Assembly (NCBI GenBank): GCA_020342235.1
Contig: CP073217.1
Location: 434,001-498,000 of the forward strand
Direction of reading: 5' to 3'
From: Saccharomycopsis phalli
Taxonomy: Eukaryota; Ascomycota; Saccharomycetes; Ascoideales; Saccharomycopsidaceae
DNA length: 64,000 nucleotides
Part shown: positions 1 to 64,000 of the stretch, piece by piece
Layout of the letters: each line of letters starts with the position of its first letter
Position numbering within the stretch: the first letter of the stretch is position 1
The notes under the pieces: model-generated
The model's database searches: none
Seen by the model: the letters and a program-made list of their open reading frames with translations, nothing else
What the model was told of the DNA's origin: nothing
Translations under genes and position numbers: made by a program

Positions 1-729
1 CTGATTTTCTAATTCCCAATTCCCAATTTTCAATTTTCAATTCCCAATTCCCAATTCCCAATTCCCATTTCCATCCCATTTTACCTCGCTTCGTTTTAAA
101 CATGTCATCTCCCGTCACAATCAATCCATGTGATTTTGCAAATCAGATTCTTTAAAGACCAAGACCTGCCGGCAAGATTCGTCGCTACAAAATTATAGTT
201 GTTTACGTCAGACTGTCTTGGAATTGAGTGAATTACACCATGTCATGTAAATGTAATTCCCCGAGCTTAAAAAGTAAACAAGTGACTGGGGAAATAAGCA
301 AGTGTCTGGGATAAAAAGTTTGAATAAAAGTTGGCAATAGTTGACAAAAATTGGCAAGAGTTGACAAACGTTTAAACAAGTTCTGGAACCAGCGTCTACA
401 AAATACACTAAATTGCCGTTTGCGTGTTTTTTCATGTGGCCAAGTGTTGAATACTAGACTTACCACACTTTGGTGGACAAAATGGATGTGCCAAGAGTGA
501 AAATCTGTCGATACTAGGGAGCCTTCCAAATTGGGCGGAATAGCGTGGGTTGAAAACAGCAAAGCTGGGGCACCGGAAAATACAACTGGGTTGAGAGCAA
601 GCAACTGAGTACCAAAGGGGTCGGAAGAATGCAAAAGATGCCTTGACACGCATGGGCAAACTCTAATGTACGGGGTCATATGCCAGACAATAGGACCAAG
701 GGATTAGCTGGGCGAGATTTCAGACTGGG

Positions 730-850
730 CAAGCTTGGATTTCAGACTGGATTTCAGACTGGGTTTCAGACTGGGTTTCAGACTGGGTTTAAGCTTGGAT
801 TTCAGACTGGATTTAAGCTTGGATTTCAGACTGGATTTAAACTTGGTTTT
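730..850. repeat. Minisatellite, 12/24-bp units
   Basis: About ten units of a 12-bp sequence (GGRTTTCAGACT and the variant GGATTTAAGCTT), later alternating as 24-bp pairs. The block lies inside an open frame starting at 680 and would encode repeated GFQT and GFKL. No homology or start context supports that frame as a gene, so I call only the repeat. Confidence 0.85.
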
Positions 851-1084
851 TCAAGATTTAATTTCAAGAAAAAGACCTCAATTTTCAAGACTGTAAATTT
901 TCTAAGAGACTTGAGGTTATTTTTAGTAAACTGTAATGTCTGAAAAGGGATAATCATTAAGAAAATTCTAGTAAGATCATGGGACATGGGATTGGAATTA
1001 TTAAGGATTATTAGATTATCGAGGTTATTAGAACCATAAAGACATCAAGGAACATGAAGGACGTACAGGATGATTACGTCATTA

Positions 1085-1195
1085 TTCATATTCATATTCT
1101 ATTCTATTCTATTCTATTCTATTCTATTCTTTTCATATTTATATTCATATTCATATTCATATTCATATTCTATTCTATTCTATCCCATCCTATCC
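1085..1195. repeat. Microsatellite (ATTCT)n / (ATTCAT)n
   Basis: A run of 5-bp ATTCT units passing into 6-bp ATTCAT units and back to ATTCT, upstream of the lipase gene. It is strongly strand-asymmetric (pyrimidine-rich on the plus strand). Confidence 0.9.
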
Positions 1196-1246
1196 TATTC
1201 ATTAGGTCCCAATCTTCACCGTCCATGACAGCCAGGGTCTAGCGTC

Positions 1247-1254
1247 CACGTGAC
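1247..1254. promoter_or_regulatory. CACGTGAC E-box upstream of LPL1-like gene
   Basis: A perfect CACGTGAC lies 47 bp before the ATG at 1301. The same 8-mer occurs in several other promoters here (4329, 32303, 32342, 48423). Cbf1-type bHLH factors bind this sequence in yeasts. Assignment to a given factor is inference. Confidence 0.55.
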
Positions 1255-1300
1255 CATCATGTGACCATACTTAACATGTTTCACCACACCAATACTCTTC

Positions 1301-2799
1301 ATGAGCGACAAGGAAGCACACATCTTTGTACTTGTGCACGGGTAAGTATCGAGCCCCGCTGCGCATTCTAACTCAGGCTCTGGGGCACGTATTCCCACGT
1401 CGATATCATTGGATCGGCAATCCAGCATGCTCTAAGCGAAGTGTCGCACCAGGAGTTGGTGGTGTTCCAGCCAAAGTCGTCGACACATTTCCGCTCATAT
1501 GACGGGGTAGAGACCCTCGGAAACCGGTTCATTCACGAGCTTTTCCGCGAAATCGCCCGCTTGCAAAAAGATCGGGATCTTACCGTCACCAAGTTCTCCA
1601 TCGTGGGGTACTCGTTGGGCGGATTGGTGGCGCGGTACATGATCGGCAAGTTGCAGCTGATCGGGTTCTTTGATACCGTGCTGCCCGAGATATTCACCAC
1701 GTTTGCCACCCCGCACTTGGGCGTCAGAATGTGGACCCATCCACTAGGTGCGATACTCAACTTCTTGGGTTCGAATCTCATTGGCGCATCAGGCAAGGAC
1801 TTGTTCTTGAAGAGCCCTGCGTTGCAGCAGCTCGACCAGGGCATCTACCTCGCCGCATTGCGCCGCTTCCGCGTCCGCTACTTGCTTGCAAACGTGCGCC
1901 ATGATCGCACAGTGGCGTTTTACACCTCCTTCATCACCAACGTGCAGCCGTTTGAAAAATGGGACAGAACTCGTCTCCGCTTTCTTCCGGGTATCCCCCA
2001 GATCAAAGTCGCCAACCATTTGGTGCTGCCCAAGATTGTCGACTTGTGCTCCAGCAATTACTTGCCGGATGATGTCGCCACTCCGCGGCCGAGTCTCAGG
2101 AAACGCGCCCGCTATTTGGGGGTGCTCTGCCTCTTGGCTTTGATTGTTCCGGTATGGTTCCCTTTGGTCATTATTCTCAATTCCGTCGGCACAGTCATGT
2201 CCTCGATTCGCATGTTTGCGTTTGATTTGGTCGCCGACAATGACAAAATCGCCAAACAATGGGACTCTCTCAAGACGGGGGTGTACGAAAACCAATCTCT
2301 GGAGCCATTGACCCGCTCCGTGACAAATTCTAGCGTGATTTCCGGCGATTTGGCTGGACTCACTGAAGATGCCGTCGAGGGCATGTTGGAGGCCACAAAG
2401 AGAAACTACGACTTACAACTGGAGTCCAACCACATTCCCGAGCAAGATCGCCCGCTGTATTTGGACGATGACAAGGCATCTTCTGGAGGACCTCTCAATG
2501 CAGTCAAAATCAACTTTTCCGTGTCCGAGCAAGAGGCTGCAAAGTACAAGCAGCTTCTTTCCTCCGACCCACAGGACCAGTATCCTTTGTTTGGCGTCTC
2601 CAAGTTGCCATTTGGTCCGGATCGGCTTCGGATGATGGACAATTTGAACTCGTTGCTGTGGGTCAAGATCCCAGTGTATATTGACAATTTCAATGCCCAT
2701 AGCGGGATTATTGCTCGACGAGGTGTTCTGGGATCTTCCAGAGGGGTTGCCACGATATATTTTTGGGCTACCATGGTGCGTTTGGACTTGCGTGATTAG
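1301..2799 (+). CDS. LPL1: LPL1-like lipid-droplet phospholipase / serine esterase, one 35-nt intron
   Basis: Predicted serine lipase of the fungal ROG1/LPL1 family (DUF676-type alpha/beta hydrolase). The coding sequence is 1301-1341 joined to 1377-2799, giving 487 aa. The first exon encodes the start of the family motif VHGLWG, which is completed across the splice. The nucleophile elbow is GYSLGG with Ser at about residue 93, followed by ATPHLG. A hydrophobic stretch at about residues 258-290 matches the membrane segment of Lpl1. The order of motifs (VHGLWG, GGLVARYMIGK, DRTVAFYT, KIVDL, membrane segment) fits S. cerevisiae Lpl1 (YOR059C) better than Rog1. The intron 1342-1376 has GTAAGT and CTAAC-TCAG ends. 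Starting at the downstream GTG (1441) would lose the HGLWG motif, so the spliced start is preferred. Confidence 0.85.
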
Positions 2800-4328
2800 A
2801 TTGATGGATTGTGGATTGAAATAAATGGATTAAGCTATGGCATTAGGAAGGATTGAAAATATGGAAAAATAATGGTAGTTCCAAGTGTGTTTATAAAACG
2901 CTACGTATAGCTAATTGAAATGACGTGAAAATTAAATACGATAATTCACACTTGGAAATTCAAAAAACCTCAATAGACAGACTGGTGTCATTAAAGTTGT
3001 GACGTCAGATGAAAGACGAAGCGCAAAAATTGCCTAGGTGCAAATAGACTGCAAATATATAGTGGATTGCACAAATGTTTTGCTATTTCATGATTGCTAA
3101 TTAGTTATTGTAGTTGGCCATGCACCAATGCAAAGGTCAATGCCATGTCACCATGTCATCAATTGACTTTCAATTATCACTGGCTTCAATCATCACGCAC
3201 AAATCTTTTAAACCAGCTCAATCCTTGAAAATTATTTTCATATTCAGCTATATAGTCTCCGGAATCACAGTTTGTCAATTCCTACTGAGGTTTACAAGCC
3301 TGGTACTTTGCAATTTTGACTGAATCTAATCATTCAGCACCGCATTCATCTATAAAGCATTTGCCAATTACTTGGTAGATTAAATACCTCTCAACCTGGA
3401 CAAGGTCGTGGGAAATTGTGAAAAGGGAAATTGTGAAAAAGGAATCTTGTAACTGAGAACATGCGATTATAATCTGTTTCCTACTACTGCTTAATAAGCT
3501 TTTTCTAATCAGTTAATCAGACTTGTGAAGCATCTAGAATACGAGCCAAGACAGACTATGTAAAAGAGCCAAATGCTAAATAAAAGCCAAACTCTGTACC
3601 CACATTTTGGTTTCAGCAACGGGACACCCATTAAGTTCATTTCAATACAGCTGTCGTGGTAACCAACCACTGCAGAACAAGTCAGGTATTCAAGGCGGAG
3701 TTGGGAACAGTATTCCTGAATCAGACACAGAATAACCTTTCATCAGAGAAGAACAAATCCCAAAAGGTATTTGTTCTTATCTTTGAAATGGTGATTTCGG
3801 GAAAGATAAAACATAAAAAGGACCAAGAGAGTAAGCGACGTGCCAAGTTTAGCATAATCGTCTGAAAGAGTACAATGGTTGCGTTTGTCAAAGGACTTAT
3901 GTCGTCATAACTCAGTTTAATGTAGCAAAGAAGGACAAGAACCCCTCTTTTATTACATTAGTGTTGTCATAATCTAATTGGAGCACAAGAGCCTCGTCAG
4001 ATTGTCATTCCTATAAGAAGACCGACTTTCCGTTAGATCTCATCATCTCGCACAACCCAATCTGGTTATCCAAATTTCACAAAAAAAAGATGGTGTAGTT
4101 TATAGTTTACAGTAATACCATGTCTAATCAGGGTAGATCTACGACAAAAGCTGCGTAATTTAATCATTAATCAGACACAATGATAAAAACTACTCAATTG
4201 ATACATCACAACATGAAATAGTATTCAATTAATACAACACAATAAAACTACTCACAACACAATAACACTACTCCATCAACAACAAAACTCGTGCCGATAG
4301 TGCCTATTGCCATACTGCATGCTCCACC
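2800..4328. other. Intergenic region, one LINE relic
   Basis: AT-rich DNA without a supported gene. It holds a decayed LINE tail at about 3255-3400 (listed separately). Small open frames at 3114-3323 and 3656-3865 lack any recognisable feature. The right part is the upstream region of the haem lyase gene. Confidence 0.6.
3255..3400 (-). mobile_element. LINE family B 3' tail relic
   Basis: The plus strand reads AGCTATATAGTCTCCGGAAT followed by motifs (ACTGAGG, ACAAGCCTGGTACTTTG, GACTGAATCT) also found at 9800, 13675, 28910 and 55113. It is therefore the reverse complement of the 3' end of family B LINEs. It carries internal deletions and is old. Confidence 0.6.
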
Positions 4329-4336
4329 CACGTGAC
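4329..4336. promoter_or_regulatory. CACGTGAC E-box upstream of CYT2
   Basis: A perfect CACGTGAC sits 35 bp upstream of the CYT2 ATG. In CTG-clade yeasts Cbf1 sites of this type are associated with respiratory and sulphur genes, which suits a cytochrome assembly gene. The link is inference. Confidence 0.5.
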
Positions 4337-4370
4337 AAGAGTGGAAAAAATCAAACCATTCAATTATACC

Positions 4371-5153
4371 ATGGCCATCAACTGGTTTACAAGACTATTA
4401 TGGGCAGATCCCCAGGAAAAGAACCCGGAAGTATGTCCGGTGAGCCACAAATCTGCGTCAGGCACAGCCCAGTGTCCTGTGAGTAAGAAAACGTCACTGG
4501 AATCGTGTCCCGTGAGTGGTAAAACATCATCGGAATCGTGTCCTGTGAGCGGAAAAACCACAGAAGAATCGTGTCCCGTGGGCCCAGAAGCACGCAAAGT
4601 CTGGCTAAACTACGACATTGAGCATTCCTCGGACACTTTACCCGAAAACGTCGTGTACCAGAGCAACGTTGATCTTCCCACCGACCGGGAAATAAGCTCG
4701 ATTCCCCGGAGCAACACCAATGGCAACTGGATCTATCCGTCCCAGAAGCAGTTTTTCGAGGCTATGCAGCGGAAAAACTGGGATCCTCAGACCCGGGACA
4801 TGAAGACGGTGGTGCCGATCCACAATGCAGTTAACGAGCGAGCATGGGCTCAGATTCTCATGTGGGAAAGGGGACAAGGTTCGGAGATCTGCGGGGGGCT
4901 TACTTTGACGAGTTTCAAGGGTGACTCGAAGAAATTGACGCCCCGAGCTCGCTGGAATATGCTCTTGGGGTACCAGAAGCCATTTGACCGGCATGATTGG
5001 ACGGTGAACCGGTGTGGGAAGGAAATTGGGTATGTGATTGACTTTTATAGTGGGCAGGGCGAAGGTGCGAGTTTTTATTTGGATGTGCGGCCAAAGTTGG
5101 ATTCTTTTGAGGGGTGGAGATTGAGATTTGGCAAGGCTTTGGGGTTGTATTGA
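4371..5153 (+). CDS. CYT2: Cytochrome c1 haem lyase (holocytochrome c synthase family), CYT2-like
   Basis: Mitochondrial intermembrane-space enzyme that attaches haem covalently to apocytochrome c1 or c (260 aa). The C-terminal two thirds carries the family core: DREISSIPR, NWIYPSQKQFFEAM, VPIHNAVNE, KLTPRARW, KPFDRHDW with the conserved His and Asp, and DVRPKLDSFEG. CGG(L/I)xLTxFKGDSKK and the final segment resemble Cyt2 more than Cyc3. The N-terminus has five Cys-Pro-Val haem-regulatory motifs at residues 22, 35, 46, 57 and 68, the last four at an exact 11-residue period; this is an expansion. The ATG at 4371 (ACCATGG) is preferred over an in-frame GTG at 4332. It is followed directly by a tandem repeat. 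Confidence 0.9.
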   Translation: MAINWFTRLLWADPQEKNPEVCPVSHKSASGTAQCPVSKKTSLESCPVSGKTSSESCPVSGKTTEESCPVGPEARKVWLNYDIEHSSDTLPENVVYQSNVDLPTDREISSIPRSNTNGNWIYPSQKQFFEAMQRKNWDPQTRDMKTVVPIHNAVNERAWAQILMWERGQGSEICGGLTLTSFKGDSKKLTPRARWNMLLGYQKPFDRHDWTVNRCGKEIGYVIDFYSGQGEGASFYLDVRPKLDSFEGWRLRFGKALGLY

Positions 5154-5280
5154 GGTTGACGAATTCCTTGAGATTGAGGTTACGAATTCCTTGAGATTGA
5201 GGTTACGAATTCCTTGAGATTGAGGTTACGAATTCCTTGAGATTGAGGTTACGAATTCCTTGAGATTGAGATTGACGAGG
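5154..5280. repeat. Minisatellite, 23-bp unit, directly after the CYT2 stop
   Basis: About five copies of a 23-bp unit (TTACGAATTCCTTGAGATTG plus AGG) begin at the stop codon of CYT2 and form its 3' untranslated or terminator region. Copies are almost identical, so the array is young. Confidence 0.92.
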
Positions 5281-6540
5281 TCTTTTGAGATTGTGGTTTT
5301 GTATGAAATGCGAGCAATTTGCAAAATATAGTCTGAGGATCTGTGTTTGTAGAGATATTATTGTGCTTTGATGTAAAAGCTATGTAATTTTGAGTGGAAA
5401 AGTCTATATTAGGGTGTGTATGACTATTTTTGAAAGAGTAGGTTTGCTTGATTCAAGAGTGTTAATGAGATCACCTGACAGTATGCAGTCGAGTATGTAT
5501 ATCATTGGAATCAAGATTTAATCAAGAATTGAGCAAGAGTTGAGGTAAAAAGAATTGAGGTATAAATAATTGAGCTATGATGAATTGATGATGTAGGATA
5601 TAGAGAATGTAGAATAAATTAAATATTTGACAAGACCCGAAATGCAAAATACGTGAGACACATTTTCAGATACATGATCTACAATGTCCAGAGGTCTAGA
5701 AGCTCGGATTCCATCACTCATTGATGAAATAATAGACTCAGATGGAATTTTCAACATGAAACGTATTTGCCAATCCATTGATAAACTTGGTTTACCAGAA
5801 CATGTTGGAATATGATACTCCAAATGGCGAGATTCAGTCAATTTAACAAGGCACCAGGCTTACAAACCTCAATTACTGGGAATGGACAAACTGCTCAAAT
5901 TGGATTTAGTCATAGACAATGTAGCCACTTATAAGAACAATATGATTATTACAAGAGAATAAACATGATGAATATCGAAAGTTGTATCAGACCTCGAGGA
6001 ATTGGACAGAGTGGAGAATTTAACAAAGTAGGCTACCCATAGTGCCAATAATGACATGATAGTATCAGACAAATGATATCTTCTATAGTACTATAGTTGC
6101 TCAACGCTGACTAGAACAAAGTGCTTTGTATTGGCAAGTTAATCATTACGGGATTGCAAAATTCATTTCCTTACAGCATTGCCTTTTTCCCTTTTTATTC
6201 CAGTCTTTCAAGTACAAATTGCTAGACATTTTCAATTGTCACGCGAATATATTTTAGCTATTTACCAACTGTATCCTAGTTGACAAGATCTGTATGATGG
6301 AACATTATTCACATAGACCAGATATCAGAGGTATGTACATTGCTGATTATTGTACTGTTAGAGACTGTTGAATAATTCCTTTGTTGAATCTGGTACAGCA
6401 CAAACATTTGAGGGATTTTGAATGGACGATTTTCGACAGGTGGTGTATGAAATCACTGAGTTGAATTATTACGCAGTTTTCCAACAGATGGCAGTCAACA
6501 ATCAAAACAGTCAACAGTCAGTCAGCAAACAGTCAAAACA
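5281..6540. other. Intergenic region, one LINE relic
   Basis: AT-rich, no gene recognised. It contains the family B LINE fragment at 5620-5890 (separate entry). The remainder shows no feature I can name. It lies between the 3' ends of CYT2 and TIM10, so no promoter is expected. Confidence 0.6.
5620..5890 (+). mobile_element. LINE family B fragment (end of ORF and 3' region)
   Basis: Plus-strand translation around 5634-5690 gives DPKCK...ETHFQIHDLQCPEV, matching the Cys/His zinc finger near the end of the complete LINE ORF at 11830-11890 (DPKCPRC...FHDLSCP). The segment 5640-5860 is closely similar to the reverse complement of 14040-14290. The copy is short and decayed. An open frame on the other strand (5575-5841) is only its antisense. 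Confidence 0.7.
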
Positions 6541-6735
6541 GTCAATAGTCAATAGTCAATAGTCAATAGTCAATAGTCAATAGTCAATAGTCAATAGTCA
6601 ATAGTCAATAGTCAATAGTCAACAATCAATCAGTCAACAATCAATCAGTCAACAATCAATCAGTCAACAATCAATAGCCAACAGTCAATAGTCAACAACC
6701 AACAGTCAACAACCAACAGTCAATCAACCAACAGT
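6541..6735. repeat. 7-bp satellite (CAATAGT)n and derivatives, downstream of TIM10
   Basis: About eleven perfect copies of a 7-bp unit followed by variants (CAACAGT, CAATCAGT). It begins about 70 bp past the TIM10 stop, on the 3' side of the minus-strand gene. Confidence 0.9.
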
Positions 6736-6794
6736 CAATCAACCATAACTATCCACCCACCCTCCATTACATCTCTTGATACTTATATTCAGTC

Positions 6795-6802
6795 TATTTA
6801 CA
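6795..6802 (-). promoter_or_regulatory. Puf3-type site TGTAAATA in the TIM10 3' UTR
   Basis: On the minus strand, TGTAAATA starts 3 nt after the TAA stop of TIM10. UGUAHAUA is the recognition core of Puf3, which controls mRNAs for mitochondrial biogenesis in yeasts. The match is perfect in the core; the upstream C favoured by Puf3 is absent. Confidence 0.5.
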
Positions 6803-6805
6803 TAC

Positions 6806-7078
6806 TTATTTGCGCCCTGGAAATGTACTCCCAATCAGTTGCATGTGCTCGCCAACCTTGACATTGACGTCGAAATACTTTTCTACACAGCGGTCAATAC
6901 ACAATGCCTCATTCTTGTTAATGTCGCCACTGCTGTACAGACTGGCCTCGATACACTTCTGGTGGCACGTGTCGACCAACCGGTTGAACATGTCGGTGAC
7001 CATGTCCAACTCTGCCTCGGCTGCGTTAATTTTCTGTGCGCTGCTCACGGGAGAACCTCCCAATCCCAAAAACGACAT
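6806..7078 (-). CDS. TIM10: TIM10, small TIM chaperone of the mitochondrial intermembrane space
   Basis: A 90-aa protein with the twin CX3C signature (CHQKC and CIDRC, 16 residues apart) that defines Tim8/9/10/12/13. The N-terminus MSFLGLGG, the [13 protein letters not shown] helix and the VGEHMQ region identify Tim10. It acts as a hexamer with Tim9, escorting carrier proteins to the TIM22 complex. No cleavable presequence is expected for this family, and none is seen. It is divergent from BFR1 with 86 bp between the starts, sharing a Reb1-type site. Confidence 0.96.
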
Positions 7079-7126
7079 TGCAATAAACCAAGGTACTTGA
7101 AAAGCGGTGTGAAAATTTGTCCCAAG

Positions 7127-7134
7127 TTACCCGG
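7127..7134. promoter_or_regulatory. Reb1-type site TTACCCGG between TIM10 and BFR1
   Basis: A perfect TTACCCGG lies in the 86-bp divergent promoter. Reb1 is a general regulatory factor that clears nucleosomes. The same motif or its TTACCCGC variant lies in the SPC97/aldolase and ATG7 promoters. Confidence 0.65.
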
Positions 7135-7164
7135 CCTGCGTGCGGCGGGCACAAGTTTTGAAAA

Positions 7165-8502
7165 ATGTCCAGCTGGCTTCACATGTCGAGTGTTTTTGAC
7201 GAGAAAAGACCGAGCCGGAAGTTTTTCAAGGGCCCAGATCGGGCTGCGCGGGACGACGCGGTGGCAGCGCTCAAGGGCAAGATCAAGGAGGTTGACTACA
7301 AGCTCAGCAAGGTGACTGGGCAGATCAACGGGGCGAAGATTGACGACAGCAAGAGCGAGGAGCGGAAGCGGTTGCACGATGAGTTGAAGACGATCATCAA
7401 GGCGCAAGGGGAGGTGAAGGCGCAGCGCGGGAAGGTGAACGACAAGATCAAGGTCATTGACGGCGGGCTCAAGAAGAAGATTGCGGAGTTGAATGCGCAG
7501 AGTGCCAAGACGCGGTTCAAGAGCGTGGCGGAGATTGACGCGCAGATCGCGAAGCTTGACGACGCGATTGCCAGCGGGACGTTGAAGATCGTCGAGGAGC
7601 GGCGGAACGTGAAGGAGATCACTGCGCTCCGGAAGTTGAAGAAGGACTTTTCGGGCATTGCCGCGGCCCAGAAGTCGATTGACGACGACAAGGCGCGGAT
7701 CGCAGAGTTGAAGAAGGGCTTGTCTTCTGCGTCCAACAAGGATGTCCAGGCGCGATTTGAGAGCATCACGCGCGAGTTGGATGCGATCAAGGACCTGACC
7801 AAGTCGGTGAGCGACAAGCGACGTGGGCTCTTTGACCAGAAGAAGGCGCTCCAGGCAGACAAGGACAAGCTCTATGACGAGCTCCGGGAGGTCAATTCCA
7901 AGTACAATGCTGCGTTTGACAAGTTCAAGGCGGATATTGCGGCCGAGAAGAAGCGGGTCGAAAAGGAGGAGCAGGAGTTTGCCGAGAAGGAGGCGCAGCT
8001 CGAGAAGGAGCGCAAGTTGAAGCTGGAGTTGGAGAAGGCGTCACGTCCAGCTTTCTCCGACGAGATTGCCGCAATCAAGGTCTTGGTACGCCATTTCTCG
8101 AAGATTGCGGGCCGCGAGGTTCCAGCAGAGATTTCCGACGAGAAGGAGAAGCCAGCGGCAAAGTCGTTCAACCAGGAGTCTGTTGGACGCACAGTTGCTG
8201 CTCCAGAGAACTATGTAGTGTTTAAGAAGAAGGAGGAGGTGTTCTTCAAGGGTGCGGGCAAAAAGGGCAAAAAGGCCAAGGCTGCGCCGAGCGAGAAGTT
8301 TACTTTGGAGCCAGACGTCATTGTTCAGCTCTCTGAGTTGGGTTTGGAGGTTCCAACGTCCAAGGACGCGGTTCCTTCGTTGATTGACGAGTTGTTGGCC
8401 AAGCACAAGGCATTTAAGGAGAATCAGGACGAGGCGACCAAGGAGAATATCGAGTCTGCCAAGGCGCGGCTTGCTGCTTTGGAGGTGGCTGACAGTGATT
8501 AA
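7165..8502 (+). CDS. BFR1: BFR1, mRNP/polysome-associated coiled-coil protein
   Basis: A 445-aa, highly charged, largely coiled-coil protein (about residues 25-310) with the Bfr1 C-terminal signature KFTLEPDVIVQLSELGLEVP, which corresponds to KFTLEPTLIATLAELDVTVP in S. cerevisiae. Bfr1 associates with polysomes and the Scp160 RNA-binding protein at the ER and affects secretion and P-body formation. Codon use is strongly biased (AAG, GAG, GAC, TTG/CTC), as expected for high expression. Two in-frame ATGs exist: 7165 (AAAAATG context, chosen) and 7183. Its length is close to the 470 aa of the baker's yeast protein. It is followed by a long AT-rich minisatellite. Confidence 0.93.
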   Translation: MSSWLHMSSVFDEKRPSRKFFKGPDRAARDDAVAALKGKIKEVDYKLSKVTGQINGAKIDDSKSEERKRLHDELKTIIKAQGEVKAQRGKVNDKIKVIDGGLKKKIAELNAQSAKTRFKSVAEIDAQIAKLDDAIASGTLKIVEERRNVKEITALRKLKKDFSGIAAAQKSIDDDKARIAELKKGLSSASNKDVQARFESITRELDAIKDLTKSVSDKRRGLFDQKKALQADKDKLYDELREVNSKYNAAFDKFKADIAAEKKRVEKEEQEFAEKEAQLEKERKLKLELEKASRPAFSDEIAAIKVLVRHFSKIAGREVPAEISDEKEKPAAKSFNQESVGRTVAAPENYVVFKKKEEVFFKGAGKKGKKAKAAPSEKFTLEPDVIVQLSELGLEVPTSKDAVPSLIDELLAKHKAFKENQDEATKENIESAKARLAALEVADSD

Positions 8503-8514
8503 TAAAGAACCTTG

Positions 8515-8950
8515 ATTATGATTGTAGACGCCAATGTGATTGTAGATGCCAATATGTTGTTTGAAAAATGGTATTACTGTAGATGGTGGGTATTGAATAT
8601 GATATTAGATGTAGGATGTGATAGTAGATGTGAAGACGTAATTTGTAGATGTGGAATATAATTGTTGATGTGTAATGTGATTGTAGATGCGAATATACAA
8701 GTGTAGATGTGGAATATGATTATCGATGCGGAAAACATAGTTTGTAGATGTAGAGTAATTGTAGATGTGGAGTAGTTGTAGATGTGGAGTAGTTGTAGAT
8801 GTGGAGTAATTGTAGATGTGGAATAATTATAAATGTGGAGTAATTGTCTATGTGGAATACTTGTAAATGTGGAATAATTGTAGTTGCGAATATGATTGTA
8901 GATGTGGATTGTAGATGTGGATTGTAGATGTGAAATTGTAGTTGCCAATA
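8515..8950. repeat. Degenerate minisatellite after BFR1 (GTAGATGTGGA-type units)
   Basis: Roughly 25 imperfect units, mostly 17-19 bp, built on TTGTAGATGTGGAGTAA, start within 15 bp of the BFR1 stop. The middle copies are the most regular. The long minus-strand open frame 8574-8972 is an artefact of the repeat. Confidence 0.85.
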
Positions 8951-9239
8951 TACACTTGTACGCCGAAAACATGATTTCTAAATGTGTGTAATAAAAAGAT
9001 TACATTTCTCTGCTAAAGCTACATTAATCCGCTAGTATTCACTTGCTTCTTGGCTACGCACCATTTCATCTTCACGCCAATTATACTAGTCTTATCAATT
9101 TTTCTCATCTTTGGCAATTGGGCTTTCTTTTATTTGTCATGCTCATCTCTCCTCAAATATAATAATAGTTGCCAATATAATTGTAGCTGGGTATGTTGAT
9201 ACCTGCCTGGCACTCTTGCTTTCAAGCCCAAGAACGGAC

Positions 9240-9390
9240 CACGAAGGATTCACCCTGGATCAAGAAATCACTCTGGATCAAGAAATCACCCTGGATCAAG
9301 AAATCACCCTGGATCAAGAAATCACCATGAAATCAAGAAATCACCATGAAATCAAGAAATCACCATGAAATCAAGAAATCACCATGGAAT
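9240..9390. repeat. Minisatellite, 18/19-bp units
   Basis: Four copies of CACCCTGGATCAAGAAAT (18 bp) followed by four of the variant CACCATGAAATCAAGAAAT (19 bp). The plus-strand open frame through it (9111-9368) is not supported as a gene. Confidence 0.88.
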
Positions 9391-9479
9391 CAATAGGTCT
9401 CCACTAGAATCAACCCCACTTCTTCTCAAATAGGCAAAGCTTAAACCGTATGATTCTACTCGTCTATCCTGGTAGTTCC

Positions 9480-9725
9480 CTTTTGCTACAGCCCGTTACG
9501 AGGCAACCGTACAATGTACCCGAATCGGATGGCTCAAGTCACCTACGACTAGAAAAAGCTCACTGCCCTCCAATGTCCATTACTCTACTATTCATCAGCA
9601 CTACTAGACTTTTTTCATCTCTGTCGCAGAGTTTTCAACAACTACATACTCATCCTTGGTCATACGCGGCAAAGCATCTCCTCTGGGAGTCTAGTATAGC
9701 CTTGAATAATGATATTATTCAAATG
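9480..9725 (+). mobile_element. LINE family C 3' tail relic
   Basis: Shares GGATGGCTCAAGTCACCTA, CATCTCTGTCGCAGAGTTTT and the terminal GGGAGTCTAGTATAGC with the reverse complement of 44748-44985. The end resembles the 3' end of the nearly whole LINE at 12240-12287 (GGGGAGCCTAGTATAGC). It contains no ORF. Confidence 0.65.
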
Positions 9726-9794
9726 TCGTTGCATCATCGGCCTACTGTTGTGTACCAATGTCTATTTCATCGTCTAGTGAGTAATAATATTTAT

Positions 9795-10801
9795 TTCTCT
9801 ATTTAACTATATATTGTCTCCAACATTACGGTTGTTTGACAAGTATATTTTCACTCAGGAACATCCTGCGGTAGCTGTTAAAGAAACAGTTATCAATACT
9901 CTTATAATAATCTGTAAATAAAAACTTTAAGTTGCTCAGGTTTGTCAATAGACAGTACTTGTAGTTTTGTAAAACCTAGTCGCCTGTCACCAAGTTTCAC
10001 TTGTGAATCTCATCATGTGCTGGAGAATCATGTTCCAATACATCCTGGTAAAATTCAATGAGTTTGCGGAATGATTGGCAAACACTTTCCTCATGTTCCG
10101 TATTCCATGAGTCAAATCTAGTATTTCATGCGTGATAGAATTCGAGCTTCAAAGAGCTCTGAACAATGGCCATCATGTATGATGGAGGGGGAGTGAATCC
10201 CACGTCGTTTGCACTTTGGGTCATCATTGCCAAATAGTTTGAGCAACGTGCCGCCTCTGTGGCTTTTTCCACTGAGTAGTTGTGATTCCAAACTGAGAAT
10301 TGCCTTGGGACCTGTAAGTGCTTCCGTAAAGAGGAGCTTAGTTTTATCTCGGTGCACTTTGAGCGGCATGGCCCTGATTTTGCGTGCGTTCCTATAGTGG
10401 TTTCTTCAACAGCAATGCTGCCTCAGGATGTTCCTGAGTGGAAATATACCTGTCAAATAACCGTATTGCCGGAGACAATATATAGCTAAATTCAAAAATA
10501 AATATTATTATTATTATTACTATAGTGGTTTGGAATAAACTTGATCAGAACGGGTTTTGGCGTAATGTATTCATGAACCATCCCGTGGATTTCATTACCA
10601 AGGACTTGTGTAGGATCTTTGGTGGCAGAATACAACTTTCGATGTAAATAATCGGGGTGGACGAGGGCCCAAGGCCATTTGTAGGATTGAGCTGAATATC
10701 ACACCGAACTGACCCCACTATGTTTTGCCATACTGATATAGAACACCTCAAGAGGTTACGATATTATTGGAACTGCATACGCTTTAAACAAAACTATAGT
10801 G
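9795..10801 (-). mobile_element. LINE family B copy, 5'-truncated and decayed, interrupted by another LINE
   Basis: Reading the minus strand from 10801, translations match the LINE ORF at 10917-12026: TIVLFKAYAVPII against TLILFKTCALPLI, GWFMNTLRQNPF against RWFTNTNIKNPL, then (10403-10120) KLLFTEALTGPKAILSLESQLLSGKS against KLLLAEALAGPKNILSLISQLLSGKS and a DPKC zinc-finger remnant. The 3' end lies near 9795 and ends in AATAAATATTATTA on the minus strand. It carries stops, an internal deletion and a 5' truncation. A short plus-strand LINE tail is inserted at 10404-10519. Confidence 0.8.
10404..10519 (+). mobile_element. Very short family B LINE tail nested in the 9795-10801 copy, with 12-bp target-site duplication
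   Basis: A 116-bp segment consisting only of a LINE 3' end (GGAGACAATATATAGCTAAA, then AAATAAATATTATTATTATT). It is flanked by perfect 12-bp direct repeats CTATAGTGGTTT (10392-10403 and 10520-10531). Removing it restores a continuous reading of the host LINE across IPNHYRN, which aligns with LPAHYRT of the larger LINE. This is a clean, extreme 5'-truncated insertion. Confidence 0.85.
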
Positions 10802-10914
10802 GTGCACAATATATATAGTGTTTATAAGAAGAGTTTCATAGTAATTAACCACATTTACCTATTTATAAACTCTGACATGACTAAATTAAAAGTGCCTCAC
10901 TTATATACTTTAAG

Positions 10915-12287
10915 ACGGAACAATAAAGGAAGAGTCCAAAGAGGTGAAACTACTAGGGATATCCTTAGACTCAAAACTTAGTTTCAGACAACACGTTGGG
11001 AACATGACACTTCGTTTGAAGAGAACCACTGGACGGATACAGGCCATTAGTCGCATCACCAATGGAACCCGAGGGAAGACCACGCTAATCTTGTTTAAGA
11101 CATGCGCGCTACCCCTCATCACATATGGACTAGAGATTTTCTACCATAAGTTAACCAAGACCCAGATCGAAGCCATCAGAGTATGTTACAACATTTCATT
11201 GCGTAATGCACTTGGCATGTTGAAACCGACCCTGACCGGAATCCTCAATATCGAAGCAGGGATGCTTCCGATCCAACTTCTTTTAAAACGAGCCGCAATA
11301 GAAAAGTGTGTGAGATGGTTCACTAACACCAACATAAAAAACCCTCTACAAGATAGCATCAATAAGCAAATAGTACTCGGGGTCACAAACCGGGACGCCT
11401 ACTCATACCCTCTCATACGAGAATCCTTTGAAAGCCTTGGCATAAGTGCGCCATACCAAAGATCATTTCAAGAAGCTGCATCAAATATAGATCATCATGC
11501 AGAAGTGTTAGTCCAAACCCATTCGGAACTGTCAGATAGTCAGAGTTCAGCCCTGCAGGGACGAAAGAAATGGGCCCTTAAAGACCAGATAAACAAAAAG
11601 ATGACCGAGGAATGGCAAAAACTAGTGGACACGGGCGAGATTACTCTCCCAGCCCACTATAGAACTCTACGCGGAACGGATTCACCGGTGGTTACCACCG
11701 CTAAGGATAAACTCCTACTAGCCGAGGCCTTAGCTGGCCCAAAGAATATTTTGAGCCTGATAAGCCAACTCCTAAGTGGAAAAAGTTTGGTATCATGTAC
11801 CATCAAGAAACAATTCAATCCCGAGTGTGACCCGAAGTGCCCTAGGTGCGACAATCCCTCCCCAACAATATTCCATGACCTATCATGCCCATGTTTAGAG
11901 GTATTCCGAACTCAGGAAACAATCGGCGAAGGCCTCACAACCAGAGCGCAGATTCGCCGCCTCTTTACAGACGCAAAATCAATTCATTCTCTTATAGGTT
12001 TCTACACGTTAGTGCTGGACGGGTAGACACCTTTTCCTTTTGCAGTACATAAGAAGGGCGGCCGGGCAGGTAGTCCCCCTCGGGGGGCGAGACTCCATAG
12101 CTCTTTCTGAGTCATCTCTCTCCAACAGTTCCTTAAAGATCAAGTCGAAAGTTTTTATCCCCATTCAAAGGGTTTTCTCTCGACTCCAAAATTAGCGGCG
12201 CCGTCCTTAGTTTTTTTAGACGGTGAAATATCAATCTCACCCTTCTGGGGAGCCTAGTATAGCTATAGAAGTAAATAAACATTATTA
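10915..12287 (+). mobile_element. LINE family A, 5'-truncated insertion with 14-bp target-site duplication
   Basis: A 1373-bp element flanked by TTATATACTTTAAG at 10901-10914 and 12288-12301. Part of the right copy may overlap the ATT-rich tail. It begins inside the reverse transcriptase ORF, so it is 5'-truncated as usual for target-primed insertion, and continues to the end of the ORF and a 260-bp 3' UTR. The UTR includes a GC-rich hairpin (CCCCCTCGGGGGG), GGAGCCTAGTATAGCTATAG and AATAAACATTATTATTAT. The open frame and perfect duplication suggest a recent insertion. Confidence 0.92.
10917..12026 (+). pseudogene. C-terminal part of LINE ORF2 (thumb region and zinc finger)
   Basis: 369 codons open from the truncation point to the stop. 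The start LLGISLDSKLSFRQHVGNM is the motif found just after the reverse transcriptase palm in I/Jockey/Tad-type LINEs. The middle is the typical helical region (LITYGLEIFYHKLTKTQ). Near the C-terminus CDPKCPRC...FHDLSCPC is a Cys/His zinc finger. I see no RNase H motifs in this part. There is no start codon of its own, so it is a remnant rather than a functional gene. The first ATG-like start (GTG at 10944) has no meaning. Confidence 0.88.
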
Positions 12288-12423
12288 TTATATACTTTAA
12301 GTGTCGTGGATATCTGAAAATGTCATTAGCTTCGAAATGACACCCGCATGAGGCATGAATAATATCCAAGGCACGTAACTGGACTAATATATAATAATCA
12401 TACCCACCCACTTGTAATCATCA

Positions 12424-13414
12424 ATGAACACTATAACCGTCTTCCAAATCCTTTTAGCCATGCTCTTTATGGAGTTTGGCCTGGCGTCACCAGTCAATGG
12501 TCCTCCCTTGCTTCGCCGCTCTAAAATCGACCAATTGCTCATAAACGCTAAATTAACATATTCGTCTTCCCCTAATATGACTCGGCTGTTGGATTCACCA
12601 AATTATTGTCAAAACGAAGAGGTCCGTGATGTGGTGCTTGCGTACGACTACTGGTATCCTAGTAATCCGCTCATCGTCCGTGGATTATGGGCTGATACGA
12701 AAGAAAAGACTGCTGAAAGTCCGAGATTTAAGTCTGACCAAAGTGTCAGGATATTGTTCCCAGAGAAATCATCAACTTGGAATGATTACTGGGTTAAGAT
12801 TTGGGGATATCCAAACCATAAAACCCCATCACAACAGCTTATCCGCAATGTTGACAGTTTCACGTCATTGAGACTGGAATGCTACAACCAGGCAGTCCCA
12901 TGGGATACGAATGATGACTATAAAATGTTGACCAAATTAAAGGATGAGGGTGAAATGTCACCACGTCAGACCAAGATATTTTCTAAAATACTTAGGGATG
13001 GAGAAACCGACTCGCTTCGGAGAGCAATTGCCCTAGACTACATCACAGCGGTCCATAATTTTTTCTATGACAAAAAAAAAAATTCGTGACCAAAAGAAAC
13101 TTCTAACCACTTTTGAACTTGGCAAGATTTACAGTAAGAAAGAGTTCAAGGCTCGGCTTGAAACTTTTACAAACTTACAAGTGAGCGGAAAAATCGTTAC
13201 TCTGGACAACGGTAAGCCTTATTGTATGGTTGACAAGGTGTTGACTCACTACAAACTCGAAGGTTCTGGCCCAATCCTGAGTGAGAATCTTGAATTAATA
13301 CCAAGAAAAGTGGAAGCATCTGTAAAGGCAACTGAGGGTAAATGTGTAGCTAATGGTGCGTCGTTGAGTGATATTGATTACTGTCTCCGAGGTAGACGTG
13401 GAAAATGCGCATGA
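12424..13414 (+). pseudogene. Secreted protein, possibly RNase T2-like, lying in two overlapping frames
   Basis: The first frame (12424-13089, 221 aa) begins with a signal peptide (about residues 1-22, ending LAS-PVN). It contains VVLAYDYW...LIVRGLWAD, resembling the first RNase T2 block (FTIHGLWPD), but Arg replaces the catalytic His. The second frame (13067-13414) continues with a segment resembling the T2 C-terminal part (IVTLDNGKPYCMVDKVLTHYKLEGS). The frames overlap across an 11-base A run at 13072-13082. Either this is one gene with a length change in the homopolymer (natural or sequencing error) or a dying gene. The T2 relationship is a pattern-level inference. If real, the protein is probably not an active ribonuclease. 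It sits 120 bp after the LINE insertion. Confidence 0.55.
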
Positions 13415-13669
13415 GACTTGATTTAGCGGGTCTAAATGAAGGATATTGTGAAAGGAAATAGTAACAATTAAATCAATTTGACAGAACCAATTAAACCAAT
13501 GTGTTTTTGGTGGAGAAAGAGAGGTAGGAGTAATTCTTTGGGGTACTGTGACAAGTGCACTCAACATGGATGGTTGACTGAAATAAGGGTTTTAAATCAT
13601 CGACTGGTTTTTATCATTCTCGTTACTTTTCTTTCAGATGACCTCTTTTAGACTCCATCTTTCAATATT

Positions 13670-14290
13670 GATTTTTGCATTTAGTTATATATTTTCTCCG
13701 GAATTACGGTTATTCGACAAATATATTTCACTCAGGAAAACCCAGAGACACGACACTCCGCAGCTCCTGAGTCATTTCTCGTAACAGTTGAAGATCAAGT
13801 TGAAAGTTTATCCCCATTTCAAGGGTTTTCTCTTGACTCAAAAATTAGCGGCGCCGTCCTTTTTTTTTTAAACGGTGAAATATCAATCTCATCCTCTGGG
13901 GAGCCTAGTATAGCTATAGAAGTGGATAATCATTAAATCCTGGGCAGCATTGCTAAAGAAATCCCTTTGCCAGTCCTCATTACACTGCTTGGGATAAATA
14001 TTACATGGGTGCAATTGTATTGCCAATTCCCAGTACTTGTGGATTACAAACCTGGTGCCTTGTCAAATTGACTGAATCTCGCAGTTTGAAGTATCATATT
14101 CCAACATGTTCTGGTAAACCAAGTTTCTTGACGGATTGGCAAATACGTTTCAAGCTGCAAACTCCATAGGAGTCTATTATGTCATCAATGAGTGATGAAA
14201 TCTGAGCTTCTAGACCTCCAGACATTGTAGATCATGTATCTGAAAATGTGTCCCACGTATTTTGCCTTTGAGTTCAGTAGTCATTCTCAG
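13670..14290 (-). mobile_element. LINE family B relic, interrupted by a family A tail
   Basis: The plus strand reads AGTTATATATTTTCTCCGGA (reverse of a family B 3' end) at 13680. After a 180-bp foreign insert it continues CCTGGGCAGCATTGCTAAAG, CAGTACTTGTGGATTACAAA and onward, matching 9820-10120 and the reverse complement of 5620-5890. The right end near 14290 is the 5' truncation. Confidence 0.72.
13750..13936 (+). mobile_element. LINE family A 3' tail nested in a family B relic
   Basis: From CTGAGTCATTTCTCG to GGGGAGCCTAGTATAGCTATAG it matches the 3' UTR of the 10915-12287 LINE (12105-12271), including AAAATTAGCGGCGCCGTCCT. The split of the surrounding family B sequence marks the insertion. 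The left edge and any target duplication (AAAACC versus AAATCC) are unclear. Confidence 0.8.
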
Positions 14291-14889
14291 TAAATCATTT
14301 CTTTAGCTTTCCATACTACATCCTCACTCAAATTGAAATCATGCATATAATTCACTATCCAATGCTAAAATACATTGGTTGTGTACTCAAACATCAACTG
14401 TATTCCTCTAGTCATACTCGGTACGCTGCCTAGACATGGTGCACCCTATTTAGCTATTCGAAAATGATTGTTGGTATGGTATACCCTGTTTAGTATTGTT
14501 GTCCAACTGTCTGGTGTTCAGATGCAGTTGGCTATTCAATAGTCTGTCCAACTGTCTGGTGTTCAGATGCAGTTGGCTATTCAATAGCCTGTCCAAGCAT
14601 CAGATGGCAAATGCTAGATATTTATGTAGCATGGACTATACCAGTTTTAGTCACATTAGACTGCCATTGGCAATTTCCGAGGAATTATTTATCGACTCGC
14701 TTTATCCAAGTTATTCCAAAATTATTCAAGTCAAAATCACCCAAGCCTCTTTATCCAAGTTACACCAAAATCATTCAGGTCATTTCAAAATCACTCACGA
14801 ACTCAATCATTTACGAATTCAATCATTCACAAACTCAATCATCCAATCCAATCATCATACAACTTCAATCAATTACAATCTTCCCATAA
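14291..14889. other. Intergenic region downstream of SPC97
   Basis: No gene. It contains a 45-bp tandem duplication at 14501-14597 (starting GTCCAACTGTCTGGTG, slightly over two copies, nearly identical). At 14700-14870 there are imperfect short repeats (CAATCATT, ATTCAAGTCA), immediately downstream of the minus-strand SPC97 stop. Plus-strand open frames here are built on these repeats. Confidence 0.65.
14501..14597. repeat. 45-bp tandem duplication
   Basis: Two copies of a 45-bp unit beginning GTCCAACTGTCTGGTGTTCA, with one visible difference (AATAGT versus AATAGC). It is recent. Confidence 0.88.
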
Positions 14890-16875
14890 TCATTTCCAAT
14901 ACTTTTGAAAACTCTGGCTAAAATTATCATACTCCAGCACAAAATTGCCATACAACTCCTGGTCATCACTTTTGGCAGCCACAAACCGGTCAAAGTTGAC
15001 AACCACCTTGATCAAGTTCCGCAGAAGCCTCAAATACTCGTGATTAGTGAGGTACGCATAGAGCAAGATATTATCCAAGGTATCCAGGACCTTGTTCTTG
15101 AATTGCTCAAAGTTGGCAGCCAGCTGCAAAGCCAGAAACCCGGCTTGGAAGTTTGAGGTAATCACCAGCTGGCAGTTTCCATAGACCTTTTTCAAAAGCC
15201 CGAGGTACTTGAAGTTGAGCACTGCGATTTTCCGGGGAAAGCGGCCAAAGTTGCGGTCCAAGGTGCGGATAAAGTAGACATAGCCAATCAAGAACCGGAA
15301 AATAAGCTGGAACTTTGTGATCTCGGTGTGGTTCAAGATGAGGTTCAATGGGAAAGGGAGCACGAGGTCGTAGTTCAAATAGTTGACGAGATAGTCCACC
15401 GAGGTTGAGTCTAAGCTGCTGACTGGGGCAATGGACTCATTGACCATGGTTTTCAATGCTTGGTAGGATGAGGTGTTGAAGATACCGTCTGGATCCATGG
15501 GTTTGACGTTGAGAATGTTTTCAAACTCGGAGTAGATGTTGTTGTTTTCCAATTTTAGCTGGCCGAGTTTGAGCAACGGCGACAAGTCCTGATGAAAGAA
15601 AGCAAACTCGGCGGCGATTTCGGCAAAGTGGGTCTTTCGCTGGAGCTTGTCAAAGTTTGCGTCCATGAGTCGGGAAAACGTGTTTGAGCCAAGGAAGAAG
15701 AAGGACAGAATGTCTCTGAGGACATTTAGGAACTTGTAACCCTCGAGGAAGAGCTCCATAATGTGGCTGTTTGCTCTAGCGTACCAATGGTCCACTTGGA
15801 GGTTGAGGAGGTTAATGTCCGAGAGTTTGGCGACATAGTGCTCAACCGAGCTCAAATCAATATAATCAAGAAGGATTCCGCAGTCCTTGACAATGTTGAG
15901 ATACGTTCCTGTGTGGAGGATCTTGTTGCGGATCGAAGGGTCTTCCAACTGGCGGGGAATGCCATCTTTTCTGACGGAGTACTTGAGGTCAAACGCACCA
16001 GGTTTGATGAAAAACTCGTCAAAGGGGTCGTCAATAGAGCCGTTGATGAGCCAGTCGTTCAACATTGCGAGATACCCCAAGGAGATTTCGTCAAAGAGAA
16101 GTGTCAAGAACAGAAGGACTTCCAGATTGCCCTGATTTTTCTGGATCTGTTGGTTGACTATGGTCAAGATCAAGCCTCCTTTGCACACATGGAACCGCGA
16201 GTTGTCGGTGTTCAAGTCCAAATCTCTTGTGGAGTAAAAGTCCAGCTTCAAATTGCCAATGAAGTGGGCAAAGTCGTTGCTCTCAGAGACGCGTTTCTGG
16301 GTCTCGCGGTACATGAGATGGCAGATCTCATACAGAAGCCGGAGCTTCAAGTCGATGCACGTGCTCTTCAAGTCGTTATGGAGAAGAAGCATCGAATACC
16401 CCACTGTTGCTTGGAACTTGCGGTACACGTGATTTACGTCCGCAAGGTACTGTTGCAAAACGTGACGGACAAAGCCAGAGACTCCTTGTGACACTTTTCC
16501 AAAGTCGCCGCTGTCGTAGAACGCGACAAATGCCTTGAGCGCGTAGAACATCTTACCGGAGCGGATCGTGCTCTTGGTGATGTCTTTGAGCGACGGATTC
16601 AAGTTCTTGGAGATCTTGTAGTCCGGTCCGTTGAGCTGACACTCGAGGGACGCGCCAAACGACCCCGAGTACCGGATATAGTACCCCTCAAGGCCAAGAA
16701 GCACAAAGAAGATGTCGTTCATGATGAGTGCCTGCTGGACCGAAAGGCTGCCAATGTCGAGCAAAGAGGGGTATCCGAGCCTCGGGCCGGCGGCAAAACG
16801 CGGCTGCGGCGCCACCGTCGTCGCCAACAACGACTTCAACTCGTCAAGTGGCACCAATTGCACAACATCTGACAT
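14890..16875 (-). CDS. SPC97: SPC97, gamma-tubulin complex component (GCP2 type)
   Basis: A 661-aa protein with GCP-family features. The N-terminal block QQALIMNDIFFVLLGLEGYYIRY corresponds to the GCP gamma-tubulin complex signature (EALIIEDLLFVLMGIEGRYI), and FHVCKGGLILTIVNQQIQ...LLFLTLLFDEISLGYLAMLNDWL matches the GRIP1 helices. The C-terminus has the GRIP2-like helical repeats (FLIGYVYFIRTLDRNFGRFP). With Spc98 and Tub4 it forms the complex that nucleates microtubules at the spindle pole body. LEG rather than the usual Spc98 variant favours GCP2/Spc97, though GCP3 cannot be excluded without an alignment. It is divergent from the aldolase gene, with 168 bp between starts. Confidence 0.82.
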   Translation of the reverse strand: MSDVVQLVPLDELKSLLATTVAPQPRFAAGPRLGYPSLLDIGSLSVQQALIMNDIFFVLLGLEGYYIRYSGSFGASLECQLNGPDYKISKNLNPSLKDITKSTIRSGKMFYALKAFVAFYDSGDFGKVSQGVSGFVRHVLQQYLADVNHVYRKFQATVGYSMLLLHNDLKSTCIDLKLRLLYEICHLMYRETQKRVSESNDFAHFIGNLKLDFYSTRDLDLNTDNSRFHVCKGGLILTIVNQQIQKNQGNLEVLLFLTLLFDEISLGYLAMLNDWLINGSIDDPFDEFFIKPGAFDLKYSVRKDGIPRQLEDPSIRNKILHTGTYLNIVKDCGILLDYIDLSSVEHYVAKLSDINLLNLQVDHWYARANSHIMELFLEGYKFLNVLRDILSFFFLGSNTFSRLMDANFDKLQRKTHFAEIAAEFAFFHQDLSPLLKLGQLKLENNNIYSEFENILNVKPMDPDGIFNTSSYQALKTMVNESIAPVSSLDSTSVDYLVNYLNYDLVLPFPLNLILNHTEITKFQLIFRFLIGYVYFIRTLDRNFGRFPRKIAVLNFKYLGLLKKVYGNCQLVITSNFQAGFLALQLAANFEQFKNKVLDTLDNILLYAYLTNHEYLRLLRNLIKVVVNFDRFVAAKSDDQELYGNFVLEYDNFSQSFQKYWK

Positions 16876-16929
16876 GTTATTTTATCTCCGGACCTTAATC
16901 CCACCTCTCGCTCCAAACATACTTGGCAG

Positions 16930-16937
16930 TTACCCGC
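16930..16937. promoter_or_regulatory. Reb1-like site TTACCCGC between SPC97 and aldolase
   Basis: TTACCCGC lies 55 bp upstream of the SPC97 start in the shared promoter. It is a one-base variant of TTACCCGG. Confidence 0.45.
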
Positions 16938-16983
16938 CCGCGAATGGCGGCAGTTGCCGAATCTGGGCAATCCGCCTACTGGG

Positions 16984-16993
16984 TATATAAAAG
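16984..16993 (+). promoter_or_regulatory. TATA box of the aldolase gene
   Basis: TATATAAAAG lies about 55 bp before the ATG at 17044, oriented towards the aldolase. It implies a regulated gene with a very short leader, which includes an A-rich stretch (17020-17030). Confidence 0.7.
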
Positions 16994-17043
16994 GAGGGCC
17001 TTATGGACTTGTGGGGAGAAAAAAAAAAAAGTTATAGGCCAAA

Positions 17044-17913
17044 ATGACCAACCAGAAAAACAGTCGTGGATATAAACTAGAAAAGGAGGGTTCACACAAC
17101 ATCTCCCTCGGGTTCGAGCACCCTTTCCCCGTGCCAAAGTTTGAAAACGTTTATGCCCATCGCCGGTACATTCTCGAGCACATGGCTGGAGCGTTTCGAG
17201 TATTTGCTCGGAAAGGTTATACCGAAGGAGCAGCAGGCCATATTTCGGTCCGCGATCCAGAGGACCCAGATACGTTCTGGATCAACCCGTTGAACATCCA
17301 TTTTGGCATGATCCGTGCCGAGGATATGGTGCGGGTTGATGAGCATGGGAATGTGATTGGCGGATCAAATGTCGCAGTGAACGCTGCGGGGTTCAAAATC
17401 CACTCGGAGTTGCACAAGGCCCGGCCAGACGTCCATGCTGCCTGTCACACCCACTCGATTTATGGTAAAGCATGGTCGTGTTTTGGCCAAGAGCTTGAGA
17501 TGTTGAACCAAGACTCGTGTGCGTTTTACCAAAAACAGGCTGTCTATGAGGACTTTGGCGGTGCCGCATTGGAGGCAGAAGAGGGGAAGAAGATTGCCCG
17601 GGCATTGGGCGACTCCAAGAGCGTCGCCATCCTCCAGAACCACGGGCTCCTAACCACAGGTGCTACGGTTGACGAAGCAGCGTACAAGTTTACGTTGATG
17701 GAGGGCACGTGCCACGCGCAGTTGTTGGCTGACAGCAATGTGAATTACAAAAAGAAGCTCATTGGCGACGAGGACGCAGCTTATACCCTTCGTATGGTCC
17801 ATGACCCAGATTCTCATTTTGCCGACTTTCAGAGTGATTACATGTATGAGGTCAAGGCTAGTGGTGGTGACTTTTTGTTTCCACCGGGGTTTCCTGATAG
17901 CAAGTTGCAGTAG
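17044..17913 (+). CDS. Class II aldolase/adducin-domain protein
   Basis: A 289-aa cytosolic protein with one class II aldolase/adducin N-terminal domain over nearly its full length. Metal-ligand motifs are seen: CHTHSIYGKA (His135 and His137) and QNHGLLTTG (the later His). An acidic active-site candidate lies in the preceding domain half. The fold is shared by fuculose- and ribulose-phosphate aldolases and epimerases, but the fungal stand-alone members (similar to S. pombe mug14-like proteins) have no settled substrate. A strong TATA box and short leader suggest regulated expression. It is followed by a short tandem repeat. Confidence 0.88.
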   Translation: MTNQKNSRGYKLEKEGSHNISLGFEHPFPVPKFENVYAHRRYILEHMAGAFRVFARKGYTEGAAGHISVRDPEDPDTFWINPLNIHFGMIRAEDMVRVDEHGNVIGGSNVAVNAAGFKIHSELHKARPDVHAACHTHSIYGKAWSCFGQELEMLNQDSCAFYQKQAVYEDFGGAALEAEEGKKIARALGDSKSVAILQNHGLLTTGATVDEAAYKFTLMEGTCHAQLLADSNVNYKKKLIGDEDAAYTLRMVHDPDSHFADFQSDYMYEVKASGGDFLFPPGFPDSKLQ

Positions 17914-17919
17914 GTCTAG

Positions 17920-18005
17920 CTGAATCGTAAAGTGAGGTGAAGTGAATCGCTAAATCGTACAGTGAGGTGAAGTGAATCGCTAAATCGCTAATCGCTAATC
18001 GCTGA
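17920..18005. repeat. Short repeats after the aldolase stop
   Basis: Two copies of a 32-bp unit (GTGAGGTGAAGTGAATCGCT core) followed by 8-bp repeats TAATCGCT, starting a few bases after the stop codon. Confidence 0.85.
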
Positions 18006-19263
18006 ATACTGTGATATATAATTATATAGTTATTGATGATGAATGGATTTGTAATACTGCCATGTCTCTTAATGTGTCCACACTTTCAAAATTCAATTCG
18101 TGAAAAGACCCTATATGCTATTAGGATCATGCATCTCTACATGGAAATCAGTTCCCATTCATCCGACCATTGCCAAATAGTCACACTGGATTATTTACCT
18201 TGCCAAAATGTCACTACCCACCGCAAATGGTGTAATAACGTCCACGTTTCTTGAGCAGTCGGATAAATGGATGATTATCGTCCTGTTGCTTGTCCATTTG
18301 TTTCAAACTCAGTGGGGTACACTAAATGATGCAAACTACAATAGTGTTTTGTTGACATTCCTTTACTGGTCATTTCATCCCACTTTTTCCATCCCAATGC
18401 ATCCAATGGCCAATACAAAACGTGGACCTGCTAATTTATTAGGCAGATGATTTATCAGCCAAATATGTTCAGCCAGATATTCTCAGCCAGATATTCTCAG
18501 CCAGATATGTTCAGCGAGATATGTTCAGCCAGATATTTTTGTGTGCACTATGTAATTTCACATCACTCTGGTAGTATCTACATCACTCTTGTAATATCCC
18601 GCATCAATTGGATTATCCTACTCAATCATGTTTATTTGCAGTCTACATCTGAGGGGTATTGGCGTGATATGCAGCATTACCAAACATCTCATAATCAGCA
18701 ATTAACCTACCATATAGGCTATCCTACCTCATTTGGATCTAGCCAATCTCTTTAAACGCAATGCTAATCAAATCTGAGAAAACACAGGGAACCATCGTCA
18801 AAAATAATGGTCACTACGTGGGATTGTAAATGCAAATTATAGCCCCGACTTGGCATTTCAAAAGACTGAAATACCAATACATTACCTTGGCCTGTCTTTT
18901 GAATGTCAAATGTGTGACATCAGTCCCACATTTACACTTCAATGTCTCAGATTGTTTTCAGAATAGACAAATACAATAATCTACAAATTTAATCCAAATG
19001 TAATCCAAATGACACTATAAAAGTCTGCCATCCACAAATCAATCCACGCACCCACCGAACTTTACCAATACAAACCTTTCTTCAACAACTGCATCACAAG
19101 TCCCCGAATATTTGCCAAACCATGTCATCTTTACATTATATAGTCATACAAAAATATCATCATTTGGCTCTCCTTTAAAGCCCATTGTCTGCCTCTGCAG
19201 GCCATCTGCAGTGCTTACTTAAGCAGGAGTGATGTTTGTTATACGCATCTTGACAGCAACATC
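18006..19263. other. Intergenic region upstream of the sugar transporter
   Basis: No gene recognised. It holds a tandem array of a 14-bp unit (AGCCAGATATTCTC, six copies, 18458-18540). TATAAAAG at 19016 lies about 240 bp before the transporter ATG, with another AT-rich TATA-like site at 19138. A long promoter suits a regulated nutrient transporter. Confidence 0.6.
18458..18540. repeat. Tandem repeat, 14-bp unit
   Basis: Six copies of AGCCAGATAT(G/T)(T/C)TC with few differences. Confidence 0.88.
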
Positions 19264-20916
19264 ATGTCCTACAACGAGGAACATCCCATATCGTATGACG
19301 ACAACAATTTATTGCTTGACGGCAATCTGGAACAGCTCAGTGAGCTAAATCCAACACGTTCCTTATCATATATCCTTACCCTCACTGTTATTCTTGGGGC
19401 TTTGCAAATGGCTTGGACAGTGGAATTCTCAGAAGGAACTCCATTTCTTTTATACCTCGGCATCTCAAAACAGTTGCTAGCGCTCGTCTGGATCGCTGGA
19501 CCAGTTTCCGGGATTTTTGGCCAGCCCATTGTTGGAATATTAAGCGATAATTCAAGCTGCAAGTACGGCAGAAGAAGACCATTCATCTGGGGTGGGTGGT
19601 TGGCCATTTGTGCTACGCTCTTGTTTATTGCCCACTCTGAAAGTATTATGGCTCTCTTTATGCCAAATGGCTCGCCAGATGCTATAAAAAATGCCACTCT
19701 TCCATATGCCTGTGCCTCCATATACGTCTTGGACTTTGCAATTGCGTCTTTCCAAGCAGCAGCAAGAGCATTGATCGTGGACTTGGTGCCAGCAAACCAG
19801 CAACAGGTCTCTAATGCATGGGCTGCTAGAATGATTGGGCTTTTTAACATCCTTGGATACTTTCTTGGTGCTTCAAACATTGTAAAATTTGCCCCGGGTG
19901 ACAATCAGTTAAAGGCATTAACTTTCTGGGCAGTAGTCATTCTCTCAGTTGTGACTTTGTGGGCATGCCTGTCTATTCACGAGTCAAACCCATTGAAAGA
20001 TCCTCTTCTCAAAGTCAGATCACAACGCTTACGAGGTGGCTTGTTGAAAAACTTGGCTGGGATTTACTCTCAAACGCTACAGAGCATTTCCAGACTTTCT
20101 CCGCAAGTCAGCATAGTCAACTATACAGAGTTTATGGCTTGGGTTGGGTACTTTCCGATGCTTTTTTACACCACCTCTTATGTGGGAGAATTGTACATTT
20201 TTGAAAAAGTAAACCAACGCTTGAATTCCGGTCTTCCTCCACTCTCTGACAGCGAAAAAAAGCTCTTGACTGAGCAGGGAACCCGTAGGGGTGCCACTGC
20301 GCTTCTTGTGCATTCTATCAGCTCGTTGGTTGTTACTTTTCTTGTTCCGTTGTTGGTGGGTCAAGCTGTTCCTACGCCAATACGAACACAGATACGATCT
20401 AAAGCCGCCAGATATTTGCCAAAAAACCTTTCAGTGAGACGTATTTGGAGTGCCTCTCATTTGATTTTTGTTTTTTGCATGGCGTCGACATTCTTTATAA
20501 AAACATCGGCAGCAGCGATACTCATGTTTGCATTCTTGGGAATCCCTTGGGGCTGTGCACTTTGGGCTCCATTTGTGCTTATTGCGGAAGATATTGCTGA
20601 TATCAAGGAGCAGAAGATATTGTACGAGCGACATCCAGTTCCTGATCGTCCCAAGGTACTTGAATACGAGCACAAGTCAGGGATCATTCTTGGGATACAT
20701 AATGTGTTTGTGAGTGCTCCCCAAGTGGTTTCGTCGTTATTGAGCAGCCTTTTGTTTCGTTTATTATCAGGGGAGCTTAATCCAGACGATAAGTTTCAGG
20801 GGAAGTTTGATGACAGTTTGCAGTGGGTGTTTCGATTCGGAGGTGTTATGGCTGCAGGTGCGTTTATGGTGTCACTAAAAGTCAAAGAAAGTTTTACAAG
20901 AGATGGTGAGTGGTAG
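19264..20916 (+). CDS. Sucrose/alpha-glucoside transporter, GPH family (MFS)
   Basis: A 550-aa polytopic membrane protein with about twelve hydrophobic segments. TM1 starts near residue 35 (ILTLTVILGALQMAWTVEFS). The GPI-type signature GPVSGIFGQPIVGILSD, followed by KYGRRRPFI, is characteristic of plant SUT and S. pombe Sut1 disaccharide:proton symporters (SDR...RFGRRRPFI). A long central loop contains YTEFMAWVGYFPMLFYTTSYVGE. It is probably a plasma-membrane proton symporter for sucrose or maltose-like sugars, but substrate is inferred from the family only. No other sugar-utilisation gene is adjacent, so there is no cluster evidence. Confidence 0.9.
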   Translation: MSYNEEHPISYDDNNLLLDGNLEQLSELNPTRSLSYILTLTVILGALQMAWTVEFSEGTPFLLYLGISKQLLALVWIAGPVSGIFGQPIVGILSDNSSCKYGRRRPFIWGGWLAICATLLFIAHSESIMALFMPNGSPDAIKNATLPYACASIYVLDFAIASFQAAARALIVDLVPANQQQVSNAWAARMIGLFNILGYFLGASNIVKFAPGDNQLKALTFWAVVILSVVTLWACLSIHESNPLKDPLLKVRSQRLRGGLLKNLAGIYSQTLQSISRLSPQVSIVNYTEFMAWVGYFPMLFYTTSYVGELYIFEKVNQRLNSGLPPLSDSEKKLLTEQGTRRGATALLVHSISSLVVTFLVPLLVGQAVPTPIRTQIRSKAARYLPKNLSVRRIWSASHLIFVFCMASTFFIKTSAAAILMFAFLGIPWGCALWAPFVLIAEDIADIKEQKILYERHPVPDRPKVLEYEHKSGIILGIHNVFVSAPQVVSSLLSSLLFRLLSGELNPDDKFQGKFDDSLQWVFRFGGVMAAGAFMVSLKVKESFTRDGEW

Positions 20917-21080
20917 CAGATGAAATAATCGAGAGGGTATAATTTGGCAGTAGATGAAATAATCGAGAGGGTTTAATTTGGCAGTAGATGAAATAATCGA
21001 GAGGGTTTAATTTGGCAGTAGATGAAATAATCGAGAGGGTTTAATTTGGCAGTAGATGAAATAACCGACAAGGTTTGATC
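20917..21080. repeat. Minisatellite, 34-bp unit, directly after the transporter stop
   Basis: About four and a half copies of a 34-bp unit (CAGTAGATGAAATAATCGAG plus AGGGTTTAATTTGG) begin at the stop codon. The last copy is diverged. Confidence 0.92.
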
Positions 21081-22033
21081 TGCTGTAAGATATCATAGTA
21101 AAACAAAAGAAGCATAGTGCCGCAAAGAGTAGCCTTGATGGATTTTATGTTTAGCTACTTGAATGATCCATTTAAAATGAGTTGCAAATTAACCGGGCTT
21201 TACGGGTTAGCCGTGCCGCTAAAATTCTCTAAACAATGCTAGTTGCGAATCAGCAACGGAGATTATAATCACCCCTATATGGAGAACCAATTATATATTT
21301 AAAAAATGCTCTTATAATTCCAACTGCTCTAGAACCAGCCAAAGGCTGTTTGCATGAGACGTATCTTTGCAGCATACCAACTTTCAGTATTAGCAGCTGG
21401 TGTGCCGATCTCTATCAAACTCCAACTAAATATCTTACTGGGCACAAATACTGCCAAGATTACTTTTTCAATCACCGAGATTCACCTATAACCAAGTGCA
21501 TTTCAAGCAGCGCAATCGCAATGCATCACCGAATTTACCAAGCTATTTGTGGGTATCCTTTGTCTCCAAATGAGAAGGTTAGACAAGGATATTGATCTAC
21601 CTGAATTAAAGATAATGCACCTAGGGTTTCACCATCTTCTGTGCCATACCGCACGTGTTATGGTTGACATGGGGCTCAACATGTAGGGCACCATAATATG
21701 TACACCAATGCACAGCAACATCTTTGAGAAGCGGCTGAGGCTATTTTAGAAAATTGGAGTTGATTTGGTTGACTGAGTTTTCAAATATAAATTCTGCGAG
21801 GTTGGTTCTGAAGGGATTGCAGAATGTAGATTCATACTTGGGATGAAAAATTGGCATGTGTCTAGATCGAAACGGTATAAATCAAAGGATTAGGATGGAG
21901 ACGGCATGGATGGAAGCGGCATAAACAAAAGGCATAGATAAAGGGCACGGATAAAGGGCTCATTAGGAAATCAAATATCCGCAGAATGGCCTCGGCTATA
22001 TATAATTGAGATTATCTCATTAGTGGCTACAAA
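21081..22033. other. Intergenic region upstream of the aspartyl protease
   Basis: No gene recognised. The last 150 bp contain short direct repeats around GGCATAAA/GGCACGGATAAAGGG (21900-21960) and a TATA box TATATATAA at 21997-22005, about 30 bp before the ATG. Confidence 0.6.
21997..22005 (+). promoter_or_regulatory. TATA box of the aspartyl protease gene
   Basis: TATATATAA ends 28 bp before the ATG at 22034. The transcript must start very near the start codon or use an upstream TATA; regulated expression is suggested. Confidence 0.55.
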
Positions 22034-23242
22034 ATGCACTTACTCTTATTTTTCATTGTGCTTCTTTCTGGAGCTGAACTGAATCCAGTGGACAGTAAAA
22101 TCTATGAAGCACCAAGATATTCATTGTCGGGCCAGCGGATTGGAAGACAAGTTGGCTTTGTCATTGATAAATTCGACAACAGAGACGGATTGCCATTTGG
22201 GAAATTTGTGGTTGGAGGACAGGAAATAGAGGCAATCTATGATACAGCCTCAAGAATGACATGGTTTCCCCAACCAAAGACATTGAGTCTTAAGGAAAGA
22301 CTCATGAATCGTTACTTGGGGAGGACAACCACGTATAAGTCAACAAAATACATGTACGACCCGTCCTTATCTCACCCATCAAAGAAACAACAATTTTCCA
22401 AGTTTCGCACTGTCTATGCTGACGGAACTAGAACTGAGGGAGCTGTATATATGGACAGCTTCACTATTGCCGCTGCCGAATTGAAGGATGCTCCATTTGG
22501 CGTGGCTACCGAGACATCATCCAAGTATGGCATTATAGGCTTGGCTCCTCGGCCTGATACGCCATATCCGGGGATTGTATCGACTCTTAAAAAGCAGGAT
22601 TATATCCCGCACCAGTCGTATGGGTTTCATATGAATTCGCGAAAAGGCGAATTCAGCGGGCAGATTGTGTACGGAGCAGTGGATAGGAACAGATTCACAG
22701 GGCCCTTGAAAATACTCCCTGCTCGCCAGCATAGTGAACATGGATACTTACTAGTGACCTTGAAATCAATCAATGGTGACGGTTTCACCAAAAATCTTTA
22801 CTCTACCTTTAACACTGTCATTGACTCAGGTACAGTTACAATTTCTCTTCCTAAGGAGTTTCGGAATTTTTTCAAAGTGACGGTGGAAAATAATAAAAAA
22901 GTCTACAGTAAATGCGATGGAAGTGGAATTGGGCCATTGAAATTTGATTTTGATGGCCTTTCTGTGGTTATCCCAGCCCGATCATTGGTAGCAGGCAAGC
23001 CAGAAGGAGAGCATGGTCATTGCCGATTTAATCTTTCTTTCTCGGACAATTCACAAGTGACACTAGGTGTGCCATTTATGAGAGCCATGTATGTGTATTA
23101 TGATAATGAAACTCCTCTGATTGGACTTGCACAATCAGTTGCGGCAAGAAGTGGAACTAAGAATAAGATTAGTTTCCCACAGGGATATACTATTATGGGA
23201 ACTGGTGTTCTGGATTATGGTACTGAACAAGCGGCTAGTTAG
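22034..23242 (+). CDS. Secreted aspartyl protease (pepsin family A1), with altered first active-site motif
   Basis: A 402-aa pepsin-fold protein. A signal peptide is visible (about residues 1-17, hydrophobic LLLFFIVLLSGA). The first catalytic motif is D70-T-A-S rather than the usual DTGS; the second is intact, VIDSGTVTISLP near residue 263. The flap Tyr is plausible in VYADGTRTEGAVYMD, and YGIIGLAPRP is the family ILGLG-like block. There is no clear dibasic propeptide cleavage site and no GPI tail, so it is probably soluble (candidapepsin-like rather than yapsin). Ala in DTA occurs in some retroviral and fungal members and does not by itself abolish activity. Confidence 0.88.
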   Translation: MHLLLFFIVLLSGAELNPVDSKIYEAPRYSLSGQRIGRQVGFVIDKFDNRDGLPFGKFVVGGQEIEAIYDTASRMTWFPQPKTLSLKERLMNRYLGRTTTYKSTKYMYDPSLSHPSKKQQFSKFRTVYADGTRTEGAVYMDSFTIAAAELKDAPFGVATETSSKYGIIGLAPRPDTPYPGIVSTLKKQDYIPHQSYGFHMNSRKGEFSGQIVYGAVDRNRFTGPLKILPARQHSEHGYLLVTLKSINGDGFTKNLYSTFNTVIDSGTVTISLPKEFRNFFKVTVENNKKVYSKCDGSGIGPLKFDFDGLSVVIPARSLVAGKPEGEHGHCRFNLSFSDNSQVTLGVPFMRAMYVYYDNETPLIGLAQSVAARSGTKNKISFPQGYTIMGTGVLDYGTEQAAS

Positions 23243-23979
23243 AATTCTTGTTGAGCGAGAAGGAAGATAGTGTGGTAATAAATAGGGGCAATTTCATTTG
23301 TAGTCGTACCATGTTACCTGAGACAATGGCTCACTACAAGGGGATAGTGTGTATGCTGGAGAGTTGAATTTACTAGAAACTAGATGAGGAAGAAGACTAG
23401 TGTATTTTGAGAATTTGTAGCACAAGGGAATTACGTAAAGCGAATGGGAGTTGGGTGTAGTTTATGGTTGAAGATGTATAATATTTGATGACGAGGGTAT
23501 AAAGGTTACGGAAATGGAAATAATGGAAATAAATGATAATAAATAGCAACGAATTTCAATGAATTCAATGAATTCAATAAAATGACATTTCATATATAAA
23601 TTTCCTTAAGATTAATAAGCCACATTGGACTATGGACATGAGCATTGCAGTACAGCAACCTCTAGTTCATTTGTCATAACCAATTCAGCCAATTTCCATT
23701 TCCCTTTATTCACAGGCAACAAATCCTGAATCAGCACATGGCTTGAGCTATTTATAGAAGTCCGTTTACTCCGACAAAGTCACAGTCCAATGCTACTACG
23801 TGTAAAACCCATTGGCGACCAATTAAACCCATTGTAATAGATGACGTCACGCACTACAGAATAATAGCAATACCATCAAACGTCTACCACCAATAAAAGC
23901 ACAAGATCATCACTGATGTGTAATCCAGTCTCGAGGTCATGTGACTTACTTATAATTTTCCGCAGTCAATTGCTTTACC
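23243..23979. other. Intergenic region between protease and UBR1
   Basis: No gene. It contains AT-rich GGAAATAAT/AATGAATTC short repeats (23512-23585), 270 bp downstream of the protease. Near UBR1 there are GACGTCACG (23842) and CATGTGACTT (23938). Confidence 0.6.
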
Positions 23980-26900
23980 ATGTCAGTCGATACACAGGTG
24001 TTACTGTATTTCAACGATAGTAGCTCGGAAAGCCGGAGCTATGGCGGGGCGTTGTCCTATGCGCTAATTGGAGGCGACGAAGCTGTGTTTTCGGCGTTTT
24101 TCAAGGGCAAAATGCCGCAAAGCTGGCAAGACGAATCTGCGCTTGCCCTGCTACGATTCACCAACGACATGGTGTTATCTCACAAAGGACGGCCTTGTGG
24201 CCGGAAGTTCAATGAGGGCGAGCCGATATATCGCTGTTCACAATGCTCCGAGGACGAAACGTGTGTTCTTTGTGGGTATTGTTTCAACAAGGACGATCAT
24301 GAGGGCCATTTTGTGCAAACGTCGGCCGCTACTGCCGGGAATCTGGGCTGTTGTGATTGTGGCGATCCCGAAGCATGGACGTGCGAATTACTGTGCCGAT
24401 GTGATGCCCATGGAGAACAGGAGCCGGTGAAGGACCCCCGGTTACGAGCCCGCATGGTGGAAGTTGTGCGGACGGTGTTTGTGCTAGCGATTGGGTCGTT
24501 TTGCCATTCGACTGGGGTGTTGCCGAAGCTTGTGCGGCGGCGCATGATTCAGGACCGGTTTGATTTTTACCGGGATTTGAAGCACAATACGTTTTTCCAG
24601 GATAACTTTGGGATCGAGGCGACTCCGGAGCCAGAGTATGGTTTGATGGTGTGTAACGACGACACGACGTCGTTTCCCGATGCCGAGGACCTGATCCGGG
24701 CGTTGGGCACACTTGTAGGGCACAAGACACCTGGAGAAGCTGCTTTAGAGATACACAACCAAGGACGTTTTTTGGCGAAGCTCAGCGACCAGCCAATGGA
24801 GCTTTTGGACGATTACAAGGCTGCGCGAGGTCCTCTGGGGGACTGGATCACGTGTGTGGTGCTGAACATGTTTGACTTTCATCTTGAAGAAGTGACTGGC
24901 CGGGCAATGGAGTGGATTCGGCAATTGACGGAACATGGCCGGCTCCAGGAGATGGCACAGAGCGTGATACGAGAAGTGCTTGTGGAGACAGCCGAGTACA
25001 AATTTGTTGGCGAAGAAGGATTTGACGGGACCTTGGAGCGGGGTCACGTGCCCGGGTACGAGGTGAATGTGTATGTTGAGTATCTCTTGTATTTTTTGGT
25101 GCGGATGCCGATGAAGGTGCGGCTGGTGACGCAGGAGGTGATTGTCGCGAGCTTCTTGACGGACTTGCTGTTTAAGCGGACATTTTCTCAGATTTATGCC
25201 CGGATTTACCACCATATGGTGAAGCTCCATACTTTGGATAAGGAGTACGATATGAACATCATGGCGGACGTGACGTCGCAGCTTTTCACTGCGCCATTGG
25301 TGCCTCGTGCCATTGTGACTGGTGGGCAGTTCCACGAGTTGCTCCGGCCGTTTGTGGACCTTGTCGTTGGTGGAGAGTCTGAGCCTGGAATCTGGGACTT
25401 TGCGTTTGCACAGACGGCAGATGAGAAGCGGAGAGCAAGTGCGTTTACTGTGGTGACTGCAGACTTGACGTTTGTTGCAGAAAAGCTTCCAGCGGAGCTC
25501 AAGGAACGGTTCTTTGACGCTCTGACGTTTGATCTTCTAGTGGAGCTTTTGGCGTTCCTCCAGGGACGACACAAGGTTGTGCGCAAGACTGGAGGACATG
25601 TGGAACACGAGAATGATGCAGATATATCAGTCCATGTGATTTTCAACGCAGTACTCAAGATGTTAATTGCAATGTTCAATGGAGCCGAGTACAGCGCGCA
25701 TCACGTGACCGAGGCGGTGGGTCGGTTAGTGGGGTCGATTGAAGGAGATATGGCGACCAAGGCAGTGTATTATAATGATAATCGGTATGATGTGATGGAT
25801 TTTGCCGTGTCTCTGGAGCCAACTGCGTTGGTGAATCCTGTGAACTCGCTCATTTCGATTCTCGTGGAAAACAACCGGGTGGAGCTTCAACGCATTGATG
25901 CAGAGGCACTCTTTAGAGCAAGCGATCTTTCGCTCCGGGCAGTGGTGCTTTGTGGGCAAATTAGTTCAGGTTTTTGGGTGCGGAACGGCGATCTGATCTT
26001 GTACCACTTGGCGCACTACCTGACGCTTTCACGGCACTCGCATCTGAGTTCGCACGGATATCTCCGGGATTTGCATCTTGTGCAGCTTGGGTTTCTTACT
26101 GGAGACGCAAAACGGATGTTTCTCAATGTGTTGGACCGTTGGGAATTGTTGGAGTGGGTGACACGTGACCCCGGTGACTCGCTGGAGCTTGGGTTCCAAA
26201 ACACAGTGTATGTCGACAAATTGAACGCGGTGCTTCTCCAATTCACGTTATTCTTGTACCGTGTGCTCACTGAGCGGAAGTTTTTTGTGCTCCAGAGCAG
26301 CGACGCCAAGAGGCGGGCCCTGATCTACTATCTTATCTTGTACTATCTCAGCAGTGGACCGGCCCGATACAGCGAGATTGAGCAGCATGTGGTTGTGCAC
26401 GATGCCGATGAGCTTATTCTGCAGACGTTGCGCGAGATTGCCGACTTCAAGGCTCCAGTCGGCTATTCCGACCTGGGCACGTTTTCGTTGAAGCCTCGCT
26501 GCTACAAGGAATTGGATCCGTTCAGCGTGTTTCTGACCCGGCCAGAACAGTTGGAGCAAGCGATCCGCACGCGCGAGTTCAAAAAAGGCGGGTATAAACA
26601 TGCTGACGACGTGGTGGTGCCGCCGATTGTGCGACCAGTGGCTGACGAGTATGCAGGCTTCTCTGGCTTTGTGCGCACCACCATCTTCAACAAATTCATG
26701 TTCAAAATGTTGGCGCAAGTGCAGTTCGAGCCGGTGGTGCACCTTCTCCTCCATCTTCTCCAGGCAGTGCTTCTTGACAACAAACACACCCAGGGCGATG
26801 ACTACTTCTCCGACGCATACCTCCTCTACGCAAATCGCCTCTTTTCCATGTTTGACAGCCCCAATACCTCCCCCACAATCCGGGCCCAGCTGCTCGCCCT

Positions 26901-28749
26901 CCTCCGCGCGCTCATAACCGACCCGCGTGTGGCTGCGCACCTAGCCGAGAATTTTTCGGCCGCGCAGTTGGCCCGCTTGGACGACTTGCCCGGCCGCAGC
27001 GGCCGCGATCGAGCCGCCCGGGCGCAGTTTGTCGCCGCGAAAAAGCGTCGCGCGTTCGAGACGTTGGCGGATCAGCGACGGCAGTTTGCTGCCAATAATA
27101 GCAGCACAGGCTCCGACTCAGACCCCGAGCCGGGCGTCCGCACGTGTATCGCCTGCCAGGAACACTCTGACTCGCCTTTGGTGGTCATTTGCAAGTTCCC
27201 AGTGTTGCTCCGCTTCTTTGCCCTCGATCCGGCCGCTCTGGCCGCCGACCTCGCCCAAGCGTTCCGCCCGTGGGACGCGCGCGTCGACTTGCGGCCGGAC
27301 TTTGCCACCCGCCCCGCCGGAGGAGCCGCCCGCCCGACATTTGCATCGTGCGGTCACGTGATCCACGCCGAGTGTTTGCCGTCCGGTCTGGTCCGCTGCC
27401 CATTGTGCTATTTCCTGGGCGACTTGGTCATGCCTGCCGCCCAAGCCAGGCCGCTCGCACGTGACTTCCTCGCCCAGCTCAGGTGTGCCGCCGACGATAT
27501 TCCTCAGGCGTGGCACGGTGGTTCGTCTGGGTCTAGCGTTGATGAGCAGCTCGCACAGTACGAGGCTCTTACTGCTCCGTTTATATGTGTGCTTGCGTCC
27601 TCGATAGAGGTCTTGGAGATTGCCTCCCGCTTCTCCTCGGGGTATGTCCACTTTGCCTCGGACATTCCTGAAATCACAGTCTCGTGTCTCCGGATGTTTG
27701 CCCAGTATGTTCTAGACCCGGCAAACTGCCGCCTGGACTTGCCAGAAGCCGCATGGACAGACTCTCCGCTCACATCTGTGCTCAAGCTGGTGCAGTCGGG
27801 CAAGCCGCTTTTTCCGTCGGCGTTGCAAGTTTATAAATCGCAGCTTGCTCTGGCGCTCAAAATCATTCAGTCGCGGTCTGATCTTGTTCAATTGGGCTCC
27901 AATCTTGCACAATCTGATGCACATCTCACTCAATCTGATGCACATCTCACTCAATCTGATGCACGTCTCACTCAGTCCGACTCCCATCCCTCCCAATCCG
28001 ACTCCCATCTCACCCAATCCGACTCCAACTCACACCAACTTACCTTGCTTCGCCGCGCAATACTTCCCTTTCTCCGCCTGCTAGTCATACTCCTCAGAGT
28101 CCTCATCTTCGACCCAGACTCATCGCTACATCTCCAACTTGAAAACAACATCGCCGACATCGAGTCTAGGCTCTTGGACTTGGAAATCGACGGCTCACCA
28201 GACTCCATCGACCCGTTCCTCGACTTCTTTGGCTTCCCCAGCATCCCAGACGCGTTGCGCGACAATGCCGAATCCACTGCCCTCGTGCCGTTTCCAGGCG
28301 TCTTGAAGCTCATTCCGCTTCCCGAACGACTCGACACCTTCACCACAAACCCAGACGACTTCTTCCGCCACTTTGGCCAGCAACCAGCCAAGGCTGGCAT
28401 CTCCAGAGCAGACTTTGAAGTCTGTCTTCTCTGTGGCGACAAGATCGAGAACCAGGCTAATCCGATGCATCTCTTTGTCGCCGAGCGCCTGGCGTATTTG
28501 CACAACAAGCAGAAGCATCCGCACGACAACGGGCTTGTCTTGGACCCGATCAGCAACCTCATCCAATTGACGCCAATGTCGGTTGATTTGCTGATCCTTG
28601 CCGAGCATGATATAGGCTCGCCCTACTTGAACGACTGGGGGGAGACGGGGTATCGCAGCATGAACAAGAACTCGTGGAACAAGTTGAACCACAAGCGGTA
28701 TAGGAATATCATCAAGAGGTGGTTGTTGGATGATTTTTCCAGGTTATAG
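23980..28749 (+). CDS. UBR1: UBR1, N-recognin E3 ubiquitin ligase (N-degron pathway)
   Basis: A 1589-aa protein, shorter than the roughly 1950 aa of S. cerevisiae Ubr1. The UBR box at about residues 73-143 (CGRKFNEGEPIYRC...CVLCGYCFN..DH..H...CDCGDPEAW) binds basic N-termini and matches Ubr1 better than Ubr2. A ClpS-like segment around residues 212-265 (LMVCNDD) would bind bulky N-termini. A split RING-H2 follows near residues 1050-1145 (CIACQEH ... CGHVIHAEC ... RCPLC). The C-terminal autoinhibitory UAIN-type region carries CLLCG and ends in the conserved YLNDWGETG...NHKRY...IKRWLL block. Between RING and C-terminus is an in-frame 21-bp repeat. The G+C-rich RING coding stretch (26850-27450) differs from the rest of the gene. 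Confidence 0.93.
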   Translation: MSVDTQVLLYFNDSSSESRSYGGALSYALIGGDEAVFSAFFKGKMPQSWQDESALALLRFTNDMVLSHKGRPCGRKFNEGEPIYRCSQCSEDETCVLCGYCFNKDDHEGHFVQTSAATAGNLGCCDCGDPEAWTCELLCRCDAHGEQEPVKDPRLRARMVEVVRTVFVLAIGSFCHSTGVLPKLVRRRMIQDRFDFYRDLKHNTFFQDNFGIEATPEPEYGLMVCNDDTTSFPDAEDLIRALGTLVGHKTPGEAALEIHNQGRFLAKLSDQPMELLDDYKAARGPLGDWITCVVLNMFDFHLEEVTGRAMEWIRQLTEHGRLQEMAQSVIREVLVETAEYKFVGEEGFDGTLERGHVPGYEVNVYVEYLLYFLVRMPMKVRLVTQEVIVASFLTDLLFKRTFSQIYARIYHHMVKLHTLDKEYDMNIMADVTSQLFTAPLVPRAIVTGGQFHELLRPFVDLVVGGESEPGIWDFAFAQTADEKRRASAFTVVTADLTFVAEKLPAELKERFFDALTFDLLVELLAFLQGRHKVVRKTGGHVEHENDADISVHVIFNAVLKMLIAMFNGAEYSAHHVTEAVGRLVGSIEGDMATKAVYYNDNRYDVMDFAVSLEPTALVNPVNSLISILVENNRVELQRIDAEALFRASDLSLRAVVLCGQISSGFWVRNGDLILYHLAHYLTLSRHSHLSSHGYLRDLHLVQLGFLTGDAKRMFLNVLDRWELLEWVTRDPGDSLELGFQNTVYVDKLNAVLLQFTLFLYRVLTERKFFVLQSSDAKRRALIYYLILYYLSSGPARYSEIEQHVVVHDADELILQTLREIADFKAPVGYSDLGTFSLKPRCYKELDPFSVFLTRPEQLEQAIRTREFKKGGYKHADDVVVPPIVRPVADEYAGFSGFVRTTIFNKFMFKMLAQVQFEPVVHLLLHLLQAVLLDNKHTQGDDYFSDAYLLYANRLFSMFDSPNTSPTIRAQLLALLRALITDPRVAAHLAENFSAAQLARLDDLPGRSGRDRAARAQFVAAKKRRAFETLADQRRQFAANNSSTGSDSDPEPGVRTCIACQEHSDSPLVVICKFPVLLRFFALDPAALAADLAQAFRPWDARVDLRPDFATRPAGGAARPTFASCGHVIHAECLPSGLVRCPLCYFLGDLVMPAAQARPLARDFLAQLRCAADDIPQAWHGGSSGSSVDEQLAQYEALTAPFICVLASSIEVLEIASRFSSGYVHFASDIPEITVSCLRMFAQYVLDPANCRLDLPEAAWTDSPLTSVLKLVQSGKPLFPSALQVYKSQLALALKIIQSRSDLVQLGSNLAQSDAHLTQSDAHLTQSDARLTQSDSHPSQSDSHLTQSDSNSHQLTLLRRAILPFLRLLVILLRVLIFDPDSSLHLQLENNIADIESRLLDLEIDGSPDSIDPFLDFFGFPSIPDALRDNAESTALVPFPGVLKLIPLPERLDTFTTNPDDFFRHFGQQPAKAGISRADFEVCLLCGDKIENQANPMHLFVAERLAYLHNKQKHPHDNGLVLDPISNLIQLTPMSVDLLILAEHDIGSPYLNDWGETGYRSMNKNSWNKLNHKRYRNIIKRWLLDDFSRL
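27890..28030 (+). repeat. In-frame 21-bp repeat within UBR1
   Basis: About six copies of a 21-bp unit encoding SDAHLTQ/SDSHLTQ in the linker after the RING. The unit length is a multiple of three, so copy changes keep the frame. A CTG reassignment does not affect the unit. Confidence 0.88.
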
Positions 28750-28904
28750 GATGTGAATATACTTGGCTAGGTTTGTAGGGTGTGATTACTTGTACGTTGA
28801 TTATTCGTATGTTAATTATTCATACAGTGATTACTCGTACGGTAATCCTAAAAATACAATCAATATACCACAGAAAATGCTACAGTAATAATAATATTCA
28901 TCTT

Positions 28905-29080
28905 TGTACTTGGCTATATATTGTCTCCGGCATTACGGCTTTTCCCCACATATATCTTCACAGGAACATCACACACCATTGCCGTTGAAACCCTTTGTCA
29001 GCCCTCATTCGACTACTTGGGATTAAAATTGTCGATGCCCAAATTCTCGTCCATTGAGTGTGACATCGTTACAAACTTAT
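28905..29080 (-). mobile_element. LINE family B 3' tail relic
   Basis: The plus strand GGCTATATATTGTCTCCGGC, followed by TTCACAGGAACATC, GCCGTTGAAACCCTTTGTCA and CTACTTGGGATTAA, matches the reverse of other family B 3' ends (9805, 13680, 55115). Confidence 0.72.
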
Positions 29081-29379
29081 GCTCAGATAGTTAGTTAATT
29101 ATAGATGAGTTTTGTTCCTTTCATAATTGAATAATCGGAATGGTAGTGATGATTGAATTGATATTCTTCTATATTTTTAATTACGAAAATATCACCCCTT
29201 TATAGGATAGACATTCCCTTATAAGAACCTAGCATCATGAGTTTCACATTACGTCACAACTGCACACTTTGTACCTATTGTGCTGTCCCGTGAGTACATT
29301 CCAACGTAGAATAGCTTCTCCGTTATAGGTGTCTTACTTGTGGTTTTCAACCTCAACAAAAATATTTAATATAAGCAGT

Positions 29380-29600
29380 CGTATTGTTGATGCTTAGTGC
29401 TTTTATTGATTGCGTGACAAGCCTGGTCACTGCTGCCAATTTTGACCGCTGAATCTCATCTTTTGCACTTTGGGTCATTGCCAAATAGTTTGAACAACAA
29501 GCCGTCTCTCCCATGGGTGATGATATTTCACCATCTACAACCAAAGACAGCATCACTAATTGCCCAGTCGAGAGAAAACACATTGGGAATGAATGCTTTT
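29380..29600 (-). mobile_element. LINE family B ORF-end relic
   Basis: The minus strand around 29500-29460 reads LLFKLFGNDPKCKR, matching the zinc-finger region of the 9795-10801 copy (LLKLFGNDDPKCKR). It is decayed and short. Confidence 0.65.
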
Positions 29601-29914
29601 GTCTTGATAAGAAACAGTCATAGGAAATGTCCCAGAAGTGGCTATAGTCTCGTCCTAGGACTATCTGCTGCTCTTGTAATCAAGAAAGCATACCAACGAC
29701 ACATGATTTCTTGATCCGCTAAATTGCAAATTTCTTATTTTCCAAACTGAATGAGCAAAGTAAATGGTAATAAAGAATCAGGGACGTAGTTTAACGTGAA
29801 CTAGAAGCTATCTTACAGCTACTGAAATTACAAATTCAATATACACATCATTTGAAATTCCGTCTATTTGAATCAAAATGCAATACTAACCAGCAGTACT
29901 GCATCTTTATTAAC

Positions 29915-30229
29915 TTAGTTACCTTGAGTGGCTTCTGTGGCTTGTGGGTCTTGAGCAGCATTAGAAGCTTCATCATCTTCCAGTCCCAGGCCGAAGCCAG
30001 TAAATGAAGAAAATATACTAAGAACATCATCAAAAAGGCCAGCAGCCTTCCCAGCTCTGTGTATTTTTGATCCGAAACTCTTTTGTTGGACATTCTCAGC
30101 GTCACCGGAAATATCAGTCCCATTGGATGTTTGGCCATTGGAAGTTGGCAAAGTAGCAGCCTCGTTTATTGGAGCAGCAGTCACAGCTAAAGCAATGAAA
30201 GAAATGGTAAAGAGAGTTTGGAATTGCAT
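29915..30229 (-). CDS. Small secreted protein of unknown function
   Basis: 104 aa. I do not recognise it. The N-terminus MQFQTLFTISFIALAVTAAP is a textbook signal peptide with a probable cut after TAA or TAAP. The mature part is Asn/Thr/Ser-rich (possible N-glycosylation at NGT), followed by a basic then hydrophobic stretch (KSFGSKIHRAGKAAG, FDDVLSIFSSFTGFGLGL) and an acidic, Gln/Thr-rich end. There are no cysteines and no GPI signal. A good TATA box (TATAAAAG) lies about 52 bp upstream and an A-rich leader precedes the ATG, so it is likely a real, regulated gene. It is surrounded by LINE relics. Confidence 0.7.
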   Translation of the reverse strand: MQFQTLFTISFIALAVTAAPINEAATLPTSNGQTSNGTDISGDAENVQQKSFGSKIHRAGKAAGLFDDVLSIFSSFTGFGLGLEDDEASNAAQDPQATEATQGN

Positions 30230-30280
30230 TTTATTTTTATGTTGTAGTTGTAATGATGATAATTTATGAAATCAAGTCTG

Positions 30281-30288
30281 CTTTTATA
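30281..30288 (-). promoter_or_regulatory. TATA box of the small secreted protein gene
   Basis: TATAAAAG on the minus strand, about 52 bp upstream of the ATG at 30229. Confidence 0.65.
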
Positions 30289-31542
30289 CTACGACCATCT
30301 GGAATCTTTGTTTCTCACTCAGTGGAATTGTCTGTGGTAACTCAAGCTTGCAGAGTGCTACCAGCGATATATTATTTAATAAAGAAATTACCATCAAAAC
30401 AAATATTCACTTCAACAGCATTACGACCAAACAAATCTTTGACATGACCCGTTCCCAGATGTTTGTCATGATAAATGTCTCACATTACACTACCATTTTG
30501 AAAATGCGTCTGCATATGTCTCAGAGATTTGTTTGATGTTGCAAAATGCAGCAAAATTGGCCTTGTCAAGGCAAATTGCAGCAGGGCGATTTAAGATGCT
30601 TGAAAATAGACTAGCTAGATGGTTGTATTATTCATAAAGTATCACATGGCTCTGTAGTATAAGATAGTGGGTTTGGAACTGTAAGACATGTGCGACTTGT
30701 TGCTGAGATGTTACCAAGACGTGAAAAGTTCAATTGTGTGAATTTGTAGTGATATGAAACCAGAGCTGTACGTTAAAGATGTATATTGTGATGCTTTTGG
30801 AATATAGTAGGCGCCCAAAAAGGATTAATTGTCCAAAAGGACAAGTAGAGTGTCTACCGCTTTCAGTAAAGAGACATGCCTGATTGCACTGGTATTTGGA
30901 TACACTGGCACTTGTACTCCAAGTGAATTGTATCTTGGTACTAAAATTTCCCTGAGAGTTGACTGGCTTACAAACTTCAATGTGAGCGGTGGTATTGTTG
31001 ATGTTTAGTACTTGTATTGATTGTGTAAGAAGCCTGGTTGTCATTTTTTCCAAGTTTGACCGCTGAATCTTGCAATGTGTTGGAGGGAGTGAATCCCACA
31101 TCTTTTGCACTTTGGGTTATCGTTTCCAAATAGTTTGAGCAACGAGCCATCTGTGAGGCTTTTTCCAGTGAGTAGTAGTGATGACAGTTTATACTACAGT
31201 AGATGCAGTCAATACTACAGTTTAATAAAGAAAGACTCACCCTATATTTTGTATTTTAGTTTGTCCTTCTATTCTTAGAAAACCAGGGCTTTTCCTCATT
31301 GTCATTTCCCATCTGGCTCAGAGGAATGACCTAGCAAGCCCATTTCCTTTCCAACAGCATAGTCTTTCTCACAACTTTCTATCCTCTTTAGACCATCTTC
31401 TTTGCTCACGCTGAGCGAGTCCCCGCTTTCCAAGCATTTGACCTTTTGAATAGTCAAGCGAATATATTTACCCACTCGTACTATACTACGTCACAGATCA
31501 AACAATATCTATACTCTATTTAGATCCATCTCCCACCAACAC
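30289..31542. other. Intergenic region with a LINE relic
   Basis: No gene. The LINE fragment at 30975-31200 is listed separately. Open frames at 30730-31110 and 30977-31240 (minus) are pieces of that relic. 31201-31542 is AT-rich with nothing recognised. Confidence 0.6.
30975..31200 (-). mobile_element. LINE family B ORF-end relic
   Basis: The minus strand from 31170 translates in one frame to GKSLTDGSLLKLFGNDNPKCKRCGIHS, closely matching the 10300-10180 minus-strand copy (GKSHRGGTLLKLFGNDDPKCKRRGIHS). It keeps the CxxC of the zinc finger, so it is less decayed than the 29380 copy. Confidence 0.75.
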
Positions 31543-32250
31543 CTACTTTTCAATATTATAATCAACCTCTCCTAGCACTTTCCAGTCCCGCACCGGCCCC
31601 TCACACTGCACCAACTTCAAAGTCCCACTCTCAGGAAACACCAACCCACCAGTAATCAGTGCCCCATCTATCCTCACACTCAATAGATCCTCCACACGAG
31701 TCTTGATAGTACGTGCCAACGCACTGTTGATATTGTACAAGTTGCTGTATACCAAGCTCAAGTGTGGATTGAACTCGTGCACTGACCAATGGTCTGCCTT
31801 TGCAACTGCCAATTCAGCCAGCCCTTTATGTCTAGGGGTCTCGACAAACAACTCTCGGATGATACGAGCAAACGAAAGCAAGTTCGGGCTACAGTATGCC
31901 GAGAGATAGACCTTTTGGAACATCTTTTTGCCAAACTGCAACTGCTCAAACCTGACCATGGGCTCAATTGGCCGGTGGGCATCGATCTTTTTCGCATTGA
32001 GTTCCCTGATGGAGTTCATTGCTGCGAGAGCAGAATGTAATACCACATTGATATCATGATCGTCTTTGATCTCGATGCCCGAGGTCACCGTGATATGCGG
32101 GTCGAAAACCGGGGCGTCGTCAAACAACGTGGTCAAGGAGATAATAAGCGAGGCCAACGATTCAAAAGTCGGCGAGTTCTCGCGCGGAACTATCCAAAGC
32201 GCATTCCCTGTTATTAGAAATTGCCTTGTCCAAAGAAATCACTCACCCAT
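31543..32250 (-). CDS. CPD1: CPD1, 2',3'-cyclic-nucleotide (ADP-ribose 1'',2''-cyclic phosphate) phosphodiesterase; 4-nt first exon
   Basis: 2H phosphoesterase acting on the cyclic phosphate left after tRNA splicing. The coding sequence is the complement of 31543-32207 joined to 32247-32250, 222 aa. Exon 1 is only ATGG; the intron 32208-32246 is 39 nt with GTGAGT and CTAAT-AACAG. Splicing gives MGNALWIVPRENSPTFESL, matching the N-terminus of Cpd1 (ALWFVP). The two catalytic tetrapeptides are H39-I-T (FDPHITVTSG) and H150-L-S (FNPHLSLVYS). Without the intron no ATG is available and the frame would start at a TTG at 32157. It is divergent from APL6 across 184 bp containing three CACGTG sites. 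Confidence 0.88.
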
Positions 32251-32302
32251 CACTGAACCCAGCCTCAGAGTTGGGCCCAGCCAATATAGACATCACGTTA
32301 GA

Positions 32303-32385
32303 CACGTGACAAGTGGTATAGGGAATGTACGGAAATTCCGGCACGTGACACGGATGGTCATTTAGGTACCTCCGCTGCTCACGTG
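32303..32385. promoter_or_regulatory. Cluster of three E-boxes between CPD1 and APL6
   Basis: CACGTGAC at 32303-32310 and 32342-32349, CACGTG at 32380-32385, followed by CGCGTGAC at 32389. This is the densest E-box cluster in the window, inside a 184-bp divergent promoter. Spacing between the sites is about 39 bp, close to four helical turns. Confidence 0.6.
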
Positions 32386-32434
32386 CCCCGCGTGACGGCA
32401 TGTACAGTTGAAAAGTCCAAAGCTACATCACATC

Positions 32435-34903
32435 ATGTCCAATGATCCGTTTTCTAGGTTGAGCCACATGCTCGAGTCGGCCAAGGATTTGACAGTGGAA
32501 GCCGCGGCAGCAGCAGCTCTTAGATTGGCAGAGACTCCAAATCATTTGAAGCCCAAGCAGATCATCAAGTTGCTCAACTCAAGTTCCGAGCATGAGATTC
32601 TCAACGGCATGAAGGTCGTGGTGTACTACATGGCCACAGGCAAAGGAGCCAGCCAATTTTTCCCCGAGGTGATCAAAAACATTGGCGCAACCAGTATCAA
32701 GATCCGCAAGTTGATTTATATATACTTGGCCCGGTATTCAAGCACCCATCCGGACTTGGTGCTATTGTCCATCAACAGCATCCAGAAGTCGCTCAACGAC
32801 CCTGATCCAGAAACTCGGAGCCTCGGGTTACGGGTCATTTCCAGCGTGGCAAACCCCACAATTTTACCCATTTGCTTGCTTGCAATTAGAAACGCATGCA
32901 AGGATTTGAGTCCCATGGTGCGCCGCTCCTGCTGCGTGTCGTTGGGAAAAATCTATCCCCAGGTGGACCAGACAAGCCAGAATGTCCTCATTGGCCATTT
33001 AGAAACACTCTTGGGCGATCGAAATACCGTGGTTCTCAATTCCGCAATCGTCGCATACTACTCCATGTGCCCCACAAACTATGCTTTGTTACATAAACAC
33101 TTCCGACGGTACTGCACCTTGCTAGTCGACCTCGACGAATGGGCCCAGACAATCATCATCAACGTGTTTGTGAACTACTGCCGGCTCTTTCTTCCTTCGC
33201 CAAAAATCGTCGACTTGGCGTCCGACAACTCGGTTTCCTACCACAGCATTGAGAACCAGCTTATTCCTTACCCAGTGTATCAGGTCACATTCTGTGCCGA
33301 CTTGGAATTGTTCCTCAACAGCATCCAGAATCTCATCTACTCCGCCAATCACGCAATCATTCTTGCGGTGACAAAGGCATTTCTCCTGCTCACTCCTCCC
33401 AAAACATTGAAAGACGTCCACCTTGACCTCGTGTGGTCACGTCCACTGCCGGACCCGAACATTGGTGCTTTCCAGTTGCAGGTTATCCTCTACATGATTC
33501 TCCACAGCAACTCGATCATCTTCCAGGACCTGTTCAAGACGTTCTTTCTTTTGCTGAGTGACAGCGTACGGATCTGCAGATTGAAGTTGCACATCTTGTC
33601 GCTCGTCATCAACGAAAACAACATCAAGAGTATCGTCAACGAGTTAAAGTACTACTGCCTACATCACAGTAACCCAGTGGTCGCTATAGAGGCTGTCAAG
33701 ACCTTGGGCAAGTGTTCCCAGATAAACTTGTTCTGGAATAAACGTATCTTGGCATGGCTCCTCAACCAGCTAGACAATCCAGTGATCATCAACGAGTGCT
33801 TGAACGTCATCCGATACTTGATTCAGCAGTCTCCGGAAAACAACATCAAGACCATCATCGGCTTGTCCAGGCTCATTAGCAACAAACAACTCGACTCCTC
33901 GGCAAAAAGCTCCATCATCTGGCTCGTCGGCGAGTTCATCTCCATCATACCAAAGTTCGTACCGGACTTTATTCGCCACTTATTGAAGGACTTTCAGTCT
34001 CAGGACGACCCGCTAGTCAGGTACAATATCCTCCTTCTAGTAGCAAAGTACTACTCCTATGACTTGTTCCAGCACCAGGGCGAAGATTATCCCCAAGACA
34101 CCTTTATTTCCAAGGCTTTTAATTACGTCATCAGCCTCTGCAAGTACGATAACTCCTATGATATCAGAGACCAAGCCCGGATGTTGAATCAGGTCCTTCA
34201 GCAGGTGGAATTGTCAACTCTTATTCTCCAGGCTCCAAAACCCATCCCAATTATTCTTCTCACCAACCAGCCGATCTTGAACAATTTGGCCACTCCAAAA
34301 GTCGATCAAGTCGAGCAGGACACCCATACTCACAACTCAGTTGAAATTTCGCCTCAGCCATCCAACAAAAACTCCTTCAGTGAAAAGAAACTCAATAACA
34401 ACCCCAGCTTACCGAAATGTGTATTGGATGACATCCTAAACAATGCAAAGCAGGAAGATTTCCACCACATTTTCATTCCTAGCTTGTCCAAATACATGCA
34501 AGTACCTTCTTGGTCTGTCGATGAATTGCCACCAGATTCCATTAGAGACCAAGAAAAGTCCACACAAGAACCAGTTGTCAGATCTTTATCCAACAAGGCC
34601 ACCAAAGTCCTGTATTCTGGAAAAAGTGTGCAATATTCCCAGGCCAATGGAAAACTGGGCCCAGCCAAGAAACTCCAGAGTTTGGATGAATTTCTCAGTA
34701 GTAATGACTTGGAATTGGCCAATAAGCACCAGAAATATGTCAAGAAGTATGCCAGTGAGCCTGAAGAGGAGTCGGATGAAGAATCGGATGAAGAGTCAGG
34801 GGAGGAGACGGAGGAAGAAACAGAGGAAGAACTGGATGAGCTGGAGGAAAATGACCTAGATAATGAATCAGAGAATGAGTATGATTCTATGATAAAGAAA
34901 TAA
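32435..34903 (+). CDS. APL6: APL6, beta-3 subunit of the AP-3 adaptor complex
   Basis: An 822-aa adaptin. The start MSNDPFSRLSHMLESAKDLTVEAAAAAALRL and KIRKLIYIYLARYSSTHPDLVLLSINSIQKSLNDP...RSLGLRVISS are the beta-adaptin N-terminal HEAT-repeat signature; the AP-3 form is indicated by overall pattern and tail. AP-3 carries alkaline phosphatase and Vam3 from Golgi to vacuole. The HEAT region spans about residues 1-590; the C-terminal hinge ends in a very acidic stretch (EEESDEESDEESGEETEEE). No clear ear domain is visible after it. An upstream in-frame TTG at 32408 is not needed; the ATG at 32435 is the conserved start. Confidence 0.92.
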   Translation: MSNDPFSRLSHMLESAKDLTVEAAAAAALRLAETPNHLKPKQIIKLLNSSSEHEILNGMKVVVYYMATGKGASQFFPEVIKNIGATSIKIRKLIYIYLARYSSTHPDLVLLSINSIQKSLNDPDPETRSLGLRVISSVANPTILPICLLAIRNACKDLSPMVRRSCCVSLGKIYPQVDQTSQNVLIGHLETLLGDRNTVVLNSAIVAYYSMCPTNYALLHKHFRRYCTLLVDLDEWAQTIIINVFVNYCRLFLPSPKIVDLASDNSVSYHSIENQLIPYPVYQVTFCADLELFLNSIQNLIYSANHAIILAVTKAFLLLTPPKTLKDVHLDLVWSRPLPDPNIGAFQLQVILYMILHSNSIIFQDLFKTFFLLLSDSVRICRLKLHILSLVINENNIKSIVNELKYYCLHHSNPVVAIEAVKTLGKCSQINLFWNKRILAWLLNQLDNPVIINECLNVIRYLIQQSPENNIKTIIGLSRLISNKQLDSSAKSSIIWLVGEFISIIPKFVPDFIRHLLKDFQSQDDPLVRYNILLLVAKYYSYDLFQHQGEDYPQDTFISKAFNYVISLCKYDNSYDIRDQARMLNQVLQQVELSTLILQAPKPIPIILLTNQPILNNLATPKVDQVEQDTHTHNSVEISPQPSNKNSFSEKKLNNNPSLPKCVLDDILNNAKQEDFHHIFIPSLSKYMQVPSWSVDELPPDSIRDQEKSTQEPVVRSLSNKATKVLYSGKSVQYSQANGKLGPAKKLQSLDEFLSSNDLELANKHQKYVKKYASEPEEESDEESDEESGEETEEETEEELDELEENDLDNESENEYDSMIKK

Positions 34904-35659
34904 GTAGGGGGAATGCGAAAAACAGTTTTGTTAGAAACTGAGAATTGCGTATGGTATAAGTTGTTCAAATATTACACACATTATTCTCTGGTGTGGAATC
35001 TCAAATAATGTGGGATATTTTTATCTAAAATGGGCTTCTACTAGTACTGTGAGTATTCATGTACTAAAGCTGATCTTAGTTGGCATCACCTCAATACTTG
35101 GTTCTGTTTTGGATATATTTTCATTTTATATTCAACATTTTCAATAGGTATCTCTTGTTGGATATTCTCAATTTTATATTGTTTAATTTTAAGACCTCCT
35201 AATTGAATGTCCAATGAATGTTATAAATGCCTCTCTTTAAATAATTGTCGTCATTACCTCCTTTTGCTAATTTCAAATCTTGGAAATTGTATTCATGTGA
35301 AGTTCCATTGTTAGTCTTTGGTGACGTTTTTACCAGTAAAGCTACAACCATAATAAATTTATAACCATGAATTACTACCAGCAACAAAAGGTTCAACCTC
35401 ATGAACACCAAATTCAAATGATTAAAGTAGTTTTGCTTTAAAGTACCATCCCAGCTGTACTAATTTTTTTTCAGCCAGCTAGTGATGAAATAGATGTTAG
35501 CATTAACTTTAGTACAGAGATAATCATCTGTCTTTACAGAGATTTAGTTCTAACTATCAGATATGCATAACGTACTTGGTATCCCGGAATGGAGTAGATA
35601 AATGACATTGTGTATAAAAATACGACCACACGGGTCTTTATATAGGATCAGTCACAAGA
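34904..35659. other. Intergenic region between convergent APL6 and ATG7
   Basis: AT-rich, between two 3' ends. No gene or element recognised. A minus-strand open frame at 35199-35417 has no support. Confidence 0.6.
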
Positions 35660-35737
35660 ATTGATTACTGATCCACCATTGATCCACCATTAATCCACCA
35701 TTGATCCACCATTGATCCACCATTAATCCACTATTGA
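35660..35737. repeat. 12-bp tandem repeat abutting the ATG7 stop
   Basis: Six or so copies of TGATCCACCAT(T/A) end at the ATG7 stop codon, on its 3' side. Confidence 0.9.
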
Positions 35738-37771
35738 TCATTCCAACCACTCATCATCTGACCCATCTGGCGTTTGCATTTCAAATTCCAAAGCGGCCTT
35801 TTCGGCATCTTCTTGAACCTTACTCAAGCCACTAATATCCTCCACAAACTTCGGGTCTGCCAATGCCTTTTCCACAAAATCCCACCCATGATTTTCAAAC
35901 TCTTGCAACACAGGTAACGAGCACGCAGAACAATGTTTGTAATTGGGTGCCAGTAACTTGACGTTGCTGTAATTATGTAGAAACCCCCGGATCTGATGCG
36001 GAATACCCCCAAGAATATTTTCGGCATCGGAACTAGCAAATTGCCGTTGTGGATGTTGGAGAATTGAGACCATCAACTCCACAACTAACCCAGAAGCCAT
36101 GAGAGCAACTCCAGGTCTTGTGACTGTACACATCTGATCCAAGGTCCGGTCAGATAAGCTATCCGACGGAGCAAAGACGTCGTTGCAAAAATAACATCCA
36201 AGTCGAGAGGAAGTATTTGGGTTTGATTTATCAGATGCATTTGGGTTTGATTTATCAGACACATCTTGGCTTAATTTATCAGAGCCTTCACAATTTGACA
36301 ATGTAGTGTATTCTTTTCCAGACTTGTCCAATCCTCCGTGGCGCATGACAAGATAACTGTCAAACCCCAATGCAGCATTCAAGACAATCTTACCCTTGAC
36401 GTTGCCCAAAATTGTAGGCAACCATCGAGTCTCTCTTGAGTCCATAAGCAAGAAAATGACATCATGCTCGTCAACCAACTCGCATAATTTATCGAAATTT
36501 TCCTTGTCATGTTCATCCTTTGCAGGGTGACCAATCATTGGAATCTCTAAATTATATCCTTTGGAAACAACAGACGGGAAGATCCGGGTCAAAGAAGCTG
36601 CCGCAGCTTCAGCTTTTGGCTTCCCGCCATCTAAACAATCTTCAAAATTATACAATGACTGCCGCACAGGATTGGAAAAAGACACCTTACCGTTATCCAC
36701 AAAAGTAATCTTGGTGACTCCCCATCCCAACAAAGCACGCGAAACATATGAGCCCAACGTCCCTGCACCTAGCAATAAGCATCGTGTATCTTTGACAATG
36801 TCCAAGTCGATGTCGGGGATGATTCTCCATTTCATAAGCTTCAAGTTGAGATCGACTGCTTGGTCAGCAAGCAAATTAGGAGAAAGAAGCGACTTCAAGT
36901 CTGCAATTTTCGGCTGGAGCGAGCCACTGCTGGTTTTTTCCCAGCCAGATATTTTGGGAAGGCTCTGCATACTGGAGGACGAGCTGACGTCAAGAAAAAA
37001 TGACGAGCCATTGACTCGATACACCAACACCTGTACTTTGCTATACCCATAGTACAATAGCATGCTGAGAAAGTTCCGCAAGTACCAGGAAGGCACATTT
37101 TCGTAGGTGGATGCGTCAATAATCCCGACCCTGACTGAGCTGTTGCGCTTGTCATGAAGAACTAACTCATTAATAGCAATCGGCTGGTTATCTGAACCAA
37201 GAAGGAAAAAGTTGCGGTTCCTTGGATCGTCTTTTGCCAACCACAGCTGGATATTTGTATCAATAGCCAGGTCTTTCACGGGGGTGATACTTGATACCAG
37301 CCATTCGGAATGGAGCGAAGGAAAGGCAAACCAGTAATAAAACTTGAACTGCTTCAAATCAGAATATGACAACAATACAAACTGTGCTAATAGCTGTGGG
37401 TTATCAAGAACCTCGTTGCCCTTGAGCTTGTGGTACAATTTCTCCCCTGCACTAGCGAGAAACTCGTTCTTATCAGCAGCATAAAACGCTTCCTTGGTGT
37501 TTAAATTGGTCAAGCTTCCCGGAGCATACAAAACTGAGCCGCTGGAAAACGTCTTCTGGAACTCAGACGCAGGATCAGGAGCAAAACTAGCTTCTGTCAC
37601 GTTGATTATCGGAGCTTGGTTCCGGGCATAGTTCTTGATGTTGTAGTAGCCAAAAATCTCTTGCAGAGAAGTATCCAATTTAAACTCGTCCAATTTTAAC
37701 TCGCAGAGCTTTTGGAAAAAAGTTGAGTCTACAAACGAGTGCAAAGGCACAAATTTAAGTCGAGTAGACAT
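35738..37771 (-). CDS. ATG7: ATG7, E1-like activating enzyme for Atg8 and Atg12
   Basis: A 677-aa autophagy E1. The N-terminal domain begins STRLKFVPLHSFVDSTFF. The adenylation domain contains LLGAGTLGSYVSRALLGWGV...FVDNGKVSFSNPVRQSLY, and the catalytic cysteine lies in DQMCTVTRPGVALMAS at about residue 548. HCSACS near the C-terminus is close to the tail. An inserted SDKSNPN-type repeat lies just before the catalytic cysteine segment (about 36200-36290). Two ATGs are adjacent: 37777 (adds Met-Ile) and 37771 (MSTRL, preferred). A Reb1-type site lies 43 bp upstream and a 12-bp tandem repeat directly downstream. Confidence 0.95.
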   Translation of the reverse strand: MSTRLKFVPLHSFVDSTFFQKLCELKLDEFKLDTSLQEIFGYYNIKNYARNQAPIINVTEASFAPDPASEFQKTFSSGSVLYAPGSLTNLNTKEAFYAADKNEFLASAGEKLYHKLKGNEVLDNPQLLAQFVLLSYSDLKQFKFYYWFAFPSLHSEWLVSSITPVKDLAIDTNIQLWLAKDDPRNRNFFLLGSDNQPIAINELVLHDKRNSSVRVGIIDASTYENVPSWYLRNFLSMLLYYGYSKVQVLVYRVNGSSFFLDVSSSSSMQSLPKISGWEKTSSGSLQPKIADLKSLLSPNLLADQAVDLNLKLMKWRIIPDIDLDIVKDTRCLLLGAGTLGSYVSRALLGWGVTKITFVDNGKVSFSNPVRQSLYNFEDCLDGGKPKAEAAAASLTRIFPSVVSKGYNLEIPMIGHPAKDEHDKENFDKLCELVDEHDVIFLLMDSRETRWLPTILGNVKGKIVLNAALGFDSYLVMRHGGLDKSGKEYTTLSNCEGSDKLSQDVSDKSNPNASDKSNPNTSSRLGCYFCNDVFAPSDSLSDRTLDQMCTVTRPGVALMASGLVVELMVSILQHPQRQFASSDAENILGGIPHQIRGFLHNYSNVKLLAPNYKHCSACSLPVLQEFENHGWDFVEKALADPKFVEDISGLSKVQEDAEKAALEFEMQTPDGSDDEWLE

Positions 37772-37813
37772 GATCATGTCTCGAAAGTGGTTCGCGATGC
37801 CTTATCGATGAGG

Positions 37814-37821
37814 TTACCCGG
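37814..37821. promoter_or_regulatory. Reb1-type site TTACCCGG upstream of ATG7
   Basis: A perfect TTACCCGG, 43 bp before the ATG7 start. Confidence 0.6.
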
Positions 37822-38896
37822 GAATGGTATGACCAGGTGGGTATATTGTATTTAATTATATTAGTCTTGTTGGTAACCCAAAATATTGGGTTAATTATCG
37901 ATATACGCGGAAAACTATTTGATTTATATGGGACTCCTGTTGGACAAGATGTAGTGTATTATTTCAGCAGAGACGTTGGCCTTTTACTATTTGGTTTACT
38001 ATTTGGCTTACTATTTGATTACTATTTGATTACTATTTGATTACTATTTGATTACTATTTGATTACTATTTGGCTTTGTTGTAATACTTCTTTTACTATT
38101 GTATTACTTTTGATTCTTTCAGCTTGTATTAATTCTAGTTTTGCTGTGTAAAAGGCTGATGTTCACATTGACATGTAAAGGTCTTCATGTACAGTTGAAT
38201 CTATGGTGATTGAAATTAGTCCTTGTGTTGTGGTTCAAACCGTGTGTAATTCAATTAACGTTAGGTTAAACAATATGACTGAATCCAATTAGAACATTTT
38301 ACTAAAATTTAGTTTATTGAGAAATTAGTATTGGGTGTATAGCATGTTCAAGAGATGACTGAATGCTTAATATATTACCATTGCTCCTATCAGGCGTAAC
38401 AGAGTTTGGAACTCATTACAACAGATTGACGAGTTTGGAACTAATTACAACGGAATGACATGTTCTATCTAAACTAAAAGCAATCAAGAAAGTTGACAGT
38501 TTATACAATTGATGAATTTACAATACCGAGACTGTACTAGCAAATTGTGTATCAATGGAGATGCTCAATCAATTTCTTTATATTTAAATTATCATAATCT
38601 AACGATTCAACCAAAGTTTAGTGACATAAATATACGTTCCAGTTGATTTTTGCAGTCACTTGTCACATCTTTTTGGAACTTTTGTAGAGAAATGCCCATG
38701 ATCTTACATGGTAACTCATTAACCAGGCATTCAAGCCATGGTTGTTTTGATTATAATCGCACACCAAATAAGCCACAAAGCGGCACTACAAAGGCAACAA
38801 TTACTAGATTATTATAATTACTATCCACCAAAAAACGACCCCAATTGTACCAGGTAGTCTTCTCTGAACTCCATATAAACCCCCCACTGACAGTGC
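37822..38896. other. Intergenic region upstream of ATG7
   Basis: No gene supported. A 67-codon open frame at 37837-38040 is mostly hydrophobic because it runs into the 12-bp repeat TACTATTTGATT (37985-38080, about eight copies). A tRNA-like B-box string GGTTCAAACC at 38231 has no matching A box. The remainder is AT-rich. Confidence 0.6.
37985..38080. repeat. Tandem repeat, 12-bp unit TACTATTTGATT
   Basis: About eight copies, the central five nearly perfect. Confidence 0.9.
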
Positions 38897-41800
38897 CTAT
38901 TTTTTTCGCTTAAACAATCCCTTGGCAAACCCTTCCTCCAACTTCCCCTTGACGTTTTTATTCACGTTCTTAGTGCCCTTCAAGAACCGGTGCGACGAGA
39001 GATTGAGCTTGCTATTGAAACTGATCCGCCGGTTGTTCACCAGACTAGGGCCCAGGATCAGACCCTGAGAGCGTGCTGATGCTACTTCATAAGCAGCCTT
39101 GGTGTGTGGACCAATGTTTGCCACCTCCACGGTTGGAACTCGGTCTTGTTTCAACATCGAGTCGAGCCACATGTGTAATCCGGAATCGTGGAAATACTCC
39201 TCCTTGCGAACCTGCCGAAGAACCTGGTGCGTGTTTTCAGGGGTATTGCTGAGAATCTGCTGCATGTTGTGTGGTATTGGGGCAGTTGCCTTAATGTTGA
39301 ATAACTCAGGGTCCTTTGGAGGAACCGCTGGAGAGTCGTTCTCAATTTTCACTGGTTTCTGCGATATAGGCGTCTGGAATTTATGGCTCGTCTGCTTGTT
39401 GATCGGGGTTCCTGGCGGTGACTGTGACCTAGACTCGTTCCGCAAATCCTCGTCGGTCTCAGGGATAGCTTCTGTGAACTGTGACTGGCCAAGCCGACTT
39501 CCCAATTCACGTCTCTGTTGCCGTTCGATAAAGTCCATCAGCATATCGGACTGGCTTGCAAAGTCATTAGAAGAAATCCCGCTGGACATTGTAGACGGTT
39601 TCTGCAGGACTTCAGAATGCGTTGCCAAGTCGGTGGCACTAAACTGGTTGTACTTCTTCTCCATAATGCTGTCAGTCGGCTGGAGCTTGGCTGGAGAAAC
39701 CGGCACTTGACCTGGAGCCAGAACACTCTCCGGTTCAATCACCGGAAGCTCGTCCGAATGAGCTCCCAAGGAAGTTCCGGACATGGCTCGGGAAAGAGTT
39801 TTCGCGTCCGTCTCATTATGCTTATTGAGCGTGTGTTCACTGACACCAGTTGAGCCTCCTCCTATTGATCCCAGAGGCTCCCATATACCACCACTGGCCT
39901 TGAATCCTTCCGAAGTATCGTCATCGTCATCTTCCATGCCCAAATAGTCCGTAAGAAAACTCCCGTTTGGCTGCTTTGACTCTTCAGATGAAACACTGGT
40001 ATTGCCAAGTATATCTTTTGCCTGAGCGACGCTGTTGTCTTTAAAGGCATCAAGAGCCGACTTGTTGAGAGCAGTGGCATCGAACTCAGGAGGGTTTCTT
40101 GTCCGGTTGACAAAATCGTTGCGATAGATTGAGGTCCGGAACTCTTCATCGCCAGAAGAGTCGCTTCGGTTCGTGGGAAAGTTATCGCCAAAGACTCGCG
40201 GTTCGTCATGTACTCGGTTAAAATCTTCGCTGTTGGCAATCGAGCTGATTGGACTCAGAGGTTCAGGTAATTGTGGTGTCACCATTTTCTGGGATGTCGG
40301 CTTGACATCTTCTAGGTTTACACTACTTCCTTGCATATTTTCTTCCACTTTGGGGTCCAATTGGTGGCCTGAATAGGTACCTGGCACCATGATATTATTG
40401 TCAAGCTCTGTCACATTAGTATCATGCCCTGTTTCGTTGGTGTCTGATTTTATTCCGTCATCATTCTGCGGTTTTTGCCTCAAATAAGTTTCCAGGTCAC
40501 CTTTGTTCAAGTTGATTTCTTCATTGTCTGACTCATGACTACTCCATAAACCTGTAGATGCTCTAAATCCTTGTGATTCGTCGTCGGAGGATACTGGTGA
40601 CTGAATTGGAAGCGGAAGATTATGATTATCTGGCGAACTGACTGAGACTGGGGGAATTATTGAATGATTTCCCAGAGAGGGAGCTCCTAGAGAAGACTTT
40701 TTTTGAGATGGATTTCTTTGAGAAAGATTGCTTTGTGAGAGGTTTCCTTTTGAAAGATTTCCTCGGGAAGAGTTTCTTTGAGACAGATTTCCTCGTGAGA
40801 GGTTTCCTAGAGAGGAATTTCTGTGTGAAATATTTCCCTGTGAGAGGTTTCCTAGGGAAGAATTTCTGTGTGAAATATTTCCCTGTGAGAGGTTTCCTAG
40901 GGAAGAATTTCTGTGTGAAATATTTCCCTGTGAGAGGTTTCCTAGAGAAGAATTTCTGTGCGAAATATTTCCTTGTGAGTGATTTCCCTGTGAAAGATTT
41001 CCTTGTGAGTGACTTCCCTGTGAAAGATTTCCTACAGAAATATTCCCGATGGAAGAATTTCTTTGGGCATCATTCAACGGAGAAAAACTTCCTTGAGAAG
41101 CATTTCTTTGCGATACAGCTCCTTGAGACACATTTCGCTGAGGATTACTTCCTTGGGAATGATTCGTCCCTGGTACACTCTCATAACTGTTCCAAAGCCC
41201 CTTGCTGGTACGAAAACTCTGATCATCTGGGTCATCGCTCAATTGCTCCTGGACATCATTCTTACCATCATGGAAACGAGGAGACAATGGGGCCACTGGT
41301 TCCACCGGAGGATCCAAAGAGTCAAAGGGCTTTTTGTCGTCATGGAAATTAAGGTTATCAAAGTCTTGGAACAAGTCGTCAAAGTCCTTGTCCAATTTGG
41401 AAGACTTCTGAGAAGGCAACAGCGAGATCTTCTCGGAGTTTGAAAGCACAGGAGCAATTGCCTCGTCGCCCCAGTCACGTGACCCGTCACTTGAGTCCAG
41501 GTCCTCTTGGTTAGACAACTGGCGGCTGATGCTTTGATACAAGCCTTCCATTATACTCAAGTTTTGTTTTCTGGTGGCATGTTCTGCGTCTGATTTCTTT
41601 TTGTACGACTCAATTGAGTCCGTCGAAGTGTCACCGGGCGGTGACGTAATCCCAGGCGAATTAAAAGCCACGGTGACGGAACCTTTGGAGGTGGACCGAG
41701 ACTTTGGAATTCCGGTGCTGACGCCGACTTTATTGGCAAACACTGTTTCTGGGAATTCTTTTCTTTGGTTTTTGGAGTCAAGGGCTGTGTCTGAAGGTTT

Positions 41801-42295
41801 TTCAAGGGCTGCGTCAATCTCCTTTTCTGGAAGCTGGTGCTTTGTATTTTCCGTGGCGATATTGTCGTGGCTCTCTTGTTTTGTGGGTGTGGTTGCAAGA
41901 GATTTGTTTTCGGTGGAATGCTGCTGGCTCTGTTGCAAATTTTGTGGCTTGGACTCTGACTTGGACTCTGGCTTGAACTCTGGCTTGGACTCTGGCTTGG
42001 ACTCTGGCTCTTCAAGCTTAATATCATGACCAGCTTGCTTATCCAGTCCTTGCAATACACCCCCTTGTTCATTGGCATTCCCTTGATGTTTCATCGGCAC
42101 CGTTTCCTTCTCCCCTGACAATTCGGCTTGGCGTATCTCTGACACTCCCTGAGCAGAATGAGCCTCGTTTGGTAAAACCTCCTCCTGGAGCTCATCGAAA
42201 CTCTCCTCATCCTCCTCTATAATGTCATCGTCATCCGACCAATCATCATACTTTGGCTTGTTCTGTTGCCATCTAGTCGACCCTGCACGATACAT
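38897..42295 (-). CDS. Large disordered protein, tentatively FYV8-like
   Basis: 1132 aa from the ATG at 42295 (an in-frame GTG at 42316 is not needed). Most of the chain is low-complexity and acidic or Ser/Asn-rich, so probably disordered. It starts MYRAGSTRWQQNKPKYDDWSDDDD and has Glu-Pro-Lys repeats (ESKPESKPEF), a long SQGN/SHRN/SSLGN array at about residues 415-510, and a conserved-looking C-terminal segment (HQVLRQVRKEEYFHDSGLHMWLDSML, then a basic tail ending KGLFKRKK). The HxSGLxxWL pattern after a helical stretch recalls the C-terminus of fungal Fyv8, but this is a weak memory-based match. Function unknown. It is divergent from NMD3 across 108 bp. Confidence 0.8.
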   Translation of the reverse strand: MYRAGSTRWQQNKPKYDDWSDDDDIIEEDEESFDELQEEVLPNEAHSAQGVSEIRQAELSGEKETVPMKHQGNANEQGGVLQGLDKQAGHDIKLEEPESKPESKPEFKPESKSESKPQNLQQSQQHSTENKSLATTPTKQESHDNIATENTKHQLPEKEIDAALEKPSDTALDSKNQRKEFPETVFANKVGVSTGIPKSRSTSKGSVTVAFNSPGITSPPGDTSTDSIESYKKKSDAEHATRKQNLSIMEGLYQSISRQLSNQEDLDSSDGSRDWGDEAIAPVLSNSEKISLLPSQKSSKLDKDFDDLFQDFDNLNFHDDKKPFDSLDPPVEPVAPLSPRFHDGKNDVQEQLSDDPDDQSFRTSKGLWNSYESVPGTNHSQGSNPQRNVSQGAVSQRNASQGSFSPLNDAQRNSSIGNISVGNLSQGSHSQGNLSQGNHSQGNISHRNSSLGNLSQGNISHRNSSLGNLSQGNISHRNSSLGNLSQGNISHRNSSLGNLSRGNLSQRNSSRGNLSKGNLSQSNLSQRNPSQKKSSLGAPSLGNHSIIPPVSVSSPDNHNLPLPIQSPVSSDDESQGFRASTGLWSSHESDNEEINLNKGDLETYLRQKPQNDDGIKSDTNETGHDTNVTELDNNIMVPGTYSGHQLDPKVEENMQGSSVNLEDVKPTSQKMVTPQLPEPLSPISSIANSEDFNRVHDEPRVFGDNFPTNRSDSSGDEEFRTSIYRNDFVNRTRNPPEFDATALNKSALDAFKDNSVAQAKDILGNTSVSSEESKQPNGSFLTDYLGMEDDDDDTSEGFKASGGIWEPLGSIGGGSTGVSEHTLNKHNETDAKTLSRAMSGTSLGAHSDELPVIEPESVLAPGQVPVSPAKLQPTDSIMEKKYNQFSATDLATHSEVLQKPSTMSSGISSNDFASQSDMLMDFIERQQRRELGSRLGQSQFTEAIPETDEDLRNESRSQSPPGTPINKQTSHKFQTPISQKPVKIENDSPAVPPKDPELFNIKATAPIPHNMQQILSNTPENTHQVLRQVRKEEYFHDSGLHMWLDSMLKQDRVPTVEVANIGPHTKAAYEVASARSQGLILGPSLVNNRRISFNSKLNLSSHRFLKGTKNVNKNVKGKLEEGFAKGLFKRKK
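40780..41050 (-). repeat. In-frame 15/45-bp repeat array in the FYV8-like gene
   Basis: Alternating pentapeptides NLSQG, NISHR and NSSLG, with a higher-order 45-bp period repeated about four times nearly identically. The antisense strand is open through the array (40660-41352) for the same reason. Confidence 0.88.
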
Positions 42296-42345
42296 GTTAC
42301 CATAAAACCACTCCACGTATGATATATAGATATCATGTGATGCAT

Positions 42346-42351
42346 CACGTG
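42346..42351. promoter_or_regulatory. CACGTG E-box in the NMD3 promoter
   Basis: CACGTG 53 bp before the NMD3 ATG. Between them lie CATCTCAT (similar to the reverse of the PAC element of ribosome-biogenesis genes) and a long T run. Confidence 0.5.
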
Positions 42352-42403
42352 CCCAGCGCCCTACATCTCATTTCAAATTTTTTTTTTTCATTAGCTTCTT
42401 GAG

Positions 42404-43939
42404 ATGGAATATACTAGCATTCCAAACTACAGTCAGGATGGCGGCCATTCGGCGGCGACGATTTTGTGTCTGAACTGTGGAATCCCAATGGATGGGTCCA
42501 AGGGCTTGGTTATGTGCTACGATTGTATCAAGCTCACGACGGACATCACCAAGAACATCCCCAAGGAGGCGAATATTTCCTTTTGCCGCAACTGTGAGCG
42601 GTTTCTCCAGCCGCCAAACCAGTGGATGCGCACGGAGCTCGAGTCGCGGGAGCTTTTGGCGATTTGTTTGCGGCGGCTCAAGGGCATAAACAAGGAGGTG
42701 CGGTTGATTGATGCGTCCTTCATCTGGACCGAGCCGCACTCGCGACGGATCAGGCTCAAGCTCACGGTGCAAGGAGAGGCAATGGCAAACACGATTGTGC
42801 AGCAGTCGTTTGAAGTGGAATTTGTCGTTGTTGCGATGCAGTGTCCTGACTGTGCCCAGAGCTACACCACCAACACATGGCGAGCAGTTGTGCAAATACG
42901 GCAGAAGGTGCAGCACAAGCGGACGTTTTTGTACTTGGAGCAGTTGATCTTGAAGCACAATGCGCACGTGGACACGATTTCGATCAAGGAGGCGAAGGAC
43001 GGATTGGACTTTTACTATGCGCAGCGGAACGCCGCGGTGAAGATGCTCGACTTTCTTTCGCTGGTAGCACCGGTGAAGCTGAACAAGTCGCAGGAGTTGA
43101 TTTCGATCGACACGCAGTCCGGGTCGTCGAGCTACAAGTTCACGTTTTCGGTGGAGATCGTGCCCATTTGCCGCGACGACTTGGTGGTGTTGCCGCGGAA
43201 GCTCGCGCGGCTGTTGGGCAACATTTCGCGGCTCGTCTTGTGCCTGAAGGTATCCAACAGCGTGCAGTTTTTGGACTTCCGCACGCTCCAGACCGCCGAT
43301 CTCGCGGCAAACGTCTACTGGCGGACTCCGTTTGTGTCGCTTGCCAACGTCAGCGAGTTGACCGAATTTATTGTCTTGGACGTCGAGCCAGTTGGAACTT
43401 CCAACGGCAGATTTGTGCTTGCTGACGTGACCGTGGCACGTGAGGCCGACATGGGGGTCAATGACCGCGAATTCTATGTCCGGACCCATTTGGGCGGGAT
43501 CTTGCATCCGGGAGACACGGTTTTGGGCTACTATTTGGTGAATGCCAACTTCAACAACACGTTGTTTGACGAGTTGGTCGACGAGGAGTCGAGCGACTTG
43601 AGCGAGGTCATTCTTGTGAAGAAGAAGTACGAGCGAAAGACCCGCAAGAGCAAGAACCGGGCTTGGAAGTTGAAGCGCATGGCCCAGGAGCATCAGGAGA
43701 TCACCTCCACTGGTGACAATAGCCGTGCTGCTAAGCAGGAATATGCCCGGGCAGAAAGGGACTATGAGATCTTCTTGCAAGAGTTGGAGGAGGACCGTGA
43801 GTTGCGTGAGACAATCAACTTGTACAAGGACGAAAATGCTCGTGTGGTTGAGGAGAGCGACATGGAAGAGGAGGACGATGCGCCTGTAATTGACGTGGAT
43901 GAGTTGTTGGACGAGTTGGACGAAATGGCCTTGGACTAA
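42404..43939 (+). CDS. NMD3: NMD3, 60S ribosomal subunit nuclear export adaptor
   Basis: A 511-aa protein that bridges the late pre-60S subunit to the exportin Crm1. The N-terminal zinc motifs are CxxC pairs in CLNCG, CYDC, CRNC and MQCPDC (first 160 residues). Long blocks are nearly identical to baker's yeast Nmd3: KEANISFCRNCERFLQPP, FIWTEPHSRRIRLKLTVQGEAM, QCPDCAQSYTTNTWRA, KRTFLYLEQLILKHNAHVDTIS. The acidic C-terminus with DELLDELDEM holds the nuclear export signal region. CTG codons at 42470, 43211 and 43244 should be read as Ser; at the last two the baker's yeast protein has Ser. Confidence 0.97.
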   Translation: MEYTSIPNYSQDGGHSAATILCLNCGIPMDGSKGLVMCYDCIKLTTDITKNIPKEANISFCRNCERFLQPPNQWMRTELESRELLAICLRRLKGINKEVRLIDASFIWTEPHSRRIRLKLTVQGEAMANTIVQQSFEVEFVVVAMQCPDCAQSYTTNTWRAVVQIRQKVQHKRTFLYLEQLILKHNAHVDTISIKEAKDGLDFYYAQRNAAVKMLDFLSLVAPVKLNKSQELISIDTQSGSSSYKFTFSVEIVPICRDDLVVLPRKLARLLGNISRLVLCLKVSNSVQFLDFRTLQTADLAANVYWRTPFVSLANVSELTEFIVLDVEPVGTSNGRFVLADVTVAREADMGVNDREFYVRTHLGGILHPGDTVLGYYLVNANFNNTLFDELVDEESSDLSEVILVKKKYERKTRKSKNRAWKLKRMAQEHQEITSTGDNSRAAKQEYARAERDYEIFLQELEEDRELRETINLYKDENARVVEESDMEEEDDAPVIDVDELLDELDEMALD

Positions 43940-44371
43940 GGCTGCTATGATACCGAATTCTTGGTGCACGGGAGTGGGTTTTTGGCCTAATCGAGTATGA
44001 CATGTTGGTTGGTGCTGTACCGGCTTGAATTTTTTGTAGCTGGGATTTTTCTGGACAGTTGCCTTTGTATTTCAATGGGACTATTGCTCTGCAAGGTTTG
44101 GCATATGGATTTACTCAATTTTTCTAATTTTTCATGAATGAGATTGATATTGTAAGAGAGTGTTCTCTCATTTTGGTTGATTCAAACTCCATCACAATGG
44201 TTTAGCTCAGCCCTTTTCACGACTTTATTGTGTTGTGGCTACTTGTAGAGGTATTTCAAAGTTGATGGCGTTGGGCTGTTGTAGTGTATCATGGGTCTGA
44301 ATTTTCTCAGTAAAATGGTAGCTTTTTACATAGCTGTAGTAAAGTATATTGTCTGGTGGATAAGCTGCAAG

Positions 44372-44508
44372 AGTATACTATTGGTGAGATAGCTCAACTC
44401 TACTGCTAGGCATACTATTGGTGAGATAGCTCAACTCTACTGCTAGGCATACTATTGGTGAGATAGCTCAACTCTACTGATAGGCATACTATTGGTGAAA
44501 TAGTTGAT
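44372..44508. repeat. Minisatellite, 37-bp unit
   Basis: About three and a half copies of a 37-bp unit (GCATACTATTGGTGAGATAG plus CTCAACTCTACTGCTAG), almost identical except for the last. Confidence 0.92.
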
Positions 44509-44747
44509 TATGTAGTTATTCAATACAAGTAGACTGAGAATGTTTATATCTTTCAACTTTACGTCGTTGGTTGCAGCTATTGATACTGAAACATTTGCAG
44601 CTTCAGTTGCCAATCCATCAAGTATAAAGAGAAGCATCTGGAAAGTACAAGCTATATAATGATTTTGCCAATTTGTGATTTTTCATTTTGAAAAGACAGC
44701 CTAGGGGTTCTAGTTCGCTATAGAAAAGTCCACCGTTTAATTAATAA

Positions 44748-44985
44748 TAATATTTATTTTAGCCTATCGCTATACTAGGCTCCCAGGCGATATTTAAACT
44801 TTGCCGTCTACAATCAAGGACAGTGCTGCTATGTAGTCGTCAAAAGAAAACTCTGCGACAGAGATGAACTTTCTACTAGAGCTAGTGGATATGTAAAATA
44901 ATGGGCAATGGTGGGCAATGTACTTTTCCTAGGTCCTAGGTGACTTGAGCCATCCCTCCTAACGTGCTGTACCGTTTAATTACAA
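44748..44985 (-). mobile_element. LINE family C 3' tail relic
   Basis: The minus strand ends GGGAGCCTAGTATAGCGATAG, then AAATAAATATTATTATT, and shares GGATGGCTCAAGTCACCTA and ATCTCTGTCGCAGAGTTTTC with 9480-9725. GACGG before the end links it to family A (12220). It has no ORF. Confidence 0.75.
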
Positions 44986-45229
44986 AAAGTAGTTGACATT
45001 CCTTGTCAAAGGTACTCTCTGGTATGACAGTTTTTTGACAATTTTCTTGGTTGGCAATTTTATAATTTGATGGCAATTTTAGTGTTGTTCTTGTTTTGTA
45101 TTATTCTTGTTTAAATGCTACTCTTGCACATTTGCAATTACGTTTACACATGACGATGATTCCTGCTCCAAGTCTAGCAAATCATACAATAATTTACAAA
45201 GTAGTTGTCAACGGCTTTTAATTTATACT

Positions 45230-45428
45230 TTTATACACTACATTCCTCGTCTCTTTATATCTTCTCTCCTCTACACTACACTTTTTCACTACATTCCTCT
45301 TCTCTTCACTACACTTTTCCACTACATTCCTTCTCTTCACTACACTTTTCCACTACATTCCTTCTCTTCACCTCTCTACACCAATACTCATTCTTCCATA
45401 CTCAATCATACATTCTCCAAATACAACA
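45230..45428. repeat. Pyrimidine-rich imperfect repeats downstream of TMA22
   Basis: Repeats of CACTACA(C/T)TTTTC and CTACATTCCTTCTCTT, about 17-26 bp apart, end within 60 bp of the TMA22 stop on its 3' side. The plus-strand open frames here are artefacts of the repeat. Confidence 0.75.
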
Positions 45429-46085
45429 CTAAGCTGCTGCAGTAGCAGGCGCCTTCTTCTTCTTCTTGTCATCCACCTGCTCCACTTTGACATCCTCCAA
45501 CCCCTGCTCTTGGAGCAACTTCAAGATAAACTCCTCACACTCATCCCCCAAATCTCCCTGGAGAACAATTTCTTCCTTCTTCTCTGCATTCTTCACCACA
45601 GAGGCCCCTGTGGCAAACTTGGAGGAAAACTGCTTGGACAACTTCTTGATGTTGATATCAAACACCTCAAGACCGCTAATACTAATGACCCGCTTGCGCT
45701 TGGTCCGTTCAATTTTCTTGATGATAATCTTGGAGCTGAGCTTCTTTTGCAACTCCCGCTCGGCCTTTTTCGCTTCCTTGATTTGGAGCTTTTGCAAGTC
45801 CTTTTCAATCTGCTCCTGCTTTTCAAACGTCAACGTCGAGCTAATGACTTTTTCTCCCGACTCGCTATACAACTTGGCAAACAAATTTGCGTCATGGCTC
45901 TCCAACCAGTTTTTGCACTGTACTGCCTTGCCTCCAAACTCGCAATATTCAGGTGGAAACGAACAGACTCCACAGTAGACGATTGATTTTGGTGGCTAAT
46001 ATTAGTATGGATATTCTCATTAAATGGGATATTAGTGGGCCCATCTGCTGTAAATATTCCCTTGGGTCGTACTTACTTCTGCCAT
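45429..46085 (-). CDS. TMA22: TMA22 (DENR orthologue), translation/ribosome-recycling factor; one intron
   Basis: The coding sequence is the complement of 45429-45995 joined to 46077-46085, 191 aa. Exon 1 encodes only MAE; the intron 45996-46076 (81 nt) has GTAAGT and TACTAAT-ATTAG ends. Exon 2 begins PPKSIVYCGVCSFPPEYCEFGGKAVQCKNWL, the DENR zinc-binding N-terminus (Cys residues as in YCGICSYPPEYCEF of baker's yeast). The C-terminal SUI1 domain has KRVISISGLEVFDINIKKLSKQFSSKFATGASVVKNAEKKEEIVLQGD. With Tma20 (MCT-1) it removes tRNA from 40S subunits during recycling. Starting at the internal TTG would lose the zinc motif. It shares a 66-bp promoter with HGH1. Confidence 0.96.
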
Positions 46086-46124
46086 GTTGCGTAATAAAAT
46101 TGTTTTTCAGCGCCATTGACATGC

Positions 46125-46133
46125 GAAAATTTT
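46125..46133. promoter_or_regulatory. RRPE-like element GAAAATTTT in the TMA22/HGH1 promoter
   Basis: GCGAAAATTTTATCC resembles the ribosomal RNA processing element (TGAAAAATTTT) found upstream of yeast ribosome-biogenesis genes. It lies in the 66-bp gap between the two divergent starts. Confidence 0.45.
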
Positions 46134-46151
46134 ATCCACAAGAATTCCACA

Positions 46152-47285
46152 ATGAGTTTGAGTGAGGTGAGTGTTGAACGAGCAAAAATGGCATGTGACG
46201 AGTAAATGAAGATGGATAATTTGCCAATACAATAAATATCGCAATATTATGAGGCTGCTGTTGAATAATTTACCACTCCGATCAAGATTGTCAAACATTG
46301 GCAACATCACTAACATAAGCTTGTGCTGTTTCTCGATACAGATAACCAGGTGGTCAAGACTATTGCCCTCCAAAACCTTCTTGGCTACTCGACAAGCCAC
46401 AAGCTGGAATTCAAAGTCAATGGCTTGAAACCCGTGGGCGATCTCATTAATATTTCTCTGGAAAAGGGTACAACCAACCAGAAAGTTGCGCTTAGTATTC
46501 TTGTCAATCTCTCGGACGACTCAAAGGTACGTCAATTCATCTTGCTGGATCCAGATTTCATGGCTGTTCTTTACCAAGAGCTTTTAGCTGATGGCAAAAA
46601 CTCTGCCTTGGTTTCCATGCTCTTGGCAAACTTGTCGTTTGAGCAAACATTTGACATTTCGCAGGACTCGGTGAAGAAGTTGTTGGCCAAATATGTCACC
46701 AACAAGCCAGACCACGACTACCTTAGCTATGTGTTTGTGAATTATACCAACAACCTAAAGGGCCGTGACTTTTTCTCGGAGCCTAGCAACTTGCTTAGTA
46801 TCATTGTCTTCAACGACAGTGACAATACCAAGCGAAAAGAGGCCAGTGGAAAGATTCTCAAGAACTTGCTCTTCAACACAAACAACCATCTTGCATTGAT
46901 AAACAACCCAGAAGTGAAATTGCTCACTTATATTCTTTCGCCGTTGATTTCGTCCAGCTACAACTTGGACGACGATGAGGAGTTCCAATTGCCTGATGAG
47001 TTGCAATTTTTGGAAAACAAGCAGCGTGAAGCAAGCCCAGAGCTCTTGGCGGTGTATTTGGAGTGCTTGTTGCTTCTTTGCACCACGCGACCAATCCGGG
47101 AAATTCTCCGGGAAAAGAGCACGTATCCGATCATCAGAGAGTTGCACAAGTCGATTGATGATGTGTTGGTGAGTGATTTATGTGAGCAATTGGTGCAGCT
47201 TTTGATGCGGGATGAGGCTCCAGAGGAGGAGGCCAAAGAAGAGGACAAAGAGGAAGATGATGACAAGATTATTGAGGTTTTGTAA
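46152..47285 (+). CDS. HGH1: HGH1, eEF2-folding cochaperone (ARM/HEAT repeat); one intron
   Basis: The coding sequence is 46152-46166 joined to 46320-47285, 326 aa. Exon 1 encodes MSLSE; the intron 46167-46319 (153 nt) has GTGAGT and CACTAAC-ATAAG ends. The joined start MSLSELVLFLDTDNQVVKTIALQNLLGYS corresponds to [25 protein letters not shown] of Hgh1. The C-terminal FQLPDELQFLENKQREASPELLAVYLECLLLLCTTRPIRE is a conserved block of the family. It binds newly made eEF2 together with TRiC to help its folding. It is somewhat shorter than the baker's yeast protein (394 aa) and ends in an acidic tail. It is divergent from TMA22. Confidence 0.94.
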
Positions 47286-47409
47286 GCTGTGTTGTACATA
47301 GGAATATTTTTGAGGTGATTATATCCAGTGTATAATATACGAAATGGGAATTGCCAGCTTATAATTGCGTTTTTTGTTGTTGGTGAATTGCACAATGGTT
47401 CGCATGAGA

Positions 47410-47520
47410 GTGTATAAGCGAGTGATGGAAATTTTGGGAGACGCGAGTGATGGAAATTTTGGGAGAAACGAGTGATGGAAATTTTGGGAAATGTGAGAGA
47501 TGGGAAGTTGTGAGGAAATT
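47410..47520. repeat. Tandem repeat of about 26 bp downstream of HGH1
   Basis: Three to four imperfect copies of GAGTGATGGAAATTTTGGGA plus a few bases, 125 bp past the HGH1 stop. Confidence 0.85.
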
Positions 47521-48099
47521 TCCAGGCCATGTGGTTCCTTGGTGTAACGATTAAAATTGAAATAAATTACATTTTATAGAGGGAATGTCGCACGCATGGG
47601 TATATTATGAGTACCAGAGTAGGGCAATAGTAGATTAATTTAATGATTTGAGTCGACTGGGTTGGGTTTTTATTTTCTAGATCAACTGGAACTGATTGCA
47701 ATTGAGTCAAGTGCTCTGTATAATGAACACACGATACTGCACAACATGCAGCTAATGGAGTTGTAGAGGAATGTGAAAATCATGGCTGTATAGACTTGTG
47801 AGGAGGTATCTCTACAATAAGGGGGAGATATTTCCGTAGTGGAAAAGCATCTAAGAATATCAATTCAATCATCACTACCGTTCCGATTATTCAATTGCAA
47901 CGGAACAAAACTCATGTATAATTAACTAAATATCTGTGCATAAGTTTGTAGCAAAAGCTTGAGGATTGGTGGATTATTGATTTTCTTTTATTTGGTTATG
48001 TTTGGTCAATTGTGTTATTTTCGATGTACAAGTCAAGATCTGGTCTATTGATTCGATAGCAGAGCACTAGTATAGTAGACAGTATGCAGTAGACAGTAA

Positions 48100-48260
48100 T
48101 ACGGTGTAACAAATATACAGTAAACAGTGGGCAATACAGTAAACAGTTGGCAATACAATAATACAGTGGGCAATTCAATAATACAGTGGGCAATACAATA
48201 ATACAGTGGGCAATAAGATTAATAAGTGAGTAGCGAGCAATAAGGAGTAATAAGTTAGTA
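48100..48260. repeat. Tandem repeat of 19-20 bp (CAGTGGGCAATACAATAATA)
   Basis: Five or six copies, then AATAAGTAGTAATGAG-like variants. It lies 240-400 bp upstream of TFG1 and is one of the few arrays on a promoter side. Confidence 0.85.
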
Positions 48261-48422
48261 ATGAGTAATGAGTATTGAATAATGAGTAGTCTACATTCCA
48301 ATCAAACTACAATTGCTACAACCACACACCACAGATTAATACACAATTACCCAACTGCATATTCAGCTTTACAGCTCCCATAACATGTCCATAATTCTAT
48401 CACGTCTCTCCCAGTGCTATTC

Positions 48423-48466
48423 ACGTGACCATGGCAATTGCATGGCAAGCTCCATGCATCACGTGC
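48423..48466. promoter_or_regulatory. Two E-boxes upstream of TFG1
   Basis: CACGTGAC at 48423-48430 and CACGTG at 48461-48466, 73 and 37 bp before the ATG. They are 38 bp apart, the same spacing as in the CPD1/APL6 promoter. Confidence 0.55.
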
Positions 48467-48502
48467 ACATATCACAAGTGCAATTTTCACGTTGCAACCA
48501 CC

Positions 48503-50107
48503 ATGTCGAATCCTCTTCGCAGTTCGAACCAGGCGCCGTTTTTGAGAAAACCAGCCAACAGAAGACCGCCGCGGCCGCCGGTGGCGCGGCCTGCTCCGAG
48601 TGGAGGGGCGTCTGCGATGCCAGTGAAGCAGGAGGAGGAGCCAGAGGGCAAGGAGTTTTCGATCCGGGCGTGCACCAAGGAAGAGTTGGCGGACATCCAG
48701 TACCACTTGATGAAGATTCTGCAGAAGAAGGACGTGAATCCGATGAAGGACTTTACGCGGCCGATCCGGCTCCATCGGAAGGATCCGCGGAACATGCAGT
48801 TCCAGCTCACGTTGAAGGAGATTGACGAGAAGGAGCGGGAGAACGTGCGGATCAAGACCGAGGGTGGGGCAATCAACTACGAGATATATCTGGACGGCGA
48901 AAAGCCGCGCGGGCCGGACGCGTCGGCACGTGTTGCGCCGGACGGGAAGCGTGGGAAGAACAAGCGGCGGACCAAGGAGATTCGGGCGATTGACGACGAT
49001 CTGCGGAAGCTCAGATACGAGGAGTACTATCCGTGGGTCATGGAGGATTACGACGGAGTGAATACCTATGTGGGAAACTACGAGGCAGCAACCACCGACG
49101 GACACAACCACGCGTTGTTGGTTCCTGCGCTGAATGGTGGGTTCAAGATGATCCCCATCAACAAGATATACAAGTTCACGCCGCGGAACAAGTATCTGAC
49201 GCTTACCATTGAGGAGGCCGAGGAGAAATTATCGGACCGGAAACACATTGACCGGTGGGTGATGCTGAAATTGGAGAAACAGGACGATGACATTCGCAAC
49301 AACTCGCGTCAGGGCCGGCGGCGCGGGCTCGTGACCACGGGGCGGCGGTATGGCGACAATGAGTCGGGGTCGGATAATGAGGGGATGGATTTTGATGAGG
49401 AGTTTGCCGACGATGAAGAGGCGCCGATTGTCGGTGGTGATGATGAGGAGGAGAAGGATAGTCGCAAGCGGATGGAGAAGGAGATGTTGAAGGCCAACAC
49501 GGGACTTGAGCATGTGGACGATGACGACGATGATGGGTTGTTTACAGAAAAGAAGCGCAAGTTCGACAAGGAGGGCCGCAAGTTGAAAAAGGCATTGGTC
49601 AAGAACGAGTTTGGCCAGGCAGTATATGAGTCAGACGACGAGGAGAATCCATATGTCTCTGAGTCGGACTTGAACACCAGCGAGTCCGACACCGAAGTTA
49701 AAAAGGAGGAGCGCGACTCGAGCTCGACGACCCCAAAACCTCATACCCCGGTTATTAGCGTCCAGCCGTCGGAAACCGTGGGAATAGTGGTGTTCAAGGC
49801 ATTGAGTTCGGTGCTTGGACAGTTTCCGCCAGGCGAGTGGAATCCGCGGGCAAAGAAGCGGAGCATGTCGCCGGAAGTTAACGGGAGCAGCAAGCGGCCC
49901 AAGTTGGAAGGGCCGTTGATCACCAAGGAGGAGATTGTCGAGTTGATTCGCAACAATGAGTTGACCACCAAGGAGTTGCTCCAGACATTGAAGGAGAAGA
50001 TGAGCAAGAACAAGGCAAACAAGGAGATTGTCAAGAACTTGATCAAGGGCATTGCGCGGGTGCGGACCAGGGAGGACGGCACGAAGATTTTGTATTTGAA
50101 GAAATAG
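48503..50107 (+). CDS. TFG1: TFG1, TFIIF largest subunit (RAP74)
   Basis: A 534-aa general transcription factor of RNA polymerase II, shorter than baker's yeast Tfg1 (735 aa). The N-terminal dimerisation domain holds FTRPIRLHRKDPRNMQFQ and PWVMEDYDGVNTYVGNYEA...HALLVPALNGGFKMIPINKIYKFTPRN. An acidic/charged middle follows (DNEGMDFDEEFADDEEAP; EHVDDDDDDGLFTEKKRKFDKEGRKLKKA). The C-terminal winged helix is LITKEEIVELIRNNELTTKELLQTLKEKM...NLIKGIARVR. The ATG at 48503 (ACCATGTC) is chosen; the frame is open upstream to 48425, but that part contains the E-boxes and looks like promoter. Confidence 0.95.
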   Translation: MSNPLRSSNQAPFLRKPANRRPPRPPVARPAPSGGASAMPVKQEEEPEGKEFSIRACTKEELADIQYHLMKILQKKDVNPMKDFTRPIRLHRKDPRNMQFQLTLKEIDEKERENVRIKTEGGAINYEIYLDGEKPRGPDASARVAPDGKRGKNKRRTKEIRAIDDDLRKLRYEEYYPWVMEDYDGVNTYVGNYEAATTDGHNHALLVPALNGGFKMIPINKIYKFTPRNKYLTLTIEEAEEKLSDRKHIDRWVMLKLEKQDDDIRNNSRQGRRRGLVTTGRRYGDNESGSDNEGMDFDEEFADDEEAPIVGGDDEEEKDSRKRMEKEMLKANTGLEHVDDDDDDGLFTEKKRKFDKEGRKLKKALVKNEFGQAVYESDDEENPYVSESDLNTSESDTEVKKEERDSSSTTPKPHTPVISVQPSETVGIVVFKALSSVLGQFPPGEWNPRAKKRSMSPEVNGSSKRPKLEGPLITKEEIVELIRNNELTTKELLQTLKEKMSKNKANKEIVKNLIKGIARVRTREDGTKILYLKK

Positions 50108-51572
50108 CACATGTTAATAGATGAATGGTAGAGTTGTAGGTGGATTGAAGTTGCAAGTGGAAGATTTTCATTCTAGTTGATTTATCATTGATTTATTGTT
50201 GATTCTACGTCACTTCTACATCAATTATATACTTCTACATCAATTCTATACATCTACATTTATTCTCTAGTTTCACCAAGTCATAAGCTAAACCACTAAA
50301 CACCTGATAAACCCAAGTCCATGGTCAAACTACCACATTACAAAGTACGCAACAGCACAATCAGCGACAAGATAAATGCCCTATTCATCCCAAGTGCAGC
50401 TCCTGATATTTTTCCAAATATTTCAAGAGCTAGCCATATATAGCACTCCTAAATCGTTAGCAATTTGTGGTCATGGTACTGCAATACCGGTAAACTGGCT
50501 ACATTAGTGTTGAGCAGCTACAAGTGCAAGAGCATATGATATCGTGGACAATTTACTTTATTAACTAATAAAGTCCATATCTATCTCAATTATTATACAA
50601 GACTCAAACTCCTACAATTACCATTGGTTATACCAAAATACATTCCTGACCATTTGACGCAATATCAAGACATCTGCGCCTCATGTCTTTGTCTCTCCGT
50701 TCCTGGCTATTTTGCTACCATATAAAGCCTGCCTTGCTCTCAAATAGGTCAAGGAAATATATTCCAACCGTCTTATCATCACCTATATTAGTTGCTATAT
50801 TACAGTCTATTAAATAATACTACGCTACATGCTATTATATATTAAACTGGATGAAGCCAGCGTTGCAGACAGTAATTATTTCTCCTGGTACTCAAATTCT
50901 CCGCATTAAATCAAAGTAGTCATTTCCATATTAGTCACCCAGCAAACATTTTAAATGTATTTTTAATGAGCGATTATAGCTCTATTTTTCAATTATGAAT
51001 CATCGTGGCATGAAACTGTTCTCCTGCATACATTGACCTGAGACAATTAATATAGTAGTGATCACGAGATTAATTCTCAATTTCTCGGTAATTTTAAGCG
51101 TAGTAATTAACCAGGCCATTGCGATTTCTATATAATCATCCATTTAATCATCCCTTCGAGTATTCATTTAAGTATCTCATCTTACATCAAAGCTACTCCA
51201 CTGGTTTTTACTATTGAATCACCCTATTTACTGAGTGGCTAGCAAATGCGGTATTATTTTGGTCAACCTTACGCATCGCGTTGGACCCTTTATCATGTAT
51301 GTGCCTTACTTTTTCCGGACCTTACATCCTCTTGAGGCAATCCGGCTTCATTTGAAAATACAATAATTATACCATCTGTGAAAGGTCCTTTAGTCTCACT
51401 GCCCATTATTTCTCTAATATTCTTTCTCCTTTTTTGTGCCTTCTCGTTAGACTCTCCTTTTGGTTTTCTTTGTTTTCATCACCCTTTTCATCTTCTTCCG
51501 CAACTTCGGCTGCAGTTTAGTGCACATACCGCATAGCCAATGGAAAATGCCTGATCCGTTAAATTTTACACC
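50108..51572. other. Long intergenic region upstream of the cell-wall protein gene
   Basis: About 1.5 kb without a gene. Imperfect 19-bp repeats (CTTCTACATCAATTATATA) at 50204-50265 lie 100 bp past the TFG1 stop. The rest is AT-rich. ACCATATAAAGCC at 50718 is TATA-like but no ORF follows. The length suggests a complex promoter for the GPI-type protein. Confidence 0.6.
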
Positions 51573-51579
51573 ATATAAA
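51573..51579 (+). promoter_or_regulatory. TATA box of the cell-wall protein gene
   Basis: ATATAAA within ACCATATAAAGACC, about 41 bp before the ATG at 51614. Confidence 0.55.
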
Positions 51580-51613
51580 GACCACTACTTCCTTATACCG
51601 TACATATCTGAGT

Positions 51614-52252
51614 ATGCTCTTTGTTCACTTTGTATTTTTCCAGCTCGCTTTTAGTTCGGTGGTGACCATCGACTCTGCTAATCTTCATGGTGCCTCAAGA
51701 GAATCCATGGACATTTCTTCCACAACTACAAGTTCCAAAGAAGCTCTGCTTACTTCGAAACGCGGGCCAATAATCACCTATGGGCTGGTTACTGCAGAAT
51801 ACGCCGTTATTTCTTCTATGATTGTATCAGAACTCGCTAATAGATCAAGAAACAGTCTGACTCGGGTAAAGTTTTATACTGATACTGATACTGATACTGA
51901 TACTGATACTGATACTGATACTGATACCGACACTTCTACAGACTCCTCCGACACAGACTTCCAGACTATCTCAGGATTCCATAAAAACGGCACCAGATAC
52001 GGGGACGATGTCACATTTGCACTGGCAACTACCCATATCCCAATTAATACTCGCACAAACTCAACAACCGCACTCACTTCCAGTAGTCCTCATGGGTCTT
52101 CTTCTGGCGTCAAAGTTACATTGTCTGCTGATTCTTCTTCCTACGATTCTAATTCGACACATTCCGCTTCCATCTTCCGGGGAAATGCCGCCATCATTGG
52201 CTTCACTTCTACCTTTTTACTTTCCTTTGGCACCATTGTTGCTCTTCTCTAA
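51614..52252 (+). CDS. Putative GPI-anchored cell-wall protein
   Basis: 212 aa, not recognised as a named family. A signal peptide (MLFVHFVFFQLAFSS, cut probably near SS-VV) and a hydrophobic C-terminus (AAIIGFTSTFLLSFGTIVALL) preceded by small residues give the two-signal pattern of GPI proteins. The middle is Ser/Thr-rich with several N-glycosylation sequons (NGT, NST). A (Thr-Asp) repeat encoded by a 6-bp microsatellite lies at about residues 89-106. No cysteine-rich CFEM motif and no enzyme motif. The upstream frame from 51460 is disregarded because the TATA box lies inside it. Confidence 0.78.
   Translation: MLFVHFVFFQLAFSSVVTIDSANLHGASRESMDISSTTTSSKEALLTSKRGPIITYGLVTAEYAVISSMIVSELANRSRNSLTRVKFYTDTDTDTDTDTDTDTDTDTSTDSSDTDFQTISGFHKNGTRYGDDVTFALATTHIPINTRTNSTTALTSSSPHGSSSGVKVTLSADSSSYDSNSTHSASIFRGNAAIIGFTSTFLLSFGTIVALL
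51879..51932 (+). repeat. In-frame 6-bp microsatellite (ACTGAT)n
   Basis: About nine units encoding alternating Thr-Asp within the cell-wall protein. The repeat contains no in-frame CTG codon. Confidence 0.93.
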
Positions 52253-53274
52253 ATAACAGTTTAATATTCTATAGTTGGTAAAATTGATTCAAAACCAACA
52301 ACAGTCAATTACACGTTCTGTGGAATATCTTTGCCTTGTATATTTTTTCAGAATAGTATTTGTGCCTTGATTGTAATGTTCAAATGAGCTCCATCTATCT
52401 TGGTTCTTACTTTTTATGGCATTCTTCTACAACGCCTTCCGGACTATTTATATCCACGAATTAATTCACACATAATTGATGTTTTTCAATCGGGGTAACA
52501 AAACAGTGAGATTTCTTTGTATCTGAAAAATTTTGACGGCATTTTAGCTTTTTTTTTTTACTAATTCCAGATCGTTTTAGCTTACTTGTTTCCTTCAACT
52601 AATACATAGTCCGATCACGTGATAATACGTTGCATCGGGGTTTGAATGTATGGATAACTGATTAGTTGATTTGAATATTGAATGAAAACTCTAGTATTTC
52701 TGATTATGTGCAAAACAGACTTGATTTCTTTTTCTATCAATTCATTTGTCAATACTGGCGTTTTTAGGCGATAAAATCATGTTTGATTTTGAATGCGAAT
52801 TTATACCGTTCAGTACTCTTGGCCAACAATCAACGGCTAGAACCAATATTATGATAGTCATGAGTGACTCAATAGTAATATAGTTTTGAAAATAAATCAC
52901 TAGTAACGACTGAATCCGCCAGTATAACTACAAATTGAAGTGCCAAGTGCACTGTGAATTTCTATAGATTTATCAACATTGGAGCATAGTTGCACTCTAA
53001 AACAAACCAATATAATACCAATACTATGACGCAATCCTAGAATGCTGCCGTGTGATTTTGGAAGTGTATCTTGTTCTTCAATTTGGCCGATCCAAATAAT
53101 GTATGCAGGGACCATACTAATTGCCCCATTTGTAACTTGACACTCACTGGTCCTTAAAATAAAGTATGAATCTTGGAACTTTGCCTAGTATGGATTTAAA
53201 ATACAAAATGATGAAAATCAGTAAAATGGTTCATTATAAACTTTGCTTATCCTTTTTTCTTCTCTTCCAACACT
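52253..53274. other. Intergenic region between convergent cell-wall protein gene and GPI10
   Basis: AT-rich. No gene or mobile element recognised. Open frames at 52900-53115 and 53166-53348 have no support. Confidence 0.6.
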
Positions 53275-54879
53275 CTACTCCCACGGCCATTTACAGTATA
53301 TTATCACATCACCTTGCCTTCTACTATCCCAATGGCCAATACTGTTGAAAAACCGATCGCATTCCTCGTATTTCGAGCGTGCCAAGTAGTTTTTCATCAC
53401 AGGCTCCAAACTTTCAAAGAAAACCAAGTGTGTTGGCCATTCGTAAGGGTAATGTTTTCTGTTGCGAAACCGCTTGTCAAATGGCGGAAAGTTGATGTCC
53501 ATATAGAGCTTTGGGTTCTCATAGAATTTGTCACTCTCATCTTTGTAATCTTGCAAGGACCCGTGTGTTGGAGGGTCACATGACAACGACCAAACGTCAA
53601 TATCATGGCGATGGAGATGCGATTGGAGTGGCGTGGAATGACAGGGGGTCAAGAAACCCACTGAGTCGACATCTGGATTATACTTGAGAAAGTCAATGAC
53701 CTCGATTACGCCCAGTTCTTGGTAGCGGGTGAGAAAGATGTTCAAGCCAAAGTTGACTGCCATAATGAGATAGATGAGCTTGGAAAACTTGCTGTGGTAC
53801 AAATTTATGAACCCAAGAGCTGTGAAAATCAATAATACCGGCATGCAATGGTAAATGAACCGGAACTCTTTGTGTGAGAGAAATGAAAGAAGGGCAATGT
53901 TTGCACCAAGAACCGAGAGTAGGGCTTTTCTAGGGAATTTGGGACAGCCCTTTGGGACGATGAAAAGACCCCACACAAACAATGGCAAGAATGTGGTGAG
54001 AATAAACGGCAAGGACTGGGTCACGTGGAAGTGCCATGCATTGATACCGTAAAAGTCAGAAAACGAATCTTTCAAGTTAAACTGAACAAAATTAACAATC
54101 GGAAACACGATTTCACCATAATAAAAGTAATCTGCCGCAGTGTTGAGGACCAAAACCGATCCCAAAGATGCTGCCCCAATCAAAAACGCATATCCTATTT
54201 CCACTACTGTAATCCGACTTAGCAACCAGATGCCAAGAACTATAAAAGAAACGGCAGTTTCTGGACGAATGATTGCCGCTAGAGAAGCGAAAAATACAGA
54301 GACGGCAAAAGAGCCGCGGCAAAATCGTTTCCAGGGCCAGAAGTTCAAGGCAATTACGCTCAAGTTCATGGCAACTGTGTTGGTGAACGTCCGGGTAACG
54401 CAATACCAGTTGAAGGAGCTGGTTACCGACAAGGCAACAACAGCTCTGGCATATTTTTCATTGAGGATTTTCTGGCACAATTTGTACAAGAAGAACTCGC
54501 TTGTGGCTGAAATAAGGGCCTGGACGACTTTTGGCCCGAGACTCACCCCGATATCGCCCAACCCCAAAAAGTCGCTTAGCCAGTATGTGATGTAGAATAT
54601 AAATGGGTAATTAAAGGAGCGGATCTGTCTTTCCCATTCCCATGTGACTTGGCCAAACCCATAGTAGAGTTTGTGTGCAGGCTCTAGTGCTTGAAAGTAT
54701 TCGTCTGGTTGGAAGAAGGTGTTGATTGTAAAAGCGTTGATCACACGGATAATGATTAAATATTGGAGCACAATTGGGCCTGGAAGTGACTCAAGAACTG
54801 GAGTTTTGGGTTTTTCAGGAATCTCCGCCTTTTCCGGTGTGCCTGGCGGCGTTTTGTGACGGCGATGGATTTCTGACAT
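53275..54879 (-). CDS. GPI10: GPI10, alpha-1,2-mannosyltransferase of GPI-anchor synthesis (PIG-B)
   Basis: A 534-aa ER membrane glycosyltransferase (family GT22) that adds the third mannose to the GPI precursor from dolichol-phosphate mannose. The first luminal loop has the signature FFQPDEYFQALEPAHKLYYGFGQVTWEWERQIRSFNYP. About nine hydrophobic segments follow, with LSHKEFRFIYHCMPVLLIFTALGF as the conserved (S/H)KExRF block. The late region FLTPCHSTPLQSHLH...LSCDPP fits Gpi10. The ATG at 54879 is chosen; the frame is open further upstream only with a GTG. Its product serves proteins such as the GPI-type protein next door, but the proximity is probably chance. Confidence 0.95.
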   Translation of the reverse strand: MSEIHRRHKTPPGTPEKAEIPEKPKTPVLESLPGPIVLQYLIIIRVINAFTINTFFQPDEYFQALEPAHKLYYGFGQVTWEWERQIRSFNYPFIFYITYWLSDFLGLGDIGVSLGPKVVQALISATSEFFLYKLCQKILNEKYARAVVALSVTSSFNWYCVTRTFTNTVAMNLSVIALNFWPWKRFCRGSFAVSVFFASLAAIIRPETAVSFIVLGIWLLSRITVVEIGYAFLIGAASLGSVLVLNTAADYFYYGEIVFPIVNFVQFNLKDSFSDFYGINAWHFHVTQSLPFILTTFLPLFVWGLFIVPKGCPKFPRKALLSVLGANIALLSFLSHKEFRFIYHCMPVLLIFTALGFINLYHSKFSKLIYLIMAVNFGLNIFLTRYQELGVIEVIDFLKYNPDVDSVGFLTPCHSTPLQSHLHRHDIDVWSLSCDPPTHGSLQDYKDESDKFYENPKLYMDINFPPFDKRFRNRKHYPYEWPTHLVFFESLEPVMKNYLARSKYEECDRFFNSIGHWDSRRQGDVIIYCKWPWE

Positions 54880-55109
54880 GACATGAATTTTCCATAAAGT
54901 TTTGCAATCAGTCCTGGTTAGGAACTGTGTAAATCGGTCTGCAAACTGGCATACAAATTGCACTGTGAACCGGCTGAGTATTATATTATTGGGCCAAGTA
55001 TTTAGTATACCATTGCCTAGGTGGAATGGCGAAATAAAATATTCAGCAGGTGTTTATTAGCAGTGAGGCTGCTAAACTGTACATGTCATGAATAATACTG
55101 TCTATTTTG

Positions 55110-55361
55110 TATTTAGTTATTGTCTCCAGAAGCATGGTGATTCGACAAGTATGCTATTACTCAGGAAAAACCAGGGGCTGTGTTTCTGTTGAAGAAAACC
55201 ATAATCAGCACACTTGTAACTGTCTGGGATTAACTTACATGGGAGCTATTTGGTTGTGTGAGATGCCTGATCGAGGATAGGTTTGGCCGCCGAATTTCAT
55301 AATGTTTTGGCAGCATTGTTCTCTACCATCTGGTAAAATTCTATGGGTTTTTTGACATGAT
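55110..55361 (-). mobile_element. LINE family B 3' region relic
   Basis: The plus strand from TTAGTTATTGTCTCCAGAAG through CTCAGGAAAAACCAGGGGC, GTCTGGGATTAACTTACATG and CATCTGGTAAAATTC matches the reverse of family B, with deletions. Confidence 0.7.
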
Positions 55362-55500
55362 AATGTTTATTTATGGGCTATGGTCATACTAGGCTCCAGC
55401 TGTGGTGATTTTTATTAGCGTCTTCGGACGACACTTTTAGATGCCGAAAAATCTTACAAGATAAAAACATTCAACTTGACTTTAAGATTTGAGAAATGAT
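55362..55500 (-). mobile_element. LINE family A 3' tail relic next to or within the family B relic
   Basis: The plus strand GATAATGTTTATTTATGGGC, CTATGGTCATACTAGGCTCC and TATTAGCG are the reverse complement of the 3' end of the 10915-12287 LINE. It is more diverged than the 13750 copy, so older. Confidence 0.68.
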
Positions 55501-56282
55501 TCTAGGGCCATGGGTCTCATAATATGGGAGCACATGGACTTCCTGGGTGACGCATGAATATGTTAAATATTTAAATTGCATCAAACTTTGACAAATTCAG
55601 GTTAATATTTCAAGGGTATCTGTTGATCATGAACTATTTAATCTATATATTAGACGTTGTGTTGAATTGTGGATTGTGGTCGATAATAAATGGTTTCAAA
55701 TACTCTGAGAAAGGTGCTTGAATGTAATTTCAAGACTTTACAGATCTGGAAATTGGGGTATTCAAGTGATTGGTCCAAACGGCTTTTGATTGTCAATAAT
55801 GAAAATTGGACCCTTTTCGTGGCATGTCATTACAAAAGTTTACACACTGTTCTCCAAGGCATTGTGCAAGTTCTTTGACAGGTAGTTTAATGTATTGGTA
55901 AATTTTTGTCCTTTTATTCTAAAGTTCCTTGTACTGAATTGAAGCCCAGTGAATGTGATGAGACCACTGGCCTTGTAACTTGCAAGAGCTTTGTAGTGGT
56001 TATAATTTACCATTGTAATTGCCTCAATATCAGACGATTATGAAATAAACTAAAGGCCAATGGATATCAGAGAGGAATTAAATGGTTCATAAGCACTGTC
56101 TGGATGGATCTAGGCAGAGAGGCGATGTCGCAAATCATTGAAGAAATGCCAAAAATAGTATAAATTCCACTTTTAATTTAGCAAAATAGCCAATGCATGT
56201 GTATAGGAGTAGAGGAATACAAATATGGAAATTAAGTTGCAATGGTACATCAGAAGTGGATACAACTTGTGAGATGATGATA

Positions 56283-56370
56283 ATTATTTAGCTATATAAC
56301 GTCGTTGGAATCACAGCTTTTTGACGAATATATCAGGAACATCCTGAGGCAGGATAGCTTGTAAGATGGA
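56283..56370 (-). mobile_element. LINE family B 3' tail relic
   Basis: TTTAGCTATATAACGTCGTTGG, then TTTGACGAATATATCAGGAACATCCTGAGGCAG, is the reverse of the family B 3' end. It is very short. Confidence 0.65.
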
Positions 56371-56394
56371 TACGAGTTGGTAAAATAGCCAACA

Positions 56395-56480
56395 TATTCG
56401 GTGACTATTCAAGACGAGAAAAAGTCGAGAGGGAAAAGTCGAGAGAGAAAAGTCGAGAGAGAAAAGTCGAGAGCGAAGTT
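56395..56480. repeat. Tandem repeat, 15-bp unit (AAAGTCGAGAGAGAA)
   Basis: Four to five copies, 260 bp downstream of the HSL1 stop. Confidence 0.85.
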
Positions 56481-56737
56481 GCTGGAAAATCCAAGGCAAA
56501 TCCCTACTTACATTATACTTGCACTACAGGAATATGCAATGAACATCAAGCCCAAGGGCACATGAGCTACAGAGATAACCAATTATATAGTAATATATAA
56601 TAATAATAATAATAACTGTCTTGAAATGAAGGCATGCAGGGAATGCTAAATATCATATATAGGACAACCGGCTAAACAATGATTGACTAATACAAAAATA
56701 TCACAATGAAAACAAAAACAAATTAATAAAAGAAAAA

Positions 56738-59700
56738 TTAGTCCCAGTCATTTCGAATGCGGCTTTCCCGTGCCCGAAACTGGTGCTCCTCATTCTGCAC
56801 TGTCAACTGGATCGCCTCGCCCATGTTAGAAAACGCCTTGGCCGATCCCTTCTCCTTGACGACGATGATCGCCGATTTCCGCTTGAGCGCAGTCCGCTGC
56901 TCGCCACGACTCGCCAACTTCACTGGCTTGATGGTGATCTTCACTCTGAGCAGCCGTCCGCCCGCCAACTTGGCTGGAACCACACAGGTGATGCCGACCG
57001 AGTCAAACTTCACCTTGGAGACGCTACCTTCCTTCAAGCGGAGGGTCAACGAGTTGCGGATCAACGTCTGGACGTCCTCCACAAGAAGAAACGACTCGTA
57101 GCGGAACTCCTCGTTGTGCGCCGTAGGCACAAAGTTGTTGATAACCTTTGAGAACCAGCTCTGCTTGGTCTTTGGATTGGTTATGATCGACGACGCTGCA
57201 GTCGTCGTCTGGATCGACGACGCAGTATCAATCTGGCTCTGGAGCTTCGACTTCACGCTGTAACTGTCGTCCTTGCTCGTGCTGCTGATGGCTGTAGTGG
57301 CACTTGTGGCTGTAGTCGGCGAACTTACCGACCGGTTACCCACAGACGCAGCAGAATCGCTTTCCGGAGCCACGCTCATGGTAACGGCGCTGGCATTCAC
57401 AATGATGTTTGCTCCTTTTGCCACCACCGACTTGGTCTGCGTCTTGGTCTTTGGAGGCCGTGGCGCGTCTCGATGCGGCACCAACGCCCCGCCGAACCGC
57501 GGCTTCTTGTCGTCTGCTTCGAGGTTCTGAGTTGGCTGTGGCGAGTTGCTCAAGTCGGCCGAGTGGCTTGTTGTGTTATTCAGATGAGCAGACGGACTGG
57601 CTGAGTGGGTAGTGGAGCCGGCTGAATGTGAGGCACCAGCTGAATGTGAGGCACCAGCTGAATGTGAAGCACTGGTTGAATTAGTTTCCGTGCTTTTTTC
57701 TATGCTCTTGTTCGGCTCACTTGTCTCTGCCTCATGCTTTTCCGCATCCTTTGCCTTTTCTATCTTTTCTGCATCCTTTGCCTTTTCTATCTTTTCTGCA
57801 TCCTTTGCCTTTTCTATCTTTTCTGCCTTTTCCAACTTTTCTGCCTGCTCCGCCTTTTCTCGCTTACTTATTTCGTTACTTGCACCGCTCATTCCATCTC
57901 TCTTGTCACTCACCTCGTGCTTCTCGTCTCTGCCACTCTTTACTTTATTTCCACTTGTTTCTTTATTTCCACTCGTTTCTTTATTTCCACTCGTTTCTTT
58001 ATTTCCTCTCATTTCTTTACTTCCTCTCATTTCTTTACTTCCACTCATTTCTTTATTTCCACTCATTTCTTTATTTCCACTCGTTTCTTTATTTCCTCTC
58101 ATTTCTTTATTTCCACCCCCTCCTCCGTGTCTCAGATCAAGCTTAAACTCAAACACCTTACTCAGCAAAGCCTCAATACTATCCCGCTCGCCAAAATTAA
58201 AGATCCGCGCCTTGGCATCGTCCTTGGTAATCAAATTAAAGTTAAAGTTGCTGCTCACGCTCTTGCTCTGCCCAAGACTCTCCACCGCGTCCAGAAACTT
58301 GTCCTCAACCCGCCGCTGCTGCAAGAGCCCCTGGTTCTCGAGCTCCAACATCCGCGCCTTCTCCTTCAACTCGCGCACTTTCAACGTCACCGAGTTCGTC
58401 TTGATCGCCTCGATCCGCTGCTGCACTTTGCGGAGATTCTCCTGCTCCCGCTTCAACTCGTCCTCAATCACCGAGTTGCTCTTGCCAAACACTTGCTCGC
58501 AAAAAAAGGCAAAGTCCGTGGTGCTGAGCACCGACTTGTCTTCAGACAAAATAGACGGCACCGATGGGACTGGAATCTGCGGCTTCTTGCTGCGCTTCGC
58601 CAACGACCGCTTGGACTTCCCGCGAATAAGCGACTCGGTCTCGCTCTTGCGCTGCTTCTTCTTGGGCGAGTGGATCAGGGGTTGCGAGCCCTGTGGGGCG
58701 ATTTGGTCGATCAAGGCAACGTAGTTTGGGATCGAACCCATGGAAAACGCATGGAAGCTGTCGCGTTTCGACGTCGACTTGATGATGACGTCTTGCAGGG
58801 CGTCGATGTTCGGGTAGTTTTTGATGTTGTAGATGCTGTTGTAAGGACTGCTGTTCTTGAACGACTTGAAGCTGTTGCTGGACTTGACCCGCAGGTGGAA
58901 CGAGATGCCCTTGCGGAACAGCGACGATGCGCTGATCACAAGATGGCCCTCAATGTCACGTGTCTTCTTCCGCACGTTCTGGTTGCTCCGCGACTTGGGC
59001 AAGTCGTTGATGCGCAGCAAGCTGTACTTTGACTGGGCCAATTTCTTGTAAGATGTTGACCGGGCACGCGCCTTTTTGCTCAAGGGCTCGGTGGATATCT
59101 GGGTGACTTTGTTGCCCGAATCGTTGACATAGGTCGTAGACACAATCAGCTGGCTCTTGGTCATGGCCAACTTCTTGTCGTTGACCAAATCGCGGCCCGT
59201 GACCTCGCCCTCGGTCTGCATTAGGCTCTTTTTCTTCTTTTTGCCCGTCTTCAGCACCGCGTCGCTATGTTCCTGGCGGTACTTCAAGAGAAGATAGTAG
59301 AAGAGCTTTTCCGCGTTCTCGTCACTGCTCAGCAACCGCTCGACGACCTTGGCACGCTTTTCGCCATGCCACAACGTCTGCAAGTTCTTGAGGATCTCCT
59401 TGTCGATTTTCTCCGGGGGAATCGGCTGCTTCATGATGTTCTTGGGGAGAGGCGGCTCCATGTAGTTGCGCATCTTCTTGTTCCGCGGATAGTAGTAGCC
59501 CATGTCCGGGTACTTCGCCAATAGCGGGTGCGCGAGAATCTCCTCCATCGTAATCCGCTTCTCCGGGTTGATGGTGAGCATCCGCTTGATCAAGTCACGT
59601 GCCTCCAGCGACACGTAGCTTGGGATCCGGAAGATGCCGCTTCGCACTTTCGCCAAGAGCCGCGTGAGATGGTCGTCGTCAAACGGAAGATGGCCCGTGA

Positions 59701-60613
59701 GAAGCGCAAACAAGATGATCCCGCACAGCCAAATGTCGCTTGGTGCTCCATGGTAACTTTCGCCCATGACGACTTCAGGTGACGCGTAATGAGGCGAACC
59801 GCACGACGTCTTGAGCATTTTGTTGGTGACTTCGAGCGCAGCCATGCCAAAATCCGCGATCTTGATGTTGTGGTTCTTGTCCAAGAGCAAGTTCTCCGGC
59901 TTCAAGTCGCGGTGGCAGATGTTGAACGAGTGGCAGTAGTTGATGCCCAGAATGATCTGCTTGAAGTAGTGCACCGCCTCCCGCTCCTCTAGCCGCACCT
60001 GCTTGATGAGGTAGTTGAACAACTCCCCAGACTCGACATACTCCAAAATCAAGTACAACTCGCCCCGGTTCTCCCACACATCGTACAACGCCATGATGTT
60101 CGGGTGCGAAATCAACTTCATGATGATGATCTCCCGCTCAATGCCGCTGTTGTCCACTCCATGCCCCTTGTCCTTGAACGTGCTCTTGGGAATGATCTTC
60201 ACCGCCGCCAACTGCCCGGTCTTTGAGTGTTTCGCCAATCGCACTCGGCCAGTGGCTCCGCGGCCCAACGTCCGGCCCAACTTCCAAGGCCCCACGTAGT
60301 TCTTCTTGGCCTTCTTGGTGTACGAAGACGTAGTCACGGTCGAAAGCCGCTTGGAGTCATCCCGGTCGATGTTGGTGTGCACCTGCGATATCATGTGCTC
60401 GGGAATCACAATCTCGTCCTGGTTGACGTCCTCAAACCCATCCTGCCGCTCGGGGGACCCGTTAGTGTGGATCTGCTGCCGCACCTTCTTGTCGCCGCGG
60501 GTGTCGATATTGGTAATATTTTCTAGCGCCAGTCGAGTCTCGCTGTGTTCGCCGGTGGCTCGTGTGCCGGAAGGCGCCACCGTATCGCCCAGACCTTCCG
60601 CATGGTCCATCAT
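56738..60613 (-). CDS. HSL1: HSL1-type Nim1-related protein kinase (HSL1/GIN4/KCC4 family)
   Basis: 1291 aa. The kinase domain spans about residues 108-372: GRGATGRVRLAK glycine loop, AAVKI lysine, HRDLKPENLLLD catalytic loop, ADFG, SCGSPHYASPE activation segment. VWENRGELYLILEYVESGELF and CHSFNICHRDLKPENLLLDKN match Hsl1 more closely than Gin4. A shared block follows (LQTLWHG...EKLFYYLLLKYRQEHS). The C-terminus (VSKVKFDSVGITCVVPAK...LRVKITIKPVKL) is KA1-like, for membrane binding. These kinases act at the septin collar and inhibit Swe1. The linker has three in-frame repeat arrays. The residue after DIW is a CTG codon that must be Ser. Adjacent ATGs at 60613 and 60610. Confidence 0.9.
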   Translation of the reverse strand: MMDHAEGLGDTVAPSGTRATGEHSETRLALENITNIDTRGDKKVRQQIHTNGSPERQDGFEDVNQDEIVIPEHMISQVHTNIDRDDSKRLSTVTTSSYTKKAKKNYVGPWKLGRTLGRGATGRVRLAKHSKTGQLAAVKIIPKSTFKDKGHGVDNSGIEREIIIMKLISHPNIMALYDVWENRGELYLILEYVESGELFNYLIKQVRLEEREAVHYFKQIILGINYCHSFNICHRDLKPENLLLDKNHNIKIADFGMAALEVTNKMLKTSCGSPHYASPEVVMGESYHGAPSDIWLCGIILFALLTGHLPFDDDHLTRLLAKVRSGIFRIPSYVSLEARDLIKRMLTINPEKRITMEEILAHPLLAKYPDMGYYYPRNKKMRNYMEPPLPKNIMKQPIPPEKIDKEILKNLQTLWHGEKRAKVVERLLSSDENAEKLFYYLLLKYRQEHSDAVLKTGKKKKKSLMQTEGEVTGRDLVNDKKLAMTKSQLIVSTTYVNDSGNKVTQISTEPLSKKARARSTSYKKLAQSKYSLLRINDLPKSRSNQNVRKKTRDIEGHLVISASSLFRKGISFHLRVKSSNSFKSFKNSSPYNSIYNIKNYPNIDALQDVIIKSTSKRDSFHAFSMGSIPNYVALIDQIAPQGSQPLIHSPKKKQRKSETESLIRGKSKRSLAKRSKKPQIPVPSVPSILSEDKSVLSTTDFAFFCEQVFGKSNSVIEDELKREQENLRKVQQRIEAIKTNSVTLKVRELKEKARMLELENQGLLQQRRVEDKFLDAVESLGQSKSVSSNFNFNLITKDDAKARIFNFGERDSIEALLSKVFEFKLDLRHGGGGGNKEMRGNKETSGNKEMSGNKEMSGSKEMRGSKEMRGNKETSGNKETSGNKETSGNKVKSGRDEKHEVSDKRDGMSGASNEISKREKAEQAEKLEKAEKIEKAKDAEKIEKAKDAEKIEKAKDAEKHEAETSEPNKSIEKSTETNSTSASHSAGASHSAGASHSAGSTTHSASPSAHLNNTTSHSADLSNSPQPTQNLEADDKKPRFGGALVPHRDAPRPPKTKTQTKSVVAKGANIIVNASAVTMSVAPESDSAASVGNRSVSSPTTATSATTAISSTSKDDSYSVKSKLQSQIDTASSIQTTTAASSIITNPKTKQSWFSKVINNFVPTAHNEEFRYESFLLVEDVQTLIRNSLTLRLKEGSVSKVKFDSVGITCVVPAKLAGGRLLRVKITIKPVKLASRGEQRTALKRKSAIIVVKEKGSAKAFSNMGEAIQLTVQNEEHQFRARESRIRNDWD
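57620..58125 (-). repeat. Three in-frame repeat arrays in the HSL1 linker
   Basis: From the N-terminal side: GNKEM(S/R)/GNKETS (15-18 bp units, about ten copies, 57945-58125); EKIEKAKDA (27 bp, three to four copies, 57745-57850); SAGASH (18 bp, three to four copies, 57620-57680). All keep the frame. The antisense frames 57612-58724 and 57734-59032 are by-products. Confidence 0.88.
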
Positions 60614-61329
60614 AGAGACTGTGTTGTGAAACGCCCAGATGAAACAAAGTCAGGCAGAGAAAAAACGATGCCTGTGTGCCACGAATCCCAGGAAAAAAAG
60701 TCACGGGTTCTCTTGTCTCGCTAATGAACGTATAGATTAGCCCCGCTGCAAGTATCTCTCTTTGGCTGTCGAAACAGAATCTCCCAGTTTCGCCGTGTGT
60801 TAGCAACAAATTGAGATTTCCGCTTGACAAAAAATACCTAGCGCCATGCATGGGCTCCTAATCGGTCTCATGTAAGGCAGGGTGACCAAGCATGTCTAGG
60901 TGTCCATACCATGGCTAGAAATATATATATATATCCTATCCAATATTATAAAAACTATTTTTGCCGTAGCCCCACCATCCTCGCCCTGTCGTTTCTTCTG
61001 CGTTTTTTTTTCCCTCCTTTCCTGATTCACAGCGTGTACCCCTCCTGGGTGCCTCTCGGTATCATCTTGCTATTGTTATGCCGGCTTTTCTGTTCCACTC
61101 TGTCACTTTCTGTGTGTCGCTTTTCTTTTCATCCCTTTATTGTTTGTATTGTCACCGTACTGTGGTAAGTTTCCATGCGTTTTCTATGCTTCTAAATATC
61201 AACTGCATTTCACTCCACGGCTGCTACAGTTTGTTTATGTTTGTTTATTATTATTTACCATCTACATTTTAATTTCACCGCCACGTTATACCTTGGACTA
61301 CTATTTTACTAGTTTACTTGAAACTTCGC
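60614..61329. other. HSL1 upstream region
   Basis: No gene. It contains an ATATATATAT run at 60922, and pyrimidine-rich DNA on the plus strand from 60960 to 61330, upstream of HSL1. Several small plus-strand frames here are pyrimidine-run artefacts. Confidence 0.6.
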
Positions 61330-61442
61330 CTCACACTTTTGCTTTCTCACACTTTCGCTTTCTCACACTTCCTCACACTTCCTCAAACCTCCACTCACTT
61401 CATCACACCTCCACTTACAATTCCAACACCATATATTGTACT
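61330..61442. repeat. Pyrimidine-rich imperfect repeats (TCACACTTTCGCTTTC, TCACACTTCC)
   Basis: Repeats of 9-17 bp ending at the stop of the membrane-protein gene, on its 3' side. Confidence 0.75.
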
Positions 61443-61445
61443 ACA

Positions 61446-62243
61446 CTAATGCTCATCAGCAATCAACGGAGCAGTCTCTTCATCCGCTTCCCTCGACTTA
61501 ACAAGCCCAAACGCAACCGGAACAGAAAATACAAACAACAACCCGGATATAATAAACGCAAACACCCACTGGAGAGCAAACACCTTGGTAAACAACTGGC
61601 CAAGTCCCAAGCCAAAAAGTAGGAAACTCGACGAAAATCCAAGCGCATAGTCCCCGTAGAACGTCACAAAGCTCAATGGAATGAGCAAAAAGTTCCAGAT
61701 AACCACATTGGCCAAGATCCGCGCAATAAACCCGCTCGACGCCCGGAAAACCGCAGCACCATTCCAAAAGACAAGGTACAACAACCAGCTAAAGGGCAAA
61801 CTCGCCGTAGGAACATGGACAGTAAAGTACGTTGACAACTCCCTCGACGCATAGGTCTTGTGCACAAAGAAAAGCGACAAGACATTGAAGAAATTGGCAA
61901 TCACCACCAACTCAGCCAACACATAGTGCTCCCTGGCAAATAACCACGACCACACAAACGTCAAGACATTAAACGCAGAAAAGTGCGGGGTGACCACACT
62001 CGACACTTTGGCCCTCGACTCATTATCTGGATAGAGGTACTGGAACACATACACTAGCTGGAGAAGGTACAAGGCGATCCAGTAGACAAATATAACAAAC
62101 AAGTTTCCTGTAAATGGCGTGAGACCCACGTTGAATGGGTCGTCCTGGTTGATGCTCTTGCCTCCAAAGATCAAGTACCTAAACGAACCGTAAAAGGACA
62201 AAATCAACGTGGCAAGCGTAACTAGAAAGTTTTGGTTCGACAT
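61446..62243 (-). CDS. Polytopic membrane protein, DUF1774-like
   Basis: 265 aa with about seven or eight hydrophobic segments: start LVTLATLILSFYGSFRYLIF, then LFVIFVYWIALYLLQLVYVFQYLYP, a motif FSAFNVLTFVWSWLFAREHYVLAEL, LPFSWLLYLVFWNGAAVF, VVIWNFLLIPLSFVTFYGDYALG, and two final segments with a short acidic cytosolic tail. The W-x-W-L-F-x-R-E-H pattern recalls the fungal DUF1774 family (S. cerevisiae YDR090C), a memory-based match. Function unknown. TATA-like TATATAAG lies about 30 bp upstream at 62271-62278 (minus). Confidence 0.82.
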   Translation of the reverse strand: MSNQNFLVTLATLILSFYGSFRYLIFGGKSINQDDPFNVGLTPFTGNLFVIFVYWIALYLLQLVYVFQYLYPDNESRAKVSSVVTPHFSAFNVLTFVWSWLFAREHYVLAELVVIANFFNVLSLFFVHKTYASRELSTYFTVHVPTASLPFSWLLYLVFWNGAAVFRASSGFIARILANVVIWNFLLIPLSFVTFYGDYALGFSSSFLLFGLGLGQLFTKVFALQWVFAFIISGLLFVFSVPVAFGLVKSREADEETAPLIADEH

Positions 62244-62742
62244 TGGATTGAAGATCAGGGAGTCCGAAGCTTATATATCAATCCATGATTGCTTGCAGCA
62301 GGCTGCCTGGCTCTTGACAGCTGCAAGGGGGTTGGCAAATAAGTGTGGCCAAACATCGATTGGCAGTTTTTAATGGCATTGTGGGTTTCTAATGGTACAA
62401 TCTATTATATGACATGTTAGACTAAGACATGGTGAGCGCACAGCTAGGAAATGGTGGCACGTGAAGAGGTATTAAGCTATACTGATGTAATGCCTGACGT
62501 CAGTTAATAAGTGATGAATCCTAGTCAATCATCGCTGATTGGCGAGCCTTGCCAATTACTATTGATTATAAATGTCTACAATTTAATCCCGTCAATATCC
62601 CCATTTTGTTCATCTCCATTTTGTCTATCTCCATTTTGTCCATCTCCATTTTGTCCAGTGACACTCCCTCGGCCTTCCCGCCATTTTGGTACATGATCCA
62701 TGCATAGAGATGCAATGGCATTGAATTTTTTTACTCATCACC
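62244..62742. other. Divergent promoter region of the DUF1774-like gene and EFG1
   Basis: 499 bp. It contains a CACGTG at 62458, a 15-bp repeat CATTTTGTCCATCTC (four copies, 62595-62660), and near EFG1 a T run followed by CTCATC (reverse of the PAC core GATGAG) at 62735-62740. Confidence 0.6.
62595..62660. repeat. Tandem repeat, 15-bp unit
   Basis: Four copies of CATTTTGTCCATCTC with single changes, upstream of EFG1. Confidence 0.88.
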
Positions 62743-63366
62743 ATGCCGTCCAACCCAAAGGATAATCGAGATAGCAGCGCGAAATTGAAAAAGAAAAAGC
62801 GGGATCTCGAGCGGTTGATCAACAAAAAGGACCTTCCGTCCAACATCCGCGCTGAGAAACAAAAAGTCTTGGCCGGAATAGAGTTCCAGCTCCAGAATTC
62901 TGCCAGCAGCATCAAGGAACAAAAACTTGCAAAGAAGTATCACATGGTGAAGTTTTTTGAAAAGAAAAAGGCATTGAAGAATTATAAGCGTATTGAGAAG
63001 CAGTATTCGCTGGAACAGGATAAAAAGGAGCGCAAGAAGTTGAAGAAAAAGTTGGACCACTGCATCGTCGACCTTCTCTATGTGGTCAACTTCCCCAGGG
63101 ACGAAAAGTACATCTCGTTGTATCCAAAGGAGACCAGCGACTCTTCTGCGGGGAAAAAGGAAAACACAAAGACCGATGACTTGCGGATCGAGCACAAGAA
63201 GCGAATCCAAAAGCAATTGGAGGACAGCACTTTGCCAGTTACCCTAGACGAGATTTTGCTGGGCAACATTGACCACCGGAAGTTGCAAAAGACCGTCAGC
63301 ATGGCTGAGCCTGATAGAATCCAGAAACCAAAGGCTCTGCAGGAAGAAGACGACTTTTTTGAGTAA
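62743..63366 (+). CDS. EFG1: EFG1, rRNA-processing protein for 40S maturation
   Basis: A 207-aa basic, coiled-coil nucleolar protein. The family block is intact: RDLERLINKKDLPSNIRAEKQKVL, then KKYHMVKFFEKKKALKNYKRIEK, then CIVDLLYVVNFPRDEKYISLYP, and the end DDFFE is conserved. This is the processome component Efg1 (YGR271C-A of baker's yeast), required for 18S rRNA maturation, not the Candida transcription factor of the same symbol. A T run and a PAC-like CTCATC just upstream fit ribosome-biogenesis control. Confidence 0.94.
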   Translation: MPSNPKDNRDSSAKLKKKKRDLERLINKKDLPSNIRAEKQKVLAGIEFQLQNSASSIKEQKLAKKYHMVKFFEKKKALKNYKRIEKQYSLEQDKKERKKLKKKLDHCIVDLLYVVNFPRDEKYISLYPKETSDSSAGKKENTKTDDLRIEHKKRIQKQLEDSTLPVTLDEILLGNIDHRKLQKTVSMAEPDRIQKPKALQEEDDFFE

Positions 63367-64000
63367 GGCATATGTATATTGGCCTCTTGTGCCGTGTTTA
63401 ATACACTCAGAGTGGCATGTCCTGGAATTGGGAAATTGCAAATGGCATCCACGAGACTACAGCTCTTTGCCGTGCCCAGACAAATTGTGTAAGGTCTTTT
63501 ATCAACTGTTGGGGAATCTATTTGCGGTTTTGAGTTTGGCCTGCCTTGTTTGGTATGGCGAATCCCTACCGAAATTGGAAGCGCACTGGCGAATTGGCTT
63601 TGCCATATTTTTCTTCCATGCTATTGTATACAAAAATATACACTCGATAGTAATACGTTGTATTGGATATAAGGCGAACGTATCTCTGAAGACGTGCTTT
63701 GATTCCTATAGTTAGACACTACTGAAATGCCACCTAAGACATGCTGGGCAGTAGAGTTGTTTATGCCGATATTGGTGTGTTTACAAACAAACTAATCTGG
63801 AAATACATCGGGGTTGTCTAAAAGTTGTGTAAAGGAACATAAGCCACGGAGCAAGGGATTCGTACTGTTGATCTTGCTATTGATTGTTGGTGGTGGTGGT
63901 TGATTGTTGTTGATTGTTATTGATTGCTATTAATCTTGCTCGACAAATAGGCAATTATATAATAGCATCGTTCTCATTGTAATGTATTTCCCAGTCTATC
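63367..64000. other. Downstream region of EFG1
   Basis: No gene supported; an open frame at 63269-63715 overlaps EFG1 in another frame and lacks domains. At 63875-63940 there is a run of TGATTGTTGTTGAT-like short repeats. Confidence 0.55.

Follow-up and report, generated by a model that had tools for sequence, protein, structure and literature searches.

Minisatellites near stop codons in Saccharomycopsis phalli carry a sense-strand excess of G over C

In budding yeasts, minisatellites are known mainly inside cell-wall genes. In immunoglobulin switch regions the tandem repeats are transcribed and their non-template strand is rich in G; these regions serve programmed recombination by dedicated enzymes. 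Published work defines minisatellite units as 15-100 bp (PMC3618361) and places tandem repeats in ~25% of Saccharomyces cerevisiae promoters (Vinces et al. 2009, cited in PMC3899988 and PMC3887541). According to two further papers, R-loops and instability in S. cerevisiae are greater when G-runs lie on the non-transcribed strand (PMC4737143), and yeast R-loops delay polymerase, with Rat1 ending such transcription (PMC11039981). Across eukaryotes, 1-2 bp repeat content changes at translation stops and C repetitiveness falls after stops in all groups but animals, as stated in passages of PMC11686069. The arrays described here resemble the VNTRs, or minisatellites, of eukaryotes including yeasts in having imperfect, local units of ~7-67 bp that are unrelated between loci. 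Unlike known minisatellites, they are arranged along gene ends, and their strand bias follows the gene. Among the titles listed, with little reach into the subscription literature, none reports minisatellites that cluster after stops and are biased on the sense strand.

Arrays were located with TRF in the window, the whole 64-kb stretch of S. phalli DNA analyzed, and distances were taken from the stop codon to the near array edge. The original prediction placed an array after the stop of 12 named genes, and all 12 have one, with the near edge at -6 to +140 bp (Table 1). The 18-bp duplication after BFR1 shares a 21-bp match with the neighboring 17-bp array. In the TMA22 array the + strand is pyrimidine-rich and the gene-sense strand purine-rich. 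Pooling window and non-window DNA, 38 stop-proximal arrays have a median period of 21.5 bp (range 7-67) and a median of 3.75 copies. Like minisatellites they are built of head-to-tail units of roughly 10-100 bp, two having a period of 7 and a few about 2 copies. The units had been described as unrelated and not a dispersed family, which agrees with only 18 similar pairs among 177 arrays. In a genome-wide search of three window arrays that ignores simple repeats and high-frequency words, the CYT2 and GPH-type transporter arrays each have one genomic site, and the BFR1 17-bp array has weak relatives at a single further site (C4:984222-984369); a dispersed repeat family was rejected. Array polarity was absent among 23 arrays (P=0.85). 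The best reading is that these are ordinary, locally born minisatellites.

Table 1. Arrays near stop codons in the 64-kb window, with an in-gene contrast case (TRF; edge, distance from stop codon to near array edge; G and C counted on the gene-sense strand)
Gene	Array	Position	Strand	Edge (bp)	Sense G	Sense C
CYT2	23-bp, starting at stop codon	5149..5298	+	-5	42	17
TIM10	7-bp, 3' of gene	6492..6742	-	+63	60	27
BFR1	18-bp duplication, short	8519..8553	+	+16	9	5
BFR1	17-bp, main array	8643..8941	+	+140	90	8
SPC97	16/32-bp, imperfect	14789..14880	-	+9	27	2
Aldolase gene	30-bp	17919..17987	+	+5	21	9
GPH-type transporter	34-bp, starting at stop	20911..21076	+	-6	48	12
UBR1	15-bp	28783..28841	+	+33	10	8
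ATG7	11/33-bp, at stop	35669..35739	-	-2	24	5
TMA22	31-bp	45227..45387	-	+41	60	1
HGH1	25-bp	47416..47503	+	+130	34	4
TFG1	19-bp	50202..50259	+	+94 (+104 at TRF score 50)	1	15
DUF1774 gene	16/20-bp	61330..61415	-	+30	38	2
Kinase gene (ORF 56738-60613)	27-bp and 18-bp, in gene; contrast case	57737..58116	-			

The window also holds arrays that the original prediction did not list. Some are away from stops, for example at 736-850, 1083-1200, 9250-9393, 18455-18537, 37984-38072, and 44375-44503 (TRF). One promoter-side array (4234-4289) lies 81 bp 5' of the CYT2 start. Besides the kinase gene (57737-58116), arrays lie within genes at 4472-4580, 27910-28038, and 40693-41034.

We called genes from ORFs by their codon score, without transcripts; this approach misses introns and small genes and guesses starts. 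ORFs shorter than 100 aa, of low score, or at least 40% repeat were dropped before counting, as were ORFs and intergenic intervals containing N (2500 N in one stretch, L016) and arrays of which more than half lay within a gene. TIM10 and the GPH gene were kept by hand and TMA22 was likewise added by hand for part of the counts. The non-window sample comprised 26 ten-kb stretches, 24 spread and two adjoining the window; 20 of the 24 spread stretches are on three contigs (C1-C3). Two zero-skew arrays were set aside in sign tests and arrays with a period <5 in the mod-3 count. All P values are nominal, single-test values.

Pfam matches were obtained for 9 of the 10 window genes examined. They back CYT2 as cytochrome c/c1 heme lyase, the TIM10 gene as a Tim10/DDP protein, SPC97 as a gamma-tubulin complex protein, a class II aldolase, an MFS/MFS_2 transporter for the GPH gene, HGH1 (DUF383/DUF384), TFG1 (TFIIF-alpha), and DUF1774. 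For the BFR1 protein the Pfam search gave no match. UBR1 and ATG7 match solved structures, and the kinase gene has a kinase domain match on the window's contig. One open frame, judged by eye, is putatively TMA22 by resemblance. An Rfam search of the window gave no match.

Arrays are more frequent just after stops than just before starts. Within 50 bp, an array is found at 9/21 stops and 0/20 starts in the window, and outside it an array edge is found at 15/92 stops compared with 2/87 starts (P=0.0015). The enrichment after stops relative to starts that had been proposed as a check was thus present outside the window, and in both samples few starts have an array within 50 bp. By the same start counts, enrichment before starts, as in the promoter tandem repeat class, was not found. 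An artefact, arising in gene calling or in the repeat finder, might be suspected from genes called without transcripts, missed introns and small genes, and guessed start codons. We consider this very unlikely: a stop stays where it is whichever start is chosen, repeat-rich ORFs and mostly genic arrays were already removed, and most window genes examined match Pfam. Moreover, the contrast persists at TRF scores of 50, 80, and 120 and appears in a TRF-free k-mer profile.

Arrays are nearly absent from the ~75 bp 5' of the ATG. Outside the window, the contrast between stops and starts vanishes at 50-150 bp (10/91 and 10/87). Arrays inside called genes have only in-frame periods, including both periods in the kinase gene (27 and 18 bp); periods are divisible by three in 38/38 coding arrays compared with 41/121 intergenic ones. 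The stop-proximal arrays could be remnants of coding repeats left after gene shortening, as some overlap the final codons of the gene (edges -2 to -67) and coding arrays also have a sense skew (0.20). This origin is hardly credible given their periods, which show no excess of multiples of three (remainders 0/1/2 in 9/16/13 of the 38 arrays).

Placement tests differ in how much attraction to gene ends they leave. Random placement into the window's 20 intergenic intervals gave 1.2 arrays expected within 50 bp of a stop, while 8 are found (0/1000 trials). Rotation tests also gave a near-stop excess, both for the window alone (P<=0.007) and, at 150 bp, for window and non-window DNA pooled (P=0.014). 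Outside the window, count-based placement, which counted arrays clipped at gene borders, gave 15 near-stop arrays compared with 7.8 expected (P=0.002), or with 10.7 or 8.3 expected when 100 or 150 bp before ATGs were barred (P=0.027 and 0.001). A 3' excess outside the window was unsupported by rotation tests of repeat coverage that left out the 100 bp before ATGs and showed no gene-end excess (P=0.44-0.62). The count-based excess outside the window is mild, and arrays may be attracted to 3' ends. Because the contrast is lost at 50-150 bp, the non-window rotation tests show no excess, and the coding periods are all in frame, the stop-proximal position appears to arise mostly because arrays avoid promoters and coding DNA that they would put out of frame. 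The region 3' of the stop is the nearest gene-adjacent place where arrays are found freely. To account for position alone, no expansion process at 3' ends need be assumed.

The strand composition of the arrays follows the gene. G exceeds C on the sense strand in 31 of the 36 stop-proximal arrays with nonzero skew, 12/13 in the window and 19/23 outside; the skew was first spotted in the pooled data, so the non-window check was not blind. TFG1, the strand-bias exception among the named window arrays, and four other stop-proximal arrays have the opposite sign. Between convergent genes, the skew sign follows the nearer gene in 19 of the 21 arrays within 250 bp. No such bias is found in arrays far from stops or nearest starts (9/18, 26/48, 3/9, and 27/53). 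Arrays at 0-100 bp from stops have a skew of 0.43, and array-free ends 0.18 (P=0.002). Arrays are concentrated in GC3-rich domains, though present throughout the sampled genome; in stretches with GC3>=0.5 the skew is 0.44 at arrays (n=26) and 0.18 at array-free ends (n=49; P=0.0005). Part of the skew is present at array-free gene ends too (0.26 and 0.14 at distances of 0-50 and 50-100 bp, respectively), so some of the array skew is inherited composition. Fourfold coding sites shift to G over C as GC3 rises, so a general composition force could act. Decayed arrays as the origin of the skew in array-free ends were not adopted, the correlation being weak (rho 0.24, P=0.045). The sense-strand G>C asymmetry of the stop-proximal arrays favors a transcription-linked component, and to that extent the original prediction of a transcription-linked expansion at 3' ends is supported.

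The sense RNA hybrid is predicted from energy tables to be stabler than the antisense one in 26 of 37 stop-proximal arrays (P=0.0006), a preference seen in no other array class. Against a hybrid-based account, the predicted stability per bp is barely greater in these arrays (-0.053) than in coding sequence (-0.042), from which out-of-frame arrays are absent. The G excess in those 31 of 36 arrays would lie on the presumed non-template strand, array transcription being judged from stop distance. The 0-150 bp flanks contain 128 GGG runs compared with 67 CCC, and no G4 motif was found in their 16.9 kb.

A role in termination, also proposed at the outset, found no positive support. The arrays might bind RNA factors or slow polymerase and be kept for 3' end formation or mRNA control. 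Their place and direction suit a terminator or 3' UTR, the 3' flanks have a mild excess of UGUA (85/113 genes compared with 71 in shuffles, sd 5.4), and R-loop effects on polymerase are described in yeast in PMC11039981. We nevertheless regard such a function as improbable, since the arrays have no unit, period, or strong motif in common, no strong 3'-processing motif common to the 3' flanks was found, and an array lies within 100 bp of only 28/114 gene ends. In addition, sense array RNA folds more stably than antisense and just as shuffled sequence does, which disfavors selection for open RNA.

Could exclusion alone account for the arrays? Random duplications, mostly in GC-rich domains, would be purged from promoters, 5' UTRs, and reading frames, and the skew would be gene-end composition copied into arrays. 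The exclusion zone before the ATG, the frame filter, the non-window rotation tests, and the skew of array-free ends are all consistent with this, and we hold it to be a real if doubtful possibility. Against it, the skew of arrays clearly exceeds that of array-free ends, even within GC3-rich stretches, and rotation tests give a near-stop excess in the window and pooled set. Our tentative preference, short of an even chance, is for exclusion by selection combined with transcription that promotes or retains arrays with a G-rich non-template strand at gene ends. Tandem duplications would arise widely across the genome, selection would remove them from promoters and out-of-frame coding DNA, and 3'-end transcription would promote or retain those with a G-rich displaced non-template strand. 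By the simplest route, RNA:DNA hybrids near the terminator may expose G-rich single strands to slippage or to repair by duplication, and the resulting array would extend the terminator or untranslated region without much cost. More speculatively, and rather unlikely in our judgment, termination zones would be minisatellite birthplaces: RNA:DNA hybrids in GC3-rich, perhaps recombination-rich, domains would expose a duplicating G-rich non-template strand, and arrays would record the direction and reach of a gene's transcription, flipping strand where convergent units meet.

How minisatellites are born is a question this genome bears on, and ordinary tools would suffice for testing transcription's part. 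Many independent local arrays with a gene-set strand bias would offer a direct test of that part in minisatellite birth. If the bias is only inherited composition together with promoter avoidance, the arrays are still a clean example of selection deciding where repeats survive.

Like the promoter repeats reported for S. cerevisiae in the passages cited above, the S. phalli arrays are gene-adjacent repeats in a compact yeast genome; unlike them, they are scarce on the start side. A repeat shift at stops is common to S. phalli and the passages of PMC11686069, whose repeats are monomer and dimer motifs only, without minisatellites, and which contain no sense-strand comparison between convergent genes of the kind made here. 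The unstable orientation in PMC4737143, with G on the non-transcribed strand, is that of most stop-proximal arrays, but the sequence there forms G4 DNA, whereas no G4 motif was found in the flanks here and the hybrids are predicted only. With immunoglobulin switch regions they have in common a G-rich strand in tandem repeats, while programmed recombination with dedicated enzymes belongs to the switch regions.

All 12 arrays that the original prediction placed just after stop codons are present; measured from the stop, their near edges lie between -6 and +140 bp, a negative value meaning that the array begins inside the gene. The S. phalli genome is 14.15 Mb in 8 contigs, with the window on contig C6, and we sampled 26 further stretches of 10 kb. 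Twenty-four of them spread over seven contigs, 20 of these on C1-C3; the other two adjoin the window. Gene calls were ORFs scored by codon usage. CTG is probably read as serine in this species, since under that reading UBR1 (329.4 versus 312.2 bits) and ATG7 (557.5 versus 554.8 bits) both better match their best solved structures. HGH1 probably has an additional 5′ exon, as the open frame extends 5′ beyond its first called ATG.

The predicted excess of arrays at stops over starts extends beyond the window. In the window, 9 of 21 stops but 0 of 20 starts have an array edge no more than 50 bp away; elsewhere the counts are 15 of 92 stops and 2 of 87 starts. At 50-150 bp the counts are 4/21 and 3/20 in the window and 10/91 and 10/87 outside it. 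In the window and the 24 spread stretches taken together, 2.8% of called coding sequence is tandem repeat, against 10.5% of the remaining DNA. Coverage there is 14.9% after stops versus 0.7% before ATGs at 0-50 bp, 19.1% versus 4.3% at 50-100 bp, and 9-17% versus 6-12% farther out. A repeat measure independent of the tandem repeat finder agrees with this profile (0.13-0.20 at 0-150 bp after stops, 0.10-0.16 farther out, and 0.007-0.03 over the last 75 bp ahead of ATGs).

We then removed the 100 bp before each ATG and rotated the repeat pattern within intergenic regions. The window retained a near-stop excess (0.310 over the first 150 bp, where 0.116 was expected; matched by 0 of 1000 rotations), and pooling it with the other stretches gave P = 0.014. 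The non-window stretches had no such excess (0.156 versus 0.153, P = 0.44), with similar results in another run (P = 0.58-0.62). Counting arrays by placement gave a mild non-window excess, 15 versus 10.7 or 8.3 expected. Because the window suggested the hypothesis, the non-window rotations deserve the greater weight. Position is therefore ruled mainly by exclusion from the promoter-proximal zone and reading frames, and attraction to 3′ ends on top of it is unproven. The filter inside genes is sharp: the period is divisible by three in 38 of 38 arrays within called genes versus 41 of 121 outside, although ORF calling itself favours in-frame arrays and the 38 of 38 is thus partly a product of gene recognition.

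Features of the window and of one comparison stretch (L017)
Feature	Position	Observation
CYT2-like heme-lyase gene	4472-4580	In-gene 33-bp array; Cys-Pro-Val motif about five times near N-terminus
BFR1 array	8643-8941	Weak relatives (76%) at C4:984222-984369
340-aa ORF	11004-12026	No Pfam match; by eye resembles the final part of a retroelement polyprotein
HGH1 open frame	46314-46560	5′ of first called ATG
L017 array pair	393-512 and 1858-1978	93% identical; low-GC3 stretch
L017 array pair	5335-5428 and 9632-9725	100% identical; low-GC3 stretch

The arrays fit the usual description of minisatellites, two of period 7 being at the lower edge of the range. Only 18 similar pairs occur among 177 arrays, so units are mostly local. 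In a genome-wide search, which skips simple repeats, two of three window arrays were single-site and the third had weak relatives at one other site. The L017 pairs are perhaps a mobile element. No common period, array polarity, RNA structure or strong common motif was found among the arrays. Of 113 genes, 85 have UGUA in the 0-150 bp 3′ flank, compared with 71 in shuffles, and 9 have UGUAAAU, compared with 3.3; this may be an RNA-binding signal.

GC at third codon positions (GC3) ranges from 0.30 to 0.73 among the 10-kb stretches of this single genome, and intergenic repeat density tracks it (rho 0.65, P = 1e-4, 29 units). In stretches with GC3 below 0.5, 2 of 38 gene ends have an array no more than 100 bp from the stop, versus 26 of 76 in the other stretches (P = 0.0005). 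Across three GC3 classes, G over C skew rises at gene ends (0.07, 0.28, 0.36) and at fourfold sites (-0.02, 0.05, 0.13). High GC3 may, through biased gene conversion, mark recombination-rich DNA.

A strand asymmetry that the original prediction did not mention accompanies the arrays after stops. G exceeds C on the sense strand in 12 of 13 such window arrays, TFG1 being the sole exception; the pyrimidine repeat of TMA22, a minus-strand gene, is purine-rich in the gene's sense. Over all loci the same sign holds for 31 of the 36 stop-proximal arrays that are skewed at all (two more are tied), and for 19 of 23 outside the window, a check that was not blind because the skew was first spotted in pooled data. 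Between convergent genes, 27 of 35 arrays have the sign expected from the nearer stop, as do 20 of 22 within 250 bp, a zero-skew array counted as agreeing; without it, the latter is 19 of 21 (window 5/6, elsewhere 14/15). No sense bias is seen in arrays farther from stops (9 of 18 at 150-400 bp, 26 of 48 beyond) or nearest to starts (3 of 9 and 27 of 53).

In the most likely reading, tandem duplication is widespread and most frequent in GC3-rich domains. Arrays are excluded from frames and promoters, and we infer that selection bars them. Close behind a transcription-linked origin of the strand bias is the explanation that random duplications merely survive away from promoters, 5′ UTRs and frames, with the bias inherited from gene-end composition. 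Array-free ends do have an asymmetry, weaker and gone by about 200 bp; in GC3-rich stretches flank skew is 0.44 with arrays (n = 26) versus 0.18 without (n = 49, P = 0.0005). A gene-directed strand bias requires more than position, and transcription exposing the non-template strand would be its simplest source. The sense RNA is predicted to form the more stable hybrid in 26 of 37 stop-proximal arrays, whereas neither strand is favoured in the other three array classes. Counting against a strong form of the transcription explanation, no G4 motif was found, sense arrays are predicted to be scarcely more hybrid-prone than coding sequence, and array-free ends partly share the bias. In S. cerevisiae, guanine runs on the non-transcribed strand are reported to go with more R-loops and greater instability (PMC4737143); R-loops are also reported to hold up polymerase and draw in Rat1 (PMC11039981).

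Repeats are known from S. cerevisiae promoters (PMC3899988) and, in land plants, mostly from 5′ UTRs (PMC3887541). No title among those listed in the literature searches reports minisatellites along gene ends whose strand bias follows the direction of the gene. PMC11686069 describes gene-end shifts in repeats of 1-2 bp units, with C repetitiveness falling after stops in all groups except animals. Unlike those 1-2 bp units, the gene-end arrays of S. phalli are minisatellites.
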